Both the position numbers and the translations under genes were made by a program. From positions 2,532,501 through 2,596,500 of the forward strand of contig NC_020911.1 in the NCBI RefSeq assembly GCF_000155675.2: 64,000 bases of DNA, written 5' to 3'. A model generated the notes under the pieces. The model was given only the letters and a program-made list of their open reading frames with translations, ran no database searches and had not been told where the DNA came from. The stretch is from Octadecabacter antarcticus 307 (GTDB taxonomy: Bacteria > Pseudomonadota > Alphaproteobacteria > Rhodobacterales > Rhodobacteraceae). Shown here piece after piece: positions 1 through 64,000 of this stretch; position 1 is the first letter of the stretch, and every line of letters starts with the position of its first letter.

Positions 1-127
1 TCCGATCGGCTGGGCTGACCGCAAAGACAACGCCACTGGCGTGATGTTGGATGATGTGATCGCAGGCGTGATTGCCGCGGTCTGCGTCATCGGACTTGCG
101 GGGGTTTGGCACGGGATTGCAACATGA
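1..127 (+). CDS. pgpA: Phosphatidylglycerophosphatase A, C-terminal end (partial)
   Basis: Only the last 41 codons are in the window, read in the frame starting at base 2. The visible part contains PIGWADRK, then LDDVIAG and a hydrophobic stretch ending HGIAT, which matches the C-terminus of PgpA. PgpA is the membrane enzyme that dephosphorylates phosphatidylglycerophosphate to phosphatidylglycerol. The stop overlaps the start of the next gene (ATGA), so the two are translationally coupled. The pgpA-cinA order is common in Rhodobacteraceae. The assignment rests on a short fragment. Confidence 0.75.
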   Translation, partial: PIGWADRKDNATGVMLDDVIAGVIAAVCVIGLAGVWHGIAT

Positions 128-597
128 CATTGGCCGCGCAGGTTGTTGATGCCGCGATTGCCAAAGGCGTCACGATCACCACCGCCGAAAGCTGCACAGG
201 CGGTCTGGTGTCTGCTGCTCTCACGGATATTGCAGGCAGTTCTGCGGTGTTTGAGCGTGGCTTTGTCACCTATTCCAACGCGGCGAAGGTCGCTATGGTG
301 CGGGTTAATCCCGCCACCCTGGACGCATTCGGTGCCGTCAGCGAACAGGTTGCCGAACAGATGGCACGCGGTGCACGACAGTCGGCATCAGCAGATATTG
401 CGGTGTCTATCACAGGAATTGCCGGCCCCGGTGGATCTGATCACAAACCCGAAGGTCGGGTTTGTTTCGGGCTCGACGTTGGCGGTGATGTGCAGACAGT
501 CACGCACGAATTCGGCGCCTTGGGGCGTGCACAGGTTCGCATCCGCAGTGTTCAAACCGCACTGACGTTGCTGCAAGGCGCGCTGGAATCACTTTAG
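124..597 (+). CDS. CinA C-terminal family protein, nicotinamide-nucleotide amidohydrolase (PncC type)
   Basis: This 157-residue protein consists of the stand-alone CinA C-terminal domain. Family members deamidate nicotinamide mononucleotide to nicotinate mononucleotide in pyridine nucleotide salvage. Diagnostic motifs are TTAESCTGG near residue 20, FVTYSNAAK near residue 49 and SITGIAGPGG near residue 100. ATG at 124 is chosen because it overlaps the pgpA stop; a start at 106 would add six residues inside pgpA. The N-terminal molybdopterin-like domain of full-length CinA is absent, as is usual for the short form. Confidence 0.85.
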   Translation: MTLAAQVVDAAIAKGVTITTAESCTGGLVSAALTDIAGSSAVFERGFVTYSNAAKVAMVRVNPATLDAFGAVSEQVAEQMARGARQSASADIAVSITGIAGPGGSDHKPEGRVCFGLDVGGDVQTVTHEFGALGRAQVRIRSVQTALTLLQGALESL

Positions 598-751
598 CGA
601 CATTTTTGGGCGTGATGCCAAATAACTGCCCTAATATTCACCAATTACATAATGCCTGCAAATTATGCAGCCTTAGGGATGAACGCCTCTTTAAGTGGCG
701 GTGTATTTACGTTTTGGGACCAGCCAGACCCAGACATGAAGGAATAGTAAA

Positions 752-1933
752 ATGAACGGAGCGGACACCGCTTGGATTATCGTCGCAACCGCGCTTGTGT
801 TGTTTATGACCCTGCCCGGATTGGCGTTGTTTTACGGCGGTTTGGTGCGGGCACGAAATGTGCTCAGCGTCTTTATGCAATGTTTCGGGATCGCCTGCTT
901 GATGTCGGTCCTGTGGCTTGCATTTGGGTATTCCATCGCATTTGGCGATGGCAATGCCTACTGGGGTGGCTTGGATAAGGCATTCCTGATCGGCATCACC
1001 GAAGACACGATGGCGGGTAACATTCCAGAAGTGTTGTTCTTTGCGTTCCAAATGACGTTTGCGATCATTACTCCTGCGCTGATTGTAGGTGCTTATGTCG
1101 AACGGATCGGGTTTGGGTTTGTTATGACATTCTCGGGGCTGTGGATGTTGCTGTGTTACGCGCCTGTGGCCCATTGGGTTTGGGGTGGCGGTCTGCTTGC
1201 GGGTGAAGACTGGTCGCTATTTGAAAATGGCGTGAATGATTTCGCAGGTGGTATTGTGGTGCACCAAACCGCAGGTCTGGCAGCGCTGATTGTGGCTTTC
1301 TTTCTTGGGCCACGGCGCGATAAATCCAAACCACCGCATAATCCCGGAATGGTGATGATCGGTGCCGCGATGCTGTGGGTCGGTTGGTTCGGCTTTAATG
1401 GCGGGTCCGAACTGGCAGCCAACGGATCAGCAGCGATGGCAATCACAGTGACGCATTTTTCCGCTGCGGCCGCGTCACTGACGTGGGCCTTGTGGGAACG
1501 CGTCCGCTTTGGCAAATCGTCGCTGGTCGGATTGGTAACCGGCACGATCGCGGGCCTTGCGTCAATTACGCCTGCGTCCGGTTCTGTCGGCCCGATCGAG
1601 GCACTTCTGATCGGCGCAGTTGCGGGCATCATGTGCCAAGAGCTATGCCATGTCGTCAAACGAACCCTGAACATCGACGATACATTGGATGTCTTTGCGG
1701 TGCACGGGGTGGGCGGTATGTTTGGTATCGTCATGCTGGCGGTGTTTGGTCATGCGGGCTGGACAGAACAGCTGGGGGGCCTTGCGGTTGTCGGTGTCTG
1801 GACGGTTGTTGTGACCTCGGTTATCGTGCTCGTCGTCAAGGCGATCTTCCCGATCCGCGTGGGCGAAGAAGATGAACACACCGGCCTCGACCTGTCATCA
1901 CACGGCGAACGCGCCTATGATATGTCGAGCTAA
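752..1933 (+). CDS. amtB: Ammonium transporter, Amt family
   Basis: A 393-residue polytopic inner-membrane protein with about eleven hydrophobic segments. It conducts ammonium/ammonia into the cell. The family signature is visible: FYGGLVRARNVLS near residue 28, and the conserved twin histidines in VVHQTAG (about residue 170) and VHGVGGMFG (about residue 316). The N-terminus begins directly with the first membrane segment, with no obvious cleaved signal peptide. AAGGA lies upstream of the ATG. In most relatives a glnK (PII) gene sits directly upstream; here the 154-bp upstream gap contains none. A strong hairpin follows the stop. Confidence 0.93.
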   Translation: MNGADTAWIIVATALVLFMTLPGLALFYGGLVRARNVLSVFMQCFGIACLMSVLWLAFGYSIAFGDGNAYWGGLDKAFLIGITEDTMAGNIPEVLFFAFQMTFAIITPALIVGAYVERIGFGFVMTFSGLWMLLCYAPVAHWVWGGGLLAGEDWSLFENGVNDFAGGIVVHQTAGLAALIVAFFLGPRRDKSKPPHNPGMVMIGAAMLWVGWFGFNGGSELAANGSAAMAITVTHFSAAAASLTWALWERVRFGKSSLVGLVTGTIAGLASITPASGSVGPIEALLIGAVAGIMCQELCHVVKRTLNIDDTLDVFAVHGVGGMFGIVMLAVFGHAGWTEQLGGLAVVGVWTVVVTSVIVLVVKAIFPIRVGEEDEHTGLDLSSHGERAYDMSS

Positions 1934-1956
1934 ATTAGAACGAGTGTTGAAACAAA

Positions 1957-1976
1957 GCGGGCGCTTCGGCGCCCGT
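1957..1976. terminator. Rho-independent terminator after amtB
   Basis: The inverted repeat CGGGCGC-TTCG-GCGCCCG is followed by TTTCT. It lies between the amtB stop and the 3' end of the convergent prpD pseudogene, so it probably serves amtB and may act in both directions. Confidence 0.85.
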
Positions 1977-1978
1977 TT

Positions 1979-3306
1979 CTATGCCCCTGTGATCGCGCCA
2001 GTCAGTGTCTCCAAATCAGAGATACCAATAGCCTGCGCCACGCGCTCAGTGGGACCAGCACCAAGCAACGCATCCCCCTTTGCCATCAGGTTTTGGCGAC
2101 GATGCGCCAGCAGTTCTGATTGCGCAAGATCATAAGTTGCGTGCAGATCGCGCCCGTCTTTCAACCGGATCAACAACGATGTCGCCATTTCGCAACGCGG
2201 TCATCAGCCACCACATCTATGCGCGCGATCAAATCACGGCTTTGCGCATCAAGTGGGAAATACCCCTTAGGCTCTGTGCCGATCGTGCGCTCACCACGTA
2301 GGATCAGCGCCGCGAGGAAGCGGTAGCTGAACTTCCCTTCAAGCCATGTCGCAGGATCGGATTTGTTGCACACGCTCATCCAGCGCGGATGGGTGGTGAC
2401 GGCGATCCTCTCGATCTGATCCACATCCAGTTGGCACAAACTCTGAGGACCAAGCGACAAAAGCGCTTCAATCATTGCGTGGGTGCCGTGACAACAAGCG
2501 TGGTATTTATGGCTGACAGTGTCGAACAGCCAGTCTTCGCCCAGCCGATCAAATGCCGCAAGATTTCCTTCGCCCGCTTGGGTTACCAGCACGCCCAGCA
2601 TTACGTCGTGTGATCCATCCAGCCCAGCCCGCGCCAGTTGCGCCGCCTCGACGCCATGGCCTGCGGCCAACCCTGCATTCATCGGTTTCATCGCACTTCC
2701 AAACTGTGCCTTTTGACCTGTGGCCAGCCCTGCAACGATGCGCAAGGTCGGCGCAACGGGCGCATCCATCAGCATCGCTGACGCGACAGCAGCACAATAA
2801 GCGCCCGCCGTTGCCGTTTGATGCCAGCCCGCCTGATAGTGCGCGCGCCCCAACCACAATCCGATCCGCACAGCGGTTTCCGCCCCCACCCGCGCAGCAG
2901 TCAGAAAACTGCCGAAATCACGCCCTTCGGCCTGTGCCACCGCGAGCGCGGCGGGAAACACTACCGCGCTGACATGGCCAATATGTCCAAAGTGCGTGTC
3001 GTCAAAATCCAACGCGTGCGAAATCGTGCCGTTGACCAAAGCCGCCATGCGTGGCTGTGCAGTTTGGGTCGAAAAAAACACTGAACTGACACCCGATCCA
3101 GCGCCTGATTTAGTGGCGGTCGCATGGGTCAGCATGGCCGCCGCAATCGGATCATCAACAGCCCCCAAACCGCAAATCACCCAGTCTAGCAAACACAAGC
3201 GCATGACGTCGAGCGACGGTGCCGGAACGGGGGCACAGGAAAAGCGCGTAGCAAATTGTGACAGCGCGTCGATGGGATCAAAGTTGACAGGATCAGGAGT
3301 GTTCAT
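1979..3306 (-). pseudogene. MmgE/PrpD family protein, frameshifted
   Basis: Two reading frames together give about 448 residues, the usual length of MmgE/PrpD proteins (2-methylcitrate dehydratase and relatives). The first frame covers residues 1 to about 378, with the family stretch HALDFDDTHFGHIGH near residue 98 and KYHACCHGTHA in the middle. It ends prematurely at about 2170 in KWRHRC. The remaining 69 residues continue in the next frame (MATSLLIRLKDGR). A single-base loss around 2196-2203 (GCGAAATGG on the minus strand) explains this. ATG at 3306 follows a TTG codon at 3309. The gene is either a young pseudogene or carries a sequencing error. The 3' neighbour amtB is convergent. Confidence 0.85.
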
Positions 3307-3327
3307 CAAGCCACACTGCCCGATGGA

Positions 3328-3774
3328 TTACGTATCGTAAAGCGCGGCGGCGCGGCGTTCAAACGCGCGAACGATGGTCTGCATCGCCTGATTGAAAAAC
3401 ATGCCTGCCGCGCCTTGCAGGAGGCGATTGCGAAATTCGAAATCCACTTCGAAGTGCACATCACAGCCACCTTCTGCTTCGGTGAAACGCCACGTGCTTT
3501 CAAGATACTTGAACGGCCCATCAATATAAGCTGTCTCAATCTTGCGCGCCTCGGGCCACAGCAAAACCCGGCTGCCAAACTTTTCACGAAAAACTTTAAA
3601 GCTGACCACAAGATCAGCCATCATCACGGAATGATCACCCATGTCATCAACCGATTTTATCCGCGCGGCGGCTGTCCACGGTAAAAACTTGGGGTAATTG
3701 GCGACATCCGCGACCAAATCATACATTTGGTTGGCGCTATAGGGCAGGCGTTTGGTTTCAGAATGATCAGGCAT
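3328..3774 (-). CDS. COQ10/RatA-like coenzyme Q-binding START-domain protein
   Basis: A 148-residue SRPBCC (START-like) protein. Relatives of COQ10 bind ubiquinone and support respiratory electron transport; the same family is sometimes annotated RatA toxin. Visible hallmarks are [22 protein letters not shown] at the N-terminus (family YPxFLPW motif) and the [13 protein letters not shown] strand followed by the C-terminal helix. Alphaproteobacterial members often lie near lipA, which is the case here (about 1.6 kb away). The gene is 21 bp upstream of prpD on the same strand, so they may be cotranscribed. The respiratory role is inferred from the family. Confidence 0.85.
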
Positions 3775-3858
3775 AAGAGGCTTTCGGTCGTGACATTACC
3801 AAACCATGTCGTATGGTTTGCGCGAAATATCAAGCATTTGGCACAAGGTCCGGACCCA

Positions 3859-4419
3859 ATGACGCAAGTGACGACGCAAACACCAGCCCAACCCAACTAC
3901 GTTATTGACGAAATGATATCGGCAAAATCTATCGCGGCGCGGATCGAAGACCTCGCCAAAATTATCCAAACGGAATTCCAAGACACCAACAAACTGATCG
4001 TCGTTGGCCTATTGCGCGGATCGTTTGTGTTCATCGCCGATCTGGTGCGCGAATTGGACCTGCCGGTCGAGGTCGATTTTCTTGAAGCGTCCAGCTACGG
4101 CGACGGCATGGAATCCAGCCGTGAGGTACGCATCCTCAAAGATCTGCGCGGCCAGATTGAAGGGCGGGATGTGTTGGTTGTCGAAGACATCGTCGACACC
4201 GGCCACACGCTGCATCAAGTCATTGATATGCTCAACACACGCAAACCATCCAAGCTGAAATCGATTGCGCTGCTCGACAAACCGACACGGCGCGAGGTGG
4301 ACATGAAGGCGGATTGGACTGGGTTCGTAATTCCCGACGAATTCGTTGTCGGTTATGGTATCGATTACGCCCAACGCAATCGCAACCTGCCCTACATTGG
4401 CAAAGTGCGATTCACCTAG
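3859..4419 (+). CDS. hpt: Hypoxanthine phosphoribosyltransferase
   Basis: A 186-residue type I phosphoribosyltransferase that converts hypoxanthine (and guanine) plus PRPP to the nucleotide in purine salvage. The PRPP-binding loop [14 protein letters not shown] is at about residues 98-111. The flexible-loop region contains [10 protein letters not shown], and the C-terminal base-binding segment is [11 protein letters not shown] near residue 165. ATG 3859 is chosen because the protein then begins just before the conserved core; an upstream in-frame start at 3727 would overlap the divergent COQ10-like gene. No operon partner is visible. Confidence 0.92.
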
Positions 4420-4516
4420 GCGCACATGTCTTTGTGCCCATTTGCATAAAATTTGGGCGAAGACGTTCCAAATGCTATGCTGCGCTTGGGATCAAGTTGG
4501 TCGCATATGAGCTGTT

Positions 4517-4972
4517 GTGAAACCCCTTGGCCTATTGGCAGGGACCACCGCCTTGGCATTTGGCGCGACGGCTTTGGCTGAAAACTGCGCTGGGGTCGAT
4601 CCAGCCGTGAAAGCCCGCCAAACGCATATGCCATTTTATGACCATAAGGTTGCCATTTAGGGCGGTGTGGAGCAGGGAAATGTCGAATATGACGCATGCT
4701 TAGCGTAGATCGCAGCTAGCAACCTCTCCGTATTTGCCGCACTTGATGCGACAATGTGTTGGCCCGAAGGCACGGCATAAGACACCAAAGCCCAGCCCGC
4801 GGTTTGGGAAAGCATGGACGATTTTATGGCCAAAAAACAGGATATGATCACCGCATCAGCCACTATGGCTGAGGTCGCGGGCGAAGATTTGGCGGCAGTT
4901 CGGGGCGCAATCAGACATCTTGGAGGGGCTTGTTCCGCATGTCAAGGTAAATATTGCCAACGCGATAATTGA
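4517..4972 (+). pseudogene. Cytochrome c-556-like gene killed by nonsense mutations
   Basis: A single frame from a GTG (4517) reads as a periplasmic cytochrome c'/c-556 type protein. It has a signal peptide (LLAGTTALAFGATALAE), the DPAVKARQTHM helix and WESMDDFMAKKQDM. The frame contains three in-frame stop codons: TAG after residues KVAI, TAG within the ACLA segment, and TAA after PEGTA. The C-terminal heme motif reads CSACQ rather than CxxCH, so the axial histidine is gone. There are no frameshifts, so the decay is by point mutation. The gene is clearly non-functional. It is followed by a second dead cytochrome. Confidence 0.8.
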
Positions 4973-5001
4973 TTCGGAAACGCTGGTGACTTGGCGCAGG
5001 G

Positions 5002-5280
5002 ATGGTGGGCATTGCGGTCGCGTATGGTATCACCGCCCCGCAACGCGTTTCGTATTCACGTCTTTATGACAGTCCAGACAGCCTTCGGTCAATTTCTGGC
5101 GATGCTGATTTTGGAGCAGCGGTGTTTGCCGCCGCTGGATGCGCCTCTTGTCATAGTGCGGAAGGCACGGATGCGCTGGCAGGTGGGATATCATTCGTAA
5201 GTGATATTGGCACCTTCTATGCGGCAAACATTTCAACAGACATTATTGAGGGAATTGGAGGCCGGAGCGAGGCAGATTCC
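5002..5280 (+). pseudogene. Truncated c-type cytochrome (diheme-like) remnant
   Basis: The frame from 5002 shows a membrane-anchor-like start (MVGIAVAYG), then GAAVFAAAGCASCHSA with an intact CxxCH heme motif, and GTFYAANIST followed by GIGG. This spacing is typical of the cytochrome c subunits of membrane dehydrogenases and of sulfite or alcohol oxidising complexes. Family similarity ends at about 5280, where the frame runs into unrelated sequence and then the 3' end of lipA. The second half of the protein is missing. No partner dehydrogenase is present. Confidence 0.65.
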
Positions 5281-5345
5281 TATGACCATTCGGTACCTTG
5301 TGCCTTGCCCTGCGCAAAACGTCAAAACCAGCGCCATAAACCGTG

Positions 5346-6302
5346 TCACGCGCCCAATTTCTCGATCCGTGCCGCGCGCAGCTTCGCAAAATCATCCCCC
5401 GCATGGTAGCTTGATCGTGTCAGTGGCGAGGCGGACACCATCAAGAAACCCTTATTATAGGCAGTCTTTTCGTATCCTGCGAATTCGTCAGGCGTCACAA
5501 AACGATCCACCTTGTGGTGCTTTGGCGTGGGTTGCAGATACTGGCCAATCGTCAGGAAATCGATATCCGCCGCGCGCATGTCTTCCATGACCTGCGTCAC
5601 GGATTGTTTGTCTTCGCCCAAACCAACCATGATACCGGATTTGGTGAACATGCTCGGGTCGAGTTCCTTGACGCGCTGCAAAAGACGCAGGGAATGGAAA
5701 TATCGCGCGCCGGGGCGCACTTCGGGGTACAGGCCCGGCACGGTTTCAAGATTGTGATTGAACACATCTGGGCGCGCCTCAACGACGACTTCCAGAACTT
5801 TTGGGTCGCAGCGAATAAAGTCCGGCGTCAAAATTTCAATTGTGGTGTTCGGTGCCTGCTTGCGGATCGCACGAATTGTTTGGGCAAAGTGTTCAGCACC
5901 GCCGTCCAGAACATCATCGCGATCCACGGATGTAATAACCACGTGGTTCAGGCCAAGCTTTTTAACAGCATCCGCCACGCGCCCCGGTTCAAACACGTCC
6001 AGATCCTCAGGCGGCTTGCCGGTTGCGATGTTGCAGAATGTGCAAGCCCGCGTGCAGACTTCACCCATGATCATCATCGTCGCGTGGCCTTGGGACCAAC
6101 ATTCGCCAACATTCGGGCACCCTGCTTCTTCGCACACGGTGGTCAGTTTATGTTCGCGAATGATGTCGCGCGTTACTTTGTAGCCTTCGCTGGTGGGCGC
6201 TTTGACCCGAATCCAGTCGGGCTTTTTGGGCTGCGGGCTGTCTGCTCGGCGCTGCTTTTCGGGATGGCGTTGGGCCGGTATTTTTAGATCACGCGGTGAC
6301 AT
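5346..6302 (-). CDS. lipA: Lipoyl synthase (radical SAM)
   Basis: A 318-residue enzyme that inserts two sulfurs into octanoyl groups on the lipoyl domains of 2-oxoacid dehydrogenases and GcvH. Both iron-sulfur clusters can be placed. The auxiliary cluster motif is [12 protein letters not shown] (about residues 57-68) and the radical SAM motif is CTRACTFC (about residues 83-90). The C-terminal [10 protein letters not shown] contains the conserved RSSYHA. The start ATG at 6302 is preceded by GAGGAG. The length is normal and the protein intact. lipB is not in the window. Confidence 0.96.
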
Positions 6303-6447
6303 CGGCTTCTCCTCTTGCCCAACACTTAGGCATGCGAAACCCTTACGTAAAGATGCGCGATTTGTCCAAGGGTCTCAAGGGCGCGGGTTGCGGGATTGCG
6401 CAAAGTGCATGGCTGACAGATATAGCCGATCCGTTCAGTCAATACAT

Positions 6448-7491
6448 TCACCCAATACGGGGCCCAAGTTCGCCAGTGTCTTCGTAATGCAACACCAGCC
6501 GTTGAAGCGCGATGCGCAGCACCACTTTGCCAGACCGCGCGGCCCAACCCATGTGCTTTTCGGTGATTTCCAGCCCCTCTAGCAGGCAACAGCACCGCAA
6601 CGCCACTTCAGACAGGCCCGGCCCCAGAAACGCAAGCGCTGCGCGAACCTGTGACCCTGCGCCTTTGCCGATGATGTCGATCGACTGATAGGTTTCAATC
6701 GCATTGAGCACATCTTGCAAGTCGGATGCCGCTTTGTCGCCGCGCACCTGACCCACGTGCGCCAATTCGTAATCTTCGCGCAACCGTTCCGCAGCACGAA
6801 CCATGGTGCGGTTCAAAAACGGATTTCCATCACGGTCCTTGCGCCGTGACAGCGCCACAACGGGGCTTTCTTGTGACGGCATCCGCGCCATAATCGGTTT
6901 GTCGTCCGGACCACCCATCCATGTGCCAACGCCACTGGCAGCCCCTTGAAACGCTGTCGGCCCTTCGGCCATGACGCGGGCGCGGTTCTCGGTTTGGGCC
7001 ATCAATTCGCGCAGCGCGACACGCCCCGTAGGAGTGATACGGTATCGCAACACGCGCCCGACAGTCTGACCGCCAGCAATCCAACCGCGCAATGCCAGCA
7101 TCATCGCAGTAACGGCGGGCAGTTTGCTGCCGCGATCCGCCTCTCCCTTAGCGCAGTTTTGCAGAATGACGCCTTGTTCCATGCCCATCGCTATGGCCAG
7201 CATGGTGTCGGGCATCGCAAGACGACGCAGGGCCTGCATCATTTCCAAACCGCTCGGGCTGGGCGTCGCGTCATTTTCCTCCGCCAGCGCCTTGATTGCA
7301 CGGTCTACAAGCGGGTCATCGCGCCGTGTTTCGACCTTGCGGATCTGGCGCATGATCGTAGAGGCATGGCACGATTGCGACCGTGCCAAGACCCGAATGG
7401 GTTGCCCCATTTCCGTGTGAAAAACGTAGTTGCGCACGTCCACAGGCACCCAAGCTGGCACCGCACGGTTGGCGCGGTTTGCGTCCGTCAT
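6448..7491 (-). CDS. DUF6456 domain-containing protein (putative DNA-binding)
   Basis: A 347-residue protein of a family restricted largely to Rhodobacteraceae. The middle part has a helix-turn-helix-like stretch and the C-terminal half (about residues 190-345) is the DUF6456 region, with ERLREDYELAHVGQ and DIIGKGAGSQVRAALAFLGPGLSEVALRCCC. Family members are thought to be regulators because of the HTH, but no function is established to my knowledge. ATG 7491 is preferred over the longer frame start (7545) because GAGGA precedes it at good spacing. IS1595 copy 1 separates it from the divergent DUF6477 gene, with which it is normally neighbouring. Confidence 0.75.
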   Translation of the reverse strand: MTDANRANRAVPAWVPVDVRNYVFHTEMGQPIRVLARSQSCHASTIMRQIRKVETRRDDPLVDRAIKALAEENDATPSPSGLEMMQALRRLAMPDTMLAIAMGMEQGVILQNCAKGEADRGSKLPAVTAMMLALRGWIAGGQTVGRVLRYRITPTGRVALRELMAQTENRARVMAEGPTAFQGAASGVGTWMGGPDDKPIMARMPSQESPVVALSRRKDRDGNPFLNRTMVRAAERLREDYELAHVGQVRGDKAASDLQDVLNAIETYQSIDIIGKGAGSQVRAALAFLGPGLSEVALRCCCLLEGLEITEKHMGWAARSGKVVLRIALQRLVLHYEDTGELGPRIG

Positions 7492-7618
7492 CCTAGTCCT
7501 CATTTCCCAAATTTTGACCCAGCAAGTCTGAAAATTATGATGCAATCTGTACGTGTAGTTGTTTCCGATTGGTTAACTTTACCCACAGTTTCCCATGATT
7601 GTTTCTAAATGGTAACCA

Positions 7619-8786
7619 AAGGCTTATCCCCTTTGCTCCGGCGGCACCTGATGTAGTGTGAAGCGGCTTGCCAATCTACAATGTTCTTGTATTGTTCTAC
7701 CCATGCCAGCCAGATGGAAAAACGACAAACCCATGTCCCGCCCGGCGTTCGACGCCAGGTTTTCTGATGAGGAAGCGTGTTCGCATTATCTGGCGGAACA
7801 TCGTTGGCCTGAGGGCTTTGTGTGTCCTTCCTGTGGCACCTGCAAGGGCTGGCCGTTAAAGCGAAATCGCGCGACTTGGGAATGTGCCGGTTGCGCACGG
7901 CAGACATCCGTGACGGCTGGCACGGTGATGCACAGCAGCCATTTGCCGTTGCGAATTTGGTTTCTTGCCGCGCACATCATCACCAGCCATTCCAACGGCA
8001 TGTCAGCGCTGCAACTTCAGGCGCAACTTGGCCTTGGCAGCTACAAGACGGCGTGGCTCCTCTTGCAAAAGCTGCGGCGGTCGATGGTCAACCCTGACCG
8101 CAACCCCCTGAAAGACCTTGTCGAGATCGATGAAACAGAGATTCCGTTCCGGTCCCGGCATGATCCCGAGGACCGGCCAAAGGGTGGGCGGAGCCCGGTC
8201 GGAAAGATGTTTGTCGTCTGCGCCGTCGAGTTATCAAGAGACGGACATCCGCGCCGTATCAGGATGAAACACATTCCCGACGGCGCATCAAAGACGCTAC
8301 ACGGGTTCATTGGTCAGGCTGTAGAGCCTGGCGCTCACGTCATCACGGATGGCTGGCTAGGTTACGAAAATCCCCCTGCAAACACGCATGAGGCGAAGGT
8401 CGTCAGCGGCAAGAAGGCACATGACATACTCCACTGGGTCCACCGCGTGTTCTCCAACCTAAAAACGTGGGCAAAAGGCGTCTTCCACGGCCTCAGAAAA
8501 TGCCATCTGCAACGCTATCTCGACGAATTTGTGTTCCGCTGGAACCGACGGCGACACATGCGAAGCGCCTTCGACACGCTGCTGGGGATCGGTGTTGGTA
8601 TTGGCCCAGCGACATATCGTGATTTTGTTGAACAGCGCGCCTGAAGGCCCTTGTTCACGGCAAAAGCCACGCCCCATAAACCCACCAGATGTTACAAACT
8701 GATCCGATCCGCCTCTCAAGCCACAAGGGCGAGGTTCTGCGCCGCGTCAACATGTGGGGCAACCGGACTAAAAGGGATAAGCCTTT
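7619..8786 (+). mobile_element. IS1595-family insertion sequence, copy 1
   Basis: A 1.17-kb element bounded by inverted repeats (AAGGCTTATCCC on the left, GGGATAAGCCTTT on the right; the repeats continue imperfectly through CTCCGG/CCGGAC). The direct repeat GGTAACCA flanks it on both sides (7611-7618 and 8787-8794), consistent with the 8-bp target duplication of IS1595 elements. It sits between divergent genes and breaks nothing. A second copy with an identical protein is at 48198-49365 in opposite orientation. Confidence 0.9.
7703..8644 (+). CDS. IS1595-family transposase
   Basis: An intact transposase with the ISL2-type layout. An N-terminal zinc ribbon (CPSCGTCKGW followed by CAGC, about residues 32-65) is followed by the DDE-type catalytic domain. 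The first catalytic aspartate is in EIDETE and the second in HVITDGWLGY; the C-terminal DEFVFRWNRRR is also conserved. The frame can extend to a GTG at 7658, and ATG 7733 (MSRPAFDARF) is an alternative start; none has a clear ribosome binding site. The translation is identical to that of copy 2. Confidence 0.9.
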   Translation: MPARWKNDKPMSRPAFDARFSDEEACSHYLAEHRWPEGFVCPSCGTCKGWPLKRNRATWECAGCARQTSVTAGTVMHSSHLPLRIWFLAAHIITSHSNGMSALQLQAQLGLGSYKTAWLLLQKLRRSMVNPDRNPLKDLVEIDETEIPFRSRHDPEDRPKGGRSPVGKMFVVCAVELSRDGHPRRIRMKHIPDGASKTLHGFIGQAVEPGAHVITDGWLGYENPPANTHEAKVVSGKKAHDILHWVHRVFSNLKTWAKGVFHGLRKCHLQRYLDEFVFRWNRRRHMRSAFDTLLGIGVGIGPATYRDFVEQRA

Positions 8787-8886
8787 GGTAACCAATTGTA
8801 AACGCACCGAACGCTCAAAGTTATCCACACGCAACACCCTTATAGGTTGTGTCATTTTAAAGGCAGCACAACGAGGGAGACTCACT

Positions 8887-9210
8887 TTGGAAGACGTTTT
8901 AACAATGATTTCGCGGCTCAAACGCCCAACGCTCTTGGTCCGCACTGCACGCCACGGAGTTCAAGACTATAACCGCGTGGTGCACCTGCGCCGGCTGCTC
9001 AAAACTGAGGTACTGCCAGGGCCCGGTCAGGCGATCGTCAGGTTGATGGAGCTTGAGGCCGTTTCTGATCAGCTTCGGGCAGCCAAACGCTCGGAATATT
9101 CCGTGGCACGGCACGTAGAAATGATCGTGGCCATGATGTGTGAGGCGCGCATCCTTAAGGCGTCAAACGCATCAAAGGCTTCCCGTGAACCGGTCCAATT
9201 GCCGATCTAG
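8887..9210 (+). CDS. DUF6477 family protein
   Basis: A 107-residue basic protein of a Rhodobacteraceae-specific family, recognised by MISRLKRPTLLVRTARHGVQDYNR at the N-terminus and the arginine-rich end. The start is uncertain. TTG 8887 follows GAGGGAGA at good spacing, while ATG 8905 would remove six residues. The function is unknown. Family members sit next to DUF6456 genes in relatives, and the IS1595 insertion just upstream may have replaced or moved the native promoter. Confidence 0.7.
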   Translation: MEDVLTMISRLKRPTLLVRTARHGVQDYNRVVHLRRLLKTEVLPGPGQAIVRLMELEAVSDQLRAAKRSEYSVARHVEMIVAMMCEARILKASNASKASREPVQLPI

Positions 9211-9217
9211 CCAAGCT

Positions 9218-9250
9218 AGTGCCGCAGGCCTGTTCTGGTCCTGCGGCACT
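9218..9250. terminator. Bidirectional terminator between DUF6477 and mttB-like gene
   Basis: Stem AGTGCCGCAGG / CCTGCGGCACT with an 11-nt loop, then GTTGCGTTTT. It lies between two convergent 3' ends. Confidence 0.85.
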
Positions 9251-9258
9251 GTTGCGTT

Positions 9259-10821
9259 TTACATAAAGCTATCAGGCATCGACGCCTTTTTCGCGGCAAC
9301 ATAGGCGTCAAGTTTGGCGCGGATTTCAGGGTCCAGAGGGGGTGCGACATAAGTGTCGACCAGCTTGGCCACCCGCACCGCAGCAAGCGCTTGGCTGTCG
9401 CGCGCGCCTTCTTCTTCCCATGTCTCAAAAGGTTTGTAATCAAACACTTCCGAGCGCCAGAAGGCCGACTTAAAATTCTTCTGGGTGTGTTCGCAGCCCA
9501 GATAATGCCCGCCAGGGCCGACTTCGCGAATGGCATCCATGGCTTGTGCGTTATCGTCAATTTCAACGCCGCGGGCCATGTGGTGCAGCGTGCCCAACTG
9601 GTCCGCATCGAGGACGAATTTTTCAAAGCTGGCGACAAGCCCGCCTTCGAGCCAGCCACACGAATGCAGCATAAAGTTCACACCCGACAACAGACCCATA
9701 TTCAAGCTGTTCGCTGTTTCATAGGCCGCCTGCGCGTCAGGTAATTTCGACCCGCAAAACGAACCCGCAGAGCGGTATGGCAGCCCCATACGGCGGGCCA
9801 ACTGCCCTGCCCCGTTGGTGATATGGGCGGCTTCGGGTGTGCCAAATGTTGGCGCGCCCGAATTCATGTCTATCGACGTCACAAATGTCCCAAAAATAAC
9901 CGGTGCACCGGGGCGAATGATCTGGCTGTAGGCTACACCTGCCATGACTTCAGCCAGAACCTGCGTTAGCGTGCCGATCACGGACACCGGCGCCATGGCA
10001 CCGCCCACGATAAACGGGCTGATGATCGCGGCTTGGTTGTGTTCAGCATAGATTTCCAAGGCACCCATCATGGTCGCATCAAACGTCAAAGGTGAATTTA
10101 TGTTAATGAGTGATGTCATCACTGTGTTGTCGCGCACAAAGTCTTTGCCGAACAAAATCTCACACATTTCGATGCTGTCTTGTGCGCGCGAAGGTTCTGT
10201 CACGGACCCCATAAACGGCTTATCGGACAGCGTCATGTGCGCCATTAACATATCAAGGTGACGTTTGTTGACTGGAACGTCCGTGGGTTCGCACACCGTG
10301 CCGCCCGAATGGTGCAGCCACTTTGACATGTAGGCGAGCTTCACAAACTTTTCGAAATCGGCAATCGTCGCGTAGCGCCGCCCGCCTTCGTTGTCGCGCA
10401 CAAATGGCGGGCCGTAAACTGGCGCAAGCACCAGATTGTTGCCGCCCACGGTGACAGATCGTTCGGGGTTGCGGGCGTGCTGCACAAAGGTGCTCGGCGC
10501 GGTTGCACATAGTTTGCGCGCCAGACCCTTGGGAATGCGCACCCGTTCACCAGTGACCTCAGCGCCGACAGATTTCCAACGCTCAAGCGCCGCAGGATTG
10601 TCCACAAACGCCACGCCGATTTCTTCCAGCACAATTTCCGCATTGGCTTCAATGATGTTCAACGCCTCTTCGGACAGCATCTCAAGGTTAGGGATATTCC
10701 GCTCAATCGTTTTGGCGGTATCAAAGCTAACGGCGGTGCGTTCTGCCCGCCGTGCAGCCCCGCCGCCCCCGCGCCCACGTCGCGCGCCGCTTGCTGGTGC
10801 TTGTTCGGTTGCGTCAGTCAT
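9259..10821 (-). CDS. Trimethylamine methyltransferase (MttB) family protein, non-pyrrolysine type
   Basis: A 520-residue MttB-superfamily protein. Family members transfer methyl groups from quaternary or tertiary amines to a corrinoid protein. The frame runs without any internal stop, so the amber-encoded pyrrolysine of true archaeal MttB is absent, as in glycine-betaine methyltransferase (MtgB) and relatives. The N-terminus is Arg/Gly-rich (about residues 13-25), and motifs such as GGAMAPVSVIGTLTQ and FGTPEAAHITNGAGQLARR mark the barrel. GAGG precedes the ATG. No corrinoid protein or methyl-accepting partner is adjacent, so the substrate cannot be stated. Roseobacters usually carry several such paralogues. 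Confidence 0.88.
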   Translation of the reverse strand: MTDATEQAPASGARRGRGGGGAARRAERTAVSFDTAKTIERNIPNLEMLSEEALNIIEANAEIVLEEIGVAFVDNPAALERWKSVGAEVTGERVRIPKGLARKLCATAPSTFVQHARNPERSVTVGGNNLVLAPVYGPPFVRDNEGGRRYATIADFEKFVKLAYMSKWLHHSGGTVCEPTDVPVNKRHLDMLMAHMTLSDKPFMGSVTEPSRAQDSIEMCEILFGKDFVRDNTVMTSLININSPLTFDATMMGALEIYAEHNQAAIISPFIVGGAMAPVSVIGTLTQVLAEVMAGVAYSQIIRPGAPVIFGTFVTSIDMNSGAPTFGTPEAAHITNGAGQLARRMGLPYRSAGSFCGSKLPDAQAAYETANSLNMGLLSGVNFMLHSCGWLEGGLVASFEKFVLDADQLGTLHHMARGVEIDDNAQAMDAIREVGPGGHYLGCEHTQKNFKSAFWRSEVFDYKPFETWEEEGARDSQALAAVRVAKLVDTYVAPPLDPEIRAKLDAYVAAKKASMPDSFM

Positions 10822-10988
10822 ACCATTAACCTCAAAAGAATCCCGTTACTGCGCAAGCTACACCGCAAGGGCGTTTGCACTTTGGGAATAAGCGGCGAAT
10901 GGGGGGCGAAAGCGACATTGCGCGCGTCACCGCGCCCTTACAGACACCGCACCCTTGCACACGGGCCCCTGTCGATTTACGAGGCGAT

Positions 10989-12563
10989 ATGGACATAGAT
11001 ACACACGACTGCCTCCTCATTATCGACTTCGGGTCCCAAGTGACGCAACTTATTGCGCGGCGTTTGCGTGAACAGAACGTCTATTGCGAAATTCACCCCT
11101 ATCAGAACGTCACCGACGCGATGTTGGCCGATCTGAACCCCAAGGCAGTTATCCTGTCGGGGGGGCCGGATTCAGTGACCCGTGCGGGCAGTCCGCGCGC
11201 GCCCAATAGCCTGTGGCGTATGGGCATTCCGGTTCTTGGCATCTGCTATGGCCAGCAAACAATGATGCAACAATTGGGTGGTCTGGTTGAAGGCGGCAAG
11301 ATTTCCGGTGGCGGTGGCACTGCTGAATTTGGCCGCGCCAAAGTAACGCCTGCGGGCACGCTTGATTTGCTGGACGGTTGGTTTGATGCTGGCCCCGAAC
11401 AGGTGTGGATGTCGCACGGCGACCACGTCTCGAAGATCGCACCGGGGTTTGAGGTTTATGGAACCTCACCCAACGCGCCCTATGCGGTGATTGCAGATAC
11501 ATCGCGCAACTACTACGGCGTGCAGTTTCATCCCGAAGTCCACCACACGCCACGCGGCGCCAAATTGTATGAAAACTTTGTACGCCTTGCGGGTTTCAAA
11601 GGCGGCTGGACGATGGACGCTTACCGCGACATCGCGATTGCGAAAATTCGCGAACAGGTCGGCGACAAACAAGTGATTTGCGGGCTTTCCGGTGGCGTGG
11701 ATTCGTCCGTGACTGCCGCGTTGTTGCACGAAGCGATTGGCGATCAGCTTACATGTGTGTTCGTTGATCACGGGCTGTTGCGCCTGAACGAAGCCGATGA
11801 CGTCATGACCATGTTTCGCGACAACATGAATCTGAAAGTCATCTATGCCGACGAAAAAGAATTGTTTCTTGGCGCACTTGAGGGGCAATCAGACCCCGAA
11901 ACCAAACGCAAAATCATCGGTGGCTTGTTCATCGACGTGTTCCAGAAATATGCAAATAAGATCGAGGGCGCAGAATTCTTGGCGCAAGGCACGCTGTATC
12001 CCGATGTGATCGAAAGCGTTTCGTTCTCTGGTGGACCTAGTGTCACCATCAAAAGCCATCACAATGTCGGCGGCTTGCCCGAAAAGATGGGCCTGAAGCT
12101 GGTCGAACCCCTGCGCGAGCTGTTCAAAGACGAAGTGCGCGCGCTGGGTCGTGAACTTGGCCTGCCCGCGTCGTTCATTGGCCGCCACCCGTTCCCCGGC
12201 CCCGGTCTGGCGATCCGATGCCCTGGTGAAATTACCCGCGAAAAGCTCGATATCCTACGCCAAGCCGACGCTGTCTATATCGACCAAATCCGCAAACACG
12301 GTTTGTATCATGATATCTGGCAGGCCTTTGTAGCTATTCTGCCCGTGCGCACTGTTGGCGTTATGGGCGATGGGCGCACCTATGACTTCGCCTGTGCGTT
12401 GCGCGCAGTGACATCTGTGGATGGCATGACCGCCGATTACTATCCGTTCAGCCACAATTTTCTTGGCGAAACCGCAACGCGAATTATCAACGAAGTCGCG
12501 GGCATTAACCGCGTCACCTACGACATCACATCCAAACCCCCCGGCACCATTGAATGGGAGTAA
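10989..12563 (+). CDS. guaA: GMP synthase (glutamine-hydrolysing)
   Basis: A 524-residue enzyme that converts XMP to GMP. The N-terminal class I amidotransferase domain begins [17 protein letters not shown] and has the catalytic cysteine in [13 protein letters not shown] (about residue 83) and the histidine/glutamate in [11 protein letters not shown]. The ATP pyrophosphatase domain has the P-loop [13 protein letters not shown] (about residues 231-243). The C-terminal dimerisation domain ends [12 protein letters not shown] 10989 is preferred, with GAGG five bases upstream; the frame is open further 5' but not conserved there. The stop overlaps the next gene. Confidence 0.97.
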
Positions 12564-13228
12564 TGCTGCTTGTTCGCAGTGTAGGGCGGCTCTTTAAGTT
12601 TGCGATTTTGGCATTCGTGTTGATGACGCTATCGATACTGGCGTGGACGTTTATGTGGCCACAACCTGAACTGCGCGCACTGCAACCCGCGGATGCAATC
12701 GTGTGTCTGGGTGGCGGGATGAACGCGAACGGCGCATTGTCCGCCCCGACCCTGACGCGCGTCGAACGCTGTGTGCAATTGTTTGAGGCTGGTTTGGCCC
12801 CCGTCATCGTCTTTTCCGGCGGCATCGCGCGCCCGAACGGTCCGAGTGCGGGCAGGCAGATGGGTCGCATCGCGATGACCCTGGGTTTGCCGCAAAATGC
12901 AATTGTGCAAGAAGGTCTTGCGCAGTCGACGTTGCAAAATGCCCTGTTTTCACTACCGTTGATCCCGAACGCTGAACGCATCATCATAGTCACCGAAGCC
13001 TTCCACCTGCCGCGATCTTGGGCGTCGTTTCGCTGGGCGCGATGGGAACTTGGCCATCCTGCGAATTCATTCACGCTGGTGATGTCCGAAGATGTGCGTC
13101 GTGACCCGCTCACCGGGGATGTCCGCTGGAACATCATTGTGCGTGAAAGTCTTGCAATCTGGTTTAATGCAGTGCGCGCTTTGGCTTATTCTGTCGCACC
13201 TCACAACCCTGTTTATTGGCTTCATTGA
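12563..13228 (+). CDS. YdcF/DUF218 family membrane-anchored protein
   Basis: A 221-residue protein with one N-terminal membrane segment and a DUF218 domain. The domain motifs are DAIVCLGGGMN (about residue 43), IVFSGGIARPNG and IIIVTEAFHLPRSWASFR, a pattern shared with SanA/ElyC/YdcF proteins implicated in envelope biogenesis. The biochemical activity is not established. The ATG at 12563 overlaps the guaA stop (TAATG) and follows GGGAG, so translational coupling is likely; a start at 12554 would add three residues. Confidence 0.82.
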   Translation: MLLVRSVGRLFKFAILAFVLMTLSILAWTFMWPQPELRALQPADAIVCLGGGMNANGALSAPTLTRVERCVQLFEAGLAPVIVFSGGIARPNGPSAGRQMGRIAMTLGLPQNAIVQEGLAQSTLQNALFSLPLIPNAERIIIVTEAFHLPRSWASFRWARWELGHPANSFTLVMSEDVRRDPLTGDVRWNIIVRESLAIWFNAVRALAYSVAPHNPVYWLH

Positions 13229-13237
13229 CGCTGTAGG

Positions 13238-14253
13238 CTAGGCGTCACATCCAGTGAGGTAGTAGGGGCTTTTCTTAAACAACTCTGGTTTGAGTTTGTG
13301 CCAGTCTTTCATGGCCTGCGAGGGCGTTTTGCTCTGCAGAACAGACTGCGGGAGTTGTCGATTATAGAGCAAGACATAACGGTGCATCGTCGCATTAAGG
13401 TCTTCCCCTGATCGGAAGTGATGGCTTTGAAGGACATCCTCTATACGCCCGTTGAACCGCTCAACCATGCCGTTGGTTTGAGGCGATTGTGGTGGTGTCA
13501 AACGGTGCTCGATGCCGAGTTCGGTGCACAGCTTGTCAAACTCATGTTTGCCGGTCGCGGCACGCTTGCGCAGGCCAAAGAGGCGGTCAGTGAACTCCTT
13601 CCCATTATCCATTGCCCGGCAGGGTATTGCGCAGCAATATCCCGAGAGGGGGTAAGAATGGTGCGAATGTGCAGCGGACAAGCGCGCTCAAGGTCACGTA
13701 GGAAACGTCGGGCATTGGCGGCAGTTTTGTTGCTATAGATACCAATGAACACCCACCGCGTGGCGCGATCGATGGCGACAAACAAGTAGCGGCGTGATGT
13801 CTCATCGGCCATTTGCGGCAGATATTTAACGTCAATGTGGATGTATCCGAGCTCATAAGCCTTGAAGGCGCTGTGCTTTGGCTTCGCCTCTTTGACCTTC
13901 AGGTCGCGCAGATTACCCACCCCATGACGACGCAAGCATCGATCCAAGCCCGAGCGTGAAACGTTCGGATTCAGAAACTCCCGGACCACTGCAAGTAAGT
14001 CATCAAGTGACACCAAAAGCGTCTTACGCAACGCCACCGCAACAAACTCCTGCGCTGGCGTGAGCGTCGTTTGCAAGCGATGTGGCGTGTGACTGCGGTC
14101 TTCGACACCGTCGCGGTGTCGCCACTTCAAAACGGTCTGCTCAGAGATGCCGTAGCGTTCACCCACCATCCAGGCCGGATCGTCGCTGGCTTGAATGGCG
14201 GCTCTAATCTTTGGTGTCGTCGTCGCTTGACTATGCAGTCGAATGAGCATCAC
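13238..14253 (-). pseudogene. IS481-family transposase interrupted by a palindromic element
   Basis: The N-terminal helix-turn-helix region (ASDDPAWMVGERYGISEQTVLKWRHR) and the first catalytic motif (YIHIDVKYLPQMADE) read from 14253. The frame breaks immediately before the second catalytic motif DNGKEFTD, where a 40-bp palindromic element (13613-13650) is inserted. It resumes in another frame as NGKEFTDRLFGLRKR and continues through the third catalytic glutamate region (QTNGMVERFNGRIED) to YYLTGCDA. Removing the element would restore one continuous protein, so the insertion is the lesion. Confidence 0.85.
13613..13650 (+). repeat. Palindromic element E1
   Basis: TGCCCGGCA box, stem GGGTATTGC / GCAATATCCC with loop GCA (one bulge), tail GAGAGGG. 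Inserted in the IS481 transposase just before the catalytic DNG codons; antisense to the transposase. Confidence 0.9.
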
Positions 14254-14562
14254 GTTTCTCCTTCCGAATGTCCTCTAAGACCGATCTTGCCATGAAAAAG
14301 GCCGAACGCCGAGGGTCAATGTGATCATCCGGGATGGAACGCCTAGGCTCTGTGCAGAGGCATATCTATAGCCTCTATACTGATCGCTTCATCCACTGCG
14401 CCGCAGGATTTTAACGGCCAAGGCACTGCTCCTGAGAGGGAATGGGACACCAATGTTGATGGTGCGCAGATCATGTGAAATCAGCGATTACGCGGCGCAA
14501 GTTCGCACACAGTGCGGCGAAACACCTGTATTTCTGGACGGAAGTTGCACCGAAGCTGACCG

Positions 14563-15180
14563 CTAGCGCAGCGCCGCAACGATCAAAACCGACGACATTT
14601 CGCCCACCGAACAGACCGCAAAGTCGCGCGCGGTATATCCGATGTCATACCACTGCGCCCGCGCAGTCAGGCCAATGGTGATGCGCGGCCCTGAGTTGAT
14701 CGGCTGACGTCCCCAATGGGCATCGGTAAACGGTTCGCCTATGAATAGCTGGGGCAAATCTGCGCGTGCAAGACCTGCTAACGCCATCAACACCCCTGCC
14801 ACGCATTCGACCTGCCGCGTGACCATCCCGCGCAAGGCAGCTTCTTCGCTGCGACGATTGCGAATGGCACGCAATGCCACATCCGCTATGCCGTGGCGCA
14901 CTTGGATAGCATGGCCCAAAACATGGGCCATTTCGTAAGGAGCCTGCGGACGCATGCTAAAGTCTTCGCTGACGAAGATCAGGTTCTGCGTAGCACAATA
15001 GCCGATGTGGGGGTTGGAATTGCGCCCGCCACCGCAAGCAGCGTTCAAATCTGCGCGCCCTTCAACCAATGGAATCTGCCCAAAGAGAGCCCTTGCCGTA
15101 TCATGAACGGCAATTGGATCAGCAATTGCGGAATGACATACGAGGGCGGAAAGCACCATAAGCACAAGGACTTTTTTCAT
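14563..15180 (-). CDS. Secreted protein resembling neutral zinc metallopeptidases, catalytic Glu replaced
   Basis: A 205-residue protein with a clear signal peptide (MKKVLVLMVLSALVCHSAIA). The middle matches the pattern of neutral zinc metallopeptidases (YpfJ/PF04228-like). AHVLGHAIQVRHG aligns with the usual AHEYGHHVQ, and QVECVAGV aligns with the downstream ADCYAGV. In this alignment the catalytic glutamate of HExxH is valine while both zinc-ligand histidines remain. It may therefore be a non-catalytic relative. The gene stands alone next to a convergent-oriented dead IS481. The family assignment is by motif pattern only. Confidence 0.6.
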   Translation of the reverse strand: MKKVLVLMVLSALVCHSAIADPIAVHDTARALFGQIPLVEGRADLNAACGGGRNSNPHIGYCATQNLIFVSEDFSMRPQAPYEMAHVLGHAIQVRHGIADVALRAIRNRRSEEAALRGMVTRQVECVAGVLMALAGLARADLPQLFIGEPFTDAHWGRQPINSGPRITIGLTARAQWYDIGYTARDFAVCSVGEMSSVLIVAALR

Positions 15181-15251
15181 TCCATTATCTCTCGCCCTTG
15201 CGCCCGTCGTGTCAAGCTGGCAGCACTAACTTAACAGCTTGGAACACGGTA

Positions 15252-16133
15252 ATGTCAGACATCTTTCGCGCAGCCCTCTGGATGACGGGGGCAATCGTTT
15301 CGTTCACATCCATGGCGATTACGGGCCGCGTAGTCAGTGTCGAACTCGACACGTTCGAAATTATGATGTTTCGCAGCTTAACGGGAATCGTTGTCGTGCT
15401 GATCGTGGGTAGCGTTGCAGGCACATTGCGCCAAGTGAATCGCCAGCAATTCGGTCTTCACGTCACCCGCAACCTTGCGCATTTTATCGGGCAGAACCTG
15501 TGGTTCTTTGCCCTGCCCCTGATCCCACTGACGCAACTCTTTGCTCTGGAATTCACCTCGCCGATCTGGGTCATCGTGCTGGCGCCGTTTTTGCTGGGCG
15601 AACGTCTTTCGCCAATCGGCGTTCTCGCTGCCACTTTGGGGTTCCTTGGTGTTATGATCGTGACGCAGCCGTTTCAAACCGAAATTTCGCTCGGCACCAT
15701 TGCCGCCGCCTGCGCCGCAGTTTCTTTCGCGTTCACTGCGATCTTCACCCGCAGATTAACCCGTACACAATCCATCACCTGCATCATGTTCTGGCTCACG
15801 GTGATGCAGGCGATCTTCGGCATCATCGGCGCAGGCTATGACGGCGACATCGCAATGCCGTCCGGTGCCACTTTGCCATGGATCATCCTGATCGGGTTTG
15901 CGGGGCTTTTGGCGCACTTCTGTCTGACTAAAGCCCTGTCGCTGGCCCCTGCCAGTATTGTCATGCCCATCGATTTCATCCGTCTGCCGGTCATTGCGAT
16001 TGTCGCGGCGCAAATATACGGCGAAGTGCTTGATTTATGGGTGTTTGTTGGTGCTGTGATCATTTTTGGGGCAAATTATCTGAATATTTCGTTCGGACAG
16101 CGACCCACCCGAATTGCCGTTACATCAAAGTGA
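15252..16133 (+). CDS. EamA/DMT-family transporter
   Basis: A 293-residue inner-membrane protein with about ten hydrophobic segments arranged as two EamA repeats. The first repeat contains QNLWFFALPLIPLTQLFALEFTSPIWV and the second LAHFCLTKALSLAPASIVMPIDFIRLP. Family members export metabolites or amino acids, or take up compounds by exchange; the substrate cannot be told from sequence. ATG 15252 is chosen because the first membrane segment follows directly. The gene is monocistronic as far as can be seen. Confidence 0.85.
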   Translation: MSDIFRAALWMTGAIVSFTSMAITGRVVSVELDTFEIMMFRSLTGIVVVLIVGSVAGTLRQVNRQQFGLHVTRNLAHFIGQNLWFFALPLIPLTQLFALEFTSPIWVIVLAPFLLGERLSPIGVLAATLGFLGVMIVTQPFQTEISLGTIAAACAAVSFAFTAIFTRRLTRTQSITCIMFWLTVMQAIFGIIGAGYDGDIAMPSGATLPWIILIGFAGLLAHFCLTKALSLAPASIVMPIDFIRLPVIAIVAAQIYGEVLDLWVFVGAVIIFGANYLNISFGQRPTRIAVTSK

Positions 16134-16247
16134 CGCTGCGGAGCGAACGTAGCGTCAAACACGGTTTCGGATTGACCAAAATGCCGCACTTTCCGTAGGG
16201 TGCTGCCAGGGAAACAACCGCTAAGCCGTGGTTAAGGGATGAAGTAA

Positions 16248-17351
16248 ATGAAAAACCTCACAACTGCAGGCGCGATCCTGCTTATGACGACAAGCATGGT
16301 GCAAGCGCTTGGTCTTGACAGATCAGGCCAGAACATCGGCGTTATCTTCGAAGAAGCTGACAACTATGTTGAACTGACTTTCGGATCGATCTCACCATCC
16401 GCGAGCGGCACAGATATCGCTGGTGTTGCAACAGGCAATGTTACGCAAGATTTCACCCAAATGGGACTTGCGTTTAAGCAGCAGTACACTGGCCAATTCT
16501 CGGCCGCGTTTATTGTTGATCAGCCATACGGTGCTGACATTCTTTATCCTGCGGCATCACCAGTTCTGGGCCTGACGGCTGCTGACCTCAATTCTGTGGC
16601 ATATTCCGTGATCGGTCGCTACAAGTTGGACAACGGCTTTAGCGTTCACGGTGGTCTTCGTATGCAGACACTCGACGCAAACATCACTTTGGGCGGCGCC
16701 GCATACGGCGGCCTGAACGGCTACAACGTTGATCTAGGTGAAGACACTGAACTGGGTTACCTTTTTGGTGCTGCCTACGAACGCCCTGACATAGCATTGC
16801 GTGTCGCTCTAACTTATTTCAACGCTGTTGATCATTCCTTTGATACGCAAGAGAATATCAATCCTGGTGTCACAACGCAGACCAATGTGACCTCTCCACA
16901 AGCCGTAAATCTGGATTTCCAGACTGGCGTTGCGGCTAACACGCTGGTGTTTGGTTCGGTCCGTTGGGCGGATTACTCCCAGGTCATAGTGTCGCCAGCC
17001 ACTTTCTCTACTGTAACAGGCGGCGCTTCCTTGACGGACATTGATTCCGGCTTTGCCTATAACATCGGTGTTGGTCGTCGTTTCTCGGATGCGTTTTCCG
17101 CGTCCCTGTCGGTCGGCTATGAACCGACAGGTGACGATTTGGTATCGCCACTTGCACCAACCAACGGGAACTACTCAGTTGCTCTTGGCGGCGCGTACAC
17201 CATGGACAACGGGTTCGAGATTTCGGGCGGCGTGCGCTACATTGTGCTGGGCGATGCCAGCCCTGAGACGGGGACACCTGATGTTGCTCGCGCGTCTTTT
17301 ACAGACAACGACGCAATCGCGGTTGGCCTAAAACTCGCTTACAGTTTCTAA
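16248..17351 (+). CDS. FadL/OmpP1-type outer-membrane porin
   Basis: A 367-residue predicted outer-membrane beta-barrel with a signal peptide (LTTAGAILLMTTSMVQA). The protein is rich in alternating hydrophobic strands and ends with an aromatic C-terminal residue (VGLKLAYSF), the usual outer-membrane insertion signal. The N-terminal plug-like stretch LDRSGQNIGVIFE and length fit the FadL/TodX family, which passes hydrophobic molecules such as fatty acids across the outer membrane. GGGATGAAGT precedes the ATG, and a strong terminator follows. The substrate is inferred from the family. Confidence 0.82.
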   Translation: MKNLTTAGAILLMTTSMVQALGLDRSGQNIGVIFEEADNYVELTFGSISPSASGTDIAGVATGNVTQDFTQMGLAFKQQYTGQFSAAFIVDQPYGADILYPAASPVLGLTAADLNSVAYSVIGRYKLDNGFSVHGGLRMQTLDANITLGGAAYGGLNGYNVDLGEDTELGYLFGAAYERPDIALRVALTYFNAVDHSFDTQENINPGVTTQTNVTSPQAVNLDFQTGVAANTLVFGSVRWADYSQVIVSPATFSTVTGGASLTDIDSGFAYNIGVGRRFSDAFSASLSVGYEPTGDDLVSPLAPTNGNYSVALGGAYTMDNGFEISGGVRYIVLGDASPETGTPDVARASFTDNDAIAVGLKLAYSF

Positions 17352-17374
17352 AACAGAAACCACGTAACAATCGT

Positions 17375-17405
17375 AAGCCCCGCCTATCAACAGGTGGGGC
17401 TTTTT
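17375..17405 (+). terminator. Terminator after fadL-type gene
   Basis: Stem AAGCCCCGCCT / AGGTGGGGCTT with loop ATCAAC, followed by TTTTT. Confidence 0.93.
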
Positions 17406-17442
17406 CGTTGCCCCGTTCGCCCCGTCACGCTAGCAAAGCCCC

Positions 17443-18306
17443 ATGATATACCAAACCGCATCAGACTGGACCAATGCAGCACAAAAACGCGTGCTGTTGT
17501 TTGCGATGTCGGGCCTTGGCAAAACCCATGTGTCCGCGATGTTGCGCGAAACGCGGGACTGGTTTCACTATTCAATCGATTACCGAATCGGCACGCGCTA
17601 TATGGGTGAATACATCGCCGATAATGCCAAAGCCGAGGCGATGAAGGTGCCGTTCCTGCGCGAGTTGCTGCTGAGCGATAGTATCCATATCGGGTCCAAT
17701 ATTTCCTTCGATAATCTGACCCCCGTCAGCACATATTTGGGCAAACCGGGGGACCCCGCCAAAGGTGGCCTGCCCATGGCGGAATACCAGCGCCGTCAAG
17801 ATCAATTCCGCCGCGCCGAACTCGACGCGTTGCGCGACACACCGTATTTCATTGATCGTGCGCAGGCCCTTTATGGCTATCCGCATTTTGTCTGTGACAC
17901 CGGCGGGTCGATCTGTGAATGGGTCGACGCAGGCGATCCAGCGGACCCTGTGTTGAGAATGCTGTCTGACAGTTGCCTAATGGTCTGGATAAAGGGCAGC
18001 GACGATCACACCGTCGATCTGGTAGAACGCTTTGACAAAGCCCCCAAACCCATGGCCTATGAGCCGGAATTTTTATTGGCGGCTTGGGGTGAATATATGC
18101 GCGAAAACAAATATTTAGCGGTCGATGTTGATCCAAATTCATTCATTCGTTGGATCTTTGCGCGCGCGCTGGCGCATCGCCAACCCCGCTACGAAGCCAT
18201 GGCAAATAATTGGGGCATCACCGTGCAGGCGTCTGACATGGCATCTGTTCGCGACGAAGCCGACTTTGTGGCCGTCATCGCGCAAGGCCTTGCAGTGCGC
18301 GACTAG
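17443..18306 (+). CDS. P-loop ATPase of unknown role
   Basis: A 287-residue soluble protein with a Walker A-like loop [11 protein letters not shown] near the N-terminus (about residues 21-31). No transporter signature (LSGGQ) or membrane segment is present. Roseobacter relatives are annotated only as ATPase. The gene is 40 bp upstream of metA on the same strand, so they may share a transcript, but no functional link can be claimed. The region between them is too short for a SAM-II riboswitch. Confidence 0.65.
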
Positions 18307-18346
18307 CCCGCCTACCTGCCTTCCTTCCCAACATAGGACCAATCAC

Positions 18347-19324
18347 ATGCCCATCCGTCTCCCCCGATCTCTGCCAGCTTTTGACGTGCTGTCGCGCGAA
18401 GGCGTGATGGTGATGGGACAGACTGCAGCCGATCAACAAGATATCCGCCCCATGCGGATTGGTATCCTGAACCTAATGCCAAAGAAGATTCAGACGGAAA
18501 ATCAATTCGCTAGGCTGATTGGTGCGACACCTTTGCAGATCGAGTTAACCCTGATCCGCATGTCCGAACACGAGGCCCGCAACACCGCTGCCAACCACAT
18601 GGAAGAATTCTACCGCACCTTCCAGGAGGTGAAAGATCAAAAATTCGACGGCCTCATTATCACCGGCGCGCCCATCGAACACCTCGACTTCGAAGATGTT
18701 ACCTATTGGGATGAGTTGTGCGAGGTTATGGACTGGACCCAGACCAACGTGCATTCCACTTTCGGCGTTTGCTGGGGCGGTATGGCAATGATCAACCACT
18801 TCCACGGCGTAAAGAAACACCTGCTGTCAGAGAAACTTTTTGGCTGCTACCGCCACATGAACTTCGCACCGCAAAGCCCTTATCTCAGGGGGTTTTCCGA
18901 CGAAATGTCGATGCCAGTCAGTCGCTGGACTGAGATGATGTGCGACGAAATTGACGCTGCTGGCCTGACGACGCTGCTGCATTCAGACGAGGTCGGCCCC
19001 GCGCTGGTGCAAGACCCTGATCACCGAGCGCTATATGTGTTCAACCATTTTGAATATGACAGCGACACGTTGAACCAAGAATACCTGCGCGATTTGGCGT
19101 CAAACCAGATTGCTGGCGCAGACATCCAGCTTCCAGTCAATTACTTCCCGAATGATGACCCGACAAAAACACCGCTCAATCGTTGGCGCAGTCACGCACA
19201 TCTTCTTTACGGCAACTGGATTTCGGAAATCTACCTGACGACGCCATACGATATTGATCAGATCGGGCTGTCCAGCACTGACCTGCGCGCCGCGTCCGAT
19301 GCCAATCCTGACACCACAGAATAA
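18347..19324 (+). CDS. metA: Homoserine O-acyltransferase (MetA family)
   Basis: A 325-residue enzyme of methionine biosynthesis that acylates homoserine. In alphaproteobacteria this family often uses acetyl-CoA rather than succinyl-CoA; the sequence alone does not let me decide. It contains the conserved start [28 protein letters not shown], the catalytic cysteine in [10 protein letters not shown] (about residue 142), and the histidine/glutamate in [11 protein letters not shown] 18347 is preceded by AGGA; the frame is open upstream but non-conserved. Full-length and intact. Confidence 0.94.
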
Positions 19325-19385
19325 CTGAAATTTTGCCAGCACGATTTGCGTTCTTGGGTATGCCCCCTATGTAAAGGTATGAAAC

Positions 19386-20387
19386 ATGAAGCAGGTGCTG
19401 TCCGTGTCCGTAAAAATTATTGCCACCCTGTCCGTCGCCGCCCTTGCAGGATGTGCAGCCTTGACCGACCGCCAGTCCAGTGCCCGCACAGTTGCGGCTG
19501 AAACTGCGTTTCCAGCGATGGGTCAGTTCATCGACGTCAACGGGCGTCAGGTGCATGCCGTGGTCGCTGGCAGCGGCCTTGATGTGGTTCTGATCCATGG
19601 TGCCGGCGGCAACACGCGCGAATTCACCTTTGCCTTTATGGATCGGTTAACCGACCGCTACCGCGTCATCGTATTTGACCGTCCCGGATTGGGTTACACC
19701 GATCGCCTGTCAGAAAACTTTGAGGGCGCGTTCAATACCGCTGCTGAAAGTCCCGCGCAGCAAGCCGCGATGCTGCAAGCCGCAGCCGTGCAACTGGGCG
19801 CAGACAGGCCCATCTTGTTGGGCCATTCCTACGGCGCGTCCGTCGCGCTGGCATGGGCACTGAACCATCCAGACAACATCGCTGGCGTCGTCAATCTTGC
19901 AGGTCCATCGCACCCGTGGCCCGGCGATCTGGGCACTTTTTATAAGGTGAATGGATCAGCCGTTGGCGGCGCATTGGTGCCACCACTGATCGCCGCATTC
20001 GCGACTGAGGCTCAGATTGAAAGCGCGATTTCGGGCATTTTCACCCCGCAAACTGTGCCGGACGGTTATTTGGATTACATCGGCGCAACCCTGACCATCC
20101 GCCCCACCAATTTTCGCGCCAATGCGCGGCAGGTGAACACCCTGCGCCCACATATCGTTCAGATGGCCCAGCGTTACGCGACCGAATTTAGTGTGCCACT
20201 GGAAATCCTGCACGGTGATCTGGACACGACTGTCCCGCTCCACATTCATTCAATTCCGCTGAAGGCAGCCGTGCCACACGCCAATCTTACGGTTCTGGAA
20301 GGTGTCGGACACATGCCGCATCACGCCGCACCCGATCAGGTTGAAGCCGCGATTGATCGCATCGCGGTGCAAGTGCGATTGCGCTAG
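19386..20387 (+). CDS. Alpha/beta hydrolase lipoprotein
   Basis: A 333-residue alpha/beta-fold hydrolase predicted to be a lipoprotein: the N-terminal signal ends in the lipobox LAGC (cysteine about residue 22). The oxyanion region is VLIHGAGGN, the nucleophile elbow is LLGHSYGAS, and the C-terminal GVGHMPHH supplies the histidine, with an aspartate in HGDLDTTVP. The substrate is unknown. It lies 62 bp downstream of metA on the same strand and upstream of ppk2. Confidence 0.85.
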   Translation: MKQVLSVSVKIIATLSVAALAGCAALTDRQSSARTVAAETAFPAMGQFIDVNGRQVHAVVAGSGLDVVLIHGAGGNTREFTFAFMDRLTDRYRVIVFDRPGLGYTDRLSENFEGAFNTAAESPAQQAAMLQAAAVQLGADRPILLGHSYGASVALAWALNHPDNIAGVVNLAGPSHPWPGDLGTFYKVNGSAVGGALVPPLIAAFATEAQIESAISGIFTPQTVPDGYLDYIGATLTIRPTNFRANARQVNTLRPHIVQMAQRYATEFSVPLEILHGDLDTTVPLHIHSIPLKAAVPHANLTVLEGVGHMPHHAAPDQVEAAIDRIAVQVRLR

Positions 20388-20449
20388 GCGGCGTGCGCCC
20401 GCATAGTGGTACGACACCTGAAAGACGACATCAACGTAAGGCCAAATCC

Positions 20450-21334
20450 ATGACCGACCTGCCCTTTAACGGCGAAATCAGTCGCTATTTTCGCGAAGGC
20501 GCGCCGCAGCCCGTCCGCGATGAGATTGACAGCGCCAAAAAGGGTGAAATTCTTGCCACAGAATTCCCCTACGCGAAAAAATGGAAACGGTCGGAGTATG
20601 ACACCGCACTTGCCGCATTGCAGATTGAATTGGTCAAGATGCAAGCCTGGGTCCGCGAGACCGGACAGCGCGTTGCCATCGTGTTTGAGGGCCGCGATGC
20701 AGCGGGCAAAGGCGGCACGATCAAACGCTTCCGCGAGAATCTGAACCCGCGTGGTGCGCGCCTTGTAGCGTTGGGCAAACCGACGGAGGCCGAAGCCGGC
20801 CAGTGGTATTTCCAGCGCTACATTCAACATTTGCCCACCGCCGGTGAGATCGTATTTTTTGATCGCTCTTGGTACAATCGCGGCGTTGTCGAGAAAGTCT
20901 TTGGGTTTTGCAAAGACGAACAGCGCGACAAATGGTTTGAACAGGTGGACCCGTTCGAGCGGATGTTGGTCGACGAAGGTATCAAGGTTTTCAAGATCTG
21001 GCTGACGGTGAATCGCGCGGCACAGTTGCAACGCTTTATGGACCGCGAAAGCGACCCACTGAAGCAATGGAAACTGAGTTGGATTGACGTTGAGGGCCTT
21101 GAAAAATGGGGCGAATACACCTCAGCAATTGTTGAAACGTTGGACAAGACACACACCGATAACACGCCCTGGATGGTTGTGCGCAGCGCCGACAAGCGCC
21201 GCGCACGGGTGAACGCCATTCGTGCAGTGCTGCATCAGTTGGATTATGCGGGTAAGGATGCAAAATCCCTCGGTGAGGTCGATGACAAAATCGTCGGCGG
21301 ACCCGACTTCATCGCGGAGTTTTCAGGTGGCTAA
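20450..21334 (+). CDS. ppk2: Polyphosphate kinase 2
   Basis: A 294-residue class-I-like PPK2, which transfers phosphate between polyphosphate and nucleoside diphosphates. The Walker A motif is FEGRDAAGKGGTIKRF (about residues 82-97), the lid/Walker B region has FDRSWYNRGVVEKV, and the C-terminal segment has LSWIDVEGLEKWGEYT. The length and intactness are normal. The 3' end overlaps the start of the tetR gene by 8 bp, so the regulator may be cotranscribed. Confidence 0.92.
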   Translation: MTDLPFNGEISRYFREGAPQPVRDEIDSAKKGEILATEFPYAKKWKRSEYDTALAALQIELVKMQAWVRETGQRVAIVFEGRDAAGKGGTIKRFRENLNPRGARLVALGKPTEAEAGQWYFQRYIQHLPTAGEIVFFDRSWYNRGVVEKVFGFCKDEQRDKWFEQVDPFERMLVDEGIKVFKIWLTVNRAAQLQRFMDRESDPLKQWKLSWIDVEGLEKWGEYTSAIVETLDKTHTDNTPWMVVRSADKRRARVNAIRAVLHQLDYAGKDAKSLGEVDDKIVGGPDFIAEFSGG

Positions 21335-21947
21335 ACGCGGCTATCATCACGGTGATCTGAAACGCGCATTGGTCGATGGCGCATTGCGTTTGATTGAAGA
21401 AAAAGGTCCCACCGGATTTACTCTCTCTGAGGCGGCCCGTGAAGCTGGCGTCACCCCCGCCGCCGTCTATCGCCACTTTGAGGGTCGCGAAGACCTGATC
21501 GCCGAAGCTGCACGCCAAGGGTATGAGATTTTTGCCGACCTGATGGAATATGCCTATGCCAAAGGTCAGCCATCCGCACTCGCATCATTCGAGGCCACGG
21601 GCCGTGCGTATCTTGCGTTCGCGCGTAAATATCCGGGCCATTACGTGGCAATGTTTGAGTCCGGAATTTCGATCCAACGCACGCCGGAACTCAACGAAGT
21701 GGCGACGCGCGCCATGGGCGTGTTGGAACGCGCCGCGGTCGAGTTGTCCAAGCACATTCCAGAAGAAAAACGCCCGCCGCCACAAATGTTCAGCGCCCAT
21801 ATTTGGGCCCTGTCGCACGGGGTCGTGGAATTGTTCGCCCGTGGTAGCCCTGGAACAAAATCACCGTTCCCACCCGAGGATTTGTTGGAATCCGGGATTG
21901 GTGTGTACCTGCGTGGCTTGGGGCTGGTGCGGCCCGACAACGAGTAG
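21327..21947 (+). CDS. TetR/AcrR-family regulator with WHG-type C-terminal domain
   Basis: A 206-residue repressor-type protein. The DNA-binding helices are at the N-terminus (GYHHGDLKRALVDGAL, then GFTLSEAAREAGVTPAAVYRHFEGREDLI). The C-terminal ligand domain includes IWALSHGVVELFARG. The start is taken as GTG 21327, because the protein then begins VAKRGYHHGD at the conserved position and CGGAG precedes it; upstream ATGs lie deep within ppk2. The target is unknown. The gene ends 46 bp before an IS5 insertion. Confidence 0.85.
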   Translation: MAKRGYHHGDLKRALVDGALRLIEEKGPTGFTLSEAAREAGVTPAAVYRHFEGREDLIAEAARQGYEIFADLMEYAYAKGQPSALASFEATGRAYLAFARKYPGHYVAMFESGISIQRTPELNEVATRAMGVLERAAVELSKHIPEEKRPPPQMFSAHIWALSHGVVELFARGSPGTKSPFPPEDLLESGIGVYLRGLGLVRPDNE

Positions 21948-22387
21948 TCGAATTTGTTGTTTTCGAATTGACTGTGCCAATCCGATCAAGAGGGGGACTA
22001 GGCTCAGGACCCGTTAAACTAATTAATGTTACGATGTCTGCGTGATTCAAAGTCCCAAATCGTGGGGGGTAGAATGAGCAATCTTTATTGGCTGAGTGAC
22101 GCGCAGATGGATCGGCTTCGGCCTTACTTTCCGAAGTGCCGAGGCCGTGCGCGTGGAGACGATCGCCGCGTTCTGATTGGGATTATTTTTATTAACCGCA
22201 ATGGGGTGCATAACTCTTCAAGGCATGAAAGGGTGGTGCCCAGTCTACGGTTGTGTGATGCGCCTGCCGAATACGGGCGGCCGAAGACTTTGTAAAATCG
22301 TTGGAAGCGCTGGAGTGATATGGGCGTGTTCGCCCGGATTATGATGGGGCTGGCAGAACAGGCCCCAGACAATAGGACAAATTCGAT

Positions 22388-22423
22388 CCCCTCTCATCGA
22401 AACCGTGTTTCGACTGCCGGGCA
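22388..22423 (-). repeat. Palindromic element E2 (at a deletion junction)
   Basis: TGCCCGGCA box, perfect stem TCGAAAC / GTTTCGA with loop ACG, tail GAGAGGG. Lies exactly at the internal deletion of the IS5 transposase. Confidence 0.88.
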
Positions 22424-22527
22424 GTGGATCGAGGATATGACGCCGACTGGTTCCGAGAAGGCCTTGTAGACAAGGGAACTCATCCTTCTATCCTTGGGCG
22501 CAAATCGCGCAAGACCACCATAAAATA

Positions 22528-22566
22528 CCCCTTTCGTGACATTGCTTTGCAATGCACTGCAGGGCA
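22528..22566 (-). repeat. Palindromic element E3 (degenerate)
   Basis: Box TGCCCTGCA, stem GTGCATTGC / GCAATGTCAC (one bulge) with loop AAA, tail GAAAGGG. Inserted in the IS5 transposase. Confidence 0.75.
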
Positions 22567-22738
22567 ATGGATAAGAGGCGCTACAAACGACGCAACCGTA
22601 TCGAGCGCATGTTCGGCAGGATCAAAGATTGGAGACGCGTCGCAACACGCTAAGACAGAAGCCCAACGGTCTTCCTCTCCACCATCATGCGCGCCGCAAC
22701 CGCTATGTTTTGGTTATGAGTCCTGAGCCTGGGCCCCG

Positions 22739-23130
22739 TCCTTCGGACTCCCCCAAGGATATTTATGAGACAAAGGCAGAGAAAAAGGATGGGTCAAAGA
22801 AAAAGGGCACAACCAATTTATGTGCCCTTCATTGTATCGGGCGAGCCTTGTTGCACAAACAGCTGGTTGTCGGGATTTATTTTGCGACTCTAGCGTGGTA
22901 GCTGGCTTTCATGAGCAAGCCTGCCCCCCCGATTTAACGTACGAAGGCCTAGCCTGAGCCCAAACGCGCCCTGAAGCAACCCAGCTCACTAACGATTTGG
23001 TTCAATCCAGAGATCGTTACGCGCACTTTGCCCCATCTCGAGTGTTTTCAAAGCGGGTGTCTTTTTTGCATTCTTGCTGACCTGCGCCCGAGGCACCCTC
23101 ATTCATAACGAGAGTTTGAGGGTTTGGATT
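22739..23130. other. Intergenic remnant DNA between IS5 and IS3
   Basis: No gene is recognised. It holds a terminator-like hairpin at 22807-22829 (GGGCACA / TATGTGCCC). GAGCCTTGTTGCACAAA at about 22843 resembles an IS5/IS903-type end, and GAGCTTTGTTACACAAA occurs again at about 31580. These may be scars of lost IS elements. Confidence 0.5.
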
Positions 23131-23407
23131 TGACCTGTGCCCCAATTTCCCTCCAGCTTTGCGCGGAGTCCTTGGTGCTAAATCTTTGACCTTAAGCGGC
23201 CATCTTGTCGATGATCCTTCTCTCTAAAAATTCCATTGGCGTCAGGTTCCCCAGAGCTGAATGTGGTCTGCGCCAGTTGTAGTCGTCCTGCCATTCTTCA
23301 AGCGTTTTGCGGGCGTCGCCCAATGTAGCAAACAGCGTTTCATTGAGGCATTCATCTCTTAGTTTACCGTTGAAGCTTTCGATGAACCCGTTCTGCTGGG
23401 GCTTGCC

Positions 23408-23443
23408 CCCTCTCATGGTTTGCAAGCAAACCACTGCCGGGCG
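23408..23443 (-). repeat. Palindromic element E4
   Basis: Box CGCCCGGCA, perfect stem GGTTTGC / GCAAACC with loop TT, tail GAGAGGG. Interrupts IS3 element 1 OrfB between HYIA and GKPQQNG. Confidence 0.88.
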
Positions 23444-23656
23444 GCGGGACGCGATATAATGCCAATCGATGCCCGTATTTTGAACCCATTTGAGGATCGC
23501 CATGCTGGTGAATTCTGTGCCGTAACACCTTCGGAATATCGCTAATTTAAGGCTATGACTGCCTGCGCAGCCCCAAATAACGCAGCAGGTGGTCATAGCC
23601 GTGCCTCAGGTCCCTACGGTGGTTTTGTACAAACCACACCGCAAAGGAGACCAACT

Positions 23657-24924
23657 ATGACCGATATCATTATTACACAAACTGCGCCCGTTTTGGTGGC
23701 CATCGATATCTCGAAGGCCCGCGACGAAGGTCTCATTGCTATTGCGGACAAGAAGCGCCGCCGTCGTTTGACTGTTCTGAACCAGCTAGACGACTTCAAT
23801 CGTCTAATCACATCGCTTGCCTGCTACGGCCGCCCTGTCCGTGTAGCTTTTGAAGCAACGGGTAATTATCACCGTGCCTTGGCTTATCATCTTGCCGCAG
23901 CAGGTTTTGAGTTGAAGTTGGTGTCATCTGTGGCCCTGGCCAGAACGCGAGAGGCCTTGCACAACAGTTGGGACAAAAACGACCCTAAGGATGCCCAGGT
24001 CATTCTTCACATGATGGAGATCGGGAACGAGCAGTTTTATCATGACCCCCTCGTGCGTGGCACTAACGACATCCAAGAGCGTTCCAAAACGCATGACATC
24101 GTATCCAAGTCGAAGACCGAGTTGTGGCACCGAGTTGTGGCACCGAGTTGTGGCACCGAGTTTTAACCCATTATCTGCCGCTGTATTTTCCTGAAGCTGA
24201 TCGTTTCCATCGCAGTTCTCGCAGTTCTCGCAGTGACTGGTTCTTTGCTTTCCTTGAACGTTATCCGTCACCACACTTGATCTCAGCCATGAGCAAGGAG
24301 GCATTCATCGCTGACGCTTGGGATGTGGTGGGCCTCAAGGTTGCAAAAGAGCGTTTACTTTCAGATATCTACGAGACTGCCAAAGTATCAGTCGGACTGC
24401 CGGTTGCCGCAGATTCCGACGCGATAAGCATGTTCCGCTTGGTTCTCGGGGAAGGCCGCAGTCTTATCGCGCAACGCAATCAAATTGAAGATCGCGCCGT
24501 CGCGCTTCTCAAGGACCTACCAGATTATAAGCTACTGACATCGATACCTGGAATCGGTCCCATCAATGCTTTGACAATTTTGGCAGAAGCTGGGGATGTA
24601 CGGCGCTTTCGTCATCACCGGCAGTTTTTGAAGTTCTGTGGAATGGACCTTGCGACTATGCAATCAGGTACATTCAGAGGGCAAACCAAACTGTCAAAAT
24701 ATGGCAATGCTCGGCTTCGTCGAACGCTTTGGATGGCTGGACAGGTTGCTATTCTGCAGCGCACCAACAGCTTCCGCGACAAGTTCGAGCGCTACATCGC
24801 CAAAGACCGTCACAACACCCATTTGCGCCGAAAGGCGTACACCGCAATCGCAGCGAAGATGGCCCGAACCGTTCATGGGATCATCAAGCACGGCGAACCA
24901 TATCGCCCCTTCTTTGAGGGGTGA
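23657..24924 (+). pseudogene. IS110-family transposase, frameshifted by a 13-bp tandem triplication
   Basis: The N-terminal RuvC-like DEDD domain is intact: VAIDISK (D), FEATGNYHRAL (E) and NDPKDAQV (DD). The C-terminal transposase-20 domain has LTSIPGIGPINALTILAEAGD, and the serine region follows in KLSKYGNARLRRTLW. Between them, three copies of GAGTTGTGGCACC replace what should be one (KTELWHRVLTHYL), adding 26 bp and shifting the frame. ATG 23657 is preceded by AAGGAGA. Loss of two repeat units would restore a complete protein of about 413 residues. Confidence 0.88.
24119..24157 (+). repeat. Three tandem copies of a 13-bp unit
   Basis: GAGTTGTGGCACC is repeated three times without interruption, followed by a partial GAGTT. 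One or four copies would keep the transposase in frame; three copies put it out of frame. Confidence 0.97.
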
Positions 24925-25665
24925 TCGACAGCAGTAGGACCTTTCTCTGTAAGGGCCGTGGAGGCAGACAACTGACCTCGTAGATAATGTTTAGGCCTTC
25001 TGCTCAACGACCCAAAGATCTCGTCTTAAGGACGGTGAGAGCCGCAAAAGCGTACTCTGTGTTTGTTATGGGAGAGACAGTTCGTTGACCAAAATGCCAA
25101 ACTGAGCAATGCTTCTAACGTGTCGAGACGCCTCGATGCGACAATAACCTGACGCCAATTCAGCTAATCATTCCGCGCATAGGACGTTATCCGACACAAT
25201 CGTCTTTGGCATGCCGCGCTCAGCGATTACGCGGTCCAGTTCTCGGGCAACGCGCTGACCAGACAATGATGTGTCCGCGACAAGTACCAGGTTCTCGCGG
25301 CTGAAGTCATCGACAACCGTCAGAATACGAAACCGGCGACCGCCAGTCAGCGCGTCAGACACAAAATCTAATGACCATCTCTGGTTAGGACCATCACAGG
25401 CAGCACCATCGGCTTCCGCGTGCCCAAAGCGCGCTTTCTACCGCCCCTACGACGCACTTGGAGCTTCTCTTCAGTGTAAATGCGTCTCACCTTTTTGTGG
25501 TTCACCGCAAAGCCTTCGCGCGCGATCATCACATGAACACGACGGCAACCAAACCGTCGCCGCTCCCTCGAAACCCGCTTGATGGCATCACGCAACTCAG
25601 CGTCATCGCCGCGGCGAGACGGATACCGCACCGTTGATCGATCAACTTGCAAGACATCGCACGCC

Positions 25666-25703
25666 CCCTCTCGGCAGATTGCTTTGCAATCGCCTGCCGG
25701 GCA
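25666..25703 (-). repeat. Palindromic element E5
   Basis: TGCCCGGCA box, stem GGCGATTGC / GCAATCTGCC with loop AAA, tail GAGAGGG. Interrupts the N-terminal part of IS3 element 1 OrfB. Confidence 0.88.
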
Positions 25704-25769
25704 ATGGTCGCTGGCTAACCTGATGAGTTTCCATCAAGTGAACCACAGCTTTAAGCTTCCCAACGGGCG

Positions 25770-26074
25770 TCACCATTTTTTTGAATTGATGTCTCGCAAC
25801 ATTGCATTGTCCCTCGCCTGACAGGGTATTGCGCAGCAATGTCCCGAGAAGGGAGCATCTGTTCCGCTAGCAGCTTCTTTAGCTTCCCGTTCTCGTCTTC
25901 CAAGGCCCGCAACCGCTTCGCGTCAGACGGCTCCATGCCTCCATACTTCGATGTGTATTTATAGAACGTCGCTGAACTGATCCCGTCCCGCCGACATACA
26001 TCAGCAGTCTTCTCCCCAGATTCCTGTTCTTTGATAATTGCTATGATCCGTTCGTCTGTAAATCGTGCCTTCAT
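25770..26074 (-). pseudogene. IS3-family OrfA interrupted by palindromic element E6
   Basis: OrfA begins MKARFTDERIIAIIKEQESG, with the helix-turn-helix GEKTADVCRRDGISSATFYKYTSKYGG and the leucine-zipper part ALEDENGKLKKLLAEQML. Element E6 follows, then DNAMLRDINSKKW and stop. The 3' end has a run of seven A residues (about 25776-25782 in plus coordinates), a typical slippery site for the programmed -1 frameshift that makes OrfAB in IS3 elements. Confidence 0.82.
25815..25853 (+). repeat. Palindromic element E6 (degenerate box)
   Basis: Box CGCCTGACA, stem GGGTATTGC / GCAATGTCCC with loop GCA, tail GAGAAGGG. Interrupts IS3 element 1 OrfA. The stem is the same type as in E1 and E8. Confidence 0.8.
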
Positions 26075-26404
26075 TTGTCCGTCCTTTTGTTGGGCGGACT
26101 CTACACAAATCTGGAGGAGTTTTAGGGGCGCAGGTCACAAGTCATATTATTGAAGGCCTGTTGCGGCGTTTGATATCCGTTGGTCTTGTCCCGCTTGCGT
26201 TCCGGTCTCTGAACTTATTTATGCGGCCTTTCGTTCGAATGCCAAGGGGCTTTTGCCGCCCAGCGACGAATGCCGCCGCCTTGGGTTATAGAACCCGTTG
26301 ATATATTGGAATATCGCGCCTTCTGCCTGACGACGTGTGTCCCATCGGTTACGCCAGATCAGCTCAGCCTTGATGGATTTGAAGAATGTCTCAACCATGG
26401 AGTT

Positions 26405-27667
26405 GAAGCTCCTATATTCGTCAAGCAGCAATTTTGATGGTTTGTGGCACGCAGAGTTGGCTGTAAATCTCCCGGACGATGTAACGCTTCAGGCATCGAA
26501 TGATTTCGCTTTTGCTTTTGCCATCTTTCGTACGTTTTTTGACATAAGCAAGCGTCGGTTCGTGGCTGCGCATCCTGACGATGGCGACACGGTAGAGCGC
26601 AGCGTTGGCTTGTCTGTTTCCTCCTCTGTTGAGACGGAAACGGTGCGTTTTCCCACTTGATGCAGGGATGGGACAAACGCCACAGAGTTTGGCAAATGCA
26701 GCCTCAGATCGGATGCGCGTGGGATCATCGCCAACGAGGATTAGCATCTCTGCGACTGTCATTGTCGCAATTCCGTGGGATTGCATCAGGTCCGGAGCGC
26801 GTTTGATGACAAGTCGCTCCAGTTCTTTATCGTGACCCAGAATCTCTTCATGTAGCAATAGCCACCGTCGTGCCAAAGCTCGCATGGCTGCTTTGGCAGA
26901 AGCTAATGTATTAAGTATATCACCGGGTCTGAAGGCCGCGATATGCCGGATCAATCCGATCTTACCTTTGATCTGATCCAGTACTTCACGCAGATCAGCT
27001 GGTGCATTGATGATCAGTGTTTTCAGGGTCACCATCGCCTGTGAACGTGACTTAACAGCCGTGTCACGGGCTATCTTCAGATGCCTGATCATCTCCGACG
27101 ATCCCGTTTGGGTTTTAGGGCGGGAATTTGCCTGTCCAGATAAAACTGACCGAGCGGCACCTTCTGCGTCGAGGCTGTCGGTCTTGCCTTGAGTATAGCG
27201 CAGCTGGCGATTGGGTCTCGTAACCTCAACAACATGGTGCCCTTGTGCAAGCAAGCAGCGCGATAGACCGGCACCGTAAGAGCCCGTCCCTTCGATTCCA
27301 AAAGCTTGGACATGACCCAGGCCACAAGACCCGCGTTCCAGTTCCAGATATCCCTTTGAGTTCGCAGGGATGGAAAGTGCTGCTAGGCGGGTGCCTTGCG
27401 TATCAATCGCGACAGCAACATGTGTTGCCTTATGCGTATCGATGCCGATGATAATTGGATGTCTGATCTTCATGTTGTCCCCTTAGGTTGAGAATGCCCA
27501 GGCAACATTCTGAGAGGACAGGACTGTGATGGGGCGTCCCCGTCATGCTCCTATGAGGTCACATCTCACCCGTCGCCGGGGCGACTTGACGGTCGACACG
27601 TCAATACAATGACACGCAGTCAATCGTAACATGGGTCAGGCCATCAAGCCGCAATACCATACTCACA
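26405..27667 (-). mobile_element. IS110-family insertion sequence 2 inside IS3 element 2
   Basis: The IS3 OrfB reading is interrupted between the codons NCYD and NSMVETF, which places the ends at about 26405 and 27667. The transposase has only about 16 bp behind it but about 190 bp of non-coding DNA in front. That is the layout of the IS110 subgroup, whose bridge RNA is encoded upstream of the transposase. The RNA itself is not demonstrated here. Confidence 0.82.
26421..27473 (-). CDS. IS110-family transposase, intact
   Basis: A 350-residue recombinase. The N-terminal RuvC-like domain shows IIGIDTHKATHVAVAID (D), GIEGTGSYG (E) and KTDSLDAEGAAR (DD). The C-terminal transposase-20 domain shows VAEMLILVGDDPTRIRSEAAFAKLCGVCPIPASSGKT with its serine in the ASSGKT segment, then RLNRGGNRQANAALYR. 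It is unrelated in detail to IS110 element 1. The frame is complete, so this copy could be active. Confidence 0.92.
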   Translation of the reverse strand: MKIRHPIIIGIDTHKATHVAVAIDTQGTRLAALSIPANSKGYLELERGSCGLGHVQAFGIEGTGSYGAGLSRCLLAQGHHVVEVTRPNRQLRYTQGKTDSLDAEGAARSVLSGQANSRPKTQTGSSEMIRHLKIARDTAVKSRSQAMVTLKTLIINAPADLREVLDQIKGKIGLIRHIAAFRPGDILNTLASAKAAMRALARRWLLLHEEILGHDKELERLVIKRAPDLMQSHGIATMTVAEMLILVGDDPTRIRSEAAFAKLCGVCPIPASSGKTHRFRLNRGGNRQANAALYRVAIVRMRSHEPTLAYVKKRTKDGKSKSEIIRCLKRYIVREIYSQLCVPQTIKIAA

Positions 27668-28336
27668 ATCATAACAATTGCCCTTGCCGCTCATCGACAC
27701 CTTAAAGCTGTGTTGTTTCAGGCGCTTTTGGTACTCGTTTGAACAATATTGCGACCCACGATCCGTATGATGAATGCAGTCTTTCGGCGGTTGTCGCAAG
27801 GCTACTGCCATGTCCAAGGCCCGGATCGCCAAGTCCCGTTTCATGCGATTGCTGACCGCCCAACCGATGACGCGGCGGGAGTACAGATCAAGGATGACGG
27901 CCAGATACAACCAGCCTTCACTGGTCCATATGGAGCTGATGTCACCTGCCCATTTTTGATTGGGGCCAGTGGCAGAAAAATCCTGATCCAACAGATTGGG
28001 TGCGATGTTGAACGTGTGGTTGCTGTCCGTCGTCGCCTTGTATTTCTGGGTTCTCATAACCTTGATGTCATTCTCACGCATCAAACGCCCCACGCGGCGG
28101 TGCCCGACGTTCAGGCCCTCTTCCTGCAACTTCTTCAGTCATGCGTGGCCGCCCGTAACTCTCTAGGCTCAAACGGTGCTGCTCACGGATATGTGCCAAG
28201 ATCACCATATCGTCTCGTTGGCGTTGGCTCATCGGGCGAACCCGCCATGCGCGGAAACCACGCGATGTGACCTGCATAACTTTGCACAGAAGCTCAACTG
28301 GCCATTCTTCCTTCCAAGCGTCGATGAAAGCAAATC

Positions 28337-28612
28337 TCATCGATTTTGGCCTGCAAAGAAGATGGTGGCCTTTTTTAATATCTCCCTCTCCTCGCGAAGC
28401 AGCCGTACTTCCTTGCGAAGCCGCGTGTTCTCTTTCTCGACATCCTCATGCGGCCCTGACATCAGATCATCATTTTGGTGCTGTTGAACCCATTTGTTCA
28501 GCGTCGAAACGCCAACCCCTAAGTCAGATGAAAGTTGCGGCCGCGTTAAACCACTGGTCGTCGCCATCCGCACCGCATCACGCCGAAACTCATCTGTGTA
28601 TCTCTTTGCCAT
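28337..28612 (-). CDS. IS3-family OrfA
   Basis: A 91-residue DNA-binding transposase subunit: MAKRYTDEFRRDAVRMATTSGLTRPQLSSDLGVGVSTLNKWVQQH is the helix-turn-helix, and ENTRLRKEVRLLREEREILKKATIFFA is a coiled coil. It overlaps OrfB of the same element by 4 bp. Intact, but its OrfB partner is destroyed. Confidence 0.88.
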   Translation of the reverse strand: MAKRYTDEFRRDAVRMATTSGLTRPQLSSDLGVGVSTLNKWVQQHQNDDLMSGPHEDVEKENTRLRKEVRLLREEREILKKATIFFAGQNR

Positions 28613-28673
28613 TTTCTATCTCCTTCATAGCAAACATTGTTCGAAAGAGACCGGAACTAAACCGTGACAAGAC

Positions 28674-29077
28674 CACGCCGCTGTTGTCCCATTTGGTGCC
28701 CCTTTCACGGACAGAGACGAAGTACCCCAATGTCCGGGAACAGGGACGAAGTTCAGTATGACACAATGCCTGATTTTGGGACTATGTGGTGGTGCCACCT
28801 TGAACCATCGCGCAACTTCAAAGCCAACTTTGTTCCAGTATTGCGACAGTGCTGATATCACTGTTTTTGCAAGTTCGAGCAGTGAATCTTTAGGCTTCAA
28901 CTCCTTACTGCAGAGCCTACCACATTCAAAAAGCGAAGGGTTTTTGGATGTGTGCACAAGCCACGTTTGCACAGCAAACCTGAGGTGCATCCTTTCACCA
29001 ACTGGTCGCAAGCATTTGGCGCAATTTGCAATGGCACACTCCCCGGCCAGCCAGGCGCTATTCCAACGCCACCACCG
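28674..29077. other. Non-coding gap between IS3 element 2 and the histidine kinase gene
   Basis: About 400 bp in which I recognise no gene, RNA or IS end. Short frames exist but lack a ribosome binding site and family motifs. Confidence 0.5.
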
Positions 29078-30394
29078 TCACCGCCCCAACACAATCTCCG
29101 CTTTTAGCCCGCCGAGATCGTCACTCTCGCCCAACCGCAGTGTACCGCCGTGGGCGCGCGCGATGTCTTCGACAATTGCCAGACCAAGCCCGACACCGGA
29201 CCCGCGATCTTGGTTGCGGGCGGGATCAAGGCGCGTGAACGGGCGCACCGCGTCCTCACGTTGATCTGGCGGGATTCCCTGACCGTTGTCTTCGACGCAA
29301 AACACCACCGCGCGCGGTGTCACAATCACACTCAGCCTTGCCTCGCCACCATATCGCAGTGCGTTGCCGATCAGGTTTTCAACCGCACGGCGGATCGCGA
29401 GGGGGCGCAATGCCACGTCGCCATCGCCCGCCATCTCACCAGCCGACACCGCTTGTCCCATGCGGTGTGCATCCGCCAGAATGACAGCGCTCAGATCAAT
29501 CGGATCGACCAACTCAGCGTCGCCTTGCGCATCACCGCGGGCAAAATCCAAGAACGCGTCAAGCAACCGCTGCATGTCGTCCACATCGCGCACCAGCGGT
29601 TCAATTTCGTCGCCATCCAACAGCCCGAGGCCAAGCCGCAAGCGGGTCAGCGGGGTCCGCAGATCATGGCTGACACCGGACAGCATCATCGTGCGGGTTT
29701 GCGTTTGGCGTTCAATCCGATTGCGCATGTCCAGAAATGCGTGCCCCGCCGCGCGGACCTCGTTGGCCCCGGACGGGTGGTATGTGACGACACGCCCGCG
29801 TCCGTATTCTGTCGATGCCGCTGCGAGTCGTTTGATTGGACGCAACTGGTTGCGCAGAAAAATATAGGCGATTACCGTCATAAACACGCCCAACACCACC
29901 ATCCAAACCAGCAATTGATGCGGGTTGGACGCCGACACCCGATTGCGGCGAAATTCAATCATCATAGGGCCGTGTGCGGTTTCAAACCACAGCTCGACCC
30001 GGCGATCATCAGACAGCACAACGGGGCCAAGCCCGTCGATTCTGGCCTGCAATGTGTGCTCGACCACGCGGCCACTAAAATCAAACCAGCGCCGAACGCC
30101 CGTCTGTGGCATCGCATTGGCAGGCAGTGTCATGACCAGTTGCAGCGGGTCCGCCACCACGCCCTCAATCGACTGCGCCGTTGCCAAATCAGGGGCTGCA
30201 TTCACCCTGTCCAACAGATATTGTAGATCCAGTACCACAGTACGGGTCATCTGCTCAGTCACACCCTCAAAATGACGTTGAATAAAGACCAATGTAACAG
30301 TCAATTGCAATGTGATGATCGGCAAAATCAGGATCAGCGCTGCACGCCCGTAAAGCGAACGCGGCAAGTAGTGTTTAAGCCAATCGAACGACAT
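29078..30394 (-). CDS. EnvZ-like sensor histidine kinase
   Basis: A 438-residue inner-membrane kinase. The first membrane segment is at about residues 16-38 (ALILILPIITLQLTVTLVF), a periplasmic domain follows, and the second is at about residue 160 (LLVWMVVLGVFMTVIAYIFL). After a HAMP-like linker, the phosphoacceptor is in MLSGVSHDLRTPLTRLRL, with the N box in VENLIGNALRYG, G1 in EDNGQGIPP and G2 in GSGVGLGLAIVEDIARAHGG. The arrangement matches EnvZ-type kinases. The start is set at MSFDWLKHYLP, and a longer start (30406) is possible. Its response regulator is not next to it in this window. Confidence 0.88.
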   Translation of the reverse strand: MSFDWLKHYLPRSLYGRAALILILPIITLQLTVTLVFIQRHFEGVTEQMTRTVVLDLQYLLDRVNAAPDLATAQSIEGVVADPLQLVMTLPANAMPQTGVRRWFDFSGRVVEHTLQARIDGLGPVVLSDDRRVELWFETAHGPMMIEFRRNRVSASNPHQLLVWMVVLGVFMTVIAYIFLRNQLRPIKRLAAASTEYGRGRVVTYHPSGANEVRAAGHAFLDMRNRIERQTQTRTMMLSGVSHDLRTPLTRLRLGLGLLDGDEIEPLVRDVDDMQRLLDAFLDFARGDAQGDAELVDPIDLSAVILADAHRMGQAVSAGEMAGDGDVALRPLAIRRAVENLIGNALRYGGEARLSVIVTPRAVVFCVEDNGQGIPPDQREDAVRPFTRLDPARNQDRGSGVGLGLAIVEDIARAHGGTLRLGESDDLGGLKAEIVLGR

Positions 30395-30447
30395 GCGATA
30401 AGTCATAAACCGACGCTAATGCGAAACGCCAGTCAAGGGAACGCGTG

Positions 30448-31347
30448 ATGACCAGTGAAGTGCCAAACAGCGGTGTTGCCACCCCGATGGAAGACGGATT
30501 GGCCTGCGTATTGGCCCCCAATCCGTCGCCGATGACCTATTGGGGGACGAACACATACTTGCTTGGATGGGACAGCGTCGCGGTGATTGACCCCGGGCCG
30601 ATGGATAACAATCATTTGGCCGCTTTGATCACCGCCATCAACGGGCGCACAGTCAGCCACATCATCGTGACCCATAGCCACCTTGATCACTCCCCCCTCG
30701 CCCGTCCGCTTGCTGACGTGACAGGCGCGCAGGTCTTTGCATTCGGCAATAGCAGCGCGGGACGATCGGCGGTGATGCAAACCCTTGCAGCATCTGGCGT
30801 CATGGGCGGCGGCGAAGGCGTGGATCTAGACTTTGCACCCGATGTCATGATTACGAACGACGACGTCATTGAGGGAAAAGACTGGCAATTGCGCGCGGTG
30901 CACACGCCGGGGCATTTTGGTAATCACCTTTGCTTTTTGTGGGGTGACGTCGCGTTCACCGGTGATCATATGATGGGCTGGGCGTCATCCCTCGTATCAC
31001 CCCCTGACGGGGATCTGACCGATTTCATGGCATCGTGCGCTGCCCTCGCGGCAACGCCAATGAAGCGCGCCTACAGTGCCCACGGCGCGCCAATCCTTGA
31101 TGCGCAAAGGCGGCTGGCAGACCTTGTCGCGCACCGCTTGGGTCGCGAGGCCGAGATTCTTGCCGCCCTAAGCGCGGAACCCGCAACGCCGTACGATCTG
31201 ACGGCCATGATCTACACCGATGTGGCCCCTGCTTTGCTCGGCATGGCGCAGCGCAACGTTCTGGCCCACCTCATCGATCTCACGCAGCGTGGAAAAGCCG
31301 CACCAATCGGTCCGCTGTCGACCAAGGCGCAATTCGTCCGGACCTGA
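30448..31347 (+). CDS. MBL-fold metallo-hydrolase (LACTB2-like)
   Basis: A 299-residue metallo-beta-lactamase-fold protein. The metal-binding motif is VTHSHLDHSP (about residues 74-83), with further ligands in HTPGHFGNHL and FTGDHMMGW. A C-terminal winged-helix part (DLTAMIYTDVAPALLGMAQRNVLAHLI) fits the LACTB2-type subgroup, some of which are ribonucleases or thioesterases. ATG 30448 follows an in-frame GTG at 30445. Divergent from the kinase gene; tRNA-Asn follows 66 bp downstream. Confidence 0.85.
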   Translation: MTSEVPNSGVATPMEDGLACVLAPNPSPMTYWGTNTYLLGWDSVAVIDPGPMDNNHLAALITAINGRTVSHIIVTHSHLDHSPLARPLADVTGAQVFAFGNSSAGRSAVMQTLAASGVMGGGEGVDLDFAPDVMITNDDVIEGKDWQLRAVHTPGHFGNHLCFLWGDVAFTGDHMMGWASSLVSPPDGDLTDFMASCAALAATPMKRAYSAHGAPILDAQRRLADLVAHRLGREAEILAALSAEPATPYDLTAMIYTDVAPALLGMAQRNVLAHLIDLTQRGKAAPIGPLSTKAQFVRT

Positions 31348-31413
31348 AGGTGCAAAAAACCTCTCATACCCCCTAGACGCCCAAGAATCTCGTGGCTATA
31401 CGGACCTCGGTAT

Positions 31414-31488
31414 TCCGGCGTAGCTCAGCGGTAGAGCAGTTGACTGTTAATCAATTTGTCGTAGGTTCGATCCCTACCGCCGGAGCCA
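31414..31488 (+). tRNA. tRNA-Asn (anticodon GTT)
   Basis: Complete cloverleaf with encoded CCA. Acceptor TCCGGCG pairs with CGCCGGA (31478-31484), discriminator G, CCA at 31486-31488. The D-arm is AGCTCAGCGGTAGAGC, the anticodon GTT is at 31446-31448 in loop CTGTTAA, and the T-arm is GTAGGTTCGATCCCTAC. Confidence 0.97.
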
Positions 31489-31793
31489 AATAAATCAACA
31501 AGATCAGTTACTTGTCAGGCATACAGGTATTTGGTAAATCTTGTATTGCTAGCCTTGTCACTGCTTTTGTCACTGGCAGAGCTTTGTTACACAAAATGCT
31601 ATCAGACTGCACTTTTAGCGCCGTTAGTTATGCGCGTGTGGTGGACTAACTCGATTGCGCAATTGCACCTGATCTGCTGTCAGTACACCGCGCCGCCCTT
31701 CAGAGCGGCGACGTTACCGCCCCCCCCCTGCCCGATACTGGACCAGATACTACTGACTAAGAAACAGCATAACCGTGGCTTCAAAGCCAACTA
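31489..31793. other. Spacer between tRNA-Asn and the tRNA-fMet fragment
   Basis: No gene is recognised. It contains GAGCTTTGTTACACAAA at about 31580, similar to a motif at 22843, and an eight- to nine-base run of C near 31721. It probably belongs to the remains of an integration event. Confidence 0.4.
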
Positions 31794-31842
31794 CAGGCTC
31801 ATAACCTGAAGGTCGTAGGTTCAAATCCTACTCCCTCAACCA
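31794..31842 (+). other. 3' half of a tRNA-fMet gene (possible attachment site)
   Basis: CAGGCTCATAACCTGAAGG, then TCGTAGGTTCAAATCCTAC and CAACCA reproduce the anticodon arm (CAT), T-arm and CCA end of initiator tRNA-Met as seen in alphaproteobacteria. The 5' half (D-arm and acceptor strand) is missing. Such 3' tRNA duplicates are usually left by site-specific integration of a phage or island. No matching tyrosine integrase of that type lies beside it. Confidence 0.7.
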
Positions 31843-31872
31843 ATATAAAACACACATTAACAACACGCTAGC

Positions 31873-31894
31873 AGCCACCCTCGGGTGGCTTTTT
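31873..31894 (+). terminator. Terminator-like hairpin
   Basis: Stem AGCCACCC / GGGTGGCT with a 2-nt loop, followed by TTTT. It lies just after the tRNA-fMet fragment. Confidence 0.8.
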
Positions 31895-31988
31895 GCGTTG
31901 CTGGTTTGACGCTGGAAGCACTGTGGAAGCAGCAGGAGCAGGTTCAGCACTGTGGCAGCGGAGCAACGCGCAAGCCATCCGTGCATCG

Positions 31989-32385
31989 CAACGGTTCCCG
32001 TGAAGCCATGTAGTTCAGGCAAGCAAACACTCCAATGCCAAATACCGTTGCCAGTTGTACCCAAGCGCAAAGGTCGTGGATTCTCCAACGGTTCAAATCC
32101 CGTAAGTTAACCGTTGGGAGCCATGCGCCCAACCGTTGCCAACGGTTCACGCACGGTTCCCGAGATATCATGAATCCAAAGGAACAAAAAATGACTACAC
32201 CTTTAAACACTGCAAAGCTCGGATTCCTACTGCCCGCCATCCTCAATCCAGCTACCGCTGCTGTCGTAGGCATCGGCATCGGATTGCTTTGGTTGCTGAG
32301 TGACGATGATGACAAAGAGGCAACCGTTGATAACATGCCGATCAAACGGATTAAGCCAGCCGTTAGAACCGCTGCGCAACCGTTG
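31989..32385. repeat. Cluster of CAACGGTT octamers on both strands
   Basis: CAACGGTT or its complement AACCGTTG occurs at about 31989, 32086, 32109, 32131, 32139, 32321 and 32377. Several are in inverted pairs, for example AACCGTTGCCAACGGTT near 32131. They lie upstream of and within a small gene. A role as binding sites is possible but unproven. Confidence 0.7.
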
Positions 32386-32562
32386 CCAACCCTTCAAAAA
32401 CTACCGACTGACATAGAACTCGTAGTTGCTGATACTGCTCCCGCTGAGATCCCAGAGCTAGATCAGAAAGAAGTGATCCGCAGTGCTATGTCAGAACTGG
32501 GAAAACTTAGTGCAGCGGCCCGAGCTAAGAAAAAAGCAGAACGAGAAAATGAGGCTGGGTGA
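32191..32562 (+). CDS. Small hypothetical protein with one hydrophobic segment
   Basis: A 123-residue protein not recognised from any family. It has a hydrophobic N-terminal segment (LGFLLPAILNPATAAVVGIGIGLLWLL, about residues 10-36), an acidic patch SDDDDKE, a proline-rich middle and a charged C-terminal helix ending ARAKKKAERENEAG. AAAGGA precedes the ATG. It could be a single-pass membrane protein or a peptide of an integrated element, given the tRNA fragment 350 bp upstream. Confidence 0.5.
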   Translation: MTTPLNTAKLGFLLPAILNPATAAVVGIGIGLLWLLSDDDDKEATVDNMPIKRIKPAVRTAAQPLPTLQKLPTDIELVVADTAPAEIPELDQKEVIRSAMSELGKLSAAARAKKKAERENEAG

Positions 32563-33116
32563 CTAGATGTTAAGCCGCTGGCCACTCAATACCGTTTGGC
32601 TAAAACCTGTAAATAATTAATGTTGGTTCGGTTCCACGCACATCACCCCGCGCCCTTCAATACGGCAAAATCGAGTCTACAATCCCTGCCCCATCCATAG
32701 CATATGACATGGCTACAAGAATCTGAACTTGGAGGATATCTCGAACATCCCCCCGGCAGAAGCAGAGGCCAATTTCTGCGCCGCTTTGGAAACCGCGAAC
32801 ATTGCCGCGTTACTAACTGAAATCAGCCTCCGGCAAACCTCGGGCGGTTCAGAAAGGTTTGGCCATGCGGTATGCTGTGTGCCTCACCGGTCCCAGACAA
32901 CCTCTGTGGCAAGATAGCCGACTTTCGCTGCGGTATGCATGGAGGTCTGCTACGCGGGACGAAGCCGCCCTTGCCAACATTCGGATCAATGACTGCTTTC
33001 GAAAACAGGGCTTCTAACAGCACTCATTTGGATGTTGTCAAAAACGGTGGTTTCTGGAACGTGATTTGGGCGCAAGAAATGCCGTCATTTCCCCCAATTT
33101 GAACGAGTATTCTGGC
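32563..33116. other. Gene-poor stretch
   Basis: No convincing gene. A short open frame at 32726-32840 (EDISNIPPAEAEANFCAALETAN) has no clear ribosome binding site and no family match I can name. TTTCGCTGC-type motifs near 32925 resemble the decayed intergenic repeats seen elsewhere in the window. Confidence 0.4.
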
Positions 33117-33668
33117 TTAAGTATCAAACAATAATGCTGGAAGGTTTCGAAGGACATCCGCGTCCTGTTTTGCACGTGCTAGTGTCCAGCCCCCCTGTAG
33201 TGTGACGAACAGTCTGTTCGCAAGCAGTCTTGCGACATCTGGCACGGTGCCAAATCGTTGCGCATGTGCTTCAATCTGGAAAATCCATGCCTCAAAATAC
33301 TCAGCCGACTTTGCACGAAAGGTTTTTTGATCCGGACCACCAAATAAGATTTCTGAAATCGGGCAACCAGTTGTTTTACCCATGGATTCAAACAACTTTG
33401 CCAGCTTGAACATGAGCGTAGTTACCCCCTCGCGATATGAGGCAGCGTCTTGAAACGCATCGTCAATTATGCGGGACATCTCACGATGTGCAAGTGCTGC
33501 AGCTTCTAGGGCCAAATCAACCTTTCCATTGGGATAATGGTGATAAAGAGACCCTTTAGGCAGACCCGAAGCGGTAAGAATTTCAGTCAAACCAACACCT
33601 TGATAACCTCGCTCCTGAAAGAGCTTGGCCGCAGTCCATGCTAATTTATCCCGAGAAGAAGGTTTCAT
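33117..33668 (-). CDS. TetR/AcrR-family regulator
   Basis: A 183-residue regulator. The N-terminal helix-turn-helix is AAKLFQERGYQGVGLTEILTASGLPKGSLYHHYPNGKVDL, and the C-terminal domain has GCPISEILFGGPDQ typical of the YxaF/LmrA-like subgroup (TetR_C). It is divergent from an alpha/beta hydrolase gene with 74 bp between them containing two inverted repeats. It probably represses that gene and itself. Confidence 0.88.
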   Translation of the reverse strand: MKPSSRDKLAWTAAKLFQERGYQGVGLTEILTASGLPKGSLYHHYPNGKVDLALEAAALAHREMSRIIDDAFQDAASYREGVTTLMFKLAKLFESMGKTTGCPISEILFGGPDQKTFRAKSAEYFEAWIFQIEAHAQRFGTVPDVARLLANRLFVTLQGGWTLARAKQDADVLRNLPALLFDT

Positions 33669-33688
33669 AAATTGTCTTTGACAGAATT

Positions 33689-33728
33689 AGACCGTTCAGT
33701 CTAGCGTGCGGATAGACCAAGCGGTCTA
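33689..33728. promoter_or_regulatory. Probable TetR operator pair in the divergent promoter region
   Basis: Two inverted repeats share the half-site TAGACC: TAGACCGTTCAGTCTA at 33689-33704 and TAGACCAAGCGGTCTA at 33713-33728. The second is perfect with a 4-bp spacer. Position between tetR and the hydrolase gene supports an operator role; binding is inferred. Confidence 0.72.
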
Positions 33729-33742
33729 GAATTGGAGACCAA

Positions 33743-34618
33743 ATGAACAAACCGTCCGCGCGCCTTGAACCAAATTCGGTGAAAGTAACTCCTGTCACCT
33801 TTCTGTCTGGTGAGCATATGTTGCAAGGGCATCTCACCGCTCCAGCTACAAAACCGGACACTATTGCTGTTCTCAACGCAGCGACAGGAGTTCCTGCCCG
33901 TTTTTACAACGCGTTTGCGCGATGGCTTGCTGTTGAGAAAAATATCGTGTGCCTGACTTATGATTATCGTGATTTTGGTGCTTCTGCGAGGGGTCCGATG
34001 CGTCAGTCTTCTGCGACGATGACTGATTGGGCGGTTCATGACCAAGAAGCCGCTCGAAGATATGCGGCATCGTCGTTTCCGGATATTCCTTTATGGGTGA
34101 TTGGCCATTCTCTAGGCACCTTGTGCCTCCCGTTTCAACAAAACCTATACAGCATTGATAGGGTCATCGCCGTCGCTAGCGGGCTTGTGCATGTGCGCGA
34201 TCATCCATGGCCCTATCAAGCGCTTGCTCGTCTTTTCTGGTTCGGGCCGTTTCCGCTTGCTGCTTCTATTTTCGGGTATCTGCCTGGCAAAAAGCTTCGG
34301 GTCGGCACCGATCTTCCAAAAGGTGTATACTGGCAATGGCGTCGTTGGTGCACACGCCGCGATTTTTTCGCCCGCGATTTTGGAAATGAATTGCCATTCC
34401 CAGATTGGATGGCGCTAAAGTGCGCCATAAAATTCGTAGCCATCGCAGACGATGTCATGATCCCACCGGCTACCGTTTGGCGCCTGATGCAGTGTTATCC
34501 TGCGGCTTCAAAAACTCAATTGGCCTTGCAACCGCAAGACTACGAGTTAGACAAAATCGGCCATATTGGCGTCTTCTCCGAGAGATGTAGCGTGACGTGG
34601 AATGACATTGTTGCCTAG
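33743..34618 (+). CDS. Alpha/beta hydrolase family protein
   Basis: A 291-residue serine-hydrolase-fold protein. The strand-nucleophile region is LWVIGHSLGTLCL (about residues 116-128), preceded by CLTYDYRDFGAS, and a C-terminal histidine lies in KIGHIGVFSE. Similar proteins are annotated as esterase/lipase-like hydrolases with TetR regulators. GGAG is spaced well before the ATG. The product may detoxify or modify an ester; the substrate is unknown. Confidence 0.82.
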   Translation: MNKPSARLEPNSVKVTPVTFLSGEHMLQGHLTAPATKPDTIAVLNAATGVPARFYNAFARWLAVEKNIVCLTYDYRDFGASARGPMRQSSATMTDWAVHDQEAARRYAASSFPDIPLWVIGHSLGTLCLPFQQNLYSIDRVIAVASGLVHVRDHPWPYQALARLFWFGPFPLAASIFGYLPGKKLRVGTDLPKGVYWQWRRWCTRRDFFARDFGNELPFPDWMALKCAIKFVAIADDVMIPPATVWRLMQCYPAASKTQLALQPQDYELDKIGHIGVFSERCSVTWNDIVA

Positions 34619-34680
34619 CGCCACGGTGCAAATCCGATATTGGTTGCCACCAATAGACGCAAACCCTACAAATTCCAAAA

Positions 34681-34813
34681 CCCAGTTCAAAACCTAAATG
34701 GTTGTTGAAGGTTTTTGGCTTTACTCATGATAGCGGACATTCGTGCATCTTGCAGCATTGGTCAAAGAGGGCTCACAGCCGACCTTAGCTGCGAATTGCA
34801 CCAAGGTCCGCAT
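34681..34813 (-). repeat. Dispersed intergenic repeat, copy A
   Basis: The reverse complement of about 34681-34785 (TTTGACCAATGCTGCAAG, CACGAATGTCCGCTATCATGAG, CCTTCAACAACCATTTAGG) matches 41766-41858 over about 95 bp at roughly 80 per cent by eye. The part around 34741-34813 also resembles 47775-47848. It appears to be non-coding. Confidence 0.75.
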
Positions 34814-34845
34814 TCGGCGTCGACCAGTTGAGGCCACCGCTTATT

Positions 34846-35115
34846 CTGTTGAAAAACTCGACAGTTTCCGAGCGGGTTCCTTTCTGACAATCTTGCCAAG
34901 TAACGTTGTCACGCTGCTTTTTCGATACGGTTCTGGTTTGGAGCCAGTTTCGCGAGCTTTTTTAGGTTTTGGGCGGTTGCGGCTAGGACAAATTCGTCAT
35001 GTGCGCCGCTTGGACCGCGCAATCAGAGGCTGCCAAGGCCATGAATGCGTTTGAGATGCGCAAAGGACATTTCGACCTTTTTGCGCAACTTGCATGAGAT
35101 GCTGTATTGCTTTGT
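34846..35115 (-). pseudogene. IS1182-family 3'-end remnant
   Basis: CTGTTGAAAAACTCG at 34846 is the same end as in the IS1182 copies at 59513 and 61127. It is followed by decayed copies of their 3' coding region (TTTTGGGCGGTTGCGGCTAG, CGTCATGTGCGCCGC, GAATGCGTTTGAG). No reading frame survives. Confidence 0.78.
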
Positions 35116-35209
35116 CTGTAATAACCCCAAAGCACGTTTCCTGCCGCCTACCTTTGTGCGACAAAGCCACTTAGGGAGCGAAAGCCCCCGAAGTGTTAAT
35201 AACGGCTAC

Positions 35210-36562
35210 TTAGATGGTTACAAAATGCGTGTTACTATCGGCAACTGGTGCGCCGCTAAAATCCGCCTCATCTGGGATACGTCCAAATGCGATCTTAGCT
35301 CCAAGATAGCCGCCGGGGACTTCACCTGGCGGTCCAAGAGAAAGGGCGTGAGGACCAAACTTGGCCCGCATGTTGTCCATGAGGTCGCTGACCTTTTCCC
35401 ATTTCGCACGGGATGCAGCTTCGGACATGCCACTCGCCGCATCAGGAGATGCTGCGAAGAGATCCGTCATAAACTCACCTTCAACGATCAGCCCGTGGAT
35501 CATCACGCTGACCGATCGCGGCTGAAACGCCATGTGCTGCTCTGCCCACGTTAAGCCGTCAGACAGTGCAAGCAGAAACGCATAGTCGTCCCGCGCTGGT
35601 AGGAAGTTCCCTTCCCAACCCCAGTTCTGATCATCGCGGCGGCTTTCGTGTGCAGAGCGGTATCCGCCCCCGCGAAAACTCAACGTCAGCTTTGTTGCGC
35701 GCATATTGGCGCGACGCAACCGGCGCCCTGCGCTCTCGATTAGCAGACGTGCGCAAACCCTGACTTTCTCAGGATTACGCCAGTCCTTTGGTAGCACTCG
35801 GCTATGCCCAAACATGCTCTTCTTCGTTGGTGGTCGCTCGGTGTGGTAGCCATGCAGACCGTTCCAGAACCGTTCACCTTCTACGCTACCCCAAATGGCC
35901 CGGGCCTGTTTGGGCGCGAGAGCCCACAGGGCAGTGAAGTTGTGCACCTGTGCAGCCTTTAAGCGCGCCTGCATTCCCTCTGAAATGCCGGGCAGGTCGC
36001 AAAGGTCAACCTCGGCAAGCGCGTCCGGCATATCCGCCGCTGGTAACAGCTTAAAGCCGTTGGGCTTGTTTAGTTCGGCCGCAATTTTCGCCCGAAGCTC
36101 TGTAGGAGCCATTCCGATCGAACAGGTCAGCACGTCACTGAAAGCTAAGGCGATTGCCGTCTTCAAACGTAAAGCCAGAGCTTCACCTTCTGCAGCCTCC
36201 ACACGCAGTAAATTGCAAACGACCTCATCGATGGACCTGACGTGGGTAACGGGGAGGCAGGTCTCGATCACGTCGAGGATCCGCTTATGCAGGCGGACAT
36301 AGACGTCGTGCCGAGCTACCACGAAGATCATGTCAGGGATGATCTCGCGCGCCTTGATGATCGTCGTTCTGGATTTGACCCCGAGGGCCTTGGCTTCGCG
36401 GCTGACGGCGATGCAGCTGGTATGCAATGAATCCAAGGGGACCACGCCAACTGGGCGCCCGCGCAAATAAGGATTCAAATGCTGTTCGGCTGAGGCGAAG
36501 AAGCTGTCAAAATCAAGGTAGAGGCGTTCGATGCCACGCGCCTGACCACGTGAATGCTGCAT
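35210..36562 (-). CDS. Y-family DNA polymerase (DinB/UmuC-like)
   Basis: A 450-residue translesion polymerase-like protein. The first catalytic aspartate is in LYLDFDSFFASAEQ (about residue 16), and the second catalytic pair is in HVRSIDEVVCNL (about residue 113). The helix-hairpin-helix region has LCDLPGISEGMQARLKAAQV, and the little-finger domain follows (RRLRRANMRATKLTLSFRGGGY). The catalytic carboxylates are retained. ATG 36562 is preceded by GGAG; a longer frame exists but is non-conserved. No imuA/imuB/dnaE2 or umuD partner is adjacent, and I see no clear LexA box. Confidence 0.85.
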   Translation of the reverse strand: MQHSRGQARGIERLYLDFDSFFASAEQHLNPYLRGRPVGVVPLDSLHTSCIAVSREAKALGVKSRTTIIKAREIIPDMIFVVARHDVYVRLHKRILDVIETCLPVTHVRSIDEVVCNLLRVEAAEGEALALRLKTAIALAFSDVLTCSIGMAPTELRAKIAAELNKPNGFKLLPAADMPDALAEVDLCDLPGISEGMQARLKAAQVHNFTALWALAPKQARAIWGSVEGERFWNGLHGYHTERPPTKKSMFGHSRVLPKDWRNPEKVRVCARLLIESAGRRLRRANMRATKLTLSFRGGGYRSAHESRRDDQNWGWEGNFLPARDDYAFLLALSDGLTWAEQHMAFQPRSVSVMIHGLIVEGEFMTDLFAASPDAASGMSEAASRAKWEKVSDLMDNMRAKFGPHALSLGPPGEVPGGYLGAKIAFGRIPDEADFSGAPVADSNTHFVTI

Positions 36563-36926
36563 CTTATCATCTCCAGACCAAGATTTAGAATTATAGATGA
36601 TCGGCATGACAGAGCAAGGGATCGTGCAGACAAGAGATTGAGGCCTTTGGGTTTGAATTAAGCTCTCTTGACGAAAGTGCAGAAAACAAAAGAGCGTCAG
36701 CTGCTGCCCTTTCAATCAAATCGGAAGACGTTCACCTGATAGCCAGCTCACGTTCCAAAAAGAAGTATGCAGACCTTTCTGAGGCAGAACTTGCGGCCTA
36801 CGTGCAAGTGTCTGGAGCATTTGTCGGCCTTGGAAACCTGCTTAAGTCTGAGCTCAAGTACCCTGAGCGCCCTTAAGTGCCACCCCTGCCCACCTCATCC
36901 GATTTTGCTCTGACAGTGCCAGAAAA
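36563..36926. other. Upstream region of the polymerase gene with a small start-less frame
   Basis: A plus-strand frame ends at 36876 (AELAAYVQVSGAFVGLGNLLKSELKYPERP) and looks protein-like, but lacks any ATG or GTG start and has a stop close upstream. It may be the tail of a lost gene. Confidence 0.4.
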
Positions 36927-36952
36927 GGGCACCTCGATTGAGGTGCCCTTTT
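36927..36952. terminator. Bidirectional terminator
   Basis: Stem GGGCACCTC / GAGGTGCCC with loop GATT, flanked by AAAA on the left and TTTT on the right. It serves the 3' end of the DUF1127 gene on the minus strand. Confidence 0.92.
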
Positions 36953-36973
36953 CATTGATTTTGCCAGGAAGGC

Positions 36974-37228
36974 TTATGCGCGGGCCCGGCGAGCAAAGTT
37001 CTCAATGTCGCCGCGTGTCATACCAATGTCTGCAAGCTCACGTGCACTCAAATTGTTCAGTGTTTCGCGCGTCTGACGAACGGCGTTCCAATTTTTGTAA
37101 AATTTTACCAGGCTGACAAAAGGGTTCTTGATGGGGACGTCGGACGGGCGAATTGTTGTGAAAGCGGCCATAGCCATAGTGAAAGGGACGGCGGATTGAA
37201 AATTTGTTTTGAAAGCGGCCATAGCCAT
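36974..37228 (-). CDS. DUF1127 small protein with an in-frame N-terminal duplication
   Basis: An 84-residue basic protein. The C-terminal half is the DUF1127 domain (NAVRQTRETLNNLSARELADIGMTRGDIENFARRAR), common in Rhodobacteraceae and linked in some species to RNA binding and phosphate/carbon metabolism. The N-terminus has a 17-codon duplication, MAMAAFKTNF... and MAMAAFTTIR..., caused by a 20-bp repeat (37159-37178 and 37210-37229) at 51-bp spacing. The start could be either methionine pair. Confidence 0.8.
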   Translation of the reverse strand: MAMAAFKTNFQSAVPFTMAMAAFTTIRPSDVPIKNPFVSLVKFYKNWNAVRQTRETLNNLSARELADIGMTRGDIENFARRARA

Positions 37229-38274
37229 ACTCCATTGGTTGATCGTTATGTCTCAACAATCGAAATATGTCGCTCCGCTTCCTATAGTAGAGATAAAAAT
37301 AGCATACCACTTATGCGCTTTTCGCAGCCGCAGCATTTTCAATGCTTTCCCAGAATGGTGCTGTCAGACAAAAGCGAACCAGTCTCATTTTTCCGCAGCC
37401 TCAATCCTTTAGGCTATGGCGGTCGAAAACGGAACCTGTTCACCGATGTTGCAAATGTCGATGCCCGCATGTCCGTGACGAAGGATGGGCTACTGATGCT
37501 CAAGTAAGGGCGCGAAATGGTTGGCTGTGCCAAGCACTTGTGCCAGCCAACTAGTCGGGACTGGCAGTTGGCGTGGGAACGGCCCATAGCAGCACACGCA
37601 TCATCGCCGCAGCAATCAACAACAACAACCCTAACCACAACCCTACGAAATTTCCGTCTCTCGTACGTAACGGGATGCGAATTCCCCCTGTGTAGAAAAA
37701 GCCCAGGAAGGACCCAAACACTTCCGGCCTTTGCGTTTCATGGCACCACTAAGGGCGGAAAAAAGTCGTTCGCCGCACTCGCTAAACATACCGGTGCAGT
37801 TGGCCAAAGCGGACCATTGTCGTCCATAATGCACCGTTTCAGAGGATTACAACCGGAAGGGTGGCAAGCTGTCATTCCATGCATTGTAGTAGTTACAGGG
37901 TATTTGCTTCAAAAATGACTAAAAACGTTCCCTTCTGACCTAAGCGTAGACTATCCCTAATAAAAAAGAGGACCGCCCCTTCAACCCACCAATGAGAGAG
38001 TCAGTCCGTTCTCCGGACGCAATCGGCTGAAAATCGTCTCTCTGCCACATCGCCAATACCACGAATTATGGTCAGTCACACGGCGCAGCCCCGACCCACC
38101 GCGCGGCTTCCTACGATTATGAGTATCGCCCACGATGTCACCGGAAAGATCGGATGACTTTTGAAGGCACCCGTAGTGCTATTGCGTTGGGCTATGCGTG
38201 AACTGTAGCGCAGCGCTAACGCTTTTAGCTCAGGGAACCCGCCCATTGAGACCTGCATGACCTGGCACGGGCCG
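37229..38274. other. About 1 kb without a confident gene
   Basis: No recognisable product. A minus-strand frame at 37551-37721 (GTG start) encodes about 56 residues with one strong membrane segment (GLWLGLLLLIAAAMMRVLLWAV). It could be a remnant of a larger membrane protein. The 38070-38270 part has coding-like minus-strand sequence (GGFPELKALALRYSSRIAQRN) that I cannot assign. The stretch looks like decayed accessory DNA. Confidence 0.45.
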
Positions 38275-39387
38275 TCATTTCCAAGGCAGGACGAGGTATT
38301 TCTCACCCGTCTTCATCGCGCGATAATCGGTCACGGCTTCTTTGGTCAGCATCTCTTCAAGATTGACCCGTTTCTTGTAATGGCTGGCAAAGGTCGTCGT
38401 CAGGTTCTCGAGCACACGCTTGCGCATCCGTCCCACGGTTTCCGTTCCGACCGATTGAATGAAGGGGAACAGGAGCCAGCCTGACAGGGTCCAGCCAAAA
38501 CCGTAGCTCGGCGACAGGATCGTCGGACCAACGTCCAAACGTCCGTAAATGAACATGCGCTTTTGCTGGTTGGAACCATAGCGCGAATACTCGGTCATCT
38601 TGGTAACCGCGACCTGCTCCATAGCCTTGAAAACACTATCGACCGATTTCCCTCCGCCAGTCGGATCGAAGCCGTAGAAGGCGTCGGTGTCGTCGATTGC
38701 GGACCGGAGCTGGTGCATGAAGTCGTCATCCGACGAATTGACGACATGGGTCGCGCCAAGCTGTTTGAGCAATTTGACCTGATCCGCTTTGCGCACAAGG
38801 TTGACGAGCCCGATACCGTCTTCGTTGCAGATGCGGGTCAGCATCTGGCCCAGGTTGGATGCCCCGACCGTATGCAGTATCGCGTTCCGCCCGTCCATTT
38901 TTGCATTTTCGGCAAAACCCAGCGCAGTCATAGGATTGACGAAGCCGCTCGCGCCATCCTCGGCCGAATAATCGCCCAGCGGTAGGCACATGGCAGCCTC
39001 GGCGATACAATACTGGCTGTAGGCATTGCCAGGCACACATGCGACGCGCTGTCCCATCAGCGCCTTGGCCTTGTCGCCGTCACCCGTAGCGACGACAGTG
39101 CCCGCGCCTTCATTGCCGGCAGGAAGTTTAAGCCCGTGCCGCGCCTTGGACCCCGCATTGAACTGCTCGGGCATCTTGGCGACATATTTTCCAGGCGAAT
39201 ATTCGGCGTTTTCGAGATCGGCCGCACCGACAAGAATGGCGAGATCCGACGGATTGATCGGTGCCGCCTCCATTTTCACAAGTACCTGATTGCCGGTAGG
39301 GTCGGGAAAGGTCACATCCTCGATCGCGACGGTGAGCATGCCATCGCTTTCTAACGTAGTGAATAGCTGCTTACCGGTGGTGCTCAT
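38275..39387 (-). CDS. Zinc-binding dehydrogenase superfamily oxidoreductase (quinone-reductase type)
   Basis: A 370-residue medium-chain dehydrogenase/reductase. The N-terminal GroES-like domain has PINPSDLAILVG and LPAGNEGAGTVVATG. The Rossmann part has AILHTVGASNLGQMLTRICNEDGIGLVNLVRK, where the usual GxGxxG is altered to GASNLG. No zinc-ligand cysteine cluster is seen, so it is likely an NADPH-dependent quinone or enone reductase. No operon partner. Confidence 0.85.
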   Translation of the reverse strand: MSTTGKQLFTTLESDGMLTVAIEDVTFPDPTGNQVLVKMEAAPINPSDLAILVGAADLENAEYSPGKYVAKMPEQFNAGSKARHGLKLPAGNEGAGTVVATGDGDKAKALMGQRVACVPGNAYSQYCIAEAAMCLPLGDYSAEDGASGFVNPMTALGFAENAKMDGRNAILHTVGASNLGQMLTRICNEDGIGLVNLVRKADQVKLLKQLGATHVVNSSDDDFMHQLRSAIDDTDAFYGFDPTGGGKSVDSVFKAMEQVAVTKMTEYSRYGSNQQKRMFIYGRLDVGPTILSPSYGFGWTLSGWLLFPFIQSVGTETVGRMRKRVLENLTTTFASHYKKRVNLEEMLTKEAVTDYRAMKTGEKYLVLPWK

Positions 39388-39594
39388 GTTAATATCTCCA
39401 GGTTTCGAATTCAGAAATCAAAGGTGTATTCGGGTCTTGGACCCGGCGTGGTGGACTGAAAGACACCTCAGACCCACAGCTCTATATCGAACAGCAGCAG
39501 CACCGAAGCAGCCATCACCGATATGGGTGCAACTAGCCTCTATGCTTACCACAGGGGCGCTTATGCGGATGCAGCGGGTGGCCGCTTCTCCAGA

Positions 39595-40017
39595 CTACTT
39601 TTGAGACATTGTCGCCATTCGAATGACGTCATCGACATGCTTACTGCATGCAATCTGCCGTATCAGAACGCCATTGATTGGGATCCACGCTGCTTCGCTG
39701 ACATCATCGTCTGCCATAGGTTCACCACTCAAATATTCACATAACACTGCCGCTAGCAGGAAGTGGAACTGCACGCAGCCACATTCGTCTTTAATAATGA
39801 CGTCGACATTGGTGAGATAATGCAAGGGACGGCCAACTACACTGGTTTCTTCCCTCAATTCACGGGCTGCGGCTGCAAGGGCTGTTTCCCCAAAGTCCAC
39901 ATGCCCGCCAGGAAAACCCCAGAGACCGGCATCCGGTTCATTTTTTCGTCTTACGAGCAGAACCTGATCCGCGTGGATCATCACAGCCAACGCTGCAAGT
40001 TTCGGAGCTTTAGTCAT
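39595..40017 (-). CDS. NUDIX hydrolase
   Basis: A 140-residue NUDIX-fold pyrophosphohydrolase. The Nudix box GGHVDFGETALAAAARELREETSVVG (about residues 36-61) has the glycine, REx2EE pattern intact. Similar short proteins act on nucleotide diphosphate derivatives such as dihydroneopterin triphosphate or 8-oxo-dGTP; the substrate is not predictable. ATG 40017 (MTKAPKLAALAVMI) is chosen because the fold starts there; the frame is open to 40134. Confidence 0.85.
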   Translation of the reverse strand: MTKAPKLAALAVMIHADQVLLVRRKNEPDAGLWGFPGGHVDFGETALAAAARELREETSVVGRPLHYLTNVDVIIKDECGCVQFHFLLAAVLCEYLSGEPMADDDVSEAAWIPINGVLIRQIACSKHVDDVIRMATMSQK

Positions 40018-40277
40018 GTCTGTTGGCCTTTCCGCGTGTGTCAGTAATACGCCCCCTGCTGATACAATTACAAAAGTATCAGCCAATGCCACTATGTCGA
40101 GCAACAAACGCGTTAAGGCAGCCATTCGGCCCACATGTGGCTTTGTCCGAAGTTCTGCCGGTCATAGCCGTTCCCAAAAACCTCGTTTTTGGTGAGGAGT
40201 GCGGATCCAGCTAGGGTTCGCATTGAGCCAAGTGACGGATGATGCGTTCGTACTCAACATCGGTCACCTTGGGGATA

Positions 40278-40925
40278 TCAATTCACGCGTGATGTCAGAA
40301 TCTTAATTGCAGCCGCACCGAATAATAACCCTAAAGCAGCATCAAATGGACGGCGAAAGGATATATAGAATTGTGATGCCGTCGGCGTCGAAAATAAAAA
40401 TGCGTACCCAACAAAGACTATAATTGCGACGAGCTCACAAAGCACGATAGCCAAAACAAGGAAAGGCAGTGGAGCTGTGTCATCCAGCCCGACAGAAAGC
40501 GTTGCCAGCCAGACCAACGGTGCCTTTGGGTTGGTGAGGTGTAGTAGCAGACCGCGGACATAGCTGCGCCTAAGGCTCACTATGGTAGCAGATTGCACTT
40601 GAAGCGAATGATTGGCGGTCAGCGCCGAACGCCAAGACCGGAAGGCCAAATAGAACAGATACAACCCGCCAGCCAACTTCATTGCTGTGAACAGGCTCAT
40701 AGATGCCTTGATCGCGGCGACGAACCCGAATGCGGCGACACAGCCCCAGAACAACGATCCGGTAACGACGCCAAGTGACAGCGCCACAGCCGACGAGCGA
40801 CCGCAAGACATTGCGGTGCCAAGAATCATCAGCGTTGCAGGGCCGGGACTGGCGACGCCAACAGTGAAGATCGTGAGAATTACGAGCAAACTAGGAAGAT
40901 ACAGAATCAAGAAATCATTAGTCAC
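40278..40925 (-). CDS. LysE-family amino-acid exporter
   Basis: A 215-residue inner-membrane protein with about six hydrophobic segments. The LysE/RhtB signature is VASPGPATLMILGTAMSCGR near residue 24, followed by LTNPKAPLVWLATLS. Members export amino acids or related compounds. Its start overlaps the stop of the VOC gene by 4 bp (ATGA), so the two form an operon. Confidence 0.88.
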   Translation of the reverse strand: MTNDFLILYLPSLLVILTIFTVGVASPGPATLMILGTAMSCGRSSAVALSLGVVTGSLFWGCVAAFGFVAAIKASMSLFTAMKLAGGLYLFYLAFRSWRSALTANHSLQVQSATIVSLRRSYVRGLLLHLTNPKAPLVWLATLSVGLDDTAPLPFLVLAIVLCELVAIIVFVGYAFLFSTPTASQFYISFRRPFDAALGLLFGAAAIKILTSRVN

Positions 40926-41323
40926 CGCAGGGCTCCTCTATGGATGACATGCACTTTATTACCATCCGGATCGCGCAGGTATGCGCCATAGTATCCCTCG
41001 CCATAATGCAGCCGAGAGCCTGGTTCCCCGGCATTATATCCACCCGATGACAACCCTGCTTCATGGGCACTATCGACTGTCGCTTTCGATGCTGCTTCGA
41101 AAGCGACCATTGTTCCATTACCAACAGTCGCCTCCGTTCCGTCGAACGGTTCATAAACGTAAAAGCGCGGCAACGGACGGTCTTCAGCTATCCAACAGCG
41201 TGCCTCTGGTCCTCCATCAGGATCAACGGCGCGTTGCCGCAGACCAAGCGGTGCGAGCACAGCATCATAGAACGTTGCCGCACGTTCGATGTTGTTTGTC
41301 CCGACCGTTACGTGACTGAACAT
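40922..41323 (-). CDS. VOC-family (glyoxalase-like) protein
   Basis: A 133-residue protein of the vicinal-oxygen-chelate superfamily. The start is MFSHVTVGTNNIERAATFYDAVLAPLG, and the metal/substrate part includes GYYGAYLRDPDGNKVHVIHRG. Members include glyoxalase I, dioxygenases and antibiotic-resistance proteins, and the exact role is not predictable. An upstream in-frame start at 41350 is possible. Cotranscribed with the LysE exporter. Confidence 0.82.
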   Translation of the reverse strand: MFSHVTVGTNNIERAATFYDAVLAPLGLRQRAVDPDGGPEARCWIAEDRPLPRFYVYEPFDGTEATVGNGTMVAFEAASKATVDSAHEAGLSSGGYNAGEPGSRLHYGEGYYGAYLRDPDGNKVHVIHRGALR

Positions 41324-41610
41324 GGATTTGTCATCATTGCGCTCCTGCATCTCGGCGAGATTGTCCTCGCCTTTTACCTTCAAGATCATCCTAAATCGTG
41401 AAACCGGCTCTGTTCGCTATCAACCAAGACCAGACTTGCGGGTTGAGACCGCCAACGGCAGCCCCGCCCCACACAACAGGCGTTCGGATGGCCAACAAAC
41501 GGTAAGTCTTAGTGGGCGACGCAGACGTGGCGAAGGTCAGATTTAGCGCTTGGTGGACCTTGTTTCATCGCTAGGTCTACAATGCCATAGGGTTGATACA
41601 GTTGCTAGGG

Positions 41611-41676
41611 CGTTTGTGGCAAATGCTGCGTTGCGCACATATCAACATGAAGGGCGGATTGCGGACCTTCGCTGCG
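41611..41676 (+). repeat. Dispersed intergenic repeat, second type, copy 1
   Basis: CGTTTGTGGCAAATGCTGCG through GGATTGCGGACCTTCGCTGCG is nearly identical (about 9 differences in 66 bp) to 43111-43176, which lies exactly 1500 bp downstream in the same orientation. Confidence 0.85.
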
Positions 41677-41765
41677 TTTGCGCGTGCTCTGGGGCCATCT
41701 GGCGGAAGCAGCCGTTCAAAGAGAGTTCAAATCCACGAATGCTGCAAACAATCTAATGGCCGCGA

Positions 41766-41858
41766 AGAGCCCACTCTGACCAATGCTGCGCGTTGCACGA
41801 GTGTCCGCTATCATGAGAGCGACCAAAAGCCTTCAACAACTACTTGGGTTTTGAACGG
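41766..41858 (+). repeat. Dispersed intergenic repeat, copy B
   Basis: Inverted partner of 34681-34785: ACTCTGACCAATGCTGCG, CACGAGTGTCCGCTATCATGAG and CCTTCAACAACTACTTGGG. Confidence 0.75.
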
Positions 41859-41961
41859 GTTTTTTGGCGGCGTCAAACGGGACGGTTTGAGCATGTGCCA
41901 AAAACGAGCGTTTTTGGCAGGCTTCTGGATGGTGATTGGCTTTGCTATGTCTTAATATGCA

Positions 41962-41988
41962 AACGGGCCGCCTGAATGGGCGACCCGT
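41962..41988 (-). terminator. Terminator of the small secreted protein gene
   Basis: On the minus strand CGGGTCGCC / GGCGGCCCG with a 6-nt loop and one mismatch is followed by TTT. Confidence 0.8.
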
Positions 41989-42013
41989 AGCTGGGAGAGT
42001 GTAAATCTAAGGC

Positions 42014-42343
42014 TTAGTTAAAATCGATTTCCTGTGTGTCGACCACTTGGCCGTTCACTTTGAGAAACACGATTGCGTCTGTTTCTTGACGGGGGATGTT
42101 GACGTCAACATCGAGGTTTGCACCCGCTTTGACCATTTCCGACCCGACCAATGCACCCACTACGCCTTTGTGGAAGCTGTAAACTTCTACAACGCCATCG
42201 CCAGTTGCTGTGACTGTTCCAAGTTCAACTTGGCCGCCACGGTCCTGCTCCATCACGAAGTTGGAGATGTTGTCGATGCTTGCAGATGCGATGGAAGCGG
42301 AAGCTGCGATTGCGGCGAATGCGAGAGTTGCTGTCTTAAACAT
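42014..42343 (-). CDS. Small secreted hypothetical protein
   Basis: A 109-residue protein with a signal peptide (MFKTATLAFAAIAASASIASA) and a short beta-rich mature part (VELGTVTATGDGVVEVYSF, DVDVNIPRQETDAIVFLKVNGQVVDTQ). AAGGA precedes the ATG and a terminator follows, so it is a genuine single-gene unit. Similar short periplasmic proteins occur in roseobacters, but I know of no assigned function. Confidence 0.72.
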   Translation of the reverse strand: MFKTATLAFAAIAASASIASASIDNISNFVMEQDRGGQVELGTVTATGDGVVEVYSFHKGVVGALVGSEMVKAGANLDVDVNIPRQETDAIVFLKVNGQVVDTQEIDFN

Positions 42344-42552
42344 GGTATGTTCCTTTTCTGCCCGTTTGGGCTGGTATCTTGTGCCCCTGTTCGTCTGAGG
42401 CGTTTGTGTGTCTGTAGCGGGTTGCCGTGTTTCGATGATCAGTAATTGGGCTTAAAAACATCGTTCTAAAACCCCGCTGACGGTCACGAAAAAATGTGGT
42501 TCGGCAATGAAACTATGTTCTTGAAAGTGAATATACGCCCCAAAACTAGGGT

Positions 42553-42574
42553 TTCTGCGCGTATGCGCGCAGAA
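42553..42574. repeat. Perfect 9-bp inverted repeat
   Basis: TTCTGCGCG and CGCGCAGAA separated by TATG, with no following T tract. Could be a protein binding site or an RNA hairpin in the leader of the small secreted protein gene. Confidence 0.6.
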
Positions 42575-43110
42575 GTGGGATTTCAGCGGTGCGCCATGTC
42601 ACAGCGAATGTTTCAAAGCCTCGCAAACACAGCATGATCACAAAAAAGTGTGCGGCTAATGTTTCAGTCAGATACTTGTGTCGTGATCATTATTCCTGAA
42701 AAATCAGGGGGTTCTGTCAGATACTGTATGCGGTCATGTTGGCATTTAACCAATACGGCGGTCTAGTGGCGTGCGATTGCACGTCCTCGGCCTTTGTTTT
42801 GTGTGCGAGCTTTGCGCTTTCTGTTTTGGCTGCGCTAACGGATAGGCAAGTACAAAAACTTCTGGCTCCAAATTACCATTGGCTGGACCTACAACAACCG
42901 TTCCAAAAAGGACCGTTTGTTGAACGTTCCGCCAAAGCAGACCTTGACGCACTTGCAGCGAAGGTCGGTTGTGTCCCGCAGTGTGTGATTTCGACCATCC
43001 ACCGATTTAGCGCGCGCAGCGAAAGTCCGGTCTGACGGCCCGCACCGCAGCATGGCCGAAGGTAAGCGAACGGCAGCTATGGGCCGGAAGCTACGGCGGA
43101 CAGTTCAGGC

Positions 43111-43176
43111 CGTTTGTTACAAATGCTGCGTTGCGCACATTTCGACATGAAGGGCGGATTGCAGACTTTCGCTGCG
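43111..43176 (+). repeat. Dispersed intergenic repeat, second type, copy 2
   Basis: Same sequence type and orientation as 41611-41676; shares ACAAATGCTGCGTTGCGCAC-like core and AAGGGCGGATTGC. Confidence 0.85.
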
Positions 43177-43335
43177 CTCGGTGTAGAGGTCTGCTCTGCG
43201 GACAAGGACGAAGCCGCTCGCGCGGCAATGGCGCTTGTTGCTGATGGCCTGCGCCAACTTATGCCGAGCGCATTTTGAGATCAGACGAACCTGACTGACG
43301 ATTGAGCTTTCTCAATCAACGTACAGGAGATTTCC

Positions 43336-44223
43336 ATGACACATGAGAAGATGAGCCCGCTGCGTGAGCGGATGATCGAGGACATGCGCATCCACGGTAT
43401 GGGTGACAAAGCTCAGAAGGCCCACATCCGGGCGGTTAAGCATTTTGCCGGGTTCTTGAAGCGATCCCCTGACACGGCAACGCCGGATGATCTGCGCGCC
43501 TATCAGCTCCACATGACAGATACTGAAGTGACGCCGCCCACATTCAATGCGCGGATCATGGCGCTACGGTTTTTATTTGGCACCACCTGCGACCGTAAGG
43601 GTATGAAGCGCTATATGCAATTCTGCACGCAACCGCGCCGCCTGCCGACGGTGCTCAGTATTGAAGAAGTTGCAGAGGTTATTGCTGCAGCCCCTGGGCC
43701 GGGCCTCAAATATCGCGCGGCCCTCAGTATTAGCTATGGAGCGGGTTTGCGGGCGTCTGAGGTCTGCAGCCTGAAGGTCAGTGATATTGATAGTGACCGG
43801 ATGCTGATCCATGTCGACGAGGGTAAAGGTGGCAAGGATCGCAAGGTGATGCTGTCGCCCGACCTACTTGATTTGCTGCGCGACTATTGGCGTGAAGCCC
43901 AGCCTGCGGGATGGTTGTTTCCTGGAAAGCCCAAGATCAACCCAATCTCGGCAAGACAGCTCAGTCGGGCGTTCAATTCGGCCAAGCATGTGGTCGGCAT
44001 ATCAAAACCCGCCACCTTGCATACCCTGCGGCACAGCTTTGCGACGCATCTGCTAGAAGCCAACATTGATGTGCGAGTCATTCAGGTCTTGCTCGGCCAC
44101 GCGAAGTTGAGCACGACAGCGCGCTACACCCACGTCGCCACCAAAATCATCCGAGACACGCCCAGCCCGTTTGAAGCGCTCAAGAAGTTGGACATTGAGA
44201 ACTTGCGTCACCGACCGGGATAA
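43336..44223 (+). CDS. Tyrosine recombinase of an IS91-type unit
   Basis: A 295-residue integrase/XerD-like recombinase. The N-terminal SAM-like domain (MIEDMRIHGMGDKAQKAHIRAVKHFAGFL) is followed by the catalytic domain with arginine in GAGLRASEVCSL, His-x-x-Arg in HTLRHSFATHLL, and histidine and the nucleophile tyrosine in LLGHAKLSTTARYTHV. All catalytic residues are present. Such genes accompany IS91-family transposases, and here the transposase gene follows 11 bp later. GGAG precedes the ATG. Confidence 0.9.
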   Translation: MTHEKMSPLRERMIEDMRIHGMGDKAQKAHIRAVKHFAGFLKRSPDTATPDDLRAYQLHMTDTEVTPPTFNARIMALRFLFGTTCDRKGMKRYMQFCTQPRRLPTVLSIEEVAEVIAAAPGPGLKYRAALSISYGAGLRASEVCSLKVSDIDSDRMLIHVDEGKGGKDRKVMLSPDLLDLLRDYWREAQPAGWLFPGKPKINPISARQLSRAFNSAKHVVGISKPATLHTLRHSFATHLLEANIDVRVIQVLLGHAKLSTTARYTHVATKIIRDTPSPFEALKKLDIENLRHRPG

Positions 44224-44234
44224 GGCCTTGCCAG

Positions 44235-45428
44235 TTGGCCAAAACGAAACTGGAGATCGCTGACATTTTCCGCGCACACGGACCCGAGTGGCGGCGGGCC
44301 AATGCTGGGCATGTCAGCCTCAGCCAGCTCAAAGTGATGTCCTCCATTGAGGCCTGCCGAACCGAGGCGCTCGGCGGGCATGTGGCAGCGTGCACCAAAT
44401 GCGATCATCAGCACATCGCTTATAACTCGTGCAAGAACCGCCACTGTCCCAAATGTCAGGGACCGGCAGCACGTGACTGGATGCAAGCGCGGGCAGATGA
44501 TCTGCTGCCTGTGGAATACTTCCACGTCGTCTTTACCCTGCCTGCTGAGATTGCCCGCATCGCATATTGGAACAAGAAGGCCGTCTACGGCCTCTTGTTC
44601 AAAGCGTCGGCAGAGACAGTGACGACCATCGCCACAGACCCCAAACGCCTCGGCGCACGCGTCGGCATGACCAGCGTGCTACATACTTGGGGGTCGGCCT
44701 TGACCCATCACCCGCACGTTCACATGATCGTTCCGGGCGGTGGGTTGTCGAAAGGCGGCAACCGCTGGATCGGTTGCAAGCCGGGATTCTTTTTGCATGT
44801 GCGAGTTCTATCACGGCTGTTCCGTCGCTTGTTTATCGAAGGGTTGCTGGCCTTGCACCGTGCAGGCGAGTTAGCCTTCTTTGGCGATTTGGTTGGGCTG
44901 TCCGACCCGCAGGCCTTCACTGCATATCTGACCCCGATGCGCAAAAAGGAATGGGTCGTCTATGCTAAACCACCCTTCGGTGGCCCCGAGGCGGTGCTGG
45001 CCTATCTCAGCCGATATACACACCGTGTGGCAATCTCAAACAGCCGTTTGATCAGCGCTGACGCCAACACCGTCACGTTCAAATGGAAAGATTATCGCGT
45101 CAAATCAGGCGACAAACAGTCCGCCATGCGCATTGCAACAGATGAGTTCATCCGCCGCTTTTTGATCCATGTGCTTCCGGACCGCTTCCACCGCATCCGT
45201 CATTATGGTTTGCTGGCAAGCTCACAGCGCAAAACTAACATCGCAAAAGTCCGCGCGTTTCTTGGTGCTCAGCCCCCCAAACAAGAAGATGCGCCGGTCG
45301 CTGAAGTCATCCCGCTCACACTACGAGAACCATGCCCAGACTGCGGCGGCGCAATGCGCATCATCGAGACCTTCCGCCGCGGCCAAAAACCACAATCACG
45401 CGCACCACCACGAAAGGCCGCCGCATGA
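44235..45428 (+). CDS. IS91-family rolling-circle transposase
   Basis: A 397-residue HUH-type transposase. The N-terminal zinc finger is CTKCDH...CKNRHCPKC (about residues 53-75). The HUH motif is HHPHVHMIVPGGGL, and the tyrosine region is AYLSRYTHRVAISNSR. A C-terminal zinc-ribbon-like CPDCGGAMRI is present. The start is TTG 44235. The protein is intact, so this unit may be mobile in the one-ended IS91 manner. No terminal inverted repeats are expected, and I could not fix the oriIS/terIS ends. Confidence 0.9.
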   Translation: MAKTKLEIADIFRAHGPEWRRANAGHVSLSQLKVMSSIEACRTEALGGHVAACTKCDHQHIAYNSCKNRHCPKCQGPAARDWMQARADDLLPVEYFHVVFTLPAEIARIAYWNKKAVYGLLFKASAETVTTIATDPKRLGARVGMTSVLHTWGSALTHHPHVHMIVPGGGLSKGGNRWIGCKPGFFLHVRVLSRLFRRLFIEGLLALHRAGELAFFGDLVGLSDPQAFTAYLTPMRKKEWVVYAKPPFGGPEAVLAYLSRYTHRVAISNSRLISADANTVTFKWKDYRVKSGDKQSAMRIATDEFIRRFLIHVLPDRFHRIRHYGLLASSQRKTNIAKVRAFLGAQPPKQEDAPVAEVIPLTLREPCPDCGGAMRIIETFRRGQKPQSRAPPRKAAA

Positions 45429-46026
45429 CGAGACGCACGTCATCAATCAACGACCACAATCTGAAACGCATCGCGTTCTGGGCTGGTATCAGTTTGTGCA
45501 AAGGGAAGTTGACGAGCGGCAAAGCGTCTAAGACGGTGCCAAAACAAACCGAAAAACGAGCCACACCGCTTCAAATCGTAGGGGAACAACGACAAAATCT
45601 ATCGCCCCGCAACACCATCAGCAAAACTAGATTGGCGCTTTCCCCATAGCGCTCTTCCAGACCCCACGGCTTCCTCCTAGTCATGTTTCCCAACGCGGGC
45701 AACCGTCGCGCCAAAACGAAAACCTGCGTTCAGGCCCGCATCGAAAAACCTTAAACAAACCTGCCGTTTGCATGTTCGTTATAAATGTCTGCTTCAAATG
45801 TAGGGCGGACAGCCTAAGCCTTTAGACCTAATCTAATCTTGTCAGCCATCCTTTTCAAATGCCATAGTTGACCATCCCCATCATCGTCTGGGCCACGAGC
45901 CACCCCACCAGTCAATTCTATACCTGATAGCCGGACGTCCGTGTGGCCTTAGTCTACGGTCAATAAACTGCTTGACCTCAAACCAGTTGCTCAATATATG
46001 TAATTACGATAGTTGGAGTTGATATT
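45429..46026. other. 3' tail of the IS91 unit and marR promoter region
   Basis: No independent gene is evident. A short frame after the transposase (MTRRTSSINDHNLKRIAFWAG) is probably part of the non-coding IS91 end. The last 100 bp precede marR, with TATATGTAATTACGATAG as a possible operator/promoter. Confidence 0.45.
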
Positions 46027-46479
46027 ATGAATGAAGAAACTGAAGTACTAAGAGTTCGCCCGTTCGAAAGTGAGCGCCAGAAAGCGATGTTCAACCTTGC
46101 TTACAGTTACCAAATGATTCTTGGGCTAACTATGCAGGTGCTCAAGAAATATGAACTCAACGATCAGCATTATAATATTCTGAAGATCCTTCAGGAGGCA
46201 GATCCTGCCCAACTTCTGATTGGGGAGGTAAAAAAACAACTGATGGACAAGCGGGGCGACCTGAGCCGTCTCATTGACAAGCTGGTGAGAAGAAACCTGG
46301 TTTTGCGTGAAACCAACGTAGAAAACCGGCGAGAAGTCCTCGTTGCCATTGGCAGGGAAGGGGTCACGTTGATTGTCGATATCGACCGGCAGCTTCGCGA
46401 GGAGAGAGACACGAAGATCGGGTTGTCGGAACCGGAGGCGAAGCAGCTCAATACCCTTCTAGATAAGCTAAGAGGTTGA
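46027..46479 (+). CDS. MarR-family transcriptional regulator
   Basis: A 150-residue winged-helix regulator. The recognition region is LNDQHYNILKILQEADPAQLLIGEVKKQLMDKRGDLSRLIDKLVRRNLVLRE and the wing is TNVENRREVLVAIGREG. It is followed by a DUF2798 gene and an NAD(P)-binding protein gene on the same strand. Repressors of this kind often respond to quinones or aldehydes and control adjacent detoxification genes. AT-rich ATATGTAA sequences lie both upstream and between marR and the next gene. Confidence 0.88.
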   Translation: MNEETEVLRVRPFESERQKAMFNLAYSYQMILGLTMQVLKKYELNDQHYNILKILQEADPAQLLIGEVKKQLMDKRGDLSRLIDKLVRRNLVLRETNVENRREVLVAIGREGVTLIVDIDRQLREERDTKIGLSEPEAKQLNTLLDKLRG

Positions 46480-46544
46480 CTCTTCGCGCATTTACTTTAA
46501 CATATGTAACAACAAATTATGTATCAACACAAAAGGATTACCTA

Positions 46545-46778
46545 ATGTTCGTCAAACCCGCAACCTTTGGAATGCTCACCGGCCTTATGCTGGGACTAGT
46601 GATGTCATTCTCAATTTCATTCGTCTTGCTCTTTTTCAATCTTGGCCCCGTGCCCGATTTTCTAGCGATCTGGCTAAAGGGCGCAATGACGGGCTTCGCG
46701 ATTTCGATCCCCATTGCTCTTGTCGCCCAGCCCTTGATCGTGCGGCTCCTTAATCGTTATCTTAAGGTGCAATCATGA
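46545..46778 (+). CDS. DUF2798 two-helix membrane protein
   Basis: A 77-residue membrane protein with two hydrophobic segments (MLTGLMLGLVMSFSISFVLLFF and FAISIPIALVAQPLIVRLL) and the FLAIWLKGAMTGF middle typical of DUF2798. AAAGGA precedes the ATG. Its stop overlaps the next start by 4 bp. The function is unknown; the family is often found with MarR regulators and oxidoreductases. Confidence 0.82.
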   Translation: MFVKPATFGMLTGLMLGLVMSFSISFVLLFFNLGPVPDFLAIWLKGAMTGFAISIPIALVAQPLIVRLLNRYLKVQS

Positions 46779-47668
46779 GTGGGATCCAAGGCTCAAAAGC
46801 GTTGACCGTCGTTGTTGGCGCGGCTGGAACTGTCGGGCGCGAGACGATGAGTGCTTTGGCATCAAATGGCCCGGTTCGCGGCGTTGTACGACGCCCATCA
46901 ATCGACACACATGTTCCGTCTGCCACCTACGTTATGGTCGATCATGAAAGCACCGACGACATGGCGAGGGCCATGATGGACGCCCAAAGCCTTGTCATCG
47001 TAATGGGCACAAGCCCCCAGTTGGTTGCAATTGAGAAAGTAGCGATCGACGCTGCACTTAGGGTGGGTGTGTCACGGATTGTGAAGATATCCGCACCCAT
47101 TGTGCCGAATGTGGAAGTATCTCGGTGGCACCAAGAGAGTGAAGATTACCTTTCCAAAACAGGGTGTGACTATACGATCATTCGCCCCACAGCGTTTATG
47201 CAGAACTGGCTTCGAAACGCTAAACCAATCAAATTCACAGGGCGCATTTTCGGATCATCTGGCTTCGGCGCTCGCAACTACGTCGATGTACGTGACGTTG
47301 CCACCATCGCGGCGCAAGCGGCACAGCAATCCAAATCAAAGAAACAACTGGAGCACATTTTAGACGTGGCAGGGCCAGAGGCGCTTAGTCACCAAGAGGT
47401 TGCCAATCGTTTGTCATCCGTACTTGGGAAGAAAATCTCATTCGTTGATATGCCGCCTGAGGAGTACCGAAAGACCTTAAACAAGAAAGCGCGCCTTGCC
47501 CCTTGGCTGATTGATCATCTTGTCGAATTAGACACATTGGCTAAGGCACATCCAGAAAAGGGCAGCGGCAGTATCAAAAGGCTGACCGGAAGGTCGCCGC
47601 GAATCTTTGATGAGTTCATATACGAGCATCGCTCTTCATTTGAGCGACCAACCTTCTGGTCGATTTAG
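46775..47668 (+). CDS. NmrA/QorB-like NAD(P)-binding protein
   Basis: A 297-residue Rossmann-fold protein of the atypical short-chain dehydrogenase type. The nucleotide-binding loop is VVVGAAGTVGRETMSAL (GxxGxxG) near the N-terminus, followed by YTIIRPTAFMQNWLRN and NYVDVRDVATIAAQAA. QorB-like members reduce quinones with NADPH; NmrA-like members are regulatory. Translationally coupled to DUF2798 (ATGA overlap), so marR-DUF2798-nmrA is one operon. Confidence 0.85.
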   Translation: MSGIQGSKALTVVVGAAGTVGRETMSALASNGPVRGVVRRPSIDTHVPSATYVMVDHESTDDMARAMMDAQSLVIVMGTSPQLVAIEKVAIDAALRVGVSRIVKISAPIVPNVEVSRWHQESEDYLSKTGCDYTIIRPTAFMQNWLRNAKPIKFTGRIFGSSGFGARNYVDVRDVATIAAQAAQQSKSKKQLEHILDVAGPEALSHQEVANRLSSVLGKKISFVDMPPEEYRKTLNKKARLAPWLIDHLVELDTLAKAHPEKGSGSIKRLTGRSPRIFDEFIYEHRSSFERPTFWSI

Positions 47669-48065
47669 ACCCGACAGATTTGCAACTCCTATGTGGCGCA
47701 AAACTCATGAAGCTTTCCTCCAGGTATGCCGTACCAGGTCGACCATAGTTCCACTTACTGGACTATTAGCAGACATTGGTACGTCAGCTGCATCTGTCAC
47801 AAAGGGCTCCTTGCCGCCATTCGCTGCAGGAAGCACCAAGGTCGGCTAAGGGACTGAAATTACTAGAATAAGTCTAAGTGCGAGCACGCCAACAATAACT
47901 GGTCGTCTGCTCAAGTCAGCCTGCACTTCACGAAGCGCGGTTGGAAAAAGCCTGTCAGTCACGTTGAATACATATCCGTTTACGAATTGAACATTGATGC
48001 GGTTTGCCATCGTACCCAAGAATCTTGGCAGCTTTATCAACAACTGCCAAGAAGAAGGATAGCCC
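47669..48065. other. Decayed spacer with a dispersed repeat
   Basis: No gene is recognised. The part 47775-47848 resembles the repeat at 34741-34813 (CACAAAGGGCTC, GCACCAAGGTCGG). Confidence 0.5.
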
Positions 48066-48197
48066 ATGTCACTTGACCCAATTCTGAACGCCTCACTTGT
48101 CATTCAACTCCACGTTATAGCAGCACTTTGTGCCGTGATCGTGGGACCCTTGGTTCTGTTTCGGCGATCTCGGGATGCCTGGCACAAGCGTCTTGGG
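48066..48197 (+). pseudogene. DUF2306 membrane protein, N-terminal fragment cut by IS1595
   Basis: ATG 48066 after AAGGA starts MSLDPILNASLVIQLHVIAALCAVIVGPLVLFRRSRDAWHKRLG, the conserved N-terminus of DUF2306 membrane proteins. The frame runs into IS1595 copy 2 at 48198 and stops at 48215. The rest of the gene is not on the other side of the element. Confidence 0.75.
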
Positions 48198-49365
48198 AAG
48201 GCTTATCCCTTTTAGTCCGGTTGCCCCACATGTTGACGCGGCGCAGAACCTCGCCCTTGTGGCTTGAGAGGCGGATCGGATCAGTTTGTAACATCTGGTG
48301 GGTTTATGGGGCGTGGCTTTTGCCGTGAACAAGGGCCTTCAGGCGCGCTGTTCAACAAAATCACGATATGTCGCTGGGCCAATACCAACACCGATCCCCA
48401 GCAGCGTGTCGAAGGCGCTTCGCATGTGTCGCCGTCGGTTCCAGCGGAACACAAATTCGTCGAGATAGCGTTGCAGATGGCATTTTCTGAGGCCGTGGAA
48501 GACGCCTTTTGCCCACGTTTTTAGGTTGGAGAACACGCGGTGGACCCAGTGGAGTATGTCATGTGCCTTCTTGCCGCTGACGACCTTCGCCTCATGCGTG
48601 TTTGCAGGGGGATTTTCGTAACCTAGCCAGCCATCCGTGATGACGTGAGCGCCAGGCTCTACAGCCTGACCAATGAACCCGTGTAGCGTCTTTGATGCGC
48701 CGTCGGGAATGTGTTTCATCCTGATACGGCGCGGATGTCCGTCTCTTGATAACTCGACGGCGCAGACGACAAACATCTTTCCGACCGGGCTCCGCCCACC
48801 CTTTGGCCGGTCCTCGGGATCATGCCGGGACCGGAACGGAATCTCTGTTTCATCGATCTCGACAAGGTCTTTCAGGGGGTTGCGGTCAGGGTTGACCATC
48901 GACCGCCGCAGCTTTTGCAAGAGGAGCCACGCCGTCTTGTAGCTGCCAAGGCCAAGTTGCGCCTGAAGTTGCAGCGCTGACATGCCGTTGGAATGGCTGG
49001 TGATGATGTGCGCGGCAAGAAACCAAATTCGCAACGGCAAATGGCTGCTGTGCATCACCGTGCCAGCCGTCACGGATGTCTGCCGTGCGCAACCGGCACA
49101 TTCCCAAGTCGCGCGATTTCGCTTTAACGGCCAGCCCTTGCAGGTGCCACAGGAAGGACACACAAAGCCCTCAGGCCAACGATGTTCCGCCAGATAATGC
49201 GAACACGCTTCCTCATCAGAAAACCTGGCGTCGAACGCCGGGCGGGACATGGGTTTGTCGTTTTTCCATCTGGCTGGCATGGGTAGAACAATACAAGAAC
49301 ATTGTAGATTGGCAAGCCGCTTCACACTACATCAGGTGCCGCCGGAGCAAAGGGGATAAGCCTTT
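48198..49365 (-). mobile_element. IS1595-family insertion sequence, copy 2
   Basis: Same length (about 1168 bp), ends and transposase protein as copy 1 at 7619-8786, in the opposite orientation. Unlike copy 1 it has no flanking direct repeat, and each side is a different truncated gene. This suggests a deletion or recombination at the element after insertion. Confidence 0.88.
48339..49280 (-). CDS. IS1595-family transposase, copy 2
   Basis: The translation is residue-for-residue the same as copy 1, including the zinc ribbon CPSCGTC...CAGC and the catalytic EIDETE and ITDGWLGY segments. The frame extends to a GTG at 49325; ATG 49280 (MPARWKNDK) is used here as in copy 1. Identity of the two copies indicates recent transposition. 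Confidence 0.9.
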   Translation of the reverse strand: MPARWKNDKPMSRPAFDARFSDEEACSHYLAEHRWPEGFVCPSCGTCKGWPLKRNRATWECAGCARQTSVTAGTVMHSSHLPLRIWFLAAHIITSHSNGMSALQLQAQLGLGSYKTAWLLLQKLRRSMVNPDRNPLKDLVEIDETEIPFRSRHDPEDRPKGGRSPVGKMFVVCAVELSRDGHPRRIRMKHIPDGASKTLHGFIGQAVEPGAHVITDGWLGYENPPANTHEAKVVSGKKAHDILHWVHRVFSNLKTWAKGVFHGLRKCHLQRYLDEFVFRWNRRRHMRSAFDTLLGIGVGIGPATYRDFVEQRA

Positions 49366-49888
49366 CAGACGCATTTGATTGCAACGACACTCCGTGGACA
49401 GCTTGGTTCATAACAGGCATCAAATCCATGAGTAGGCTCATCGCTTCCTCCGGAATCGCACCTTGTTTTGAAAGTTCTTCGGCAAGAGAGCGCAGCGAAT
49501 GAGGTCGTCCGCGGACACTAGGTCCCAGCATAACATCTTCCGCGATCTGCCGAAGTCGGCGTTCAACCTGAACTCGTAGCATAGCAATCGCTAGGTTTGG
49601 GTCATTGCCCTCGAAGTACATGAAAGCATTTACATCTTCTTCATCAGGGGTTGTGTTAGATGCGTCCAATTTACGCTCAACTTTGGAGAAAACGATCTCC
49701 AAGCCACCGGGGGCACTGATCTTCTCAATTATCCCTAACGCCCAAGGGACAATAGCCACTGCTAGCGCACCTGCCGCAATAGGGGGAATTTCCTTCCCGA
49801 ACGTATCAAAAAAAGCAACTACAACGCAAAAAACACTAAGAGCCACCTTTGCCCTATGGCTGCGCCAAAATGGACTTAGTCGTCTCAC
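49366..49888 (-). pseudogene. Membrane-anchored hypothetical protein, C-terminus cut by IS1595
   Basis: The frame begins at 49888 with two hydrophobic segments (VALSVFCVVVAFFDTF and AAGALAVAIVPWALGIIEKI) and a helical cytoplasmic part (LRVQVERRLRQIAEDV, SLLMDLMPVMNQAVHGVSL). The last segment resembles DUF4145-like proteins. At 49366 it passes into IS1595, which supplies 13 foreign codons and a stop at 49322. The original C-terminus is lost; expression may continue. Confidence 0.65.
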
Positions 49889-50020
49889 AACTCTGCACCA
49901 ACCGAATATATTTAATTACTCAATAGCACATTGACCTTGTTAGTCAAAATTGTCTGACGTCAGCGCTTCTATTTGATAAGAGAGTGTTGTTGGCTCATCG
50001 TAACCACTGAGGAGTGGGAC

Positions 50021-50432
50021 ATGAGACAGACAACTGGAACACGCAAAAGCCCGGGTGAGAAGATCGTCAAAGATATCAAACGGGCGACCCGCAATCATTA
50101 TTCATCTGAAGAGAAGATTAGGATCGTCTTAGACGGTCTGCGTGGGGAAGACAGCATTGCCGAGCTGTGTCGTCCACTGCCCGGCAGTGCATGTTTACAT
50201 GCACGAGAGGGGTGAAGGCATCTCCCAAGGCATCTACTACAAATGGTCCAAGGACTTTATGGAGGCCGGTAAGAAGCGCCTTGCGGGCGATACCGCCCGC
50301 GCCGCCACAACCGACGAGGTGAAGGATCTGCGCCGTGAAGCACGTGATCTGAAGGAAGTCGTTGCGGAGCAAACACTTGAACTCCGCTTGCTCAAAAAAA
50401 GCATGTTCGACGGTGGGGGCGACCACGAATGA
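50021..50432 (+). pseudogene. IS3-family OrfA interrupted by palindromic element E7
   Basis: MRQTTGTRKSPGEKIVKDIKRATRNHYSSEEKIRIVLDGLRGEDSIAELCR reads up to E7. After the element it resumes as EGISQGIYYKWSKDFMEAGKKRLAGDT and ends ELRLLKKSMFDGGGDHE. Excising E7 restores one helix-turn-helix subunit of about 125 residues. Confidence 0.85.
50178..50211 (+). repeat. Palindromic element E7
   Basis: TGCCCGGCA box, perfect stem GTGCATGT / ACATGCAC with loop TT, tail GAGAGGG. Interrupts IS3 element 3 OrfA between ELCR and EGIS. Confidence 0.92.
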
Positions 50433-51449
50433 GGTATCCCGCATCAGAGAAGCTGGAGATCATCAAGCTGGTCGAGGGGTCGCATCTGCCGGCCCGCCTG
50501 ACTTTGGCCAAGCTCGGCATTCCACGCACCACATTCTACCGTTGGTATGATCGGTATTGGCAGCGTGGTGAGGCTGGCTTGCAAGACCAATCTCCCAAGC
50601 CAAAGCACGTCTGGAACCGTATTCCTGACGAGGTGCGACGTCGGGTTGTGGACCTTGCGCTGGAAGAGACAGAACTGTCACCGCGTGAACTGGCAGTGAC
50701 CTTCACAGATAAGGAAAGCTACTTCGTATCAGAGGCTTCCGTATGCCGTATGCTGAAGGCGCATGACCTGATCACCAGCCCAGCCTTCATCGTCATGAAA
50801 GCCGCCAGTGCGTTCAAAGACAAAACCACAGCGATCAACCAGCTTTGGCAAACTGACTTCACCTATCCCAAGGTTCTGGGATGGGGCTGGTTCTATCTCA
50901 GTACGATCCTAGACGATTACAGCCGTTACATCATCTCCGCTGCCCGGCAGGGTATTGCGCAGCAATGTCCCGAGAGGGTGGAAACTCTGCACCAATATGC
51001 GGGCTGAGGACGTGACTGACACGCTCGACTTGGCCCTTAAGGCGTCCGGCTGTGATCAGGTTCACGTCGTTCACAAACCACGGCTGCTGAGCGACAACGG
51101 ATCCAGTTACGTATCCGGTGACCTGGCTGAGTGGTTGCAAGGGAAAGGCATGAAGCATTCTCGCGGCGCGCCATATCATCCGCAAACACAGGGCAAGATC
51201 GAGCGATGGCATCAAACCTTGAAGAACCGCATCCTCTTGGAAAACTACTTCCTGCCAGGTGATCTTGAAGCCCAAATTGAAGCATTCGTCGATCACTACA
51301 ACCACCAGCGCTTCCACGAGAGTCTGAACAACGTCACGCCGTCTGACGTCTACTTCGGCCGTGACAAAGCCATTCTACAACAAAGGGAAAGGATCAAACG
51401 AAAGACACTCGAAGCGCGCCGCTTGCATCACAGCCTGCACGCCACATAA
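50429..51449 (+). pseudogene. IS3-family OrfB interrupted by palindromic element E8
   Basis: MRYPASEKLEIIKLVEGSHLPARLTLAKLG to WQTDFTYPKVLGWGWFYLSTILDDYSRYIIS contains the first catalytic D. Element E8 then shifts the frame. Translation resumes as WKLCTNMRAEDVTDTLDLAL, LLSDNGSSYVSGDL (second D) and QTQGKIERWHQTLKN (catalytic E), ending RRLHHSLHAT. Start overlaps the end of OrfA. Apart from the element the gene appears sound. Confidence 0.9.
50941..50978 (+). repeat. Palindromic element E8
   Basis: TGCCCGGCA box, stem GGGTATTGC / GCAATGTCCC with loop GCA, tail GAGAGGG. About 40 bp are inserted after the codons YIIS of IS3 element 3 OrfB. Confidence 0.92.
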
Positions 51450-51514
51450 TGACACCAACCAGATGAGCCGAACGCTCTCTTAATTTAAGCCGCCTTTGGT
51501 GCCAAAAACCCTGA

Positions 51515-52313
51515 CGACGTACATTACACACCAGTTGGGGTGAATGCTGAGACGCTTAAGCTGATGCATGAGATTGATCGGATATTTACGAAATATCCAT
51601 TCTTTGGCAGCCGACAGATAGCAGCCTATTTGCCCCAGTCAGGGTTCTCTGCGGGTCGGCATCGTGTTCGTCGCATGATGAACATCATGCCTTGCCCGGC
51701 AGGCGATGCAAAGCATCGCTGAGAGGGGGTTGCAGGCCATCTACAAGGGGCCGAACACCAGCAAGAAGCACCCACAGCACCGCATTTATCCATACCTGCT
51801 GAGAAAGTTGGCAATCACCCGACCCAATCAGGTCTGGTGCAGCGACATCACCTACATACCCGTCAAGAATGGTTTTTTGTATCTGGTGGCGATCATGGAC
51901 TGGGCAACGCGAAAAGTGCTGACTTGGCGGCTCTCAAATACGTTGGATGCTAGCTTCTGTGTTGAGGCACTAGAGGAGGCTATCGCCCGATACGGCAAGC
52001 CAGAGATCACGAACACGTCCAGGGCAGCCAATACACTGGCGCGGGTTGGATCACAACTTTGACCGAAGCCAACATCAAAATATCAATGGACGGACGCGGC
52101 CGCTATCTCGACAATATCTTCATCGAACGTCTGTGGCGATCCCTGAAGCAGGAGGCCGTTTACTTGCATGAAATCACCGATGGGTTCCAAGCAAAACGGA
52201 TCATCGATACATGGATTGGGTTCTACAACTCAGAACGCCCTCACACGGCCCTTGATAAGCGAACACCGGACATCGCATACTTTGGCCATGCGGAGATACG
52301 AAAAACGGCATGA
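51515..52313 (+). pseudogene. IS3-family OrfB fragment (element 4), with palindromic element and frameshift
   Basis: It begins abruptly in TPVGVNAETLKLMHEIDRIFTKYPFFGSRQIAAYL, lacking OrfA and the OrfB start, directly after IS3 element 3. Element E9 interrupts VRRMMNIM / GLQAIYKGPNTSKKHPQH. The catalytic DITYIPVKNGFLYLVAIMDW follows. A one-base loss at about 52017-52020 destroys the DQGSQYTG motif, and the last part (MDGRGRYLDNIFIERLWRSLKQE) reads in another frame. Confidence 0.87.
51694..51728 (+). repeat. Palindromic element E9
   Basis: TGCCCGGCA box, perfect stem GCGATGC / GCATCGC with loop AAA, tail GAGAGGG. Interrupts IS3 element 4 OrfB. Confidence 0.92.
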
Positions 52314-52531
52314 ACATAAATCAGATGCATCTTAGCCAAGCCACATACCTGTCCTGAAAAGCAGGACCACTTCAATCGGCTGCTTCCAAGTTTTCGTTTC
52401 AGGCATTACGAGACACAAGGTATGCCGCTAACTCTGTTCCATTCCAATAAGAACCTACAAATAAAAACTTATTGCAACACAACTTTCCATTTTTTGGGCG
52501 CGGATCAGTGGATCTTCTAAATCATCCAATA

Positions 52532-54160
52532 TCACTCACGAGCAGCTTGTCGTGCTACTGATTGCAATTGTTCAAATATTCTAAACCGATGATCATGAAG
52601 TTCACGCATCTCGCCAATTTCGGGCGTATAGCGTGTCCCAAACGATGACATATGTTCCATTGCAATGTGGATATTCGCCTCAAGTCCTGCGGCCACGCTC
52701 CCCAAAATTGCAGCGCCTAGAAGAACGGGTTCCTCGGCAGCAGGTGCCGCGATTTCAACACCCGTTGCGTTTGCCAGAAGTTGGCGGACCATATCACTGC
52801 GGCCGGCACCACCGCTGATGACAATTCGTTCGACCTTGGCACCTGCTTCGTCCTGTGCCTCCACGATCTGGCGTAGCCCATACCCGATGCCACAAAGCCC
52901 AGCGACGTAAAGTGAAACGATGCTGTCGAGATCATGTTCCATTCCCAATCCGGCGATGACCGCACGGGTATGGGGATCAGCGTGCGGCGCGCGGTTTCCA
53001 AGGAATTCCGGCACGACATGAACTTTCCCCGCAAGCACGCTGACATCCACGCCGTTCTCCACTTGAGTTTGCGCGTGTTCAGCCAGCCAATCAGGCAAAG
53101 ATTGACCTTTTTCCGCAGCTAAAGTGTGTGCTTTTGACGCATAGGGATGGAAATCCAACAATTGATCGATCGCTGCGCCAGCAGCGGATTGACCACCCTC
53201 GTTAAGCCAGAGACCAGGTACCATTGCTGAATAATACGGCCCCCACACACCGGGAACAAAAACAGGCTCAGTGGTGGACGTCATCGTGCATGAGGACGTG
53301 CCAAACACATACGCCAGATTGGCTTGCGCCCCGCCACCACCCAGTGCACCAACGGACCCAATGCCACCTGCATGGGCATCGATTAGCCCAGCTGCAACCG
53401 GTGTGCCGGCGATCAGGCCAAAGTCCTCAGCTGCCTGTTTGCAAAGCCCCGTGCCAAGCGCGGACCCTGCTGGAACAACGTTTGTGCCAATCCGTTTGAA
53501 CCCCTCGTCAGCGAGTTCACCCAGCCCAATGGAGTGAAAATAATCTGCGTCCCAGCTGTCCTCTTGCGCCATGTAGGTCCATTTACAGGTAACTGTGCAA
53601 GTCGAGCGCGCCAAATCACCAGATGCGCGCCATGTCAAAAAGTCAGTAAGGTCCATAAATTGCCAGGCTTGCGCAAACACTTGGGGACGGTTTTCTTTTA
53701 ACCAAAGCAGTTTTGGCGTTTCCATTTCTGGTGAAATACGCCCGCCGACATAGTCTAGAACGCGGTGGCCGCCCGCGTTAATCCGCTCAGCTTGCTCAAC
53801 CGCTCGGTGATCCATCCAGACCATAATATTGCGTTCGGAATGCGTGGGGTCGCCGACTGGCAACGGCGCGCCGTCCCCGCCAAGCACCACAAGCGAACAC
53901 GTTGCGGCGAACCCGATGCCTTTAATCTGGTCGGCTGGAACACCAGACGCAGCAATTGCACCGCGCACTGATGTTGCGACAGCACGCCAGATTTCTTCGC
54001 TGGATTGCTCAACAATGGTTCCGCCCGCGCGGTAAAGAGAGGTTGCGCATGTGTCCGTAACGACCATGCGACCGTCCATGCTGAAGACACCCGCACGGGC
54101 ACTTCCCGTGCCTACATCGATACCTATTATATAGTTTTCTTCAGTCTGCATTTCAGACAT
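52532..54160 (-). CDS. FGGY-family carbohydrate kinase, probable D-ribulokinase
   Basis: A 542-residue sugar kinase. The N-terminal ATPase fold starts YIIGIDVGTGSARAGVFSMDG, the middle has MVWMDHRAVEQAERI, and the C-terminal FGGY signature region has GLCGIGYGLRQIVEAQDEAGAKVERIVISGGAGRSDMVRQLLAN. The length and VWMDHRA match the ribulokinase (FGGY/YDR109C) branch. Located last in the operon with a ribitol dehydrogenase, it should phosphorylate D-ribulose to D-ribulose 5-phosphate. ATG 54160 is used; GTG 54169 is possible. Confidence 0.88.
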   Translation of the reverse strand: MSEMQTEENYIIGIDVGTGSARAGVFSMDGRMVVTDTCATSLYRAGGTIVEQSSEEIWRAVATSVRGAIAASGVPADQIKGIGFAATCSLVVLGGDGAPLPVGDPTHSERNIMVWMDHRAVEQAERINAGGHRVLDYVGGRISPEMETPKLLWLKENRPQVFAQAWQFMDLTDFLTWRASGDLARSTCTVTCKWTYMAQEDSWDADYFHSIGLGELADEGFKRIGTNVVPAGSALGTGLCKQAAEDFGLIAGTPVAAGLIDAHAGGIGSVGALGGGGAQANLAYVFGTSSCTMTSTTEPVFVPGVWGPYYSAMVPGLWLNEGGQSAAGAAIDQLLDFHPYASKAHTLAAEKGQSLPDWLAEHAQTQVENGVDVSVLAGKVHVVPEFLGNRAPHADPHTRAVIAGLGMEHDLDSIVSLYVAGLCGIGYGLRQIVEAQDEAGAKVERIVISGGAGRSDMVRQLLANATGVEIAAPAAEEPVLLGAAILGSVAAGLEANIHIAMEHMSSFGTRYTPEIGEMRELHDHRFRIFEQLQSVARQAARE

Positions 54161-54179
54161 GATGCCCACTTTCTAACTT

Positions 54180-54908
54180 TTAAAGATCGACGCTGTTGGG
54201 CAGGATCACTAAATCACGGATCACAACACCACGTGGGCGCGTCAACATGAACAAGACTGCCTCGGCCACCTCTCGGGGTTGCATCAACGACTCGTTTGCA
54301 AGCGCATCGTCCATTTTTTCTTTGGGCCAGTCGTCCAGCAACGCTGTCACAACTGGCCCTGGGAGAACGGCACCCATACGGATACCGTGTTCGCTGACTT
54401 GGCGACGGGTCGAATGTAGGAACGCCTGTACTGCAAATTTTGACGCAGTATAAATCGGCTCCCACACCACAGGCACAACGCCAGAAATCGAACTGGTAAA
54501 AATAATATCCCCCGTCTTTCGCGCAATCATGGCAGGCAACACAGCCTGCACGCAACGGAATGATGCGTTGATGTTAAGGTTCAACATACGGTCCCAGTCG
54601 TCGGGGTTTCCTTCGGCGGCAGCACCGCCGACATACGCCCCAGCATTCGCGTGAAAAATATCAAGTGGACCGACCAAGTCCTCGATCAAAGGTAGCATCC
54701 CAGACACCTGTGGGCCGTCCAACAGGTCAAGAACCAAGGGCTTGGCATTTTCGCCAAGTTCGTTGCATAGGTCGTTCAACCTGTCCTCAGCACGGTCAAT
54801 CAAAACGACCTTTGCGCCTTCTTCAATCAGGATCTTCGCACAGGCAAGCCCTATTCCCGATGCAGCACCAGTAATGGCGGCAGTTTTATTTTCCATCGTT
54901 TTAGTCAT
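54180..54908 (-). CDS. rbtD: Ribitol 2-dehydrogenase (short-chain dehydrogenase)
   Basis: A 242-residue classical SDR. The cofactor loop is [12 protein letters not shown] (about residues 13-24), the NAG motif is [10 protein letters not shown], and the catalytic residues are the serine in [14 protein letters not shown] and YTASK. The [13 protein letters not shown] and [29 protein letters not shown] stretches, together with the C-terminus VILPNSVDL, closely match ribitol dehydrogenases of enteric bacteria and rhizobia as I recall them. It oxidises ribitol to D-ribulose, the substrate of the next gene's kinase. The start may also be 54920 or 54896. Confidence 0.87.
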
Positions 54909-54926
54909 AATATTTCCCATTTTAAC

Positions 54927-56183
54927 TTAAGCACGACCACTGTTCGCGCGTGACCGACGGGCAAGTGAATCTACGATGACAGCAATCGCAAGGACCGCAC
55001 CCGTAATCATATACCGCAGCGAGGAACTGAGGTTCAGCAATGTCAGACCATTCGAAATCGCCATAATCACGAGCACACCCAACAGGGCAGACCATGCAGA
55101 TCCCCTGCCGCCAAATAAAGACGTTCCGCCGATCACAGCTGCCGCGATTGCGTTCAGGTTAACGTCGCCAGTCCCCGCCTGCTGGCTTGCAGAGGCTAAC
55201 CGCGCCGCCGCGAATACGCCGCCCAAGGCTGCCAAGGATGAACAGACAACGAAGGCCGAAATGCGAATGCGCTGTACATTGATACCAGAACGCCGCGCGG
55301 CCTCTGAGTTGCCACCGACAGCGAACATAGAGCGTCCCCATTTTGTGCGCACCAATGCGTAATCCAGCATCACGACAAACAGAACAAAAATACCGAACAT
55401 CCACGGCACACCGCGGCCCTGCTCAAGGTAGAAAACTGCGAAAACCAATGCAACGGTCAGAATTACAGCTTTTGCAATCGCCACGCTTAACCCACTCGCC
55501 GACAAGTTTGCCGCACGTCGCTGTGTATTGGTACGCATACTGACAAACACGATCACCGCCCCGGGAACAACCGCAAGGCAATAGGAAAGCCATGCTGGCA
55601 TAATCAGAATCTGACCGAACCGAACCAATGGCGATGTGAACGGCATATTGATAGACCCAGTTGGTCCCAAAATATAAAGCTGCAGGCCCAATATCGCCAG
55701 CAAACCAGCCAAAGTTGCGACAAAACTTGGCATCTCGAACTGGTTGCGCAGAAAGCCATAAAGCGCGCCAATAAGTGCGCCAGTAACCACAACCGCAATG
55801 ATCGCGAGAGGCAGGGGAATGCCGGAATTGACCCAAAGGACGCCCATTAAAGCAGAACCAAGTCCGCTCATCGACCCGATGGACAAATCAATTTCGCCAA
55901 GTAACAAAACACAGACCACGCCAAGCGCGATCAGACCCACGGCGGCAGCATCAAACATCAGATTGACGAGATTGTTGGGAGCGAGAAAAATAGGGTTCAA
56001 GATGCTAAAGACAGTAGAAATTAGGACCAATCCAATCACGACAGGTAACATCCCCAGATTGCCAGAACGAACCTGATCCAAGAAGCCGCGAAGGGCCCCC
56101 GACAATCCCGCATCGTGTCGAACACGCGTATCGGCGCGATCAAGCTGGGGCGCAGATGCGTTGTTCGGTGTATTTTGTGTCAT
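54927..56183 (-). CDS. ABC sugar importer permease (ribose/xylose type)
   Basis: A 418-residue inner-membrane permease with about ten hydrophobic segments. The family pattern is GLIALGVVCVLLLGEIDLSIGSMSGL near residue 80 and LNAIAAAVIGGTSLFGGRGSAWSALLGVLVI near residue 350, with AVGGNSEAARRSGI between. It is the single permease of a CUT2-type importer. Overlaps the ATPase stop by 4 bp and is followed 18 bp later by rbtD. Substrate inferred from operon context (pentitol). Confidence 0.9.
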   Translation of the reverse strand: MTQNTPNNASAPQLDRADTRVRHDAGLSGALRGFLDQVRSGNLGMLPVVIGLVLISTVFSILNPIFLAPNNLVNLMFDAAAVGLIALGVVCVLLLGEIDLSIGSMSGLGSALMGVLWVNSGIPLPLAIIAVVVTGALIGALYGFLRNQFEMPSFVATLAGLLAILGLQLYILGPTGSINMPFTSPLVRFGQILIMPAWLSYCLAVVPGAVIVFVSMRTNTQRRAANLSASGLSVAIAKAVILTVALVFAVFYLEQGRGVPWMFGIFVLFVVMLDYALVRTKWGRSMFAVGGNSEAARRSGINVQRIRISAFVVCSSLAALGGVFAAARLASASQQAGTGDVNLNAIAAAVIGGTSLFGGRGSAWSALLGVLVIMAISNGLTLLNLSSSLRYMITGAVLAIAVIVDSLARRSRANSGRA

Positions 56184-56986
56184 TGGTCTTCCCCAACTTC
56201 TGCGAGTTTACGAGCGGCCCTGCGCGAAACGGAGTTTTCACTTGCTCCGGTGATGGCAGACACAAGGTCTTGATGTGAAACATCGGCGTCAAACGTGCCA
56301 CTATTTTTGCCAAGGCGCAGCACGACAACCCTGTCAGCCACAGCGCGCACATCTTCCATATTATGTGAAATCAAGATGACGCCGTGCCCACGGTCCCGCA
56401 CGCGTTCGATCAAATTCAAAACTTCTGCAGTTTGGGCAACGCCCAAAGCGGCTGTCGGTTCGTCAAGCATGATGATTTGCGGATCCAGCAACAAAGAGCG
56501 CGCGATCGCCACGGTCTGGCGCTGCCCACCAGACAGGGAGGCTACGGGTTCACGGACCGAAGGAATACGCGCAGCAAGCTCTTTCAAAAGCGTCCAAGCA
56601 CGGACCTCCATTTGCACTTCGTCCAACTGCCATGGGCAGATTTCTTGCCCCAAAAACAGGTTGGCAACGACGTCAAGATTTTCACACAGCGCTAGGTCTT
56701 GAAACACGGTCGCGATCCCCATCTTGAGCGCTTTGCTCGGGGTATCCAGCGAGACCTTTTCACCTAAGTACTCAATCGTGCCAGAGGTTGGTTGGTGCAC
56801 ACCAGCCAGCAATTTTACCAATGTGGACTTTCCTGCCCCGTTGTCGCCCACCAGCGCCACGACCTCGCCTGCATGAATATCCAACTCGATGTCCTCGAGG
56901 GCGGTCACGGCACCAAATTGTTTTCCAACACCGCGTAGGCGTAGAAGCGGCTCTCTCTTGTCAGGGCCTGCGATGTTTTCAACCAT
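56180..56986 (-). CDS. ABC sugar importer ATPase
   Basis: A 268-residue single ATP-binding cassette. Walker A is GDNGAGKSTLVKLLAG, the signature is VASLSGGQRQTVAIAR, Walker B is IIMLDEPTAALG, and the switch histidine is in ILISHNMEDV. It is one cassette, not the two-cassette RbsA/XylG type; such short forms occur with CUT2 permeases in alphaproteobacteria and presumably dimerise. ATG 56986 is preferred to 57022. Confidence 0.9.
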   Translation of the reverse strand: MVENIAGPDKREPLLRLRGVGKQFGAVTALEDIELDIHAGEVVALVGDNGAGKSTLVKLLAGVHQPTSGTIEYLGEKVSLDTPSKALKMGIATVFQDLALCENLDVVANLFLGQEICPWQLDEVQMEVRAWTLLKELAARIPSVREPVASLSGGQRQTVAIARSLLLDPQIIMLDEPTAALGVAQTAEVLNLIERVRDRGHGVILISHNMEDVRAVADRVVVLRLGKNSGTFDADVSHQDLVSAITGASENSVSRRAARKLAEVGEDQ

Positions 56987-57009
56987 AATAAACTCTTTCA
57001 ATGAAGCGG

Positions 57010-57039
57010 TATGCGGCGCCAAATGTCCGGCGCCGCATA
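57010..57039 (-). promoter_or_regulatory. Intercistronic hairpin between binding-protein and ATPase genes
   Basis: A perfect 11-bp stem TATGCGGCGCC / GGCGCCGCATA with an 8-nt loop, no T run. Hairpins here commonly protect the 3' end of the binding-protein message and give it higher expression than the downstream genes. The role is inferred from position. Confidence 0.75.
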
Positions 57040-57046
57040 TTGTAGG

Positions 57047-58084
57047 TTACTCGATGCCAAGTGCGTCACAAGCATCGGCATATTCCGCCGTGCAAACATC
57101 TGCAGCAGCTTGAATACCGGCATCAAAGATTTCTGCTTTGATGTTTTGCTGCGTAACGACCGCTGGAACGAACAACTGTGACGGCGTATTGTACAGGGTC
57201 GATGTGGCCTCAGGTGTTTCACCATTGATCAGCATCATTGCAATTTCGGCTGCAGCGGCAGCAACGATTTCGGATGGCTTTGAAATCGTGTTGTACTGGT
57301 CACCTGCAATAATCAGTTGAAGTGCTGCAATCGTTGCATCGTTGCCTGTAATCGGTGGAACTGGGTCCACACCGGCTGCTTTCATCGCTGCAATCGCACC
57401 ACCACCGGTGCCATCATTTGCAGCCACGATGCCGACAATATTACCACCAAAGCGGGTGATCTGACCTGCTGCCCATTCCTGTGCCTTTGGTGGAGCCCAA
57501 TCGGGCGTGTCAAATTCCGACAGCGTCACGTACGGCGATGCGTCCAGTGCACGATCCACACCATCACGGATTAAGCCGGCAGCGGCGTCAGTTGGTGAGC
57601 CGTTGATTTGCAAAACGCCCGCGCCTTCGGGAACGCCTTGGGCTTTCAAGTGGTCGATGAGCGATTGCGCAATGGCAAAGCCAATGCCTTCGTTGTCAAA
57701 AGATACGTAGAAATCCGCAGGCGAGTCTGGGATTGGGCGATCATATGCAATGACCTTAACGTCTTGTGAGTGGGCAATTTCAACCAGTGCGGCGGCCGCA
57801 GCGGAATCCACGGGGTCAAGCACAATCACAGTCGCACCCTGCGCGATAACAGAATTGAACTGTTGCTGTTGCAGTGCAACGTCCGCATTGCCGTTCTGGT
57901 AAATTAGTGTGCAATCAGGGCAAAGCTCCCCCATCGCGGCCTGAAAGCCCGGCCAGTCATGATTTTCATATCGGGTCGACGCCTGATCCGGCATTAAGAA
58001 TGCTACGGTCTGCGCGGTGGCTGCAGTCGCAAACAGGGTTGCGACAAGCGTTGATGCCGCCGCCAGTGTTGTTGTCGTTTTCAT
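57047..58084 (-). CDS. ABC sugar importer periplasmic binding protein
   Basis: A 345-residue type I periplasmic binding protein (RbsB/XylF-like). A signal peptide TLAAASTLVATLFATAATA is followed by FLMPDQASTRYENHDWPGF, and the middle has VIVLDPVDSAAAAALVEIA and KVIAYDRPI. GGAGGAAC precedes the ATG at good spacing. It is the first gene of the operon and presumably binds ribitol or a related pentitol; ligand inferred from rbtD in the same operon. Confidence 0.9.
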   Translation of the reverse strand: MKTTTTLAAASTLVATLFATAATAQTVAFLMPDQASTRYENHDWPGFQAAMGELCPDCTLIYQNGNADVALQQQQFNSVIAQGATVIVLDPVDSAAAAALVEIAHSQDVKVIAYDRPIPDSPADFYVSFDNEGIGFAIAQSLIDHLKAQGVPEGAGVLQINGSPTDAAAGLIRDGVDRALDASPYVTLSEFDTPDWAPPKAQEWAAGQITRFGGNIVGIVAANDGTGGGAIAAMKAAGVDPVPPITGNDATIAALQLIIAGDQYNTISKPSEIVAAAAAEIAMMLINGETPEATSTLYNTPSQLFVPAVVTQQNIKAEIFDAGIQAAADVCTAEYADACDALGIE

Positions 58085-58254
58085 TGTTGTTCCTCCAAAC
58101 AAATTCGCGCCCGCCCATGCGGTGAGTGACACTCAAGAAGAGAAGAACGACCAGTCGCAACCCGCCTCCACGGATCAAAATGGTCAAATATTCAAACTCC
58201 TCCCAGCGCATCACGCAGAATACGCAATCAACAGTGACGTTTGCACCATCGATT

Positions 58255-58309
58255 GAGCAAGGTTGCTCCATCGGTTGAACTACGTCAAGTTACTTCGAAT
58301 AAGTATTCG
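58255..58309. promoter_or_regulatory. Two candidate LacI-type operators in the divergent control region
   Basis: Two perfect inverted repeats of the same 6-2-6 layout: GAGCAA-GG-TTGCTC (58255-58268) and CGAATA-AG-TATTCG (58296-58309), with centres 41 bp apart. The second lies 28 bp before the lacI-type start. LacI-family proteins bind palindromes of this size; which, if either, is used is not shown. Confidence 0.5.
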
Positions 58310-58337
58310 GATTGAACCAAGGACCGTACAGTAAGAG

Positions 58338-59336
58338 ATGGAAAAAGAGTCAAAGAGAACAACAATCTATGATATTGCAAAACTTGCAAATGCCTCACCA
58401 AGTGCGGTGAGCTCAGTGCTCAACGGAACTTGGGAGAAGCGGCGAATCAGCCGCAAATTGTTCGAACGGGTCATGCAGATTGCAGAGGAACAAGGCTACT
58501 CCGTCAACGTACCGGCCAGCCTTTTGCGTCGGGAACGATCTAACATCGTGGGCATGATCGTTCCGAAATACGACAATCGTTATTTTGGTGAGATTGCAGA
58601 GCAGTTCGAGGCCATGGCGCGCGCTCGTGGTTTTTTCCCAGTTGTCACCTGCACCCAGCGTGACCCCGATTTGGAGTTTGAGGCCGCAAAAGAACTCATC
58701 TCCTATCAAGCGGAATGTCTGATCTCGACTGGCACGACTGACCCAGATCGCATTTCAGCGTTTTGTGCCGCATCAGGCGCTCAGTCGATCAACCTCGATC
58801 TTCCTGGCAATAACGCTCCTTCAGTGATTTCTGACAACCATAGTGCTGCAATAGAACTCACCCAACTCATTCTTGATCGTTGCGCACAGGATCTCGACTG
58901 GTTTGGACCGTTGCGTTTCGTTGGTGGACGACTGTCAGACCACAACACGGCTGCGCGCTTGGCAGGCTTTATGGAAGCCCATCGTGATCGCGGAATTTCG
59001 GTGCCCGACTCCCATATCATGTCGACCGGTTATTCTGCGGAATGTGCAGCACAGGTATTGGAAAACTTCGCTCCAGACGGACCTGCTGGCCTATTCGTGA
59101 ACTCGACAATTTCACTGGAGGGCGTCGTGCGCTGGCACAGCGAGCTTAAAAACCACTCTGATTTGGTTAGGTTCGGGTGCTTTGACTGGGACCCCTTCGG
59201 ATCGTTTTTACCGGGAAATGTAGGCATGGTTGAACAAGACGTCACAACAATGCTGACCAAAGCCTTTGAATTGATTGGCAATCCCAACAGTGCAAACCAA
59301 CAGATTTTGGTGCCATGTAAGTTGCGCGTCTTTTAA
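58338..59336 (+). CDS. LacI-family transcriptional regulator of the ribitol operon
   Basis: A 332-residue regulator. The N-terminal helix-turn-helix and hinge are TTIYDIAKLANASPSAVSSVLNGTWEKRRIS and VNVPASLLRRERSN. A periplasmic-binding-protein-like effector domain follows (IVGMIVPKYDNRYFGEIAEQFEAMARARGF to DWDPFGSFLPGNVGMVEQD). It is divergent from the ABC importer genes with 253 bp between the starts. Probably represses them until the sugar alcohol is present; inferred from position and family. Confidence 0.88.
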   Translation: MEKESKRTTIYDIAKLANASPSAVSSVLNGTWEKRRISRKLFERVMQIAEEQGYSVNVPASLLRRERSNIVGMIVPKYDNRYFGEIAEQFEAMARARGFFPVVTCTQRDPDLEFEAAKELISYQAECLISTGTTDPDRISAFCAASGAQSINLDLPGNNAPSVISDNHSAAIELTQLILDRCAQDLDWFGPLRFVGGRLSDHNTAARLAGFMEAHRDRGISVPDSHIMSTGYSAECAAQVLENFAPDGPAGLFVNSTISLEGVVRWHSELKNHSDLVRFGCFDWDPFGSFLPGNVGMVEQDVTTMLTKAFELIGNPNSANQQILVPCKLRVF

Positions 59337-60072
59337 GACAAAACAAAGTGCACATATGCAATAAGCGCCTCCCAAATCATCGTCGGCAGGGGCTCGCAGC
59401 AGCCGACTGCCGCCCAGAACAAACTCCTGTTCCGCGACAGTTTGAATGTCCGCTCTCGACATTATCGCACTACCACCTCGCAATCGCAGTGAAAGTCCGT
59501 TCTCCGCCGATTCTGTTGAAAAACACCGTGTTGCGCGTGCAGAAAGTTGGGCGTCGAACAGGGCGCAAGCGCCTTTCTTATCAGGCTTTGCACGCTTGCT
59601 GCGTTGCAGGAAGGATCTTGGCTAGTTTGCGGAGGTTTTGGGCGGTTGCTGCGAGTAGAAATTCGTCATTTGCGCCGCATGGTCCTCGTAATCGAAGCCG
59701 TCCTAGCCCCAGGATGCGTTTGAGGTGAGCGAAGAGCATCTCGAGCTTTTTCCTCAGTCGCATTGAAACGGCGTATTGCTTGGTCTTAGCAATATCGCGG
59801 GCGACCTGGCGGGCGTCTTCGTGTTCTTCGCGGGTGATCTTGCGCACATCTGCATTCGGGCAACATTTAGGTTTTGAGGGACAGGCTTGGCACGACAACT
59901 TTAGCGCCTGATACTTGGCGACGCCCTTGCCGTCGGGGCCTCGGTTCGGGTCGGAATAGTTGCGGCGGAACTGCTTGAGCGCTTCGCCTTCCGGGCAGAT
60001 GTATTGGTTGTTCTCAGCGTCCCACTCAAAATCAGCGCGGCTCCATGTTCCATCTGTGCGACCCGCTTTGTC

Positions 60073-60106
60073 CCCTCTCGTGCATGTGAACATGCATTGC
60101 CGGGCA
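60073..60106 (-). repeat. Palindromic element E10
   Basis: TGCCCGGCA box, stem ATGCATGT / ACATGCAC with loop TC, tail GAGAGGG. Frameshifting insertion (37 bp) in the IS1182 transposase after the codons IPVI. Confidence 0.92.
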
Positions 60107-60673
60107 GTGAATGACAGGGATGTGGGGCGCGATCTTACGATCCACGAGCCAGCCAAGCATTGGGCCAGATCCGTAAGCGGTATCTGCGATGATACGTTCA
60201 GGATCCAAATCGAACTTGTCTTTGACCCGGTCCAGCATCGTGCGCACCGACCCAACTTCAGCCTGTCGGATTGATCGGGTAGCTTCAACATCAACGATGA
60301 CAGCATGGTCTGTGTCGATCAAATAATCAGTTGAATATGCAAAGAACGCTGGGCCTTTGCGGGCGGCAGTCCATTGACTGGAAGGATCAGAATGAGATGT
60401 GAACTTGGGTTCCACCTCGCTGGCTGCGCCGAATGCGGCATCATCCAAAACATCAAGGTATTCTCGAACGGCGCGCGGTGCATCCTCAGGATCGATGGTG
60501 CTCTGATCCCAATCTTCCTTCGGTGTTGAGTTCTGTTTGTTGGCGTCTGCCTCTATCAGGCTGGCATCCGCAGCAAAGCGTTGGCCGCTGACCAGTCCCT
60601 CAGCGATGCACCGCGCCACGGTCGTCTCAAACAAGTGACGCAGCAGATCGCTGTCGCGGAAACGGCCGTGCAC

Positions 60674-60709
60674 TGCCCGGCAGTGGTTTGCTTGCAAACC
60701 ATGAGAGGG
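60674..60709 (+). repeat. Palindromic element E11 (in-frame insertion)
   Basis: TGCCCGGCA box, perfect stem GGTTTGC / GCAAACC with loop TT, tail GAGAGGG. Adds 39 bp, that is 13 residues ([13 protein letters not shown]), to the IS1182 transposase without changing the frame. Antisense to the gene. Confidence 0.92.
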
Positions 60710-61410
60710 GCGGTTCTTGGAGAATGTCGAATGGTCCGGCACGCGATCCGTCAAATCGAGGCGGCAGAACCACCGATATGCGAGGTTCAGATGACCCTCT
60801 TCGCAAAGCCTACGCTCCGAACGAATGCCGAGACAATAACCGACCAGCAACATCCGGATCAGAAGTTCGGGATCAATCGAGGGACGGCCGGTGTTGCTGT
60901 AAAATGGCGCCAGATGCTGACGGATGCCAGACAGATCAGCGAAGCGGTCAATGGATCGCAGCAAGTGATCCTGAGGGACGTGATCGTCGATCGAAAACTC
61001 ATAAAACAACGCGCCTTGCGCCTCTTGCTTCGGTCCCAACATCGCAATCACCCCCCGTTATCAAGGATAATTGAATCAGCCGGAGAGCCTCAAATCAAGA
61101 AGATTTTTTCAACAGGATAAGCCGATTTTGTTGAAAAACACGGTGTTGCTGGTGCAGAAAGTTGGGCGCCGAACAGGGCGCGAGCGCTTTTCTTTTCACG
61201 CTTTTTGCATTTGCTGCGGTGCAGGAAGGATCTTGGCTAGTTTGCGGCAGTTTTGGGCGGTCGCGGCGAGGAGGAATTCGTCATTTGCGCCGCATGGTCC
61301 TCGTCATCTCAATCTGCCGTCCCAACCCAAGAATGCGTTTGAGGCTTGCGAAGAGCATTTCGACCTTCTTTCGCAGTCGCATTGAAACGGCATATTGTTT
61401 GGTTTTTGGC

Positions 61411-61444
61411 CCCTCTCATGCATGTAAACATGCACCGCTGGGCA
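61411..61444 (-). repeat. Palindromic element E12
   Basis: Box TGCCCAGCG, stem GTGCATGT / ACATGCAT with loop TT, tail GAGAGGG. Interrupts IS1182 element 2 between ARD and KTKQY. Confidence 0.88.
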
Positions 61445-61729
61445 GTCGGTGTCGCGGGCAACTTGACGTGCGTCTTCGTGTTCGTCGCGGGTGATCTTGC
61501 GAACATCGGTATTCGGGCAGCATTTGGCTTTGGATGGGCAGGCCTGACAGATCAGTTTAGGCCCACGATATTTTGTCCTGCCCGTCATGGTTGGGCCTCG
61601 ACTGGGATCGGAGGAGTTGCGGCGGAACTGCTTGAGCGACTGACTTTCTGGGCAGATGTACTTTTCGCCCTACGGGTCCCACTCAAAATTAGCGCGGCTC
61701 AGGGTGCCATCGGTGCGGTCAGCGTTATT

Positions 61730-61765
61730 CCCTCTCGCGCATGCTACGCAATACCCTGCCGGGCA
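61730..61765 (-). repeat. Palindromic element E13 (chimeric, at an IS3-IS1182 fusion)
   Basis: TGCCCGGCA box and GAGAGGG tail are intact, but the stem halves do not match. The left half GGGTATTGCG is the E8 type, and the right half TAGCATGCGC is of the E10/E18 type. On the box side the flank is IS3 (codons SRYIIS, the same site as E8). On the tail side it is IS1182 (NADRTDGT, the same site as E10). Confidence 0.9.
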
Positions 61766-61797
61766 GCGGAGATGATGTAGCGGCTGTGATCGCCCAC

Positions 61798-61854
61798 CCC
61801 TTTCATGGTTTGCGGGTCGTTTCGACGAAACGACTGGCGAACCACTGCCGGTCA
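61798..61854 (-). repeat. Palindromic element E14 (compound, 57 bp)
   Basis: Box TGACCGGCA, outer stem GGTTCGC / GCAAACC. In place of the usual 2-3 nt loop there is a second inverted repeat, GTCGTTTCG / CGAAACGAC with a 1-nt loop. Tail GAAAGGG. It looks like one hairpin nested in another. Confidence 0.82.
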
Positions 61855-62142
61855 AGGGATCGTACTGAGATAGAACCAGCCCCAGCCTATGATCTTGAAA
61901 TAGGTGAAGTCGGTCTGCCAAAGTTGATTGATTGCTGTGGTTTTATCTTTGAACTCACTGGCGGCTTTCATGACGATAAAGGCCGGGCTGGTGATCAGGT
62001 CAAGCGCCTTCAGCACGCGATAGACCGAAGCCTCTGATACAAAACGGCTTTCCTTGTCTGTGAAGGTCACGGCCAGTTCCCTCGGTGACAGTTTCGTCTC
62101 CTTCAGCGCCAGCTTGACGACCTTGCGCCGCACCTCGTCAGC

Positions 62143-62177
62143 ACCTCTCATTGATACTGCGTATCAACTGCCAGGCA
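62143..62177 (-). repeat. Palindromic element E15
   Basis: Box TGCCTGGCA, perfect stem TTGATAC / GTATCAA with loop GCA, tail GAGAGGT. IS3 element 3 has the empty site (ATTCCTGACGAGG), so this is a clean insertion of about 38 bp with no evident target duplication. Confidence 0.88.
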
Positions 62178-62312
62178 ATGAATGCGGTTCCAGACGTGTT
62201 TTGGCTTTGGTGATTGATCCTGCAAGCCAGCTTCGCCACGTTGCAGATATCGGTCATACCAACGGTAGAATGTGGTGCGTGGAATGCCGAGCTTGGCCAG
62301 CGTCAGACGGGC

Positions 62313-62349
62313 CCCTCTCGGCGTTTGCTAGGCAAAAGTCTGCCGGGCA
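62313..62349 (-). repeat. Palindromic element E16 (at a deletion junction)
   Basis: TGCCCGGCA box, stem GACTTTTGC / GCAAACGCC with loop CTA (two mismatches), tail GAGAGGG. Sits exactly where OrfA and OrfB of IS3 element 5 are joined by an internal deletion. Confidence 0.88.
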
Positions 62350-62733
62350 ACGGTCGCACGCTTGAAGTCTTTGACGATCGATCCGCCAGGGCTTTTGCGT
62401 GTTCCGTTATTCGGGGAAAACGCCCCACTGGGGCCTTTTCTGATCACTCCAACCCTGTCTCATAGAGGTGGTCCCAGTAATTCGACCAGTTTGCGGCCAA
62501 CTTAAGGTGGATCAGGGTTTCATTTAGGCTGCTGATCTCATTGGTTCTATTTTTCTGTCATAGGCTTCATCTGGGGTCAATATTCCGTGCGTGGAATGTG
62601 GCCGTTCTGCGTTGTAGTACGCAATCCATTTTTCAATCCCGGCGCGTGTTTCTGAACCGGTTTCAAATGCATTGAGATAGATGCATTCATATTTCAGGGA
62701 GCGCCAAAGTCGTTCGATCATCCGGTTGTCCGT

Positions 62734-62769
62734 TGCCCGGCAGTGGTTTGCTCGCAAACCATGAGAGGG
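62734..62769 (+). repeat. Palindromic element E17
   Basis: TGCCCGGCA box, perfect stem GGTTTGC / GCAAACC with loop TC, tail GAGAGGG. In IS3 element 6 OrfB after DGKGRW. Confidence 0.92.
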
Positions 62770-62797
62770 GGGCCAGCGACCTTTACCGTCCATGCAC

Positions 62798-62831
62798 TGC
62801 CCGGCAGCGCATGTTTACATGCGTGAGAGGG
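62798..62831 (+). repeat. Palindromic element E18
   Basis: TGCCCGGCA box, stem GCGCATGT / ACATGCGT with loop TT, tail GAGAGGG. Only about 28 bp from E17, on the other side of the DGKGRW codons. Confidence 0.92.
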
Positions 62832-62902
62832 GATATCCTTACGTCCGCATCCTTCAGTGCATTTATCCATTCAAAGCCAGTGAACTGACTGCCCTGATCC
62901 GT

Positions 62903-62940
62903 TGCCCGGCAGGGTTATGCGCAGCATGATCCCGAGAGGG
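62903..62940 (+). repeat. Palindromic element E19
   Basis: TGCCCGGCA box, stem GGGTTATGC / GCATGATCCC with loop GCA, tail GAGAGGG. Inserted just before the second catalytic Asp motif (DQG) of OrfB. Confidence 0.9.
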
Positions 62941-63016
62941 GCTGTTCATTATCGCTGGTTTCCCATATTTTGCGATGGCCTCTTTCAGGGCTTCAACGCA
63001 AAAGTCAGCCTCCCAC

Positions 63017-63053
63017 TGCCCGGCAGTGGTTTGCAAAGCAAACCGTGAGAGGG
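63017..63053 (+). repeat. Palindromic element E20
   Basis: TGCCCGGCA box, perfect stem GGTTTGC / GCAAACC with loop AAA, tail GAGAGGG. Confidence 0.92.
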
Positions 63054-63103
63054 ATGCTGTTTGACAAACGCCAACTGATAACTTTACGGCTGAACCAGTC
63101 CAC

Positions 63104-63140
63104 TCCTCTCGGCGTTTGCTACGCAAAAGCCTGCCGGGCA
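63104..63140 (-). repeat. Palindromic element E21
   Basis: TGCCCGGCA box, stem GGCTTTTGC / GCAAACGCC with loop GTA (one mismatch), tail GAGAGGA. Same orientation as the transposase gene. Confidence 0.9.
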
Positions 63141-63179
63141 AAGGATCGCGACCAGATACAGAAATCCGCGCCGCCTCGC

Positions 63180-63216
63180 TGCCCGGCAGTTGATTGCAAA
63201 GCAATCAATGAGAGGG
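63180..63216 (+). repeat. Palindromic element E22
   Basis: TGCCCGGCA box, perfect stem TTGATTGC / GCAATCAA with loop AAA, tail GAGAGGG. After the catalytic DITYIPP codons. Confidence 0.92.
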
Positions 63217-63417
63217 GGAATGTAGGTAATATCAACGCACCAGACCTGATTTGGCCGATCAATCGTCAGCCCCCGAAGCAGGTAAGGATAAATCTTATGC
63301 TGGGGGTGTTTCTTGCTCGTGTTTGGCGTCTGATAAATAGGAACCAATCGCATCAGGCGGCGAACGCGATGGCGACCGCATGTGTGACCATGACGCTGCA
63401 TGTGTCGTGCCATTCAC

Positions 63418-63452
63418 TGCCCGGCAGTGCATACGGAGTATGCATGAGAGGG
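63418..63452 (+). repeat. Palindromic element E23
   Basis: TGCCCGGCA box, perfect stem TGCATAC / GTATGCA with loop GGA, tail GAGAGGG. After GSRH in OrfB. Confidence 0.92.
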
Positions 63453-63814
63453 TGCCGAGATCCATACCATGGCGTTTCCAAGAACTGCTTGTCGATCAAT
63501 TCCATGAACCGCAGGTTCTCAGCACTCTCGCCTTTTGGAGCGTAATACAGATTTGAACGTGCCAGCGACAGCATCTGGCATTGCCGCCGCACGCTGACCT
63601 TCGGATGGTTTCTTTCAATGCACATCTGCCTGCGATCCTTGCTCAACGATCCCAGGCGCGTTTCAAAAAATCGCGCTCCACCACCAACTGACCAATCGTG
63701 GAATGAAGTTTGTCTATCGCGGCGTCATCGACCTGCGCTGGATCACCGCCTCGTTTAGAAAACCCCGCAGCCATATTCTTAATCGCGGCGCGCTTCCAAG
63801 TCCCAATCTGCGTA

Positions 63815-63850
63815 GCCTCTCAGTGTTTGCAAGCAAACACCTGCCGGTAA
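63815..63850 (-). repeat. Palindromic element E24
   Basis: Box TTACCGGCA, perfect stem GTGTTTGC / GCAAACAC with loop TT, tail GAGAGGC. In OrfA after KYGVH. Confidence 0.85.
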
Positions 63851-63935
63851 TAGATGCACGCCGTATTTTTTCGATAACTCCGCCATTGTCATTTCTTCGC
63901 AGATCGCTTCAAGCGCAACCTTGGCCTTGAAATCC

Positions 63936-63971
63936 CCCTCTCATCGTTTGCGAGCAAACAACTGCCGAGCA
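63936..63971 (-). repeat. Palindromic element E25
   Basis: Box TGCTCGGCA, stem TTGTTTGC / GCAAACGA with loop TC (one mismatch), tail GAGAGGG. In OrfA before DFKAKVALEAI. Confidence 0.88.
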
Positions 63972-64000
63972 GTGGGACGAATGGTTCTTTCGTTTCGTCA

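What the first reader, a model, noticed from the sequence alone, without database searches (positions are those of the whole stretch)
13613..63971. A family of about 25 short palindromic elements confined to insertion sequences
Seen directly: 25 copies share a TGCCCGGCA-type box, a 7-9 bp hairpin with a 2-3 nt loop and a GAGAGGG-type tail, 34-39 bp in total (one is 57 bp). Every copy lies inside an IS3, IS5, IS481 or IS1182 element, on either strand, usually breaking the transposase frame. By eye these IS regions make up about 10 kb. The other roughly 54 kb, including several kb of non-coding or decayed DNA, has none. The two IS1595 copies, both IS110 elements, the IS91 unit and IS3 element 2 also have none. 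They could be a miniature element that targets transposons, or a system that disables IS elements. I do not know a described family with this box-hairpin-tail layout.
Basis: partly seen in the sequence, partly recalled or inferred. Interest (0 to 1): 0.92.

Follow-up and report, generated by a model that had tools for sequence, protein, structure and literature searches.

The report
Mobile hairpins living inside insertion sequences
A family of roughly 40-base DNA hairpins in marine bacteria sits almost only inside the genes of other jumping elements, and some of those broken elements have kept multiplying, which makes this an unusual and testable parasite-of-parasites.

Summary
A covariance model finds 25 copies in the window and 173 in a 1.24-Mb systematic sample of the genome (size and plasmid match Octadecabacter antarcticus 307). 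Stems differ greatly but covary strongly (score 0.65, shuffles 0.23, 0/500). Every sampled copy lies in, or within 439 nt of, IS-like DNA (11% of the sample) or in an IS remnant read by eye; none elsewhere in 101 kb of non-ORF DNA.

They are inserted DNA: element-free sister copies show net gains of mostly 37-41 bp, no target-site duplication, often 0-3 target bases replaced. IS903-type transposases are hit at about a dozen sites, and one site can hold different stems in near-identical copies. One element sits inside another. The family recurs in IS of many Rhodobacterales.

'IS-disabling' is not supported as stated: an IS3-type IS with two frame-breaking hairpins has 10 copies and no intact close relative found in the genome; in a relative (G031) six copies of an IS are split by hairpins. 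An IS903-type IS (22 copies) has possible intact helpers.

Best reading: a non-autonomous mobile hairpin that lives in IS and rides their amplification. Its enzyme and the cause of the IS bias are unknown. No matching family turned up in the searches made.

The parts
13608..13652 (+). hairpin element
   Evidence: covariance model E 5.9e-14
22387..22428 (-). hairpin element
   Evidence: E 3.4e-11
22527..22571 (-). hairpin element
   Evidence: E 4.1e-10
23406..23448 (-). hairpin element; same insertion in 4 sampled IS copies
   Evidence: E 3.7e-12; group
25664..25708 (-). hairpin element
   Evidence: E 5.5e-13
25810..25854 (+). hairpin element, diverged
   Evidence: E 8.3e-7
49951..51523 (+). 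IS3-type insertion sequence carrying two hairpins, one in orfA and one in orfB; 10 copies in the genome, no intact close relative found
   Evidence: ends; frames; copies
50173..50213 (+). hairpin element in orfA of the IS3-type IS
   Evidence: E 7.5e-12; frames meet when flanks are joined
50936..50980 (+). hairpin element in orfB of the IS3-type IS
   Evidence: E 1e-12
51688..51729 (+). hairpin element
   Evidence: E 3.8e-12
60071..60111 (-). hairpin element in an IS1182-like gene (DDE_Tnp_1_6)
   Evidence: E 1.8e-10 (a training row); Pfam
60669..60711 (+). hairpin element
   Evidence: E 3.8e-13 (a training row)
61409..61449 (-). hairpin element
   Evidence: E 1.7e-6
61728..61770 (-). hairpin element at the same orfB site as 50936-50980, in a diverged IS copy
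   Evidence: E 1.7e-6; alignment
61796..61859 (-). long element (57-nt core) with an extra hairpin in its loop
   Evidence: E 1.9e-5; fold; full/empty pair
62141..62182 (-). hairpin element; the copy at 49951-51523 is empty at this place
   Evidence: E 5.4e-9; full/empty pair
62311..62354 (-). hairpin element
   Evidence: E 1.3e-10 (a training row)
62729..62771 (+). hairpin element
   Evidence: E 7e-14
62793..62833 (+). hairpin element
   Evidence: E 1.9e-10
62898..62942 (+). hairpin element
   Evidence: E 5e-13
63012..63055 (+). hairpin element
   Evidence: E 3.2e-12
63102..63145 (-). hairpin element
   Evidence: E 2e-11
63175..63218 (+). hairpin element
   Evidence: E 3.1e-13
63413..63454 (+). 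hairpin element
   Evidence: E 4.8e-11
63813..63854 (-). hairpin element, diverged; 206 nt from mapped IS-like DNA
   Evidence: E 6.8e-5
63934..63976 (-). hairpin element in what reads by eye as an IS3 orfA; 329 nt from mapped IS-like DNA
   Evidence: E 8.4e-12; full/empty pair of the same site in L074/L101 at 96%

Best explanation
These are copies of a non-autonomous mobile DNA element of about 40 nt (consensus TYCRY-TGCCCGGCAG-stem-loop-YGAGAGGGG). It is marked by conserved flanks plus a hairpin whose sequence is free to vary. SHOWN: it is inserted in IS genes with a net gain of mostly 37-41 bp and no target-site duplication, often with 0-3 target bases replaced, behind a loose YCR(TC) motif; the same few sites in an IS hold different stem types in different copies; it is copied to new places when its host IS amplifies. 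INFERRED: insertion goes through a single-stranded hairpin intermediate handled by an enzyme encoded elsewhere (HUH/IS200-like 'peel-and-paste' or a similar ssDNA route), joined by 2-3 nt of microhomology. INFERRED: the IS bias reflects either insertion into IS transposition intermediates or some other property of multi-copy IS DNA, then hitch-hiking with IS between genomes.
For: Covariation 0.650 vs 0.230 +/- 0.018 in shuffles, 0/500; 93.4% of cells paired vs 65.7%. Full/empty pairs, e.g. window 62141 against the copy near 50.6 kb, and site28 at 96% identity; 38 of 81 representative sites have some alignment spanning the empty junction, many of them only 68-85% identical. Element inserted in the box of another element, read from flanks and model matches in 4 places of 3 stretches (L055 18388/18428, L079, L080 twice). 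Recurrent sites: about 12 positions in a 930-nt IS903-type CDS; nt 358 is filled in 15 distinct loci (19 rows, four of them repeat fetches) by five clearly different stem types. L134 and L135 (301 codons, 9 synonymous and 2 nonsynonymous differences) carry different stems at nt 358, and only L135 has one at nt 680. IS restriction; same in relatives and plasmids. Hitch-hiking: 22 copies of one element-bearing IS, all with the element.
Against: No enzyme found. 24 Y1_Tnp matches exist; in the five loci fetched with them no element lies within 300 nt of the gene, and the IS200-type ends that I read in L031 and L034 do not look like the element. Two other Y1_Tnp matches do have an element near: L143 at about 20 nt (a truncated match) and L080 at about 230 nt, which in IS-dense DNA may be chance. 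The 0-3 replaced target bases do not fit scarless IS200-type insertion. The IS bias has no demonstrated cause. At least one copy in a viral contig overlaps a DNA methylase ORF (L383), and several hits in other taxa lie in ORFs without a Pfam match, so confinement is not absolute outside this genome.
Confidence: 0.6

Rival explanations
1. Mini-intron or bypass element: the hairpins are removed from the mRNA or skipped, frameshifted or read through by the ribosome, so hairpin-bearing transposases stay functional in cis.
For: IS3-type IS with a hairpin in both orfA and orfB: 10 copies, open frames on either side, no intact close relative found in the genome (next are fragments, then about 30% identity). 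G031: six copies of an IS split into four pieces each, nearest full-length relative 33%; four of the six were read and each has four hairpins. 0 element-free copies of the orfB site in 61 genomes by exact pattern. Some insertions are in frame and open: IS256 CDS in a Sulfitobacter plasmid annotated across the element and an L105 IS3-type frame.
Against: Elements lie on both strands equally (29 sense, 32 antisense of 81), and the G031 IS has both orientations. Net lengths fall in all three classes mod 3. Changes among copies within amplified groups are near neutral: 16 synonymous, 31 nonsynonymous, 0 stops, 9 indel runs after leaving out the doubly counted site4/site7 region (59, 75, 2 and 16 with it). 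Broken IS without hairpins also occur in several copies: a 757-bp piece whose representative has a longest frame of 119 aa is in 7 places, 3 with an element, and G014 has five IS3-type copies with an in-frame TGA and a full-length match. A helper transposase may have been lost or sit in another strain.
Confidence: 0.16
2. Refuge model: elements insert everywhere, but only insertions in dispensable IS genes survive selection, and broken IS copies are amplified in trans by intact relatives.
For: Four intact IS903-type copies (80% amino-acid identity) with the same 16-bp terminal repeats as the 22 broken ones exist in the genome. Near-neutral change in amplified copies. Published table: IS481 1 gene and 16 pseudogenes, IS1182 1 and 14 in O. 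antarcticus 307 (PMC3646047 Table 3).
Against: No element in 101 kb of sampled non-IS, non-ORF DNA (the three outlying cases being read by eye as IS remnants) against 79 independent sites in or beside 137 kb of IS-like DNA; equal density predicts about 58 there. No helper was found for the IS3-type and G031 cases.
Confidence: 0.13
3. IS-silencing: insertions are favoured because they shut down harmful transposases (host defence or IS self-restraint).
For: Most net lengths are not multiples of three (66 of 81); the published genome has many IS pseudogenes.
Against: Hairpin-bearing IS amplified; several elements accumulate in one already broken IS (nine in a roughly 2-kb region); elements lie in old remnants; no defence-like locus was identified (no PADLOC search was run).
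Confidence: 0.06
4. A new branch of REP elements moved by a RAYT-type Y1 transposase.
For: Size, hairpin, no target duplication; 24 Y1_Tnp matches in the genome, two with an element within about 230 nt; weak excess of elements on the leading strand, 43 of 65 low-copy sites counted by hand, which fades when clusters are counted once (about 12 of 18, by hand).
Against: No GTAG or CGTC tag, wrong tail, intragenic not extragenic, no flanking RAYT in the five loci fetched.
Confidence: 0.08

Closest known systems
REP elements (GTAG- and CGTC-tagged palindromic repeats; PMC3733652, passages read)
   Same: 20-40-nt hairpins, high copy number, many stem variants; CGTC type frequent in alphaproteobacteria and without a known dedicated transposase; the paper notes some REPs within coding regions
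   Different: defined by a GTAG or CGTC tag; CGTC elements have a short tail, mostly CCA; frequently in dimers; the paper reports only fortuitous association of CGTC repeats with transposase genes, whereas these sit inside them
Rickettsia/Wolbachia palindromic elements, RPE/WPE (recalled; the CGTC paper equates RPE-4 and RPE-6 with CGTC repeats)
   Same: palindromic elements that invade coding sequence
   Different: longer as I recall, found in many gene kinds and largely in frame; here about 40 nt, IS genes in the sampled genome, mostly not a multiple of three
MITEs
   Same: small non-autonomous insertions in IS-rich genomes
   Different: no target-site duplication seen; ends are not inverted repeats of each other
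Mobile hairpin elements of mitochondria: GC clusters, double-hairpin elements, RHE, byps (recalled; PMC2800124 seen as search listing only)
   Same: tiny hairpins inserted into genes, some tolerated because they are bypassed
   Different: bacterial, IS-confined, bypass not shown
IStrons (PMC4227781, abstract start in search listing)
   Same: idea of an IS made harmless by a spliceable partner
   Different: no group I intron; a 40-nt element with no ribozyme

Membership tests
REP / RAYT system | GTAG (or CGTC) tag at one foot of the hairpin | tested here: not met
   Alignment of 62 sites: consensus TCCACTGCCCGGCAG...GAGAGGGG, no such conserved tag; definition from PMC3733652 passages
REP / RAYT system | extragenic location | tested here: not met
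   173 of 173 sampled copies in, beside or in remnants of IS genes
REP / RAYT system | RAYT gene flanked by the repeats | tested here: inconclusive
   Five of 24 Y1_Tnp loci fetched, none flanked within 300 nt; two others have one element near (L143, L080); most of the rest not examined
MITE | target-site duplication | tested here: not met
   Full/empty pairs show none
MITE | terminal inverted repeats shared with a parent IS | tested here: inconclusive
   Ends TCCRY and GAGAGGGG are not inverted repeats; no IS with such ends was seen, but no systematic search was made
Rickettsia palindromic elements | in-frame insertion into ORFs (recalled) | tested here: not met
   core+3 is a multiple of 3 in 15 of 81 representative sites (the 81 include two sites later judged chance)
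Mobile bypass/intron element | host gene product made despite the insert | not testable with these tools
   Indirect only: amplification without an intact close relative found
Known structured RNA | match to an Rfam family | tested here: not met
   cmscan of the window at gathering thresholds: one tRNA only
Single coherent element family | conserved structure with compensatory changes | tested here: met
   8 of 9 pairs with changes on both sides; slid controls score 0.03-0.09 against 0.65

The most novel reading that the evidence does not exclude
Bacterial counterparts of mobile introns or byps: 40-nt hairpins that parasitise transposase genes yet are removed or bypassed during expression, so that hairpin-laden insertion sequences remain autonomous and carry the hairpins through a whole bacterial order.
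Probability: 0.15. Interest if true: 0.96.

Novelty: new variant of a known kind. Interest (0 to 1): 0.76.

Why it matters
It would be the smallest example I know of a mobile element specialised on other mobile elements (recalled knowledge). It gives a ready test bed for three open questions: how short bacterial palindromes move, why insertion sites recur, and whether transposase genes can stay active with frame-breaking hairpins in them. It may also explain part of the many transposase pseudogenes reported for O. antarcticus 307 (PMC3646047, section 17 read).

Tried and rejected
Rejected: chance (289 exact hits vs 0 reversed; 0/500 shuffles for covariation). Rejected: a known RNA (Rfam, window only). 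Rejected as proof of function: within-group substitution counts, which came out near neutral; terminal branches of IS copies are expected to be neutral either way. dN/dS of 0.04-0.16 between IS903-type copies, where it could be computed, shows old selection on transposases, but not that it acted after the insertions. Considered and dropped: sense-strand bias of amplified IS (fails in G031 and seems to fail in G014); lagging-strand insertion (fades when clusters are counted once). Two detector hits lie in core genes (L071:13860, L095:16792) and were dropped by eye; four further hits were dropped. Site s37 (L080:3284, L101:6474) was not assigned to an IS by eye; it lies 68-92 nt from mapped IS-like DNA. 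Phage records: no match to one query. Literature searches for a described family gave none with this layout in their listings; searches were for comparators, for the organism.
Full report
What was checked. The window is G000:C2:2532501-2596500 of a 4,875,481-bp genome in two contigs (C2 is 4,812,600 bp). These sizes match the 4.8-Mb chromosome and 63-kb plasmid of Octadecabacter antarcticus 307 (PMC3646047, passages); the identification is an inference. The exact pattern TGCCCGGCAN{14,26}GAGAGGG occurs 289 times in this genome and 0 times reversed. Among 61 genomes, 19 have it, all in the same family (37 genomes); 0 of 24 from other families do. The richest others are G014 (48), G025 (30), G031 (11) and G020 (7).

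Anatomy. I aligned 62 of the 81 representative sites of the sample (long or more diverged ones left out). The left part TYCRYTGCCCGGCAG and the tail GAGAGGGG are nearly fixed; the 7-9-bp stem between them differs widely. Nine pairs were counted: 93.4% of cells pair (65.7% in shuffles), covariation 0.650 (0.230 +/- 0.018), 0 of 500 shuffles as high, and slid versions score below 0.1. So structure, not stem sequence, is kept. Some stem types carry a bulged base on the 3' arm (read). Single-strand DNA folds of six window copies show the stem in all six, but only modest energies against shuffles (z -0.5 to -2.1).

How many and where. The covariance model finds 173 matches with E <= 0.0035 in 1.244 Mb, 25 of them in the window. 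I mapped IS-like DNA by blastx to transposase clusters found in the sample: 137,363 nt (11.0%); non-IS DNA in ORFs of 100 aa or more: 1,005,543 nt; non-IS, non-ORF: 101,094 nt. Of the 173 elements 145 lie in IS-like DNA (one of them checked), 25 within 439 nt, and 3 further away. Those 3 lie beside reading frames that I recognise by eye as IS3 and IS5 remnants (L050, L085). If the 79 independent sites were spread evenly over IS-like and non-IS non-ORF DNA, about 33 would fall in the latter; none does (my arithmetic, P about 1e-19, with the three remnants counted as IS). Pfam names for host genes or clusters: rve, DDE_Tnp_1, DDE_Tnp_1_6, DUF4096, DEDD_Tnp_IS110/Transposase_20; elsewhere Transposase_mut and annotated IS256, IS5, IS66 and IS3 transposases on plasmids. 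Not all cluster assignments rest on Pfam: of 81 representative sites 71 had blastx hits to clusters taken as transposases, 2 were chance hits in core genes, 7 were read by eye as transposase fragments and 1 (s37) stayed open. Eight IS1595-type copies have no element.

Insertion. Two related IS3-type copies in the window differ by a clean 38-nt insert. Across the sample 38 of 81 representative sites have some alignment spanning the empty junction, many of them distant. Close pairs show no target duplication, and several show 0-3 target bases replaced (site28 at 96%, site67 at 93%, site66 at 92%). The flank logo of 79 sites is YCR-TCC upstream and G downstream, with little beyond. One element lies inside the box of another in four sampled places.

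Recurrent sites and stem exchange. In IS903-type transposases (930-nt CDS) the mapped elements fall on about 12 positions; position 358 is filled in 15 distinct loci by five clearly different stem types. L134 and L135 differ by 9 synonymous and 2 nonsynonymous changes over 301 codons, yet hold different stems at 358, and only L135 has an element at 680. Either insertion is strongly site-specific with frequent re-insertion, or stems are exchanged between elements.

Do they kill the IS? Mixed evidence. (a) An IS903-type IS with an in-frame TGA inside its element has 22 copies, all with the element and all 100% identical at protein level; no element-free version was found by exact flanks in 61 genomes; of nine sampled copies two keep a 9-bp target duplication. 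But four intact relatives with the same terminal repeats could move it in trans. (b) The IS3-type IS of window 49951-51523 has 10 copies in the genome by protein search; in all 10 the orfB match stops at residue 170, where the hairpin sits; all 8 sampled copies carry both hairpins. No intact close relative was found: after fragments, the next matches have about 30% identity. One sampled copy shows a 6-bp repeat at both ends; four other copies with both ends visible show none. (c) In G031 six copies of an IS are each split into four pieces; the four copies read have four elements each, on both strands; the nearest full-length relative has 33% identity. So hairpin-bearing IS have moved, by their own product or by helpers not found now. 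Against continuing function, differences among copies of the same group are near neutral, and multi-copy broken IS without hairpins also exist.

Spread. Matches in other genomes also sit mainly in IS. Of the element hits in fetched stretches of relatives, all but six (four in L175, one each in L188 and L189) have blastx similarity to proteins of my sample database. Of 45 filtered hits from public genome and viral contigs, 34 do, mostly but not all to transposase clusters. Most named hosts that passed the filter are Rhodobacterales; single cases are Cohaesibacter and Vreelandella (record titles). Three element queries hit 11, 90 and 1 plasmid records, mostly of Roseobacter-group genera as far as listed. 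Exceptions to IS confinement: L383 overlaps a DNA methylase ORF; a similar hairpin follows a tRNA synthetase gene in G029 (L188); several hits lie in ORFs without a Pfam match.

Conclusion. A structure-conserved, non-autonomous mobile hairpin that resides in IS genes and rides their amplification. It fails the tested definitions of REP and MITE and resembles RPE and mitochondrial hairpin elements only in style. I file it as a new variant of the known kind 'short palindromic mobile repeat'. The enzyme and the reason for the IS bias remain open.

Noticed in passing
L188:1230-1260 (G029) and L246 (Leisingera sp. ANG1): A short GC-rich relative (TGCCCGGCAGGCGGC-TTY-GCCGCCGAGAGGG) lies just downstream of a class II tRNA synthetase gene in L188; possibly a terminator or an ancestral source of the family. 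The context in L246 was not read.
   Followed up: partly
L055:18388-18462, L079:7921-7994, L080:4057-4130 and 13368-13441: One element inserted into the box of another in opposite orientation.
   Followed up: partly
G014:C1:963703-964443 and four other places: Five similar IS3-type copies with in-frame TGA (one has two) and a full-length match without room for a hairpin; another case of amplified IS with a broken frame, or TGA read-through.
   Followed up: no
L129-L132 (own genome 3138956, 4077149, 4480590, 4483047): Four intact IS903-type copies share the exact terminal repeat of the 22 hairpin-bearing copies and could mobilise them in trans.
   Followed up: yes
window 7616-8787 and 48185-49365, with six more sampled copies: The IS1595-type group is the clearest multi-copy IS without any element (0 of 8 copies).
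   Followed up: yes
L143:360-395 beside a truncated Y1_Tnp match (L143:417-719); L080:4269-4309 about 230 nt from another: Elements close to Y1 transposase sequences, in IS-dense DNA; possibly chance.
   Followed up: no
L383:5558-5594 (IMG/VR contig): Element overlapping a C-5 cytosine methylase ORF, a rare non-IS location.
   Followed up: partly
L151:1996-2029: Element at an IS903 site preceded by a roughly 10-nt duplication of target sequence, where the related copy L147 has a different stem without the duplication.
   Followed up: no
window 31414-31485: tRNA gene, the only Rfam match in the window.
   Followed up: no
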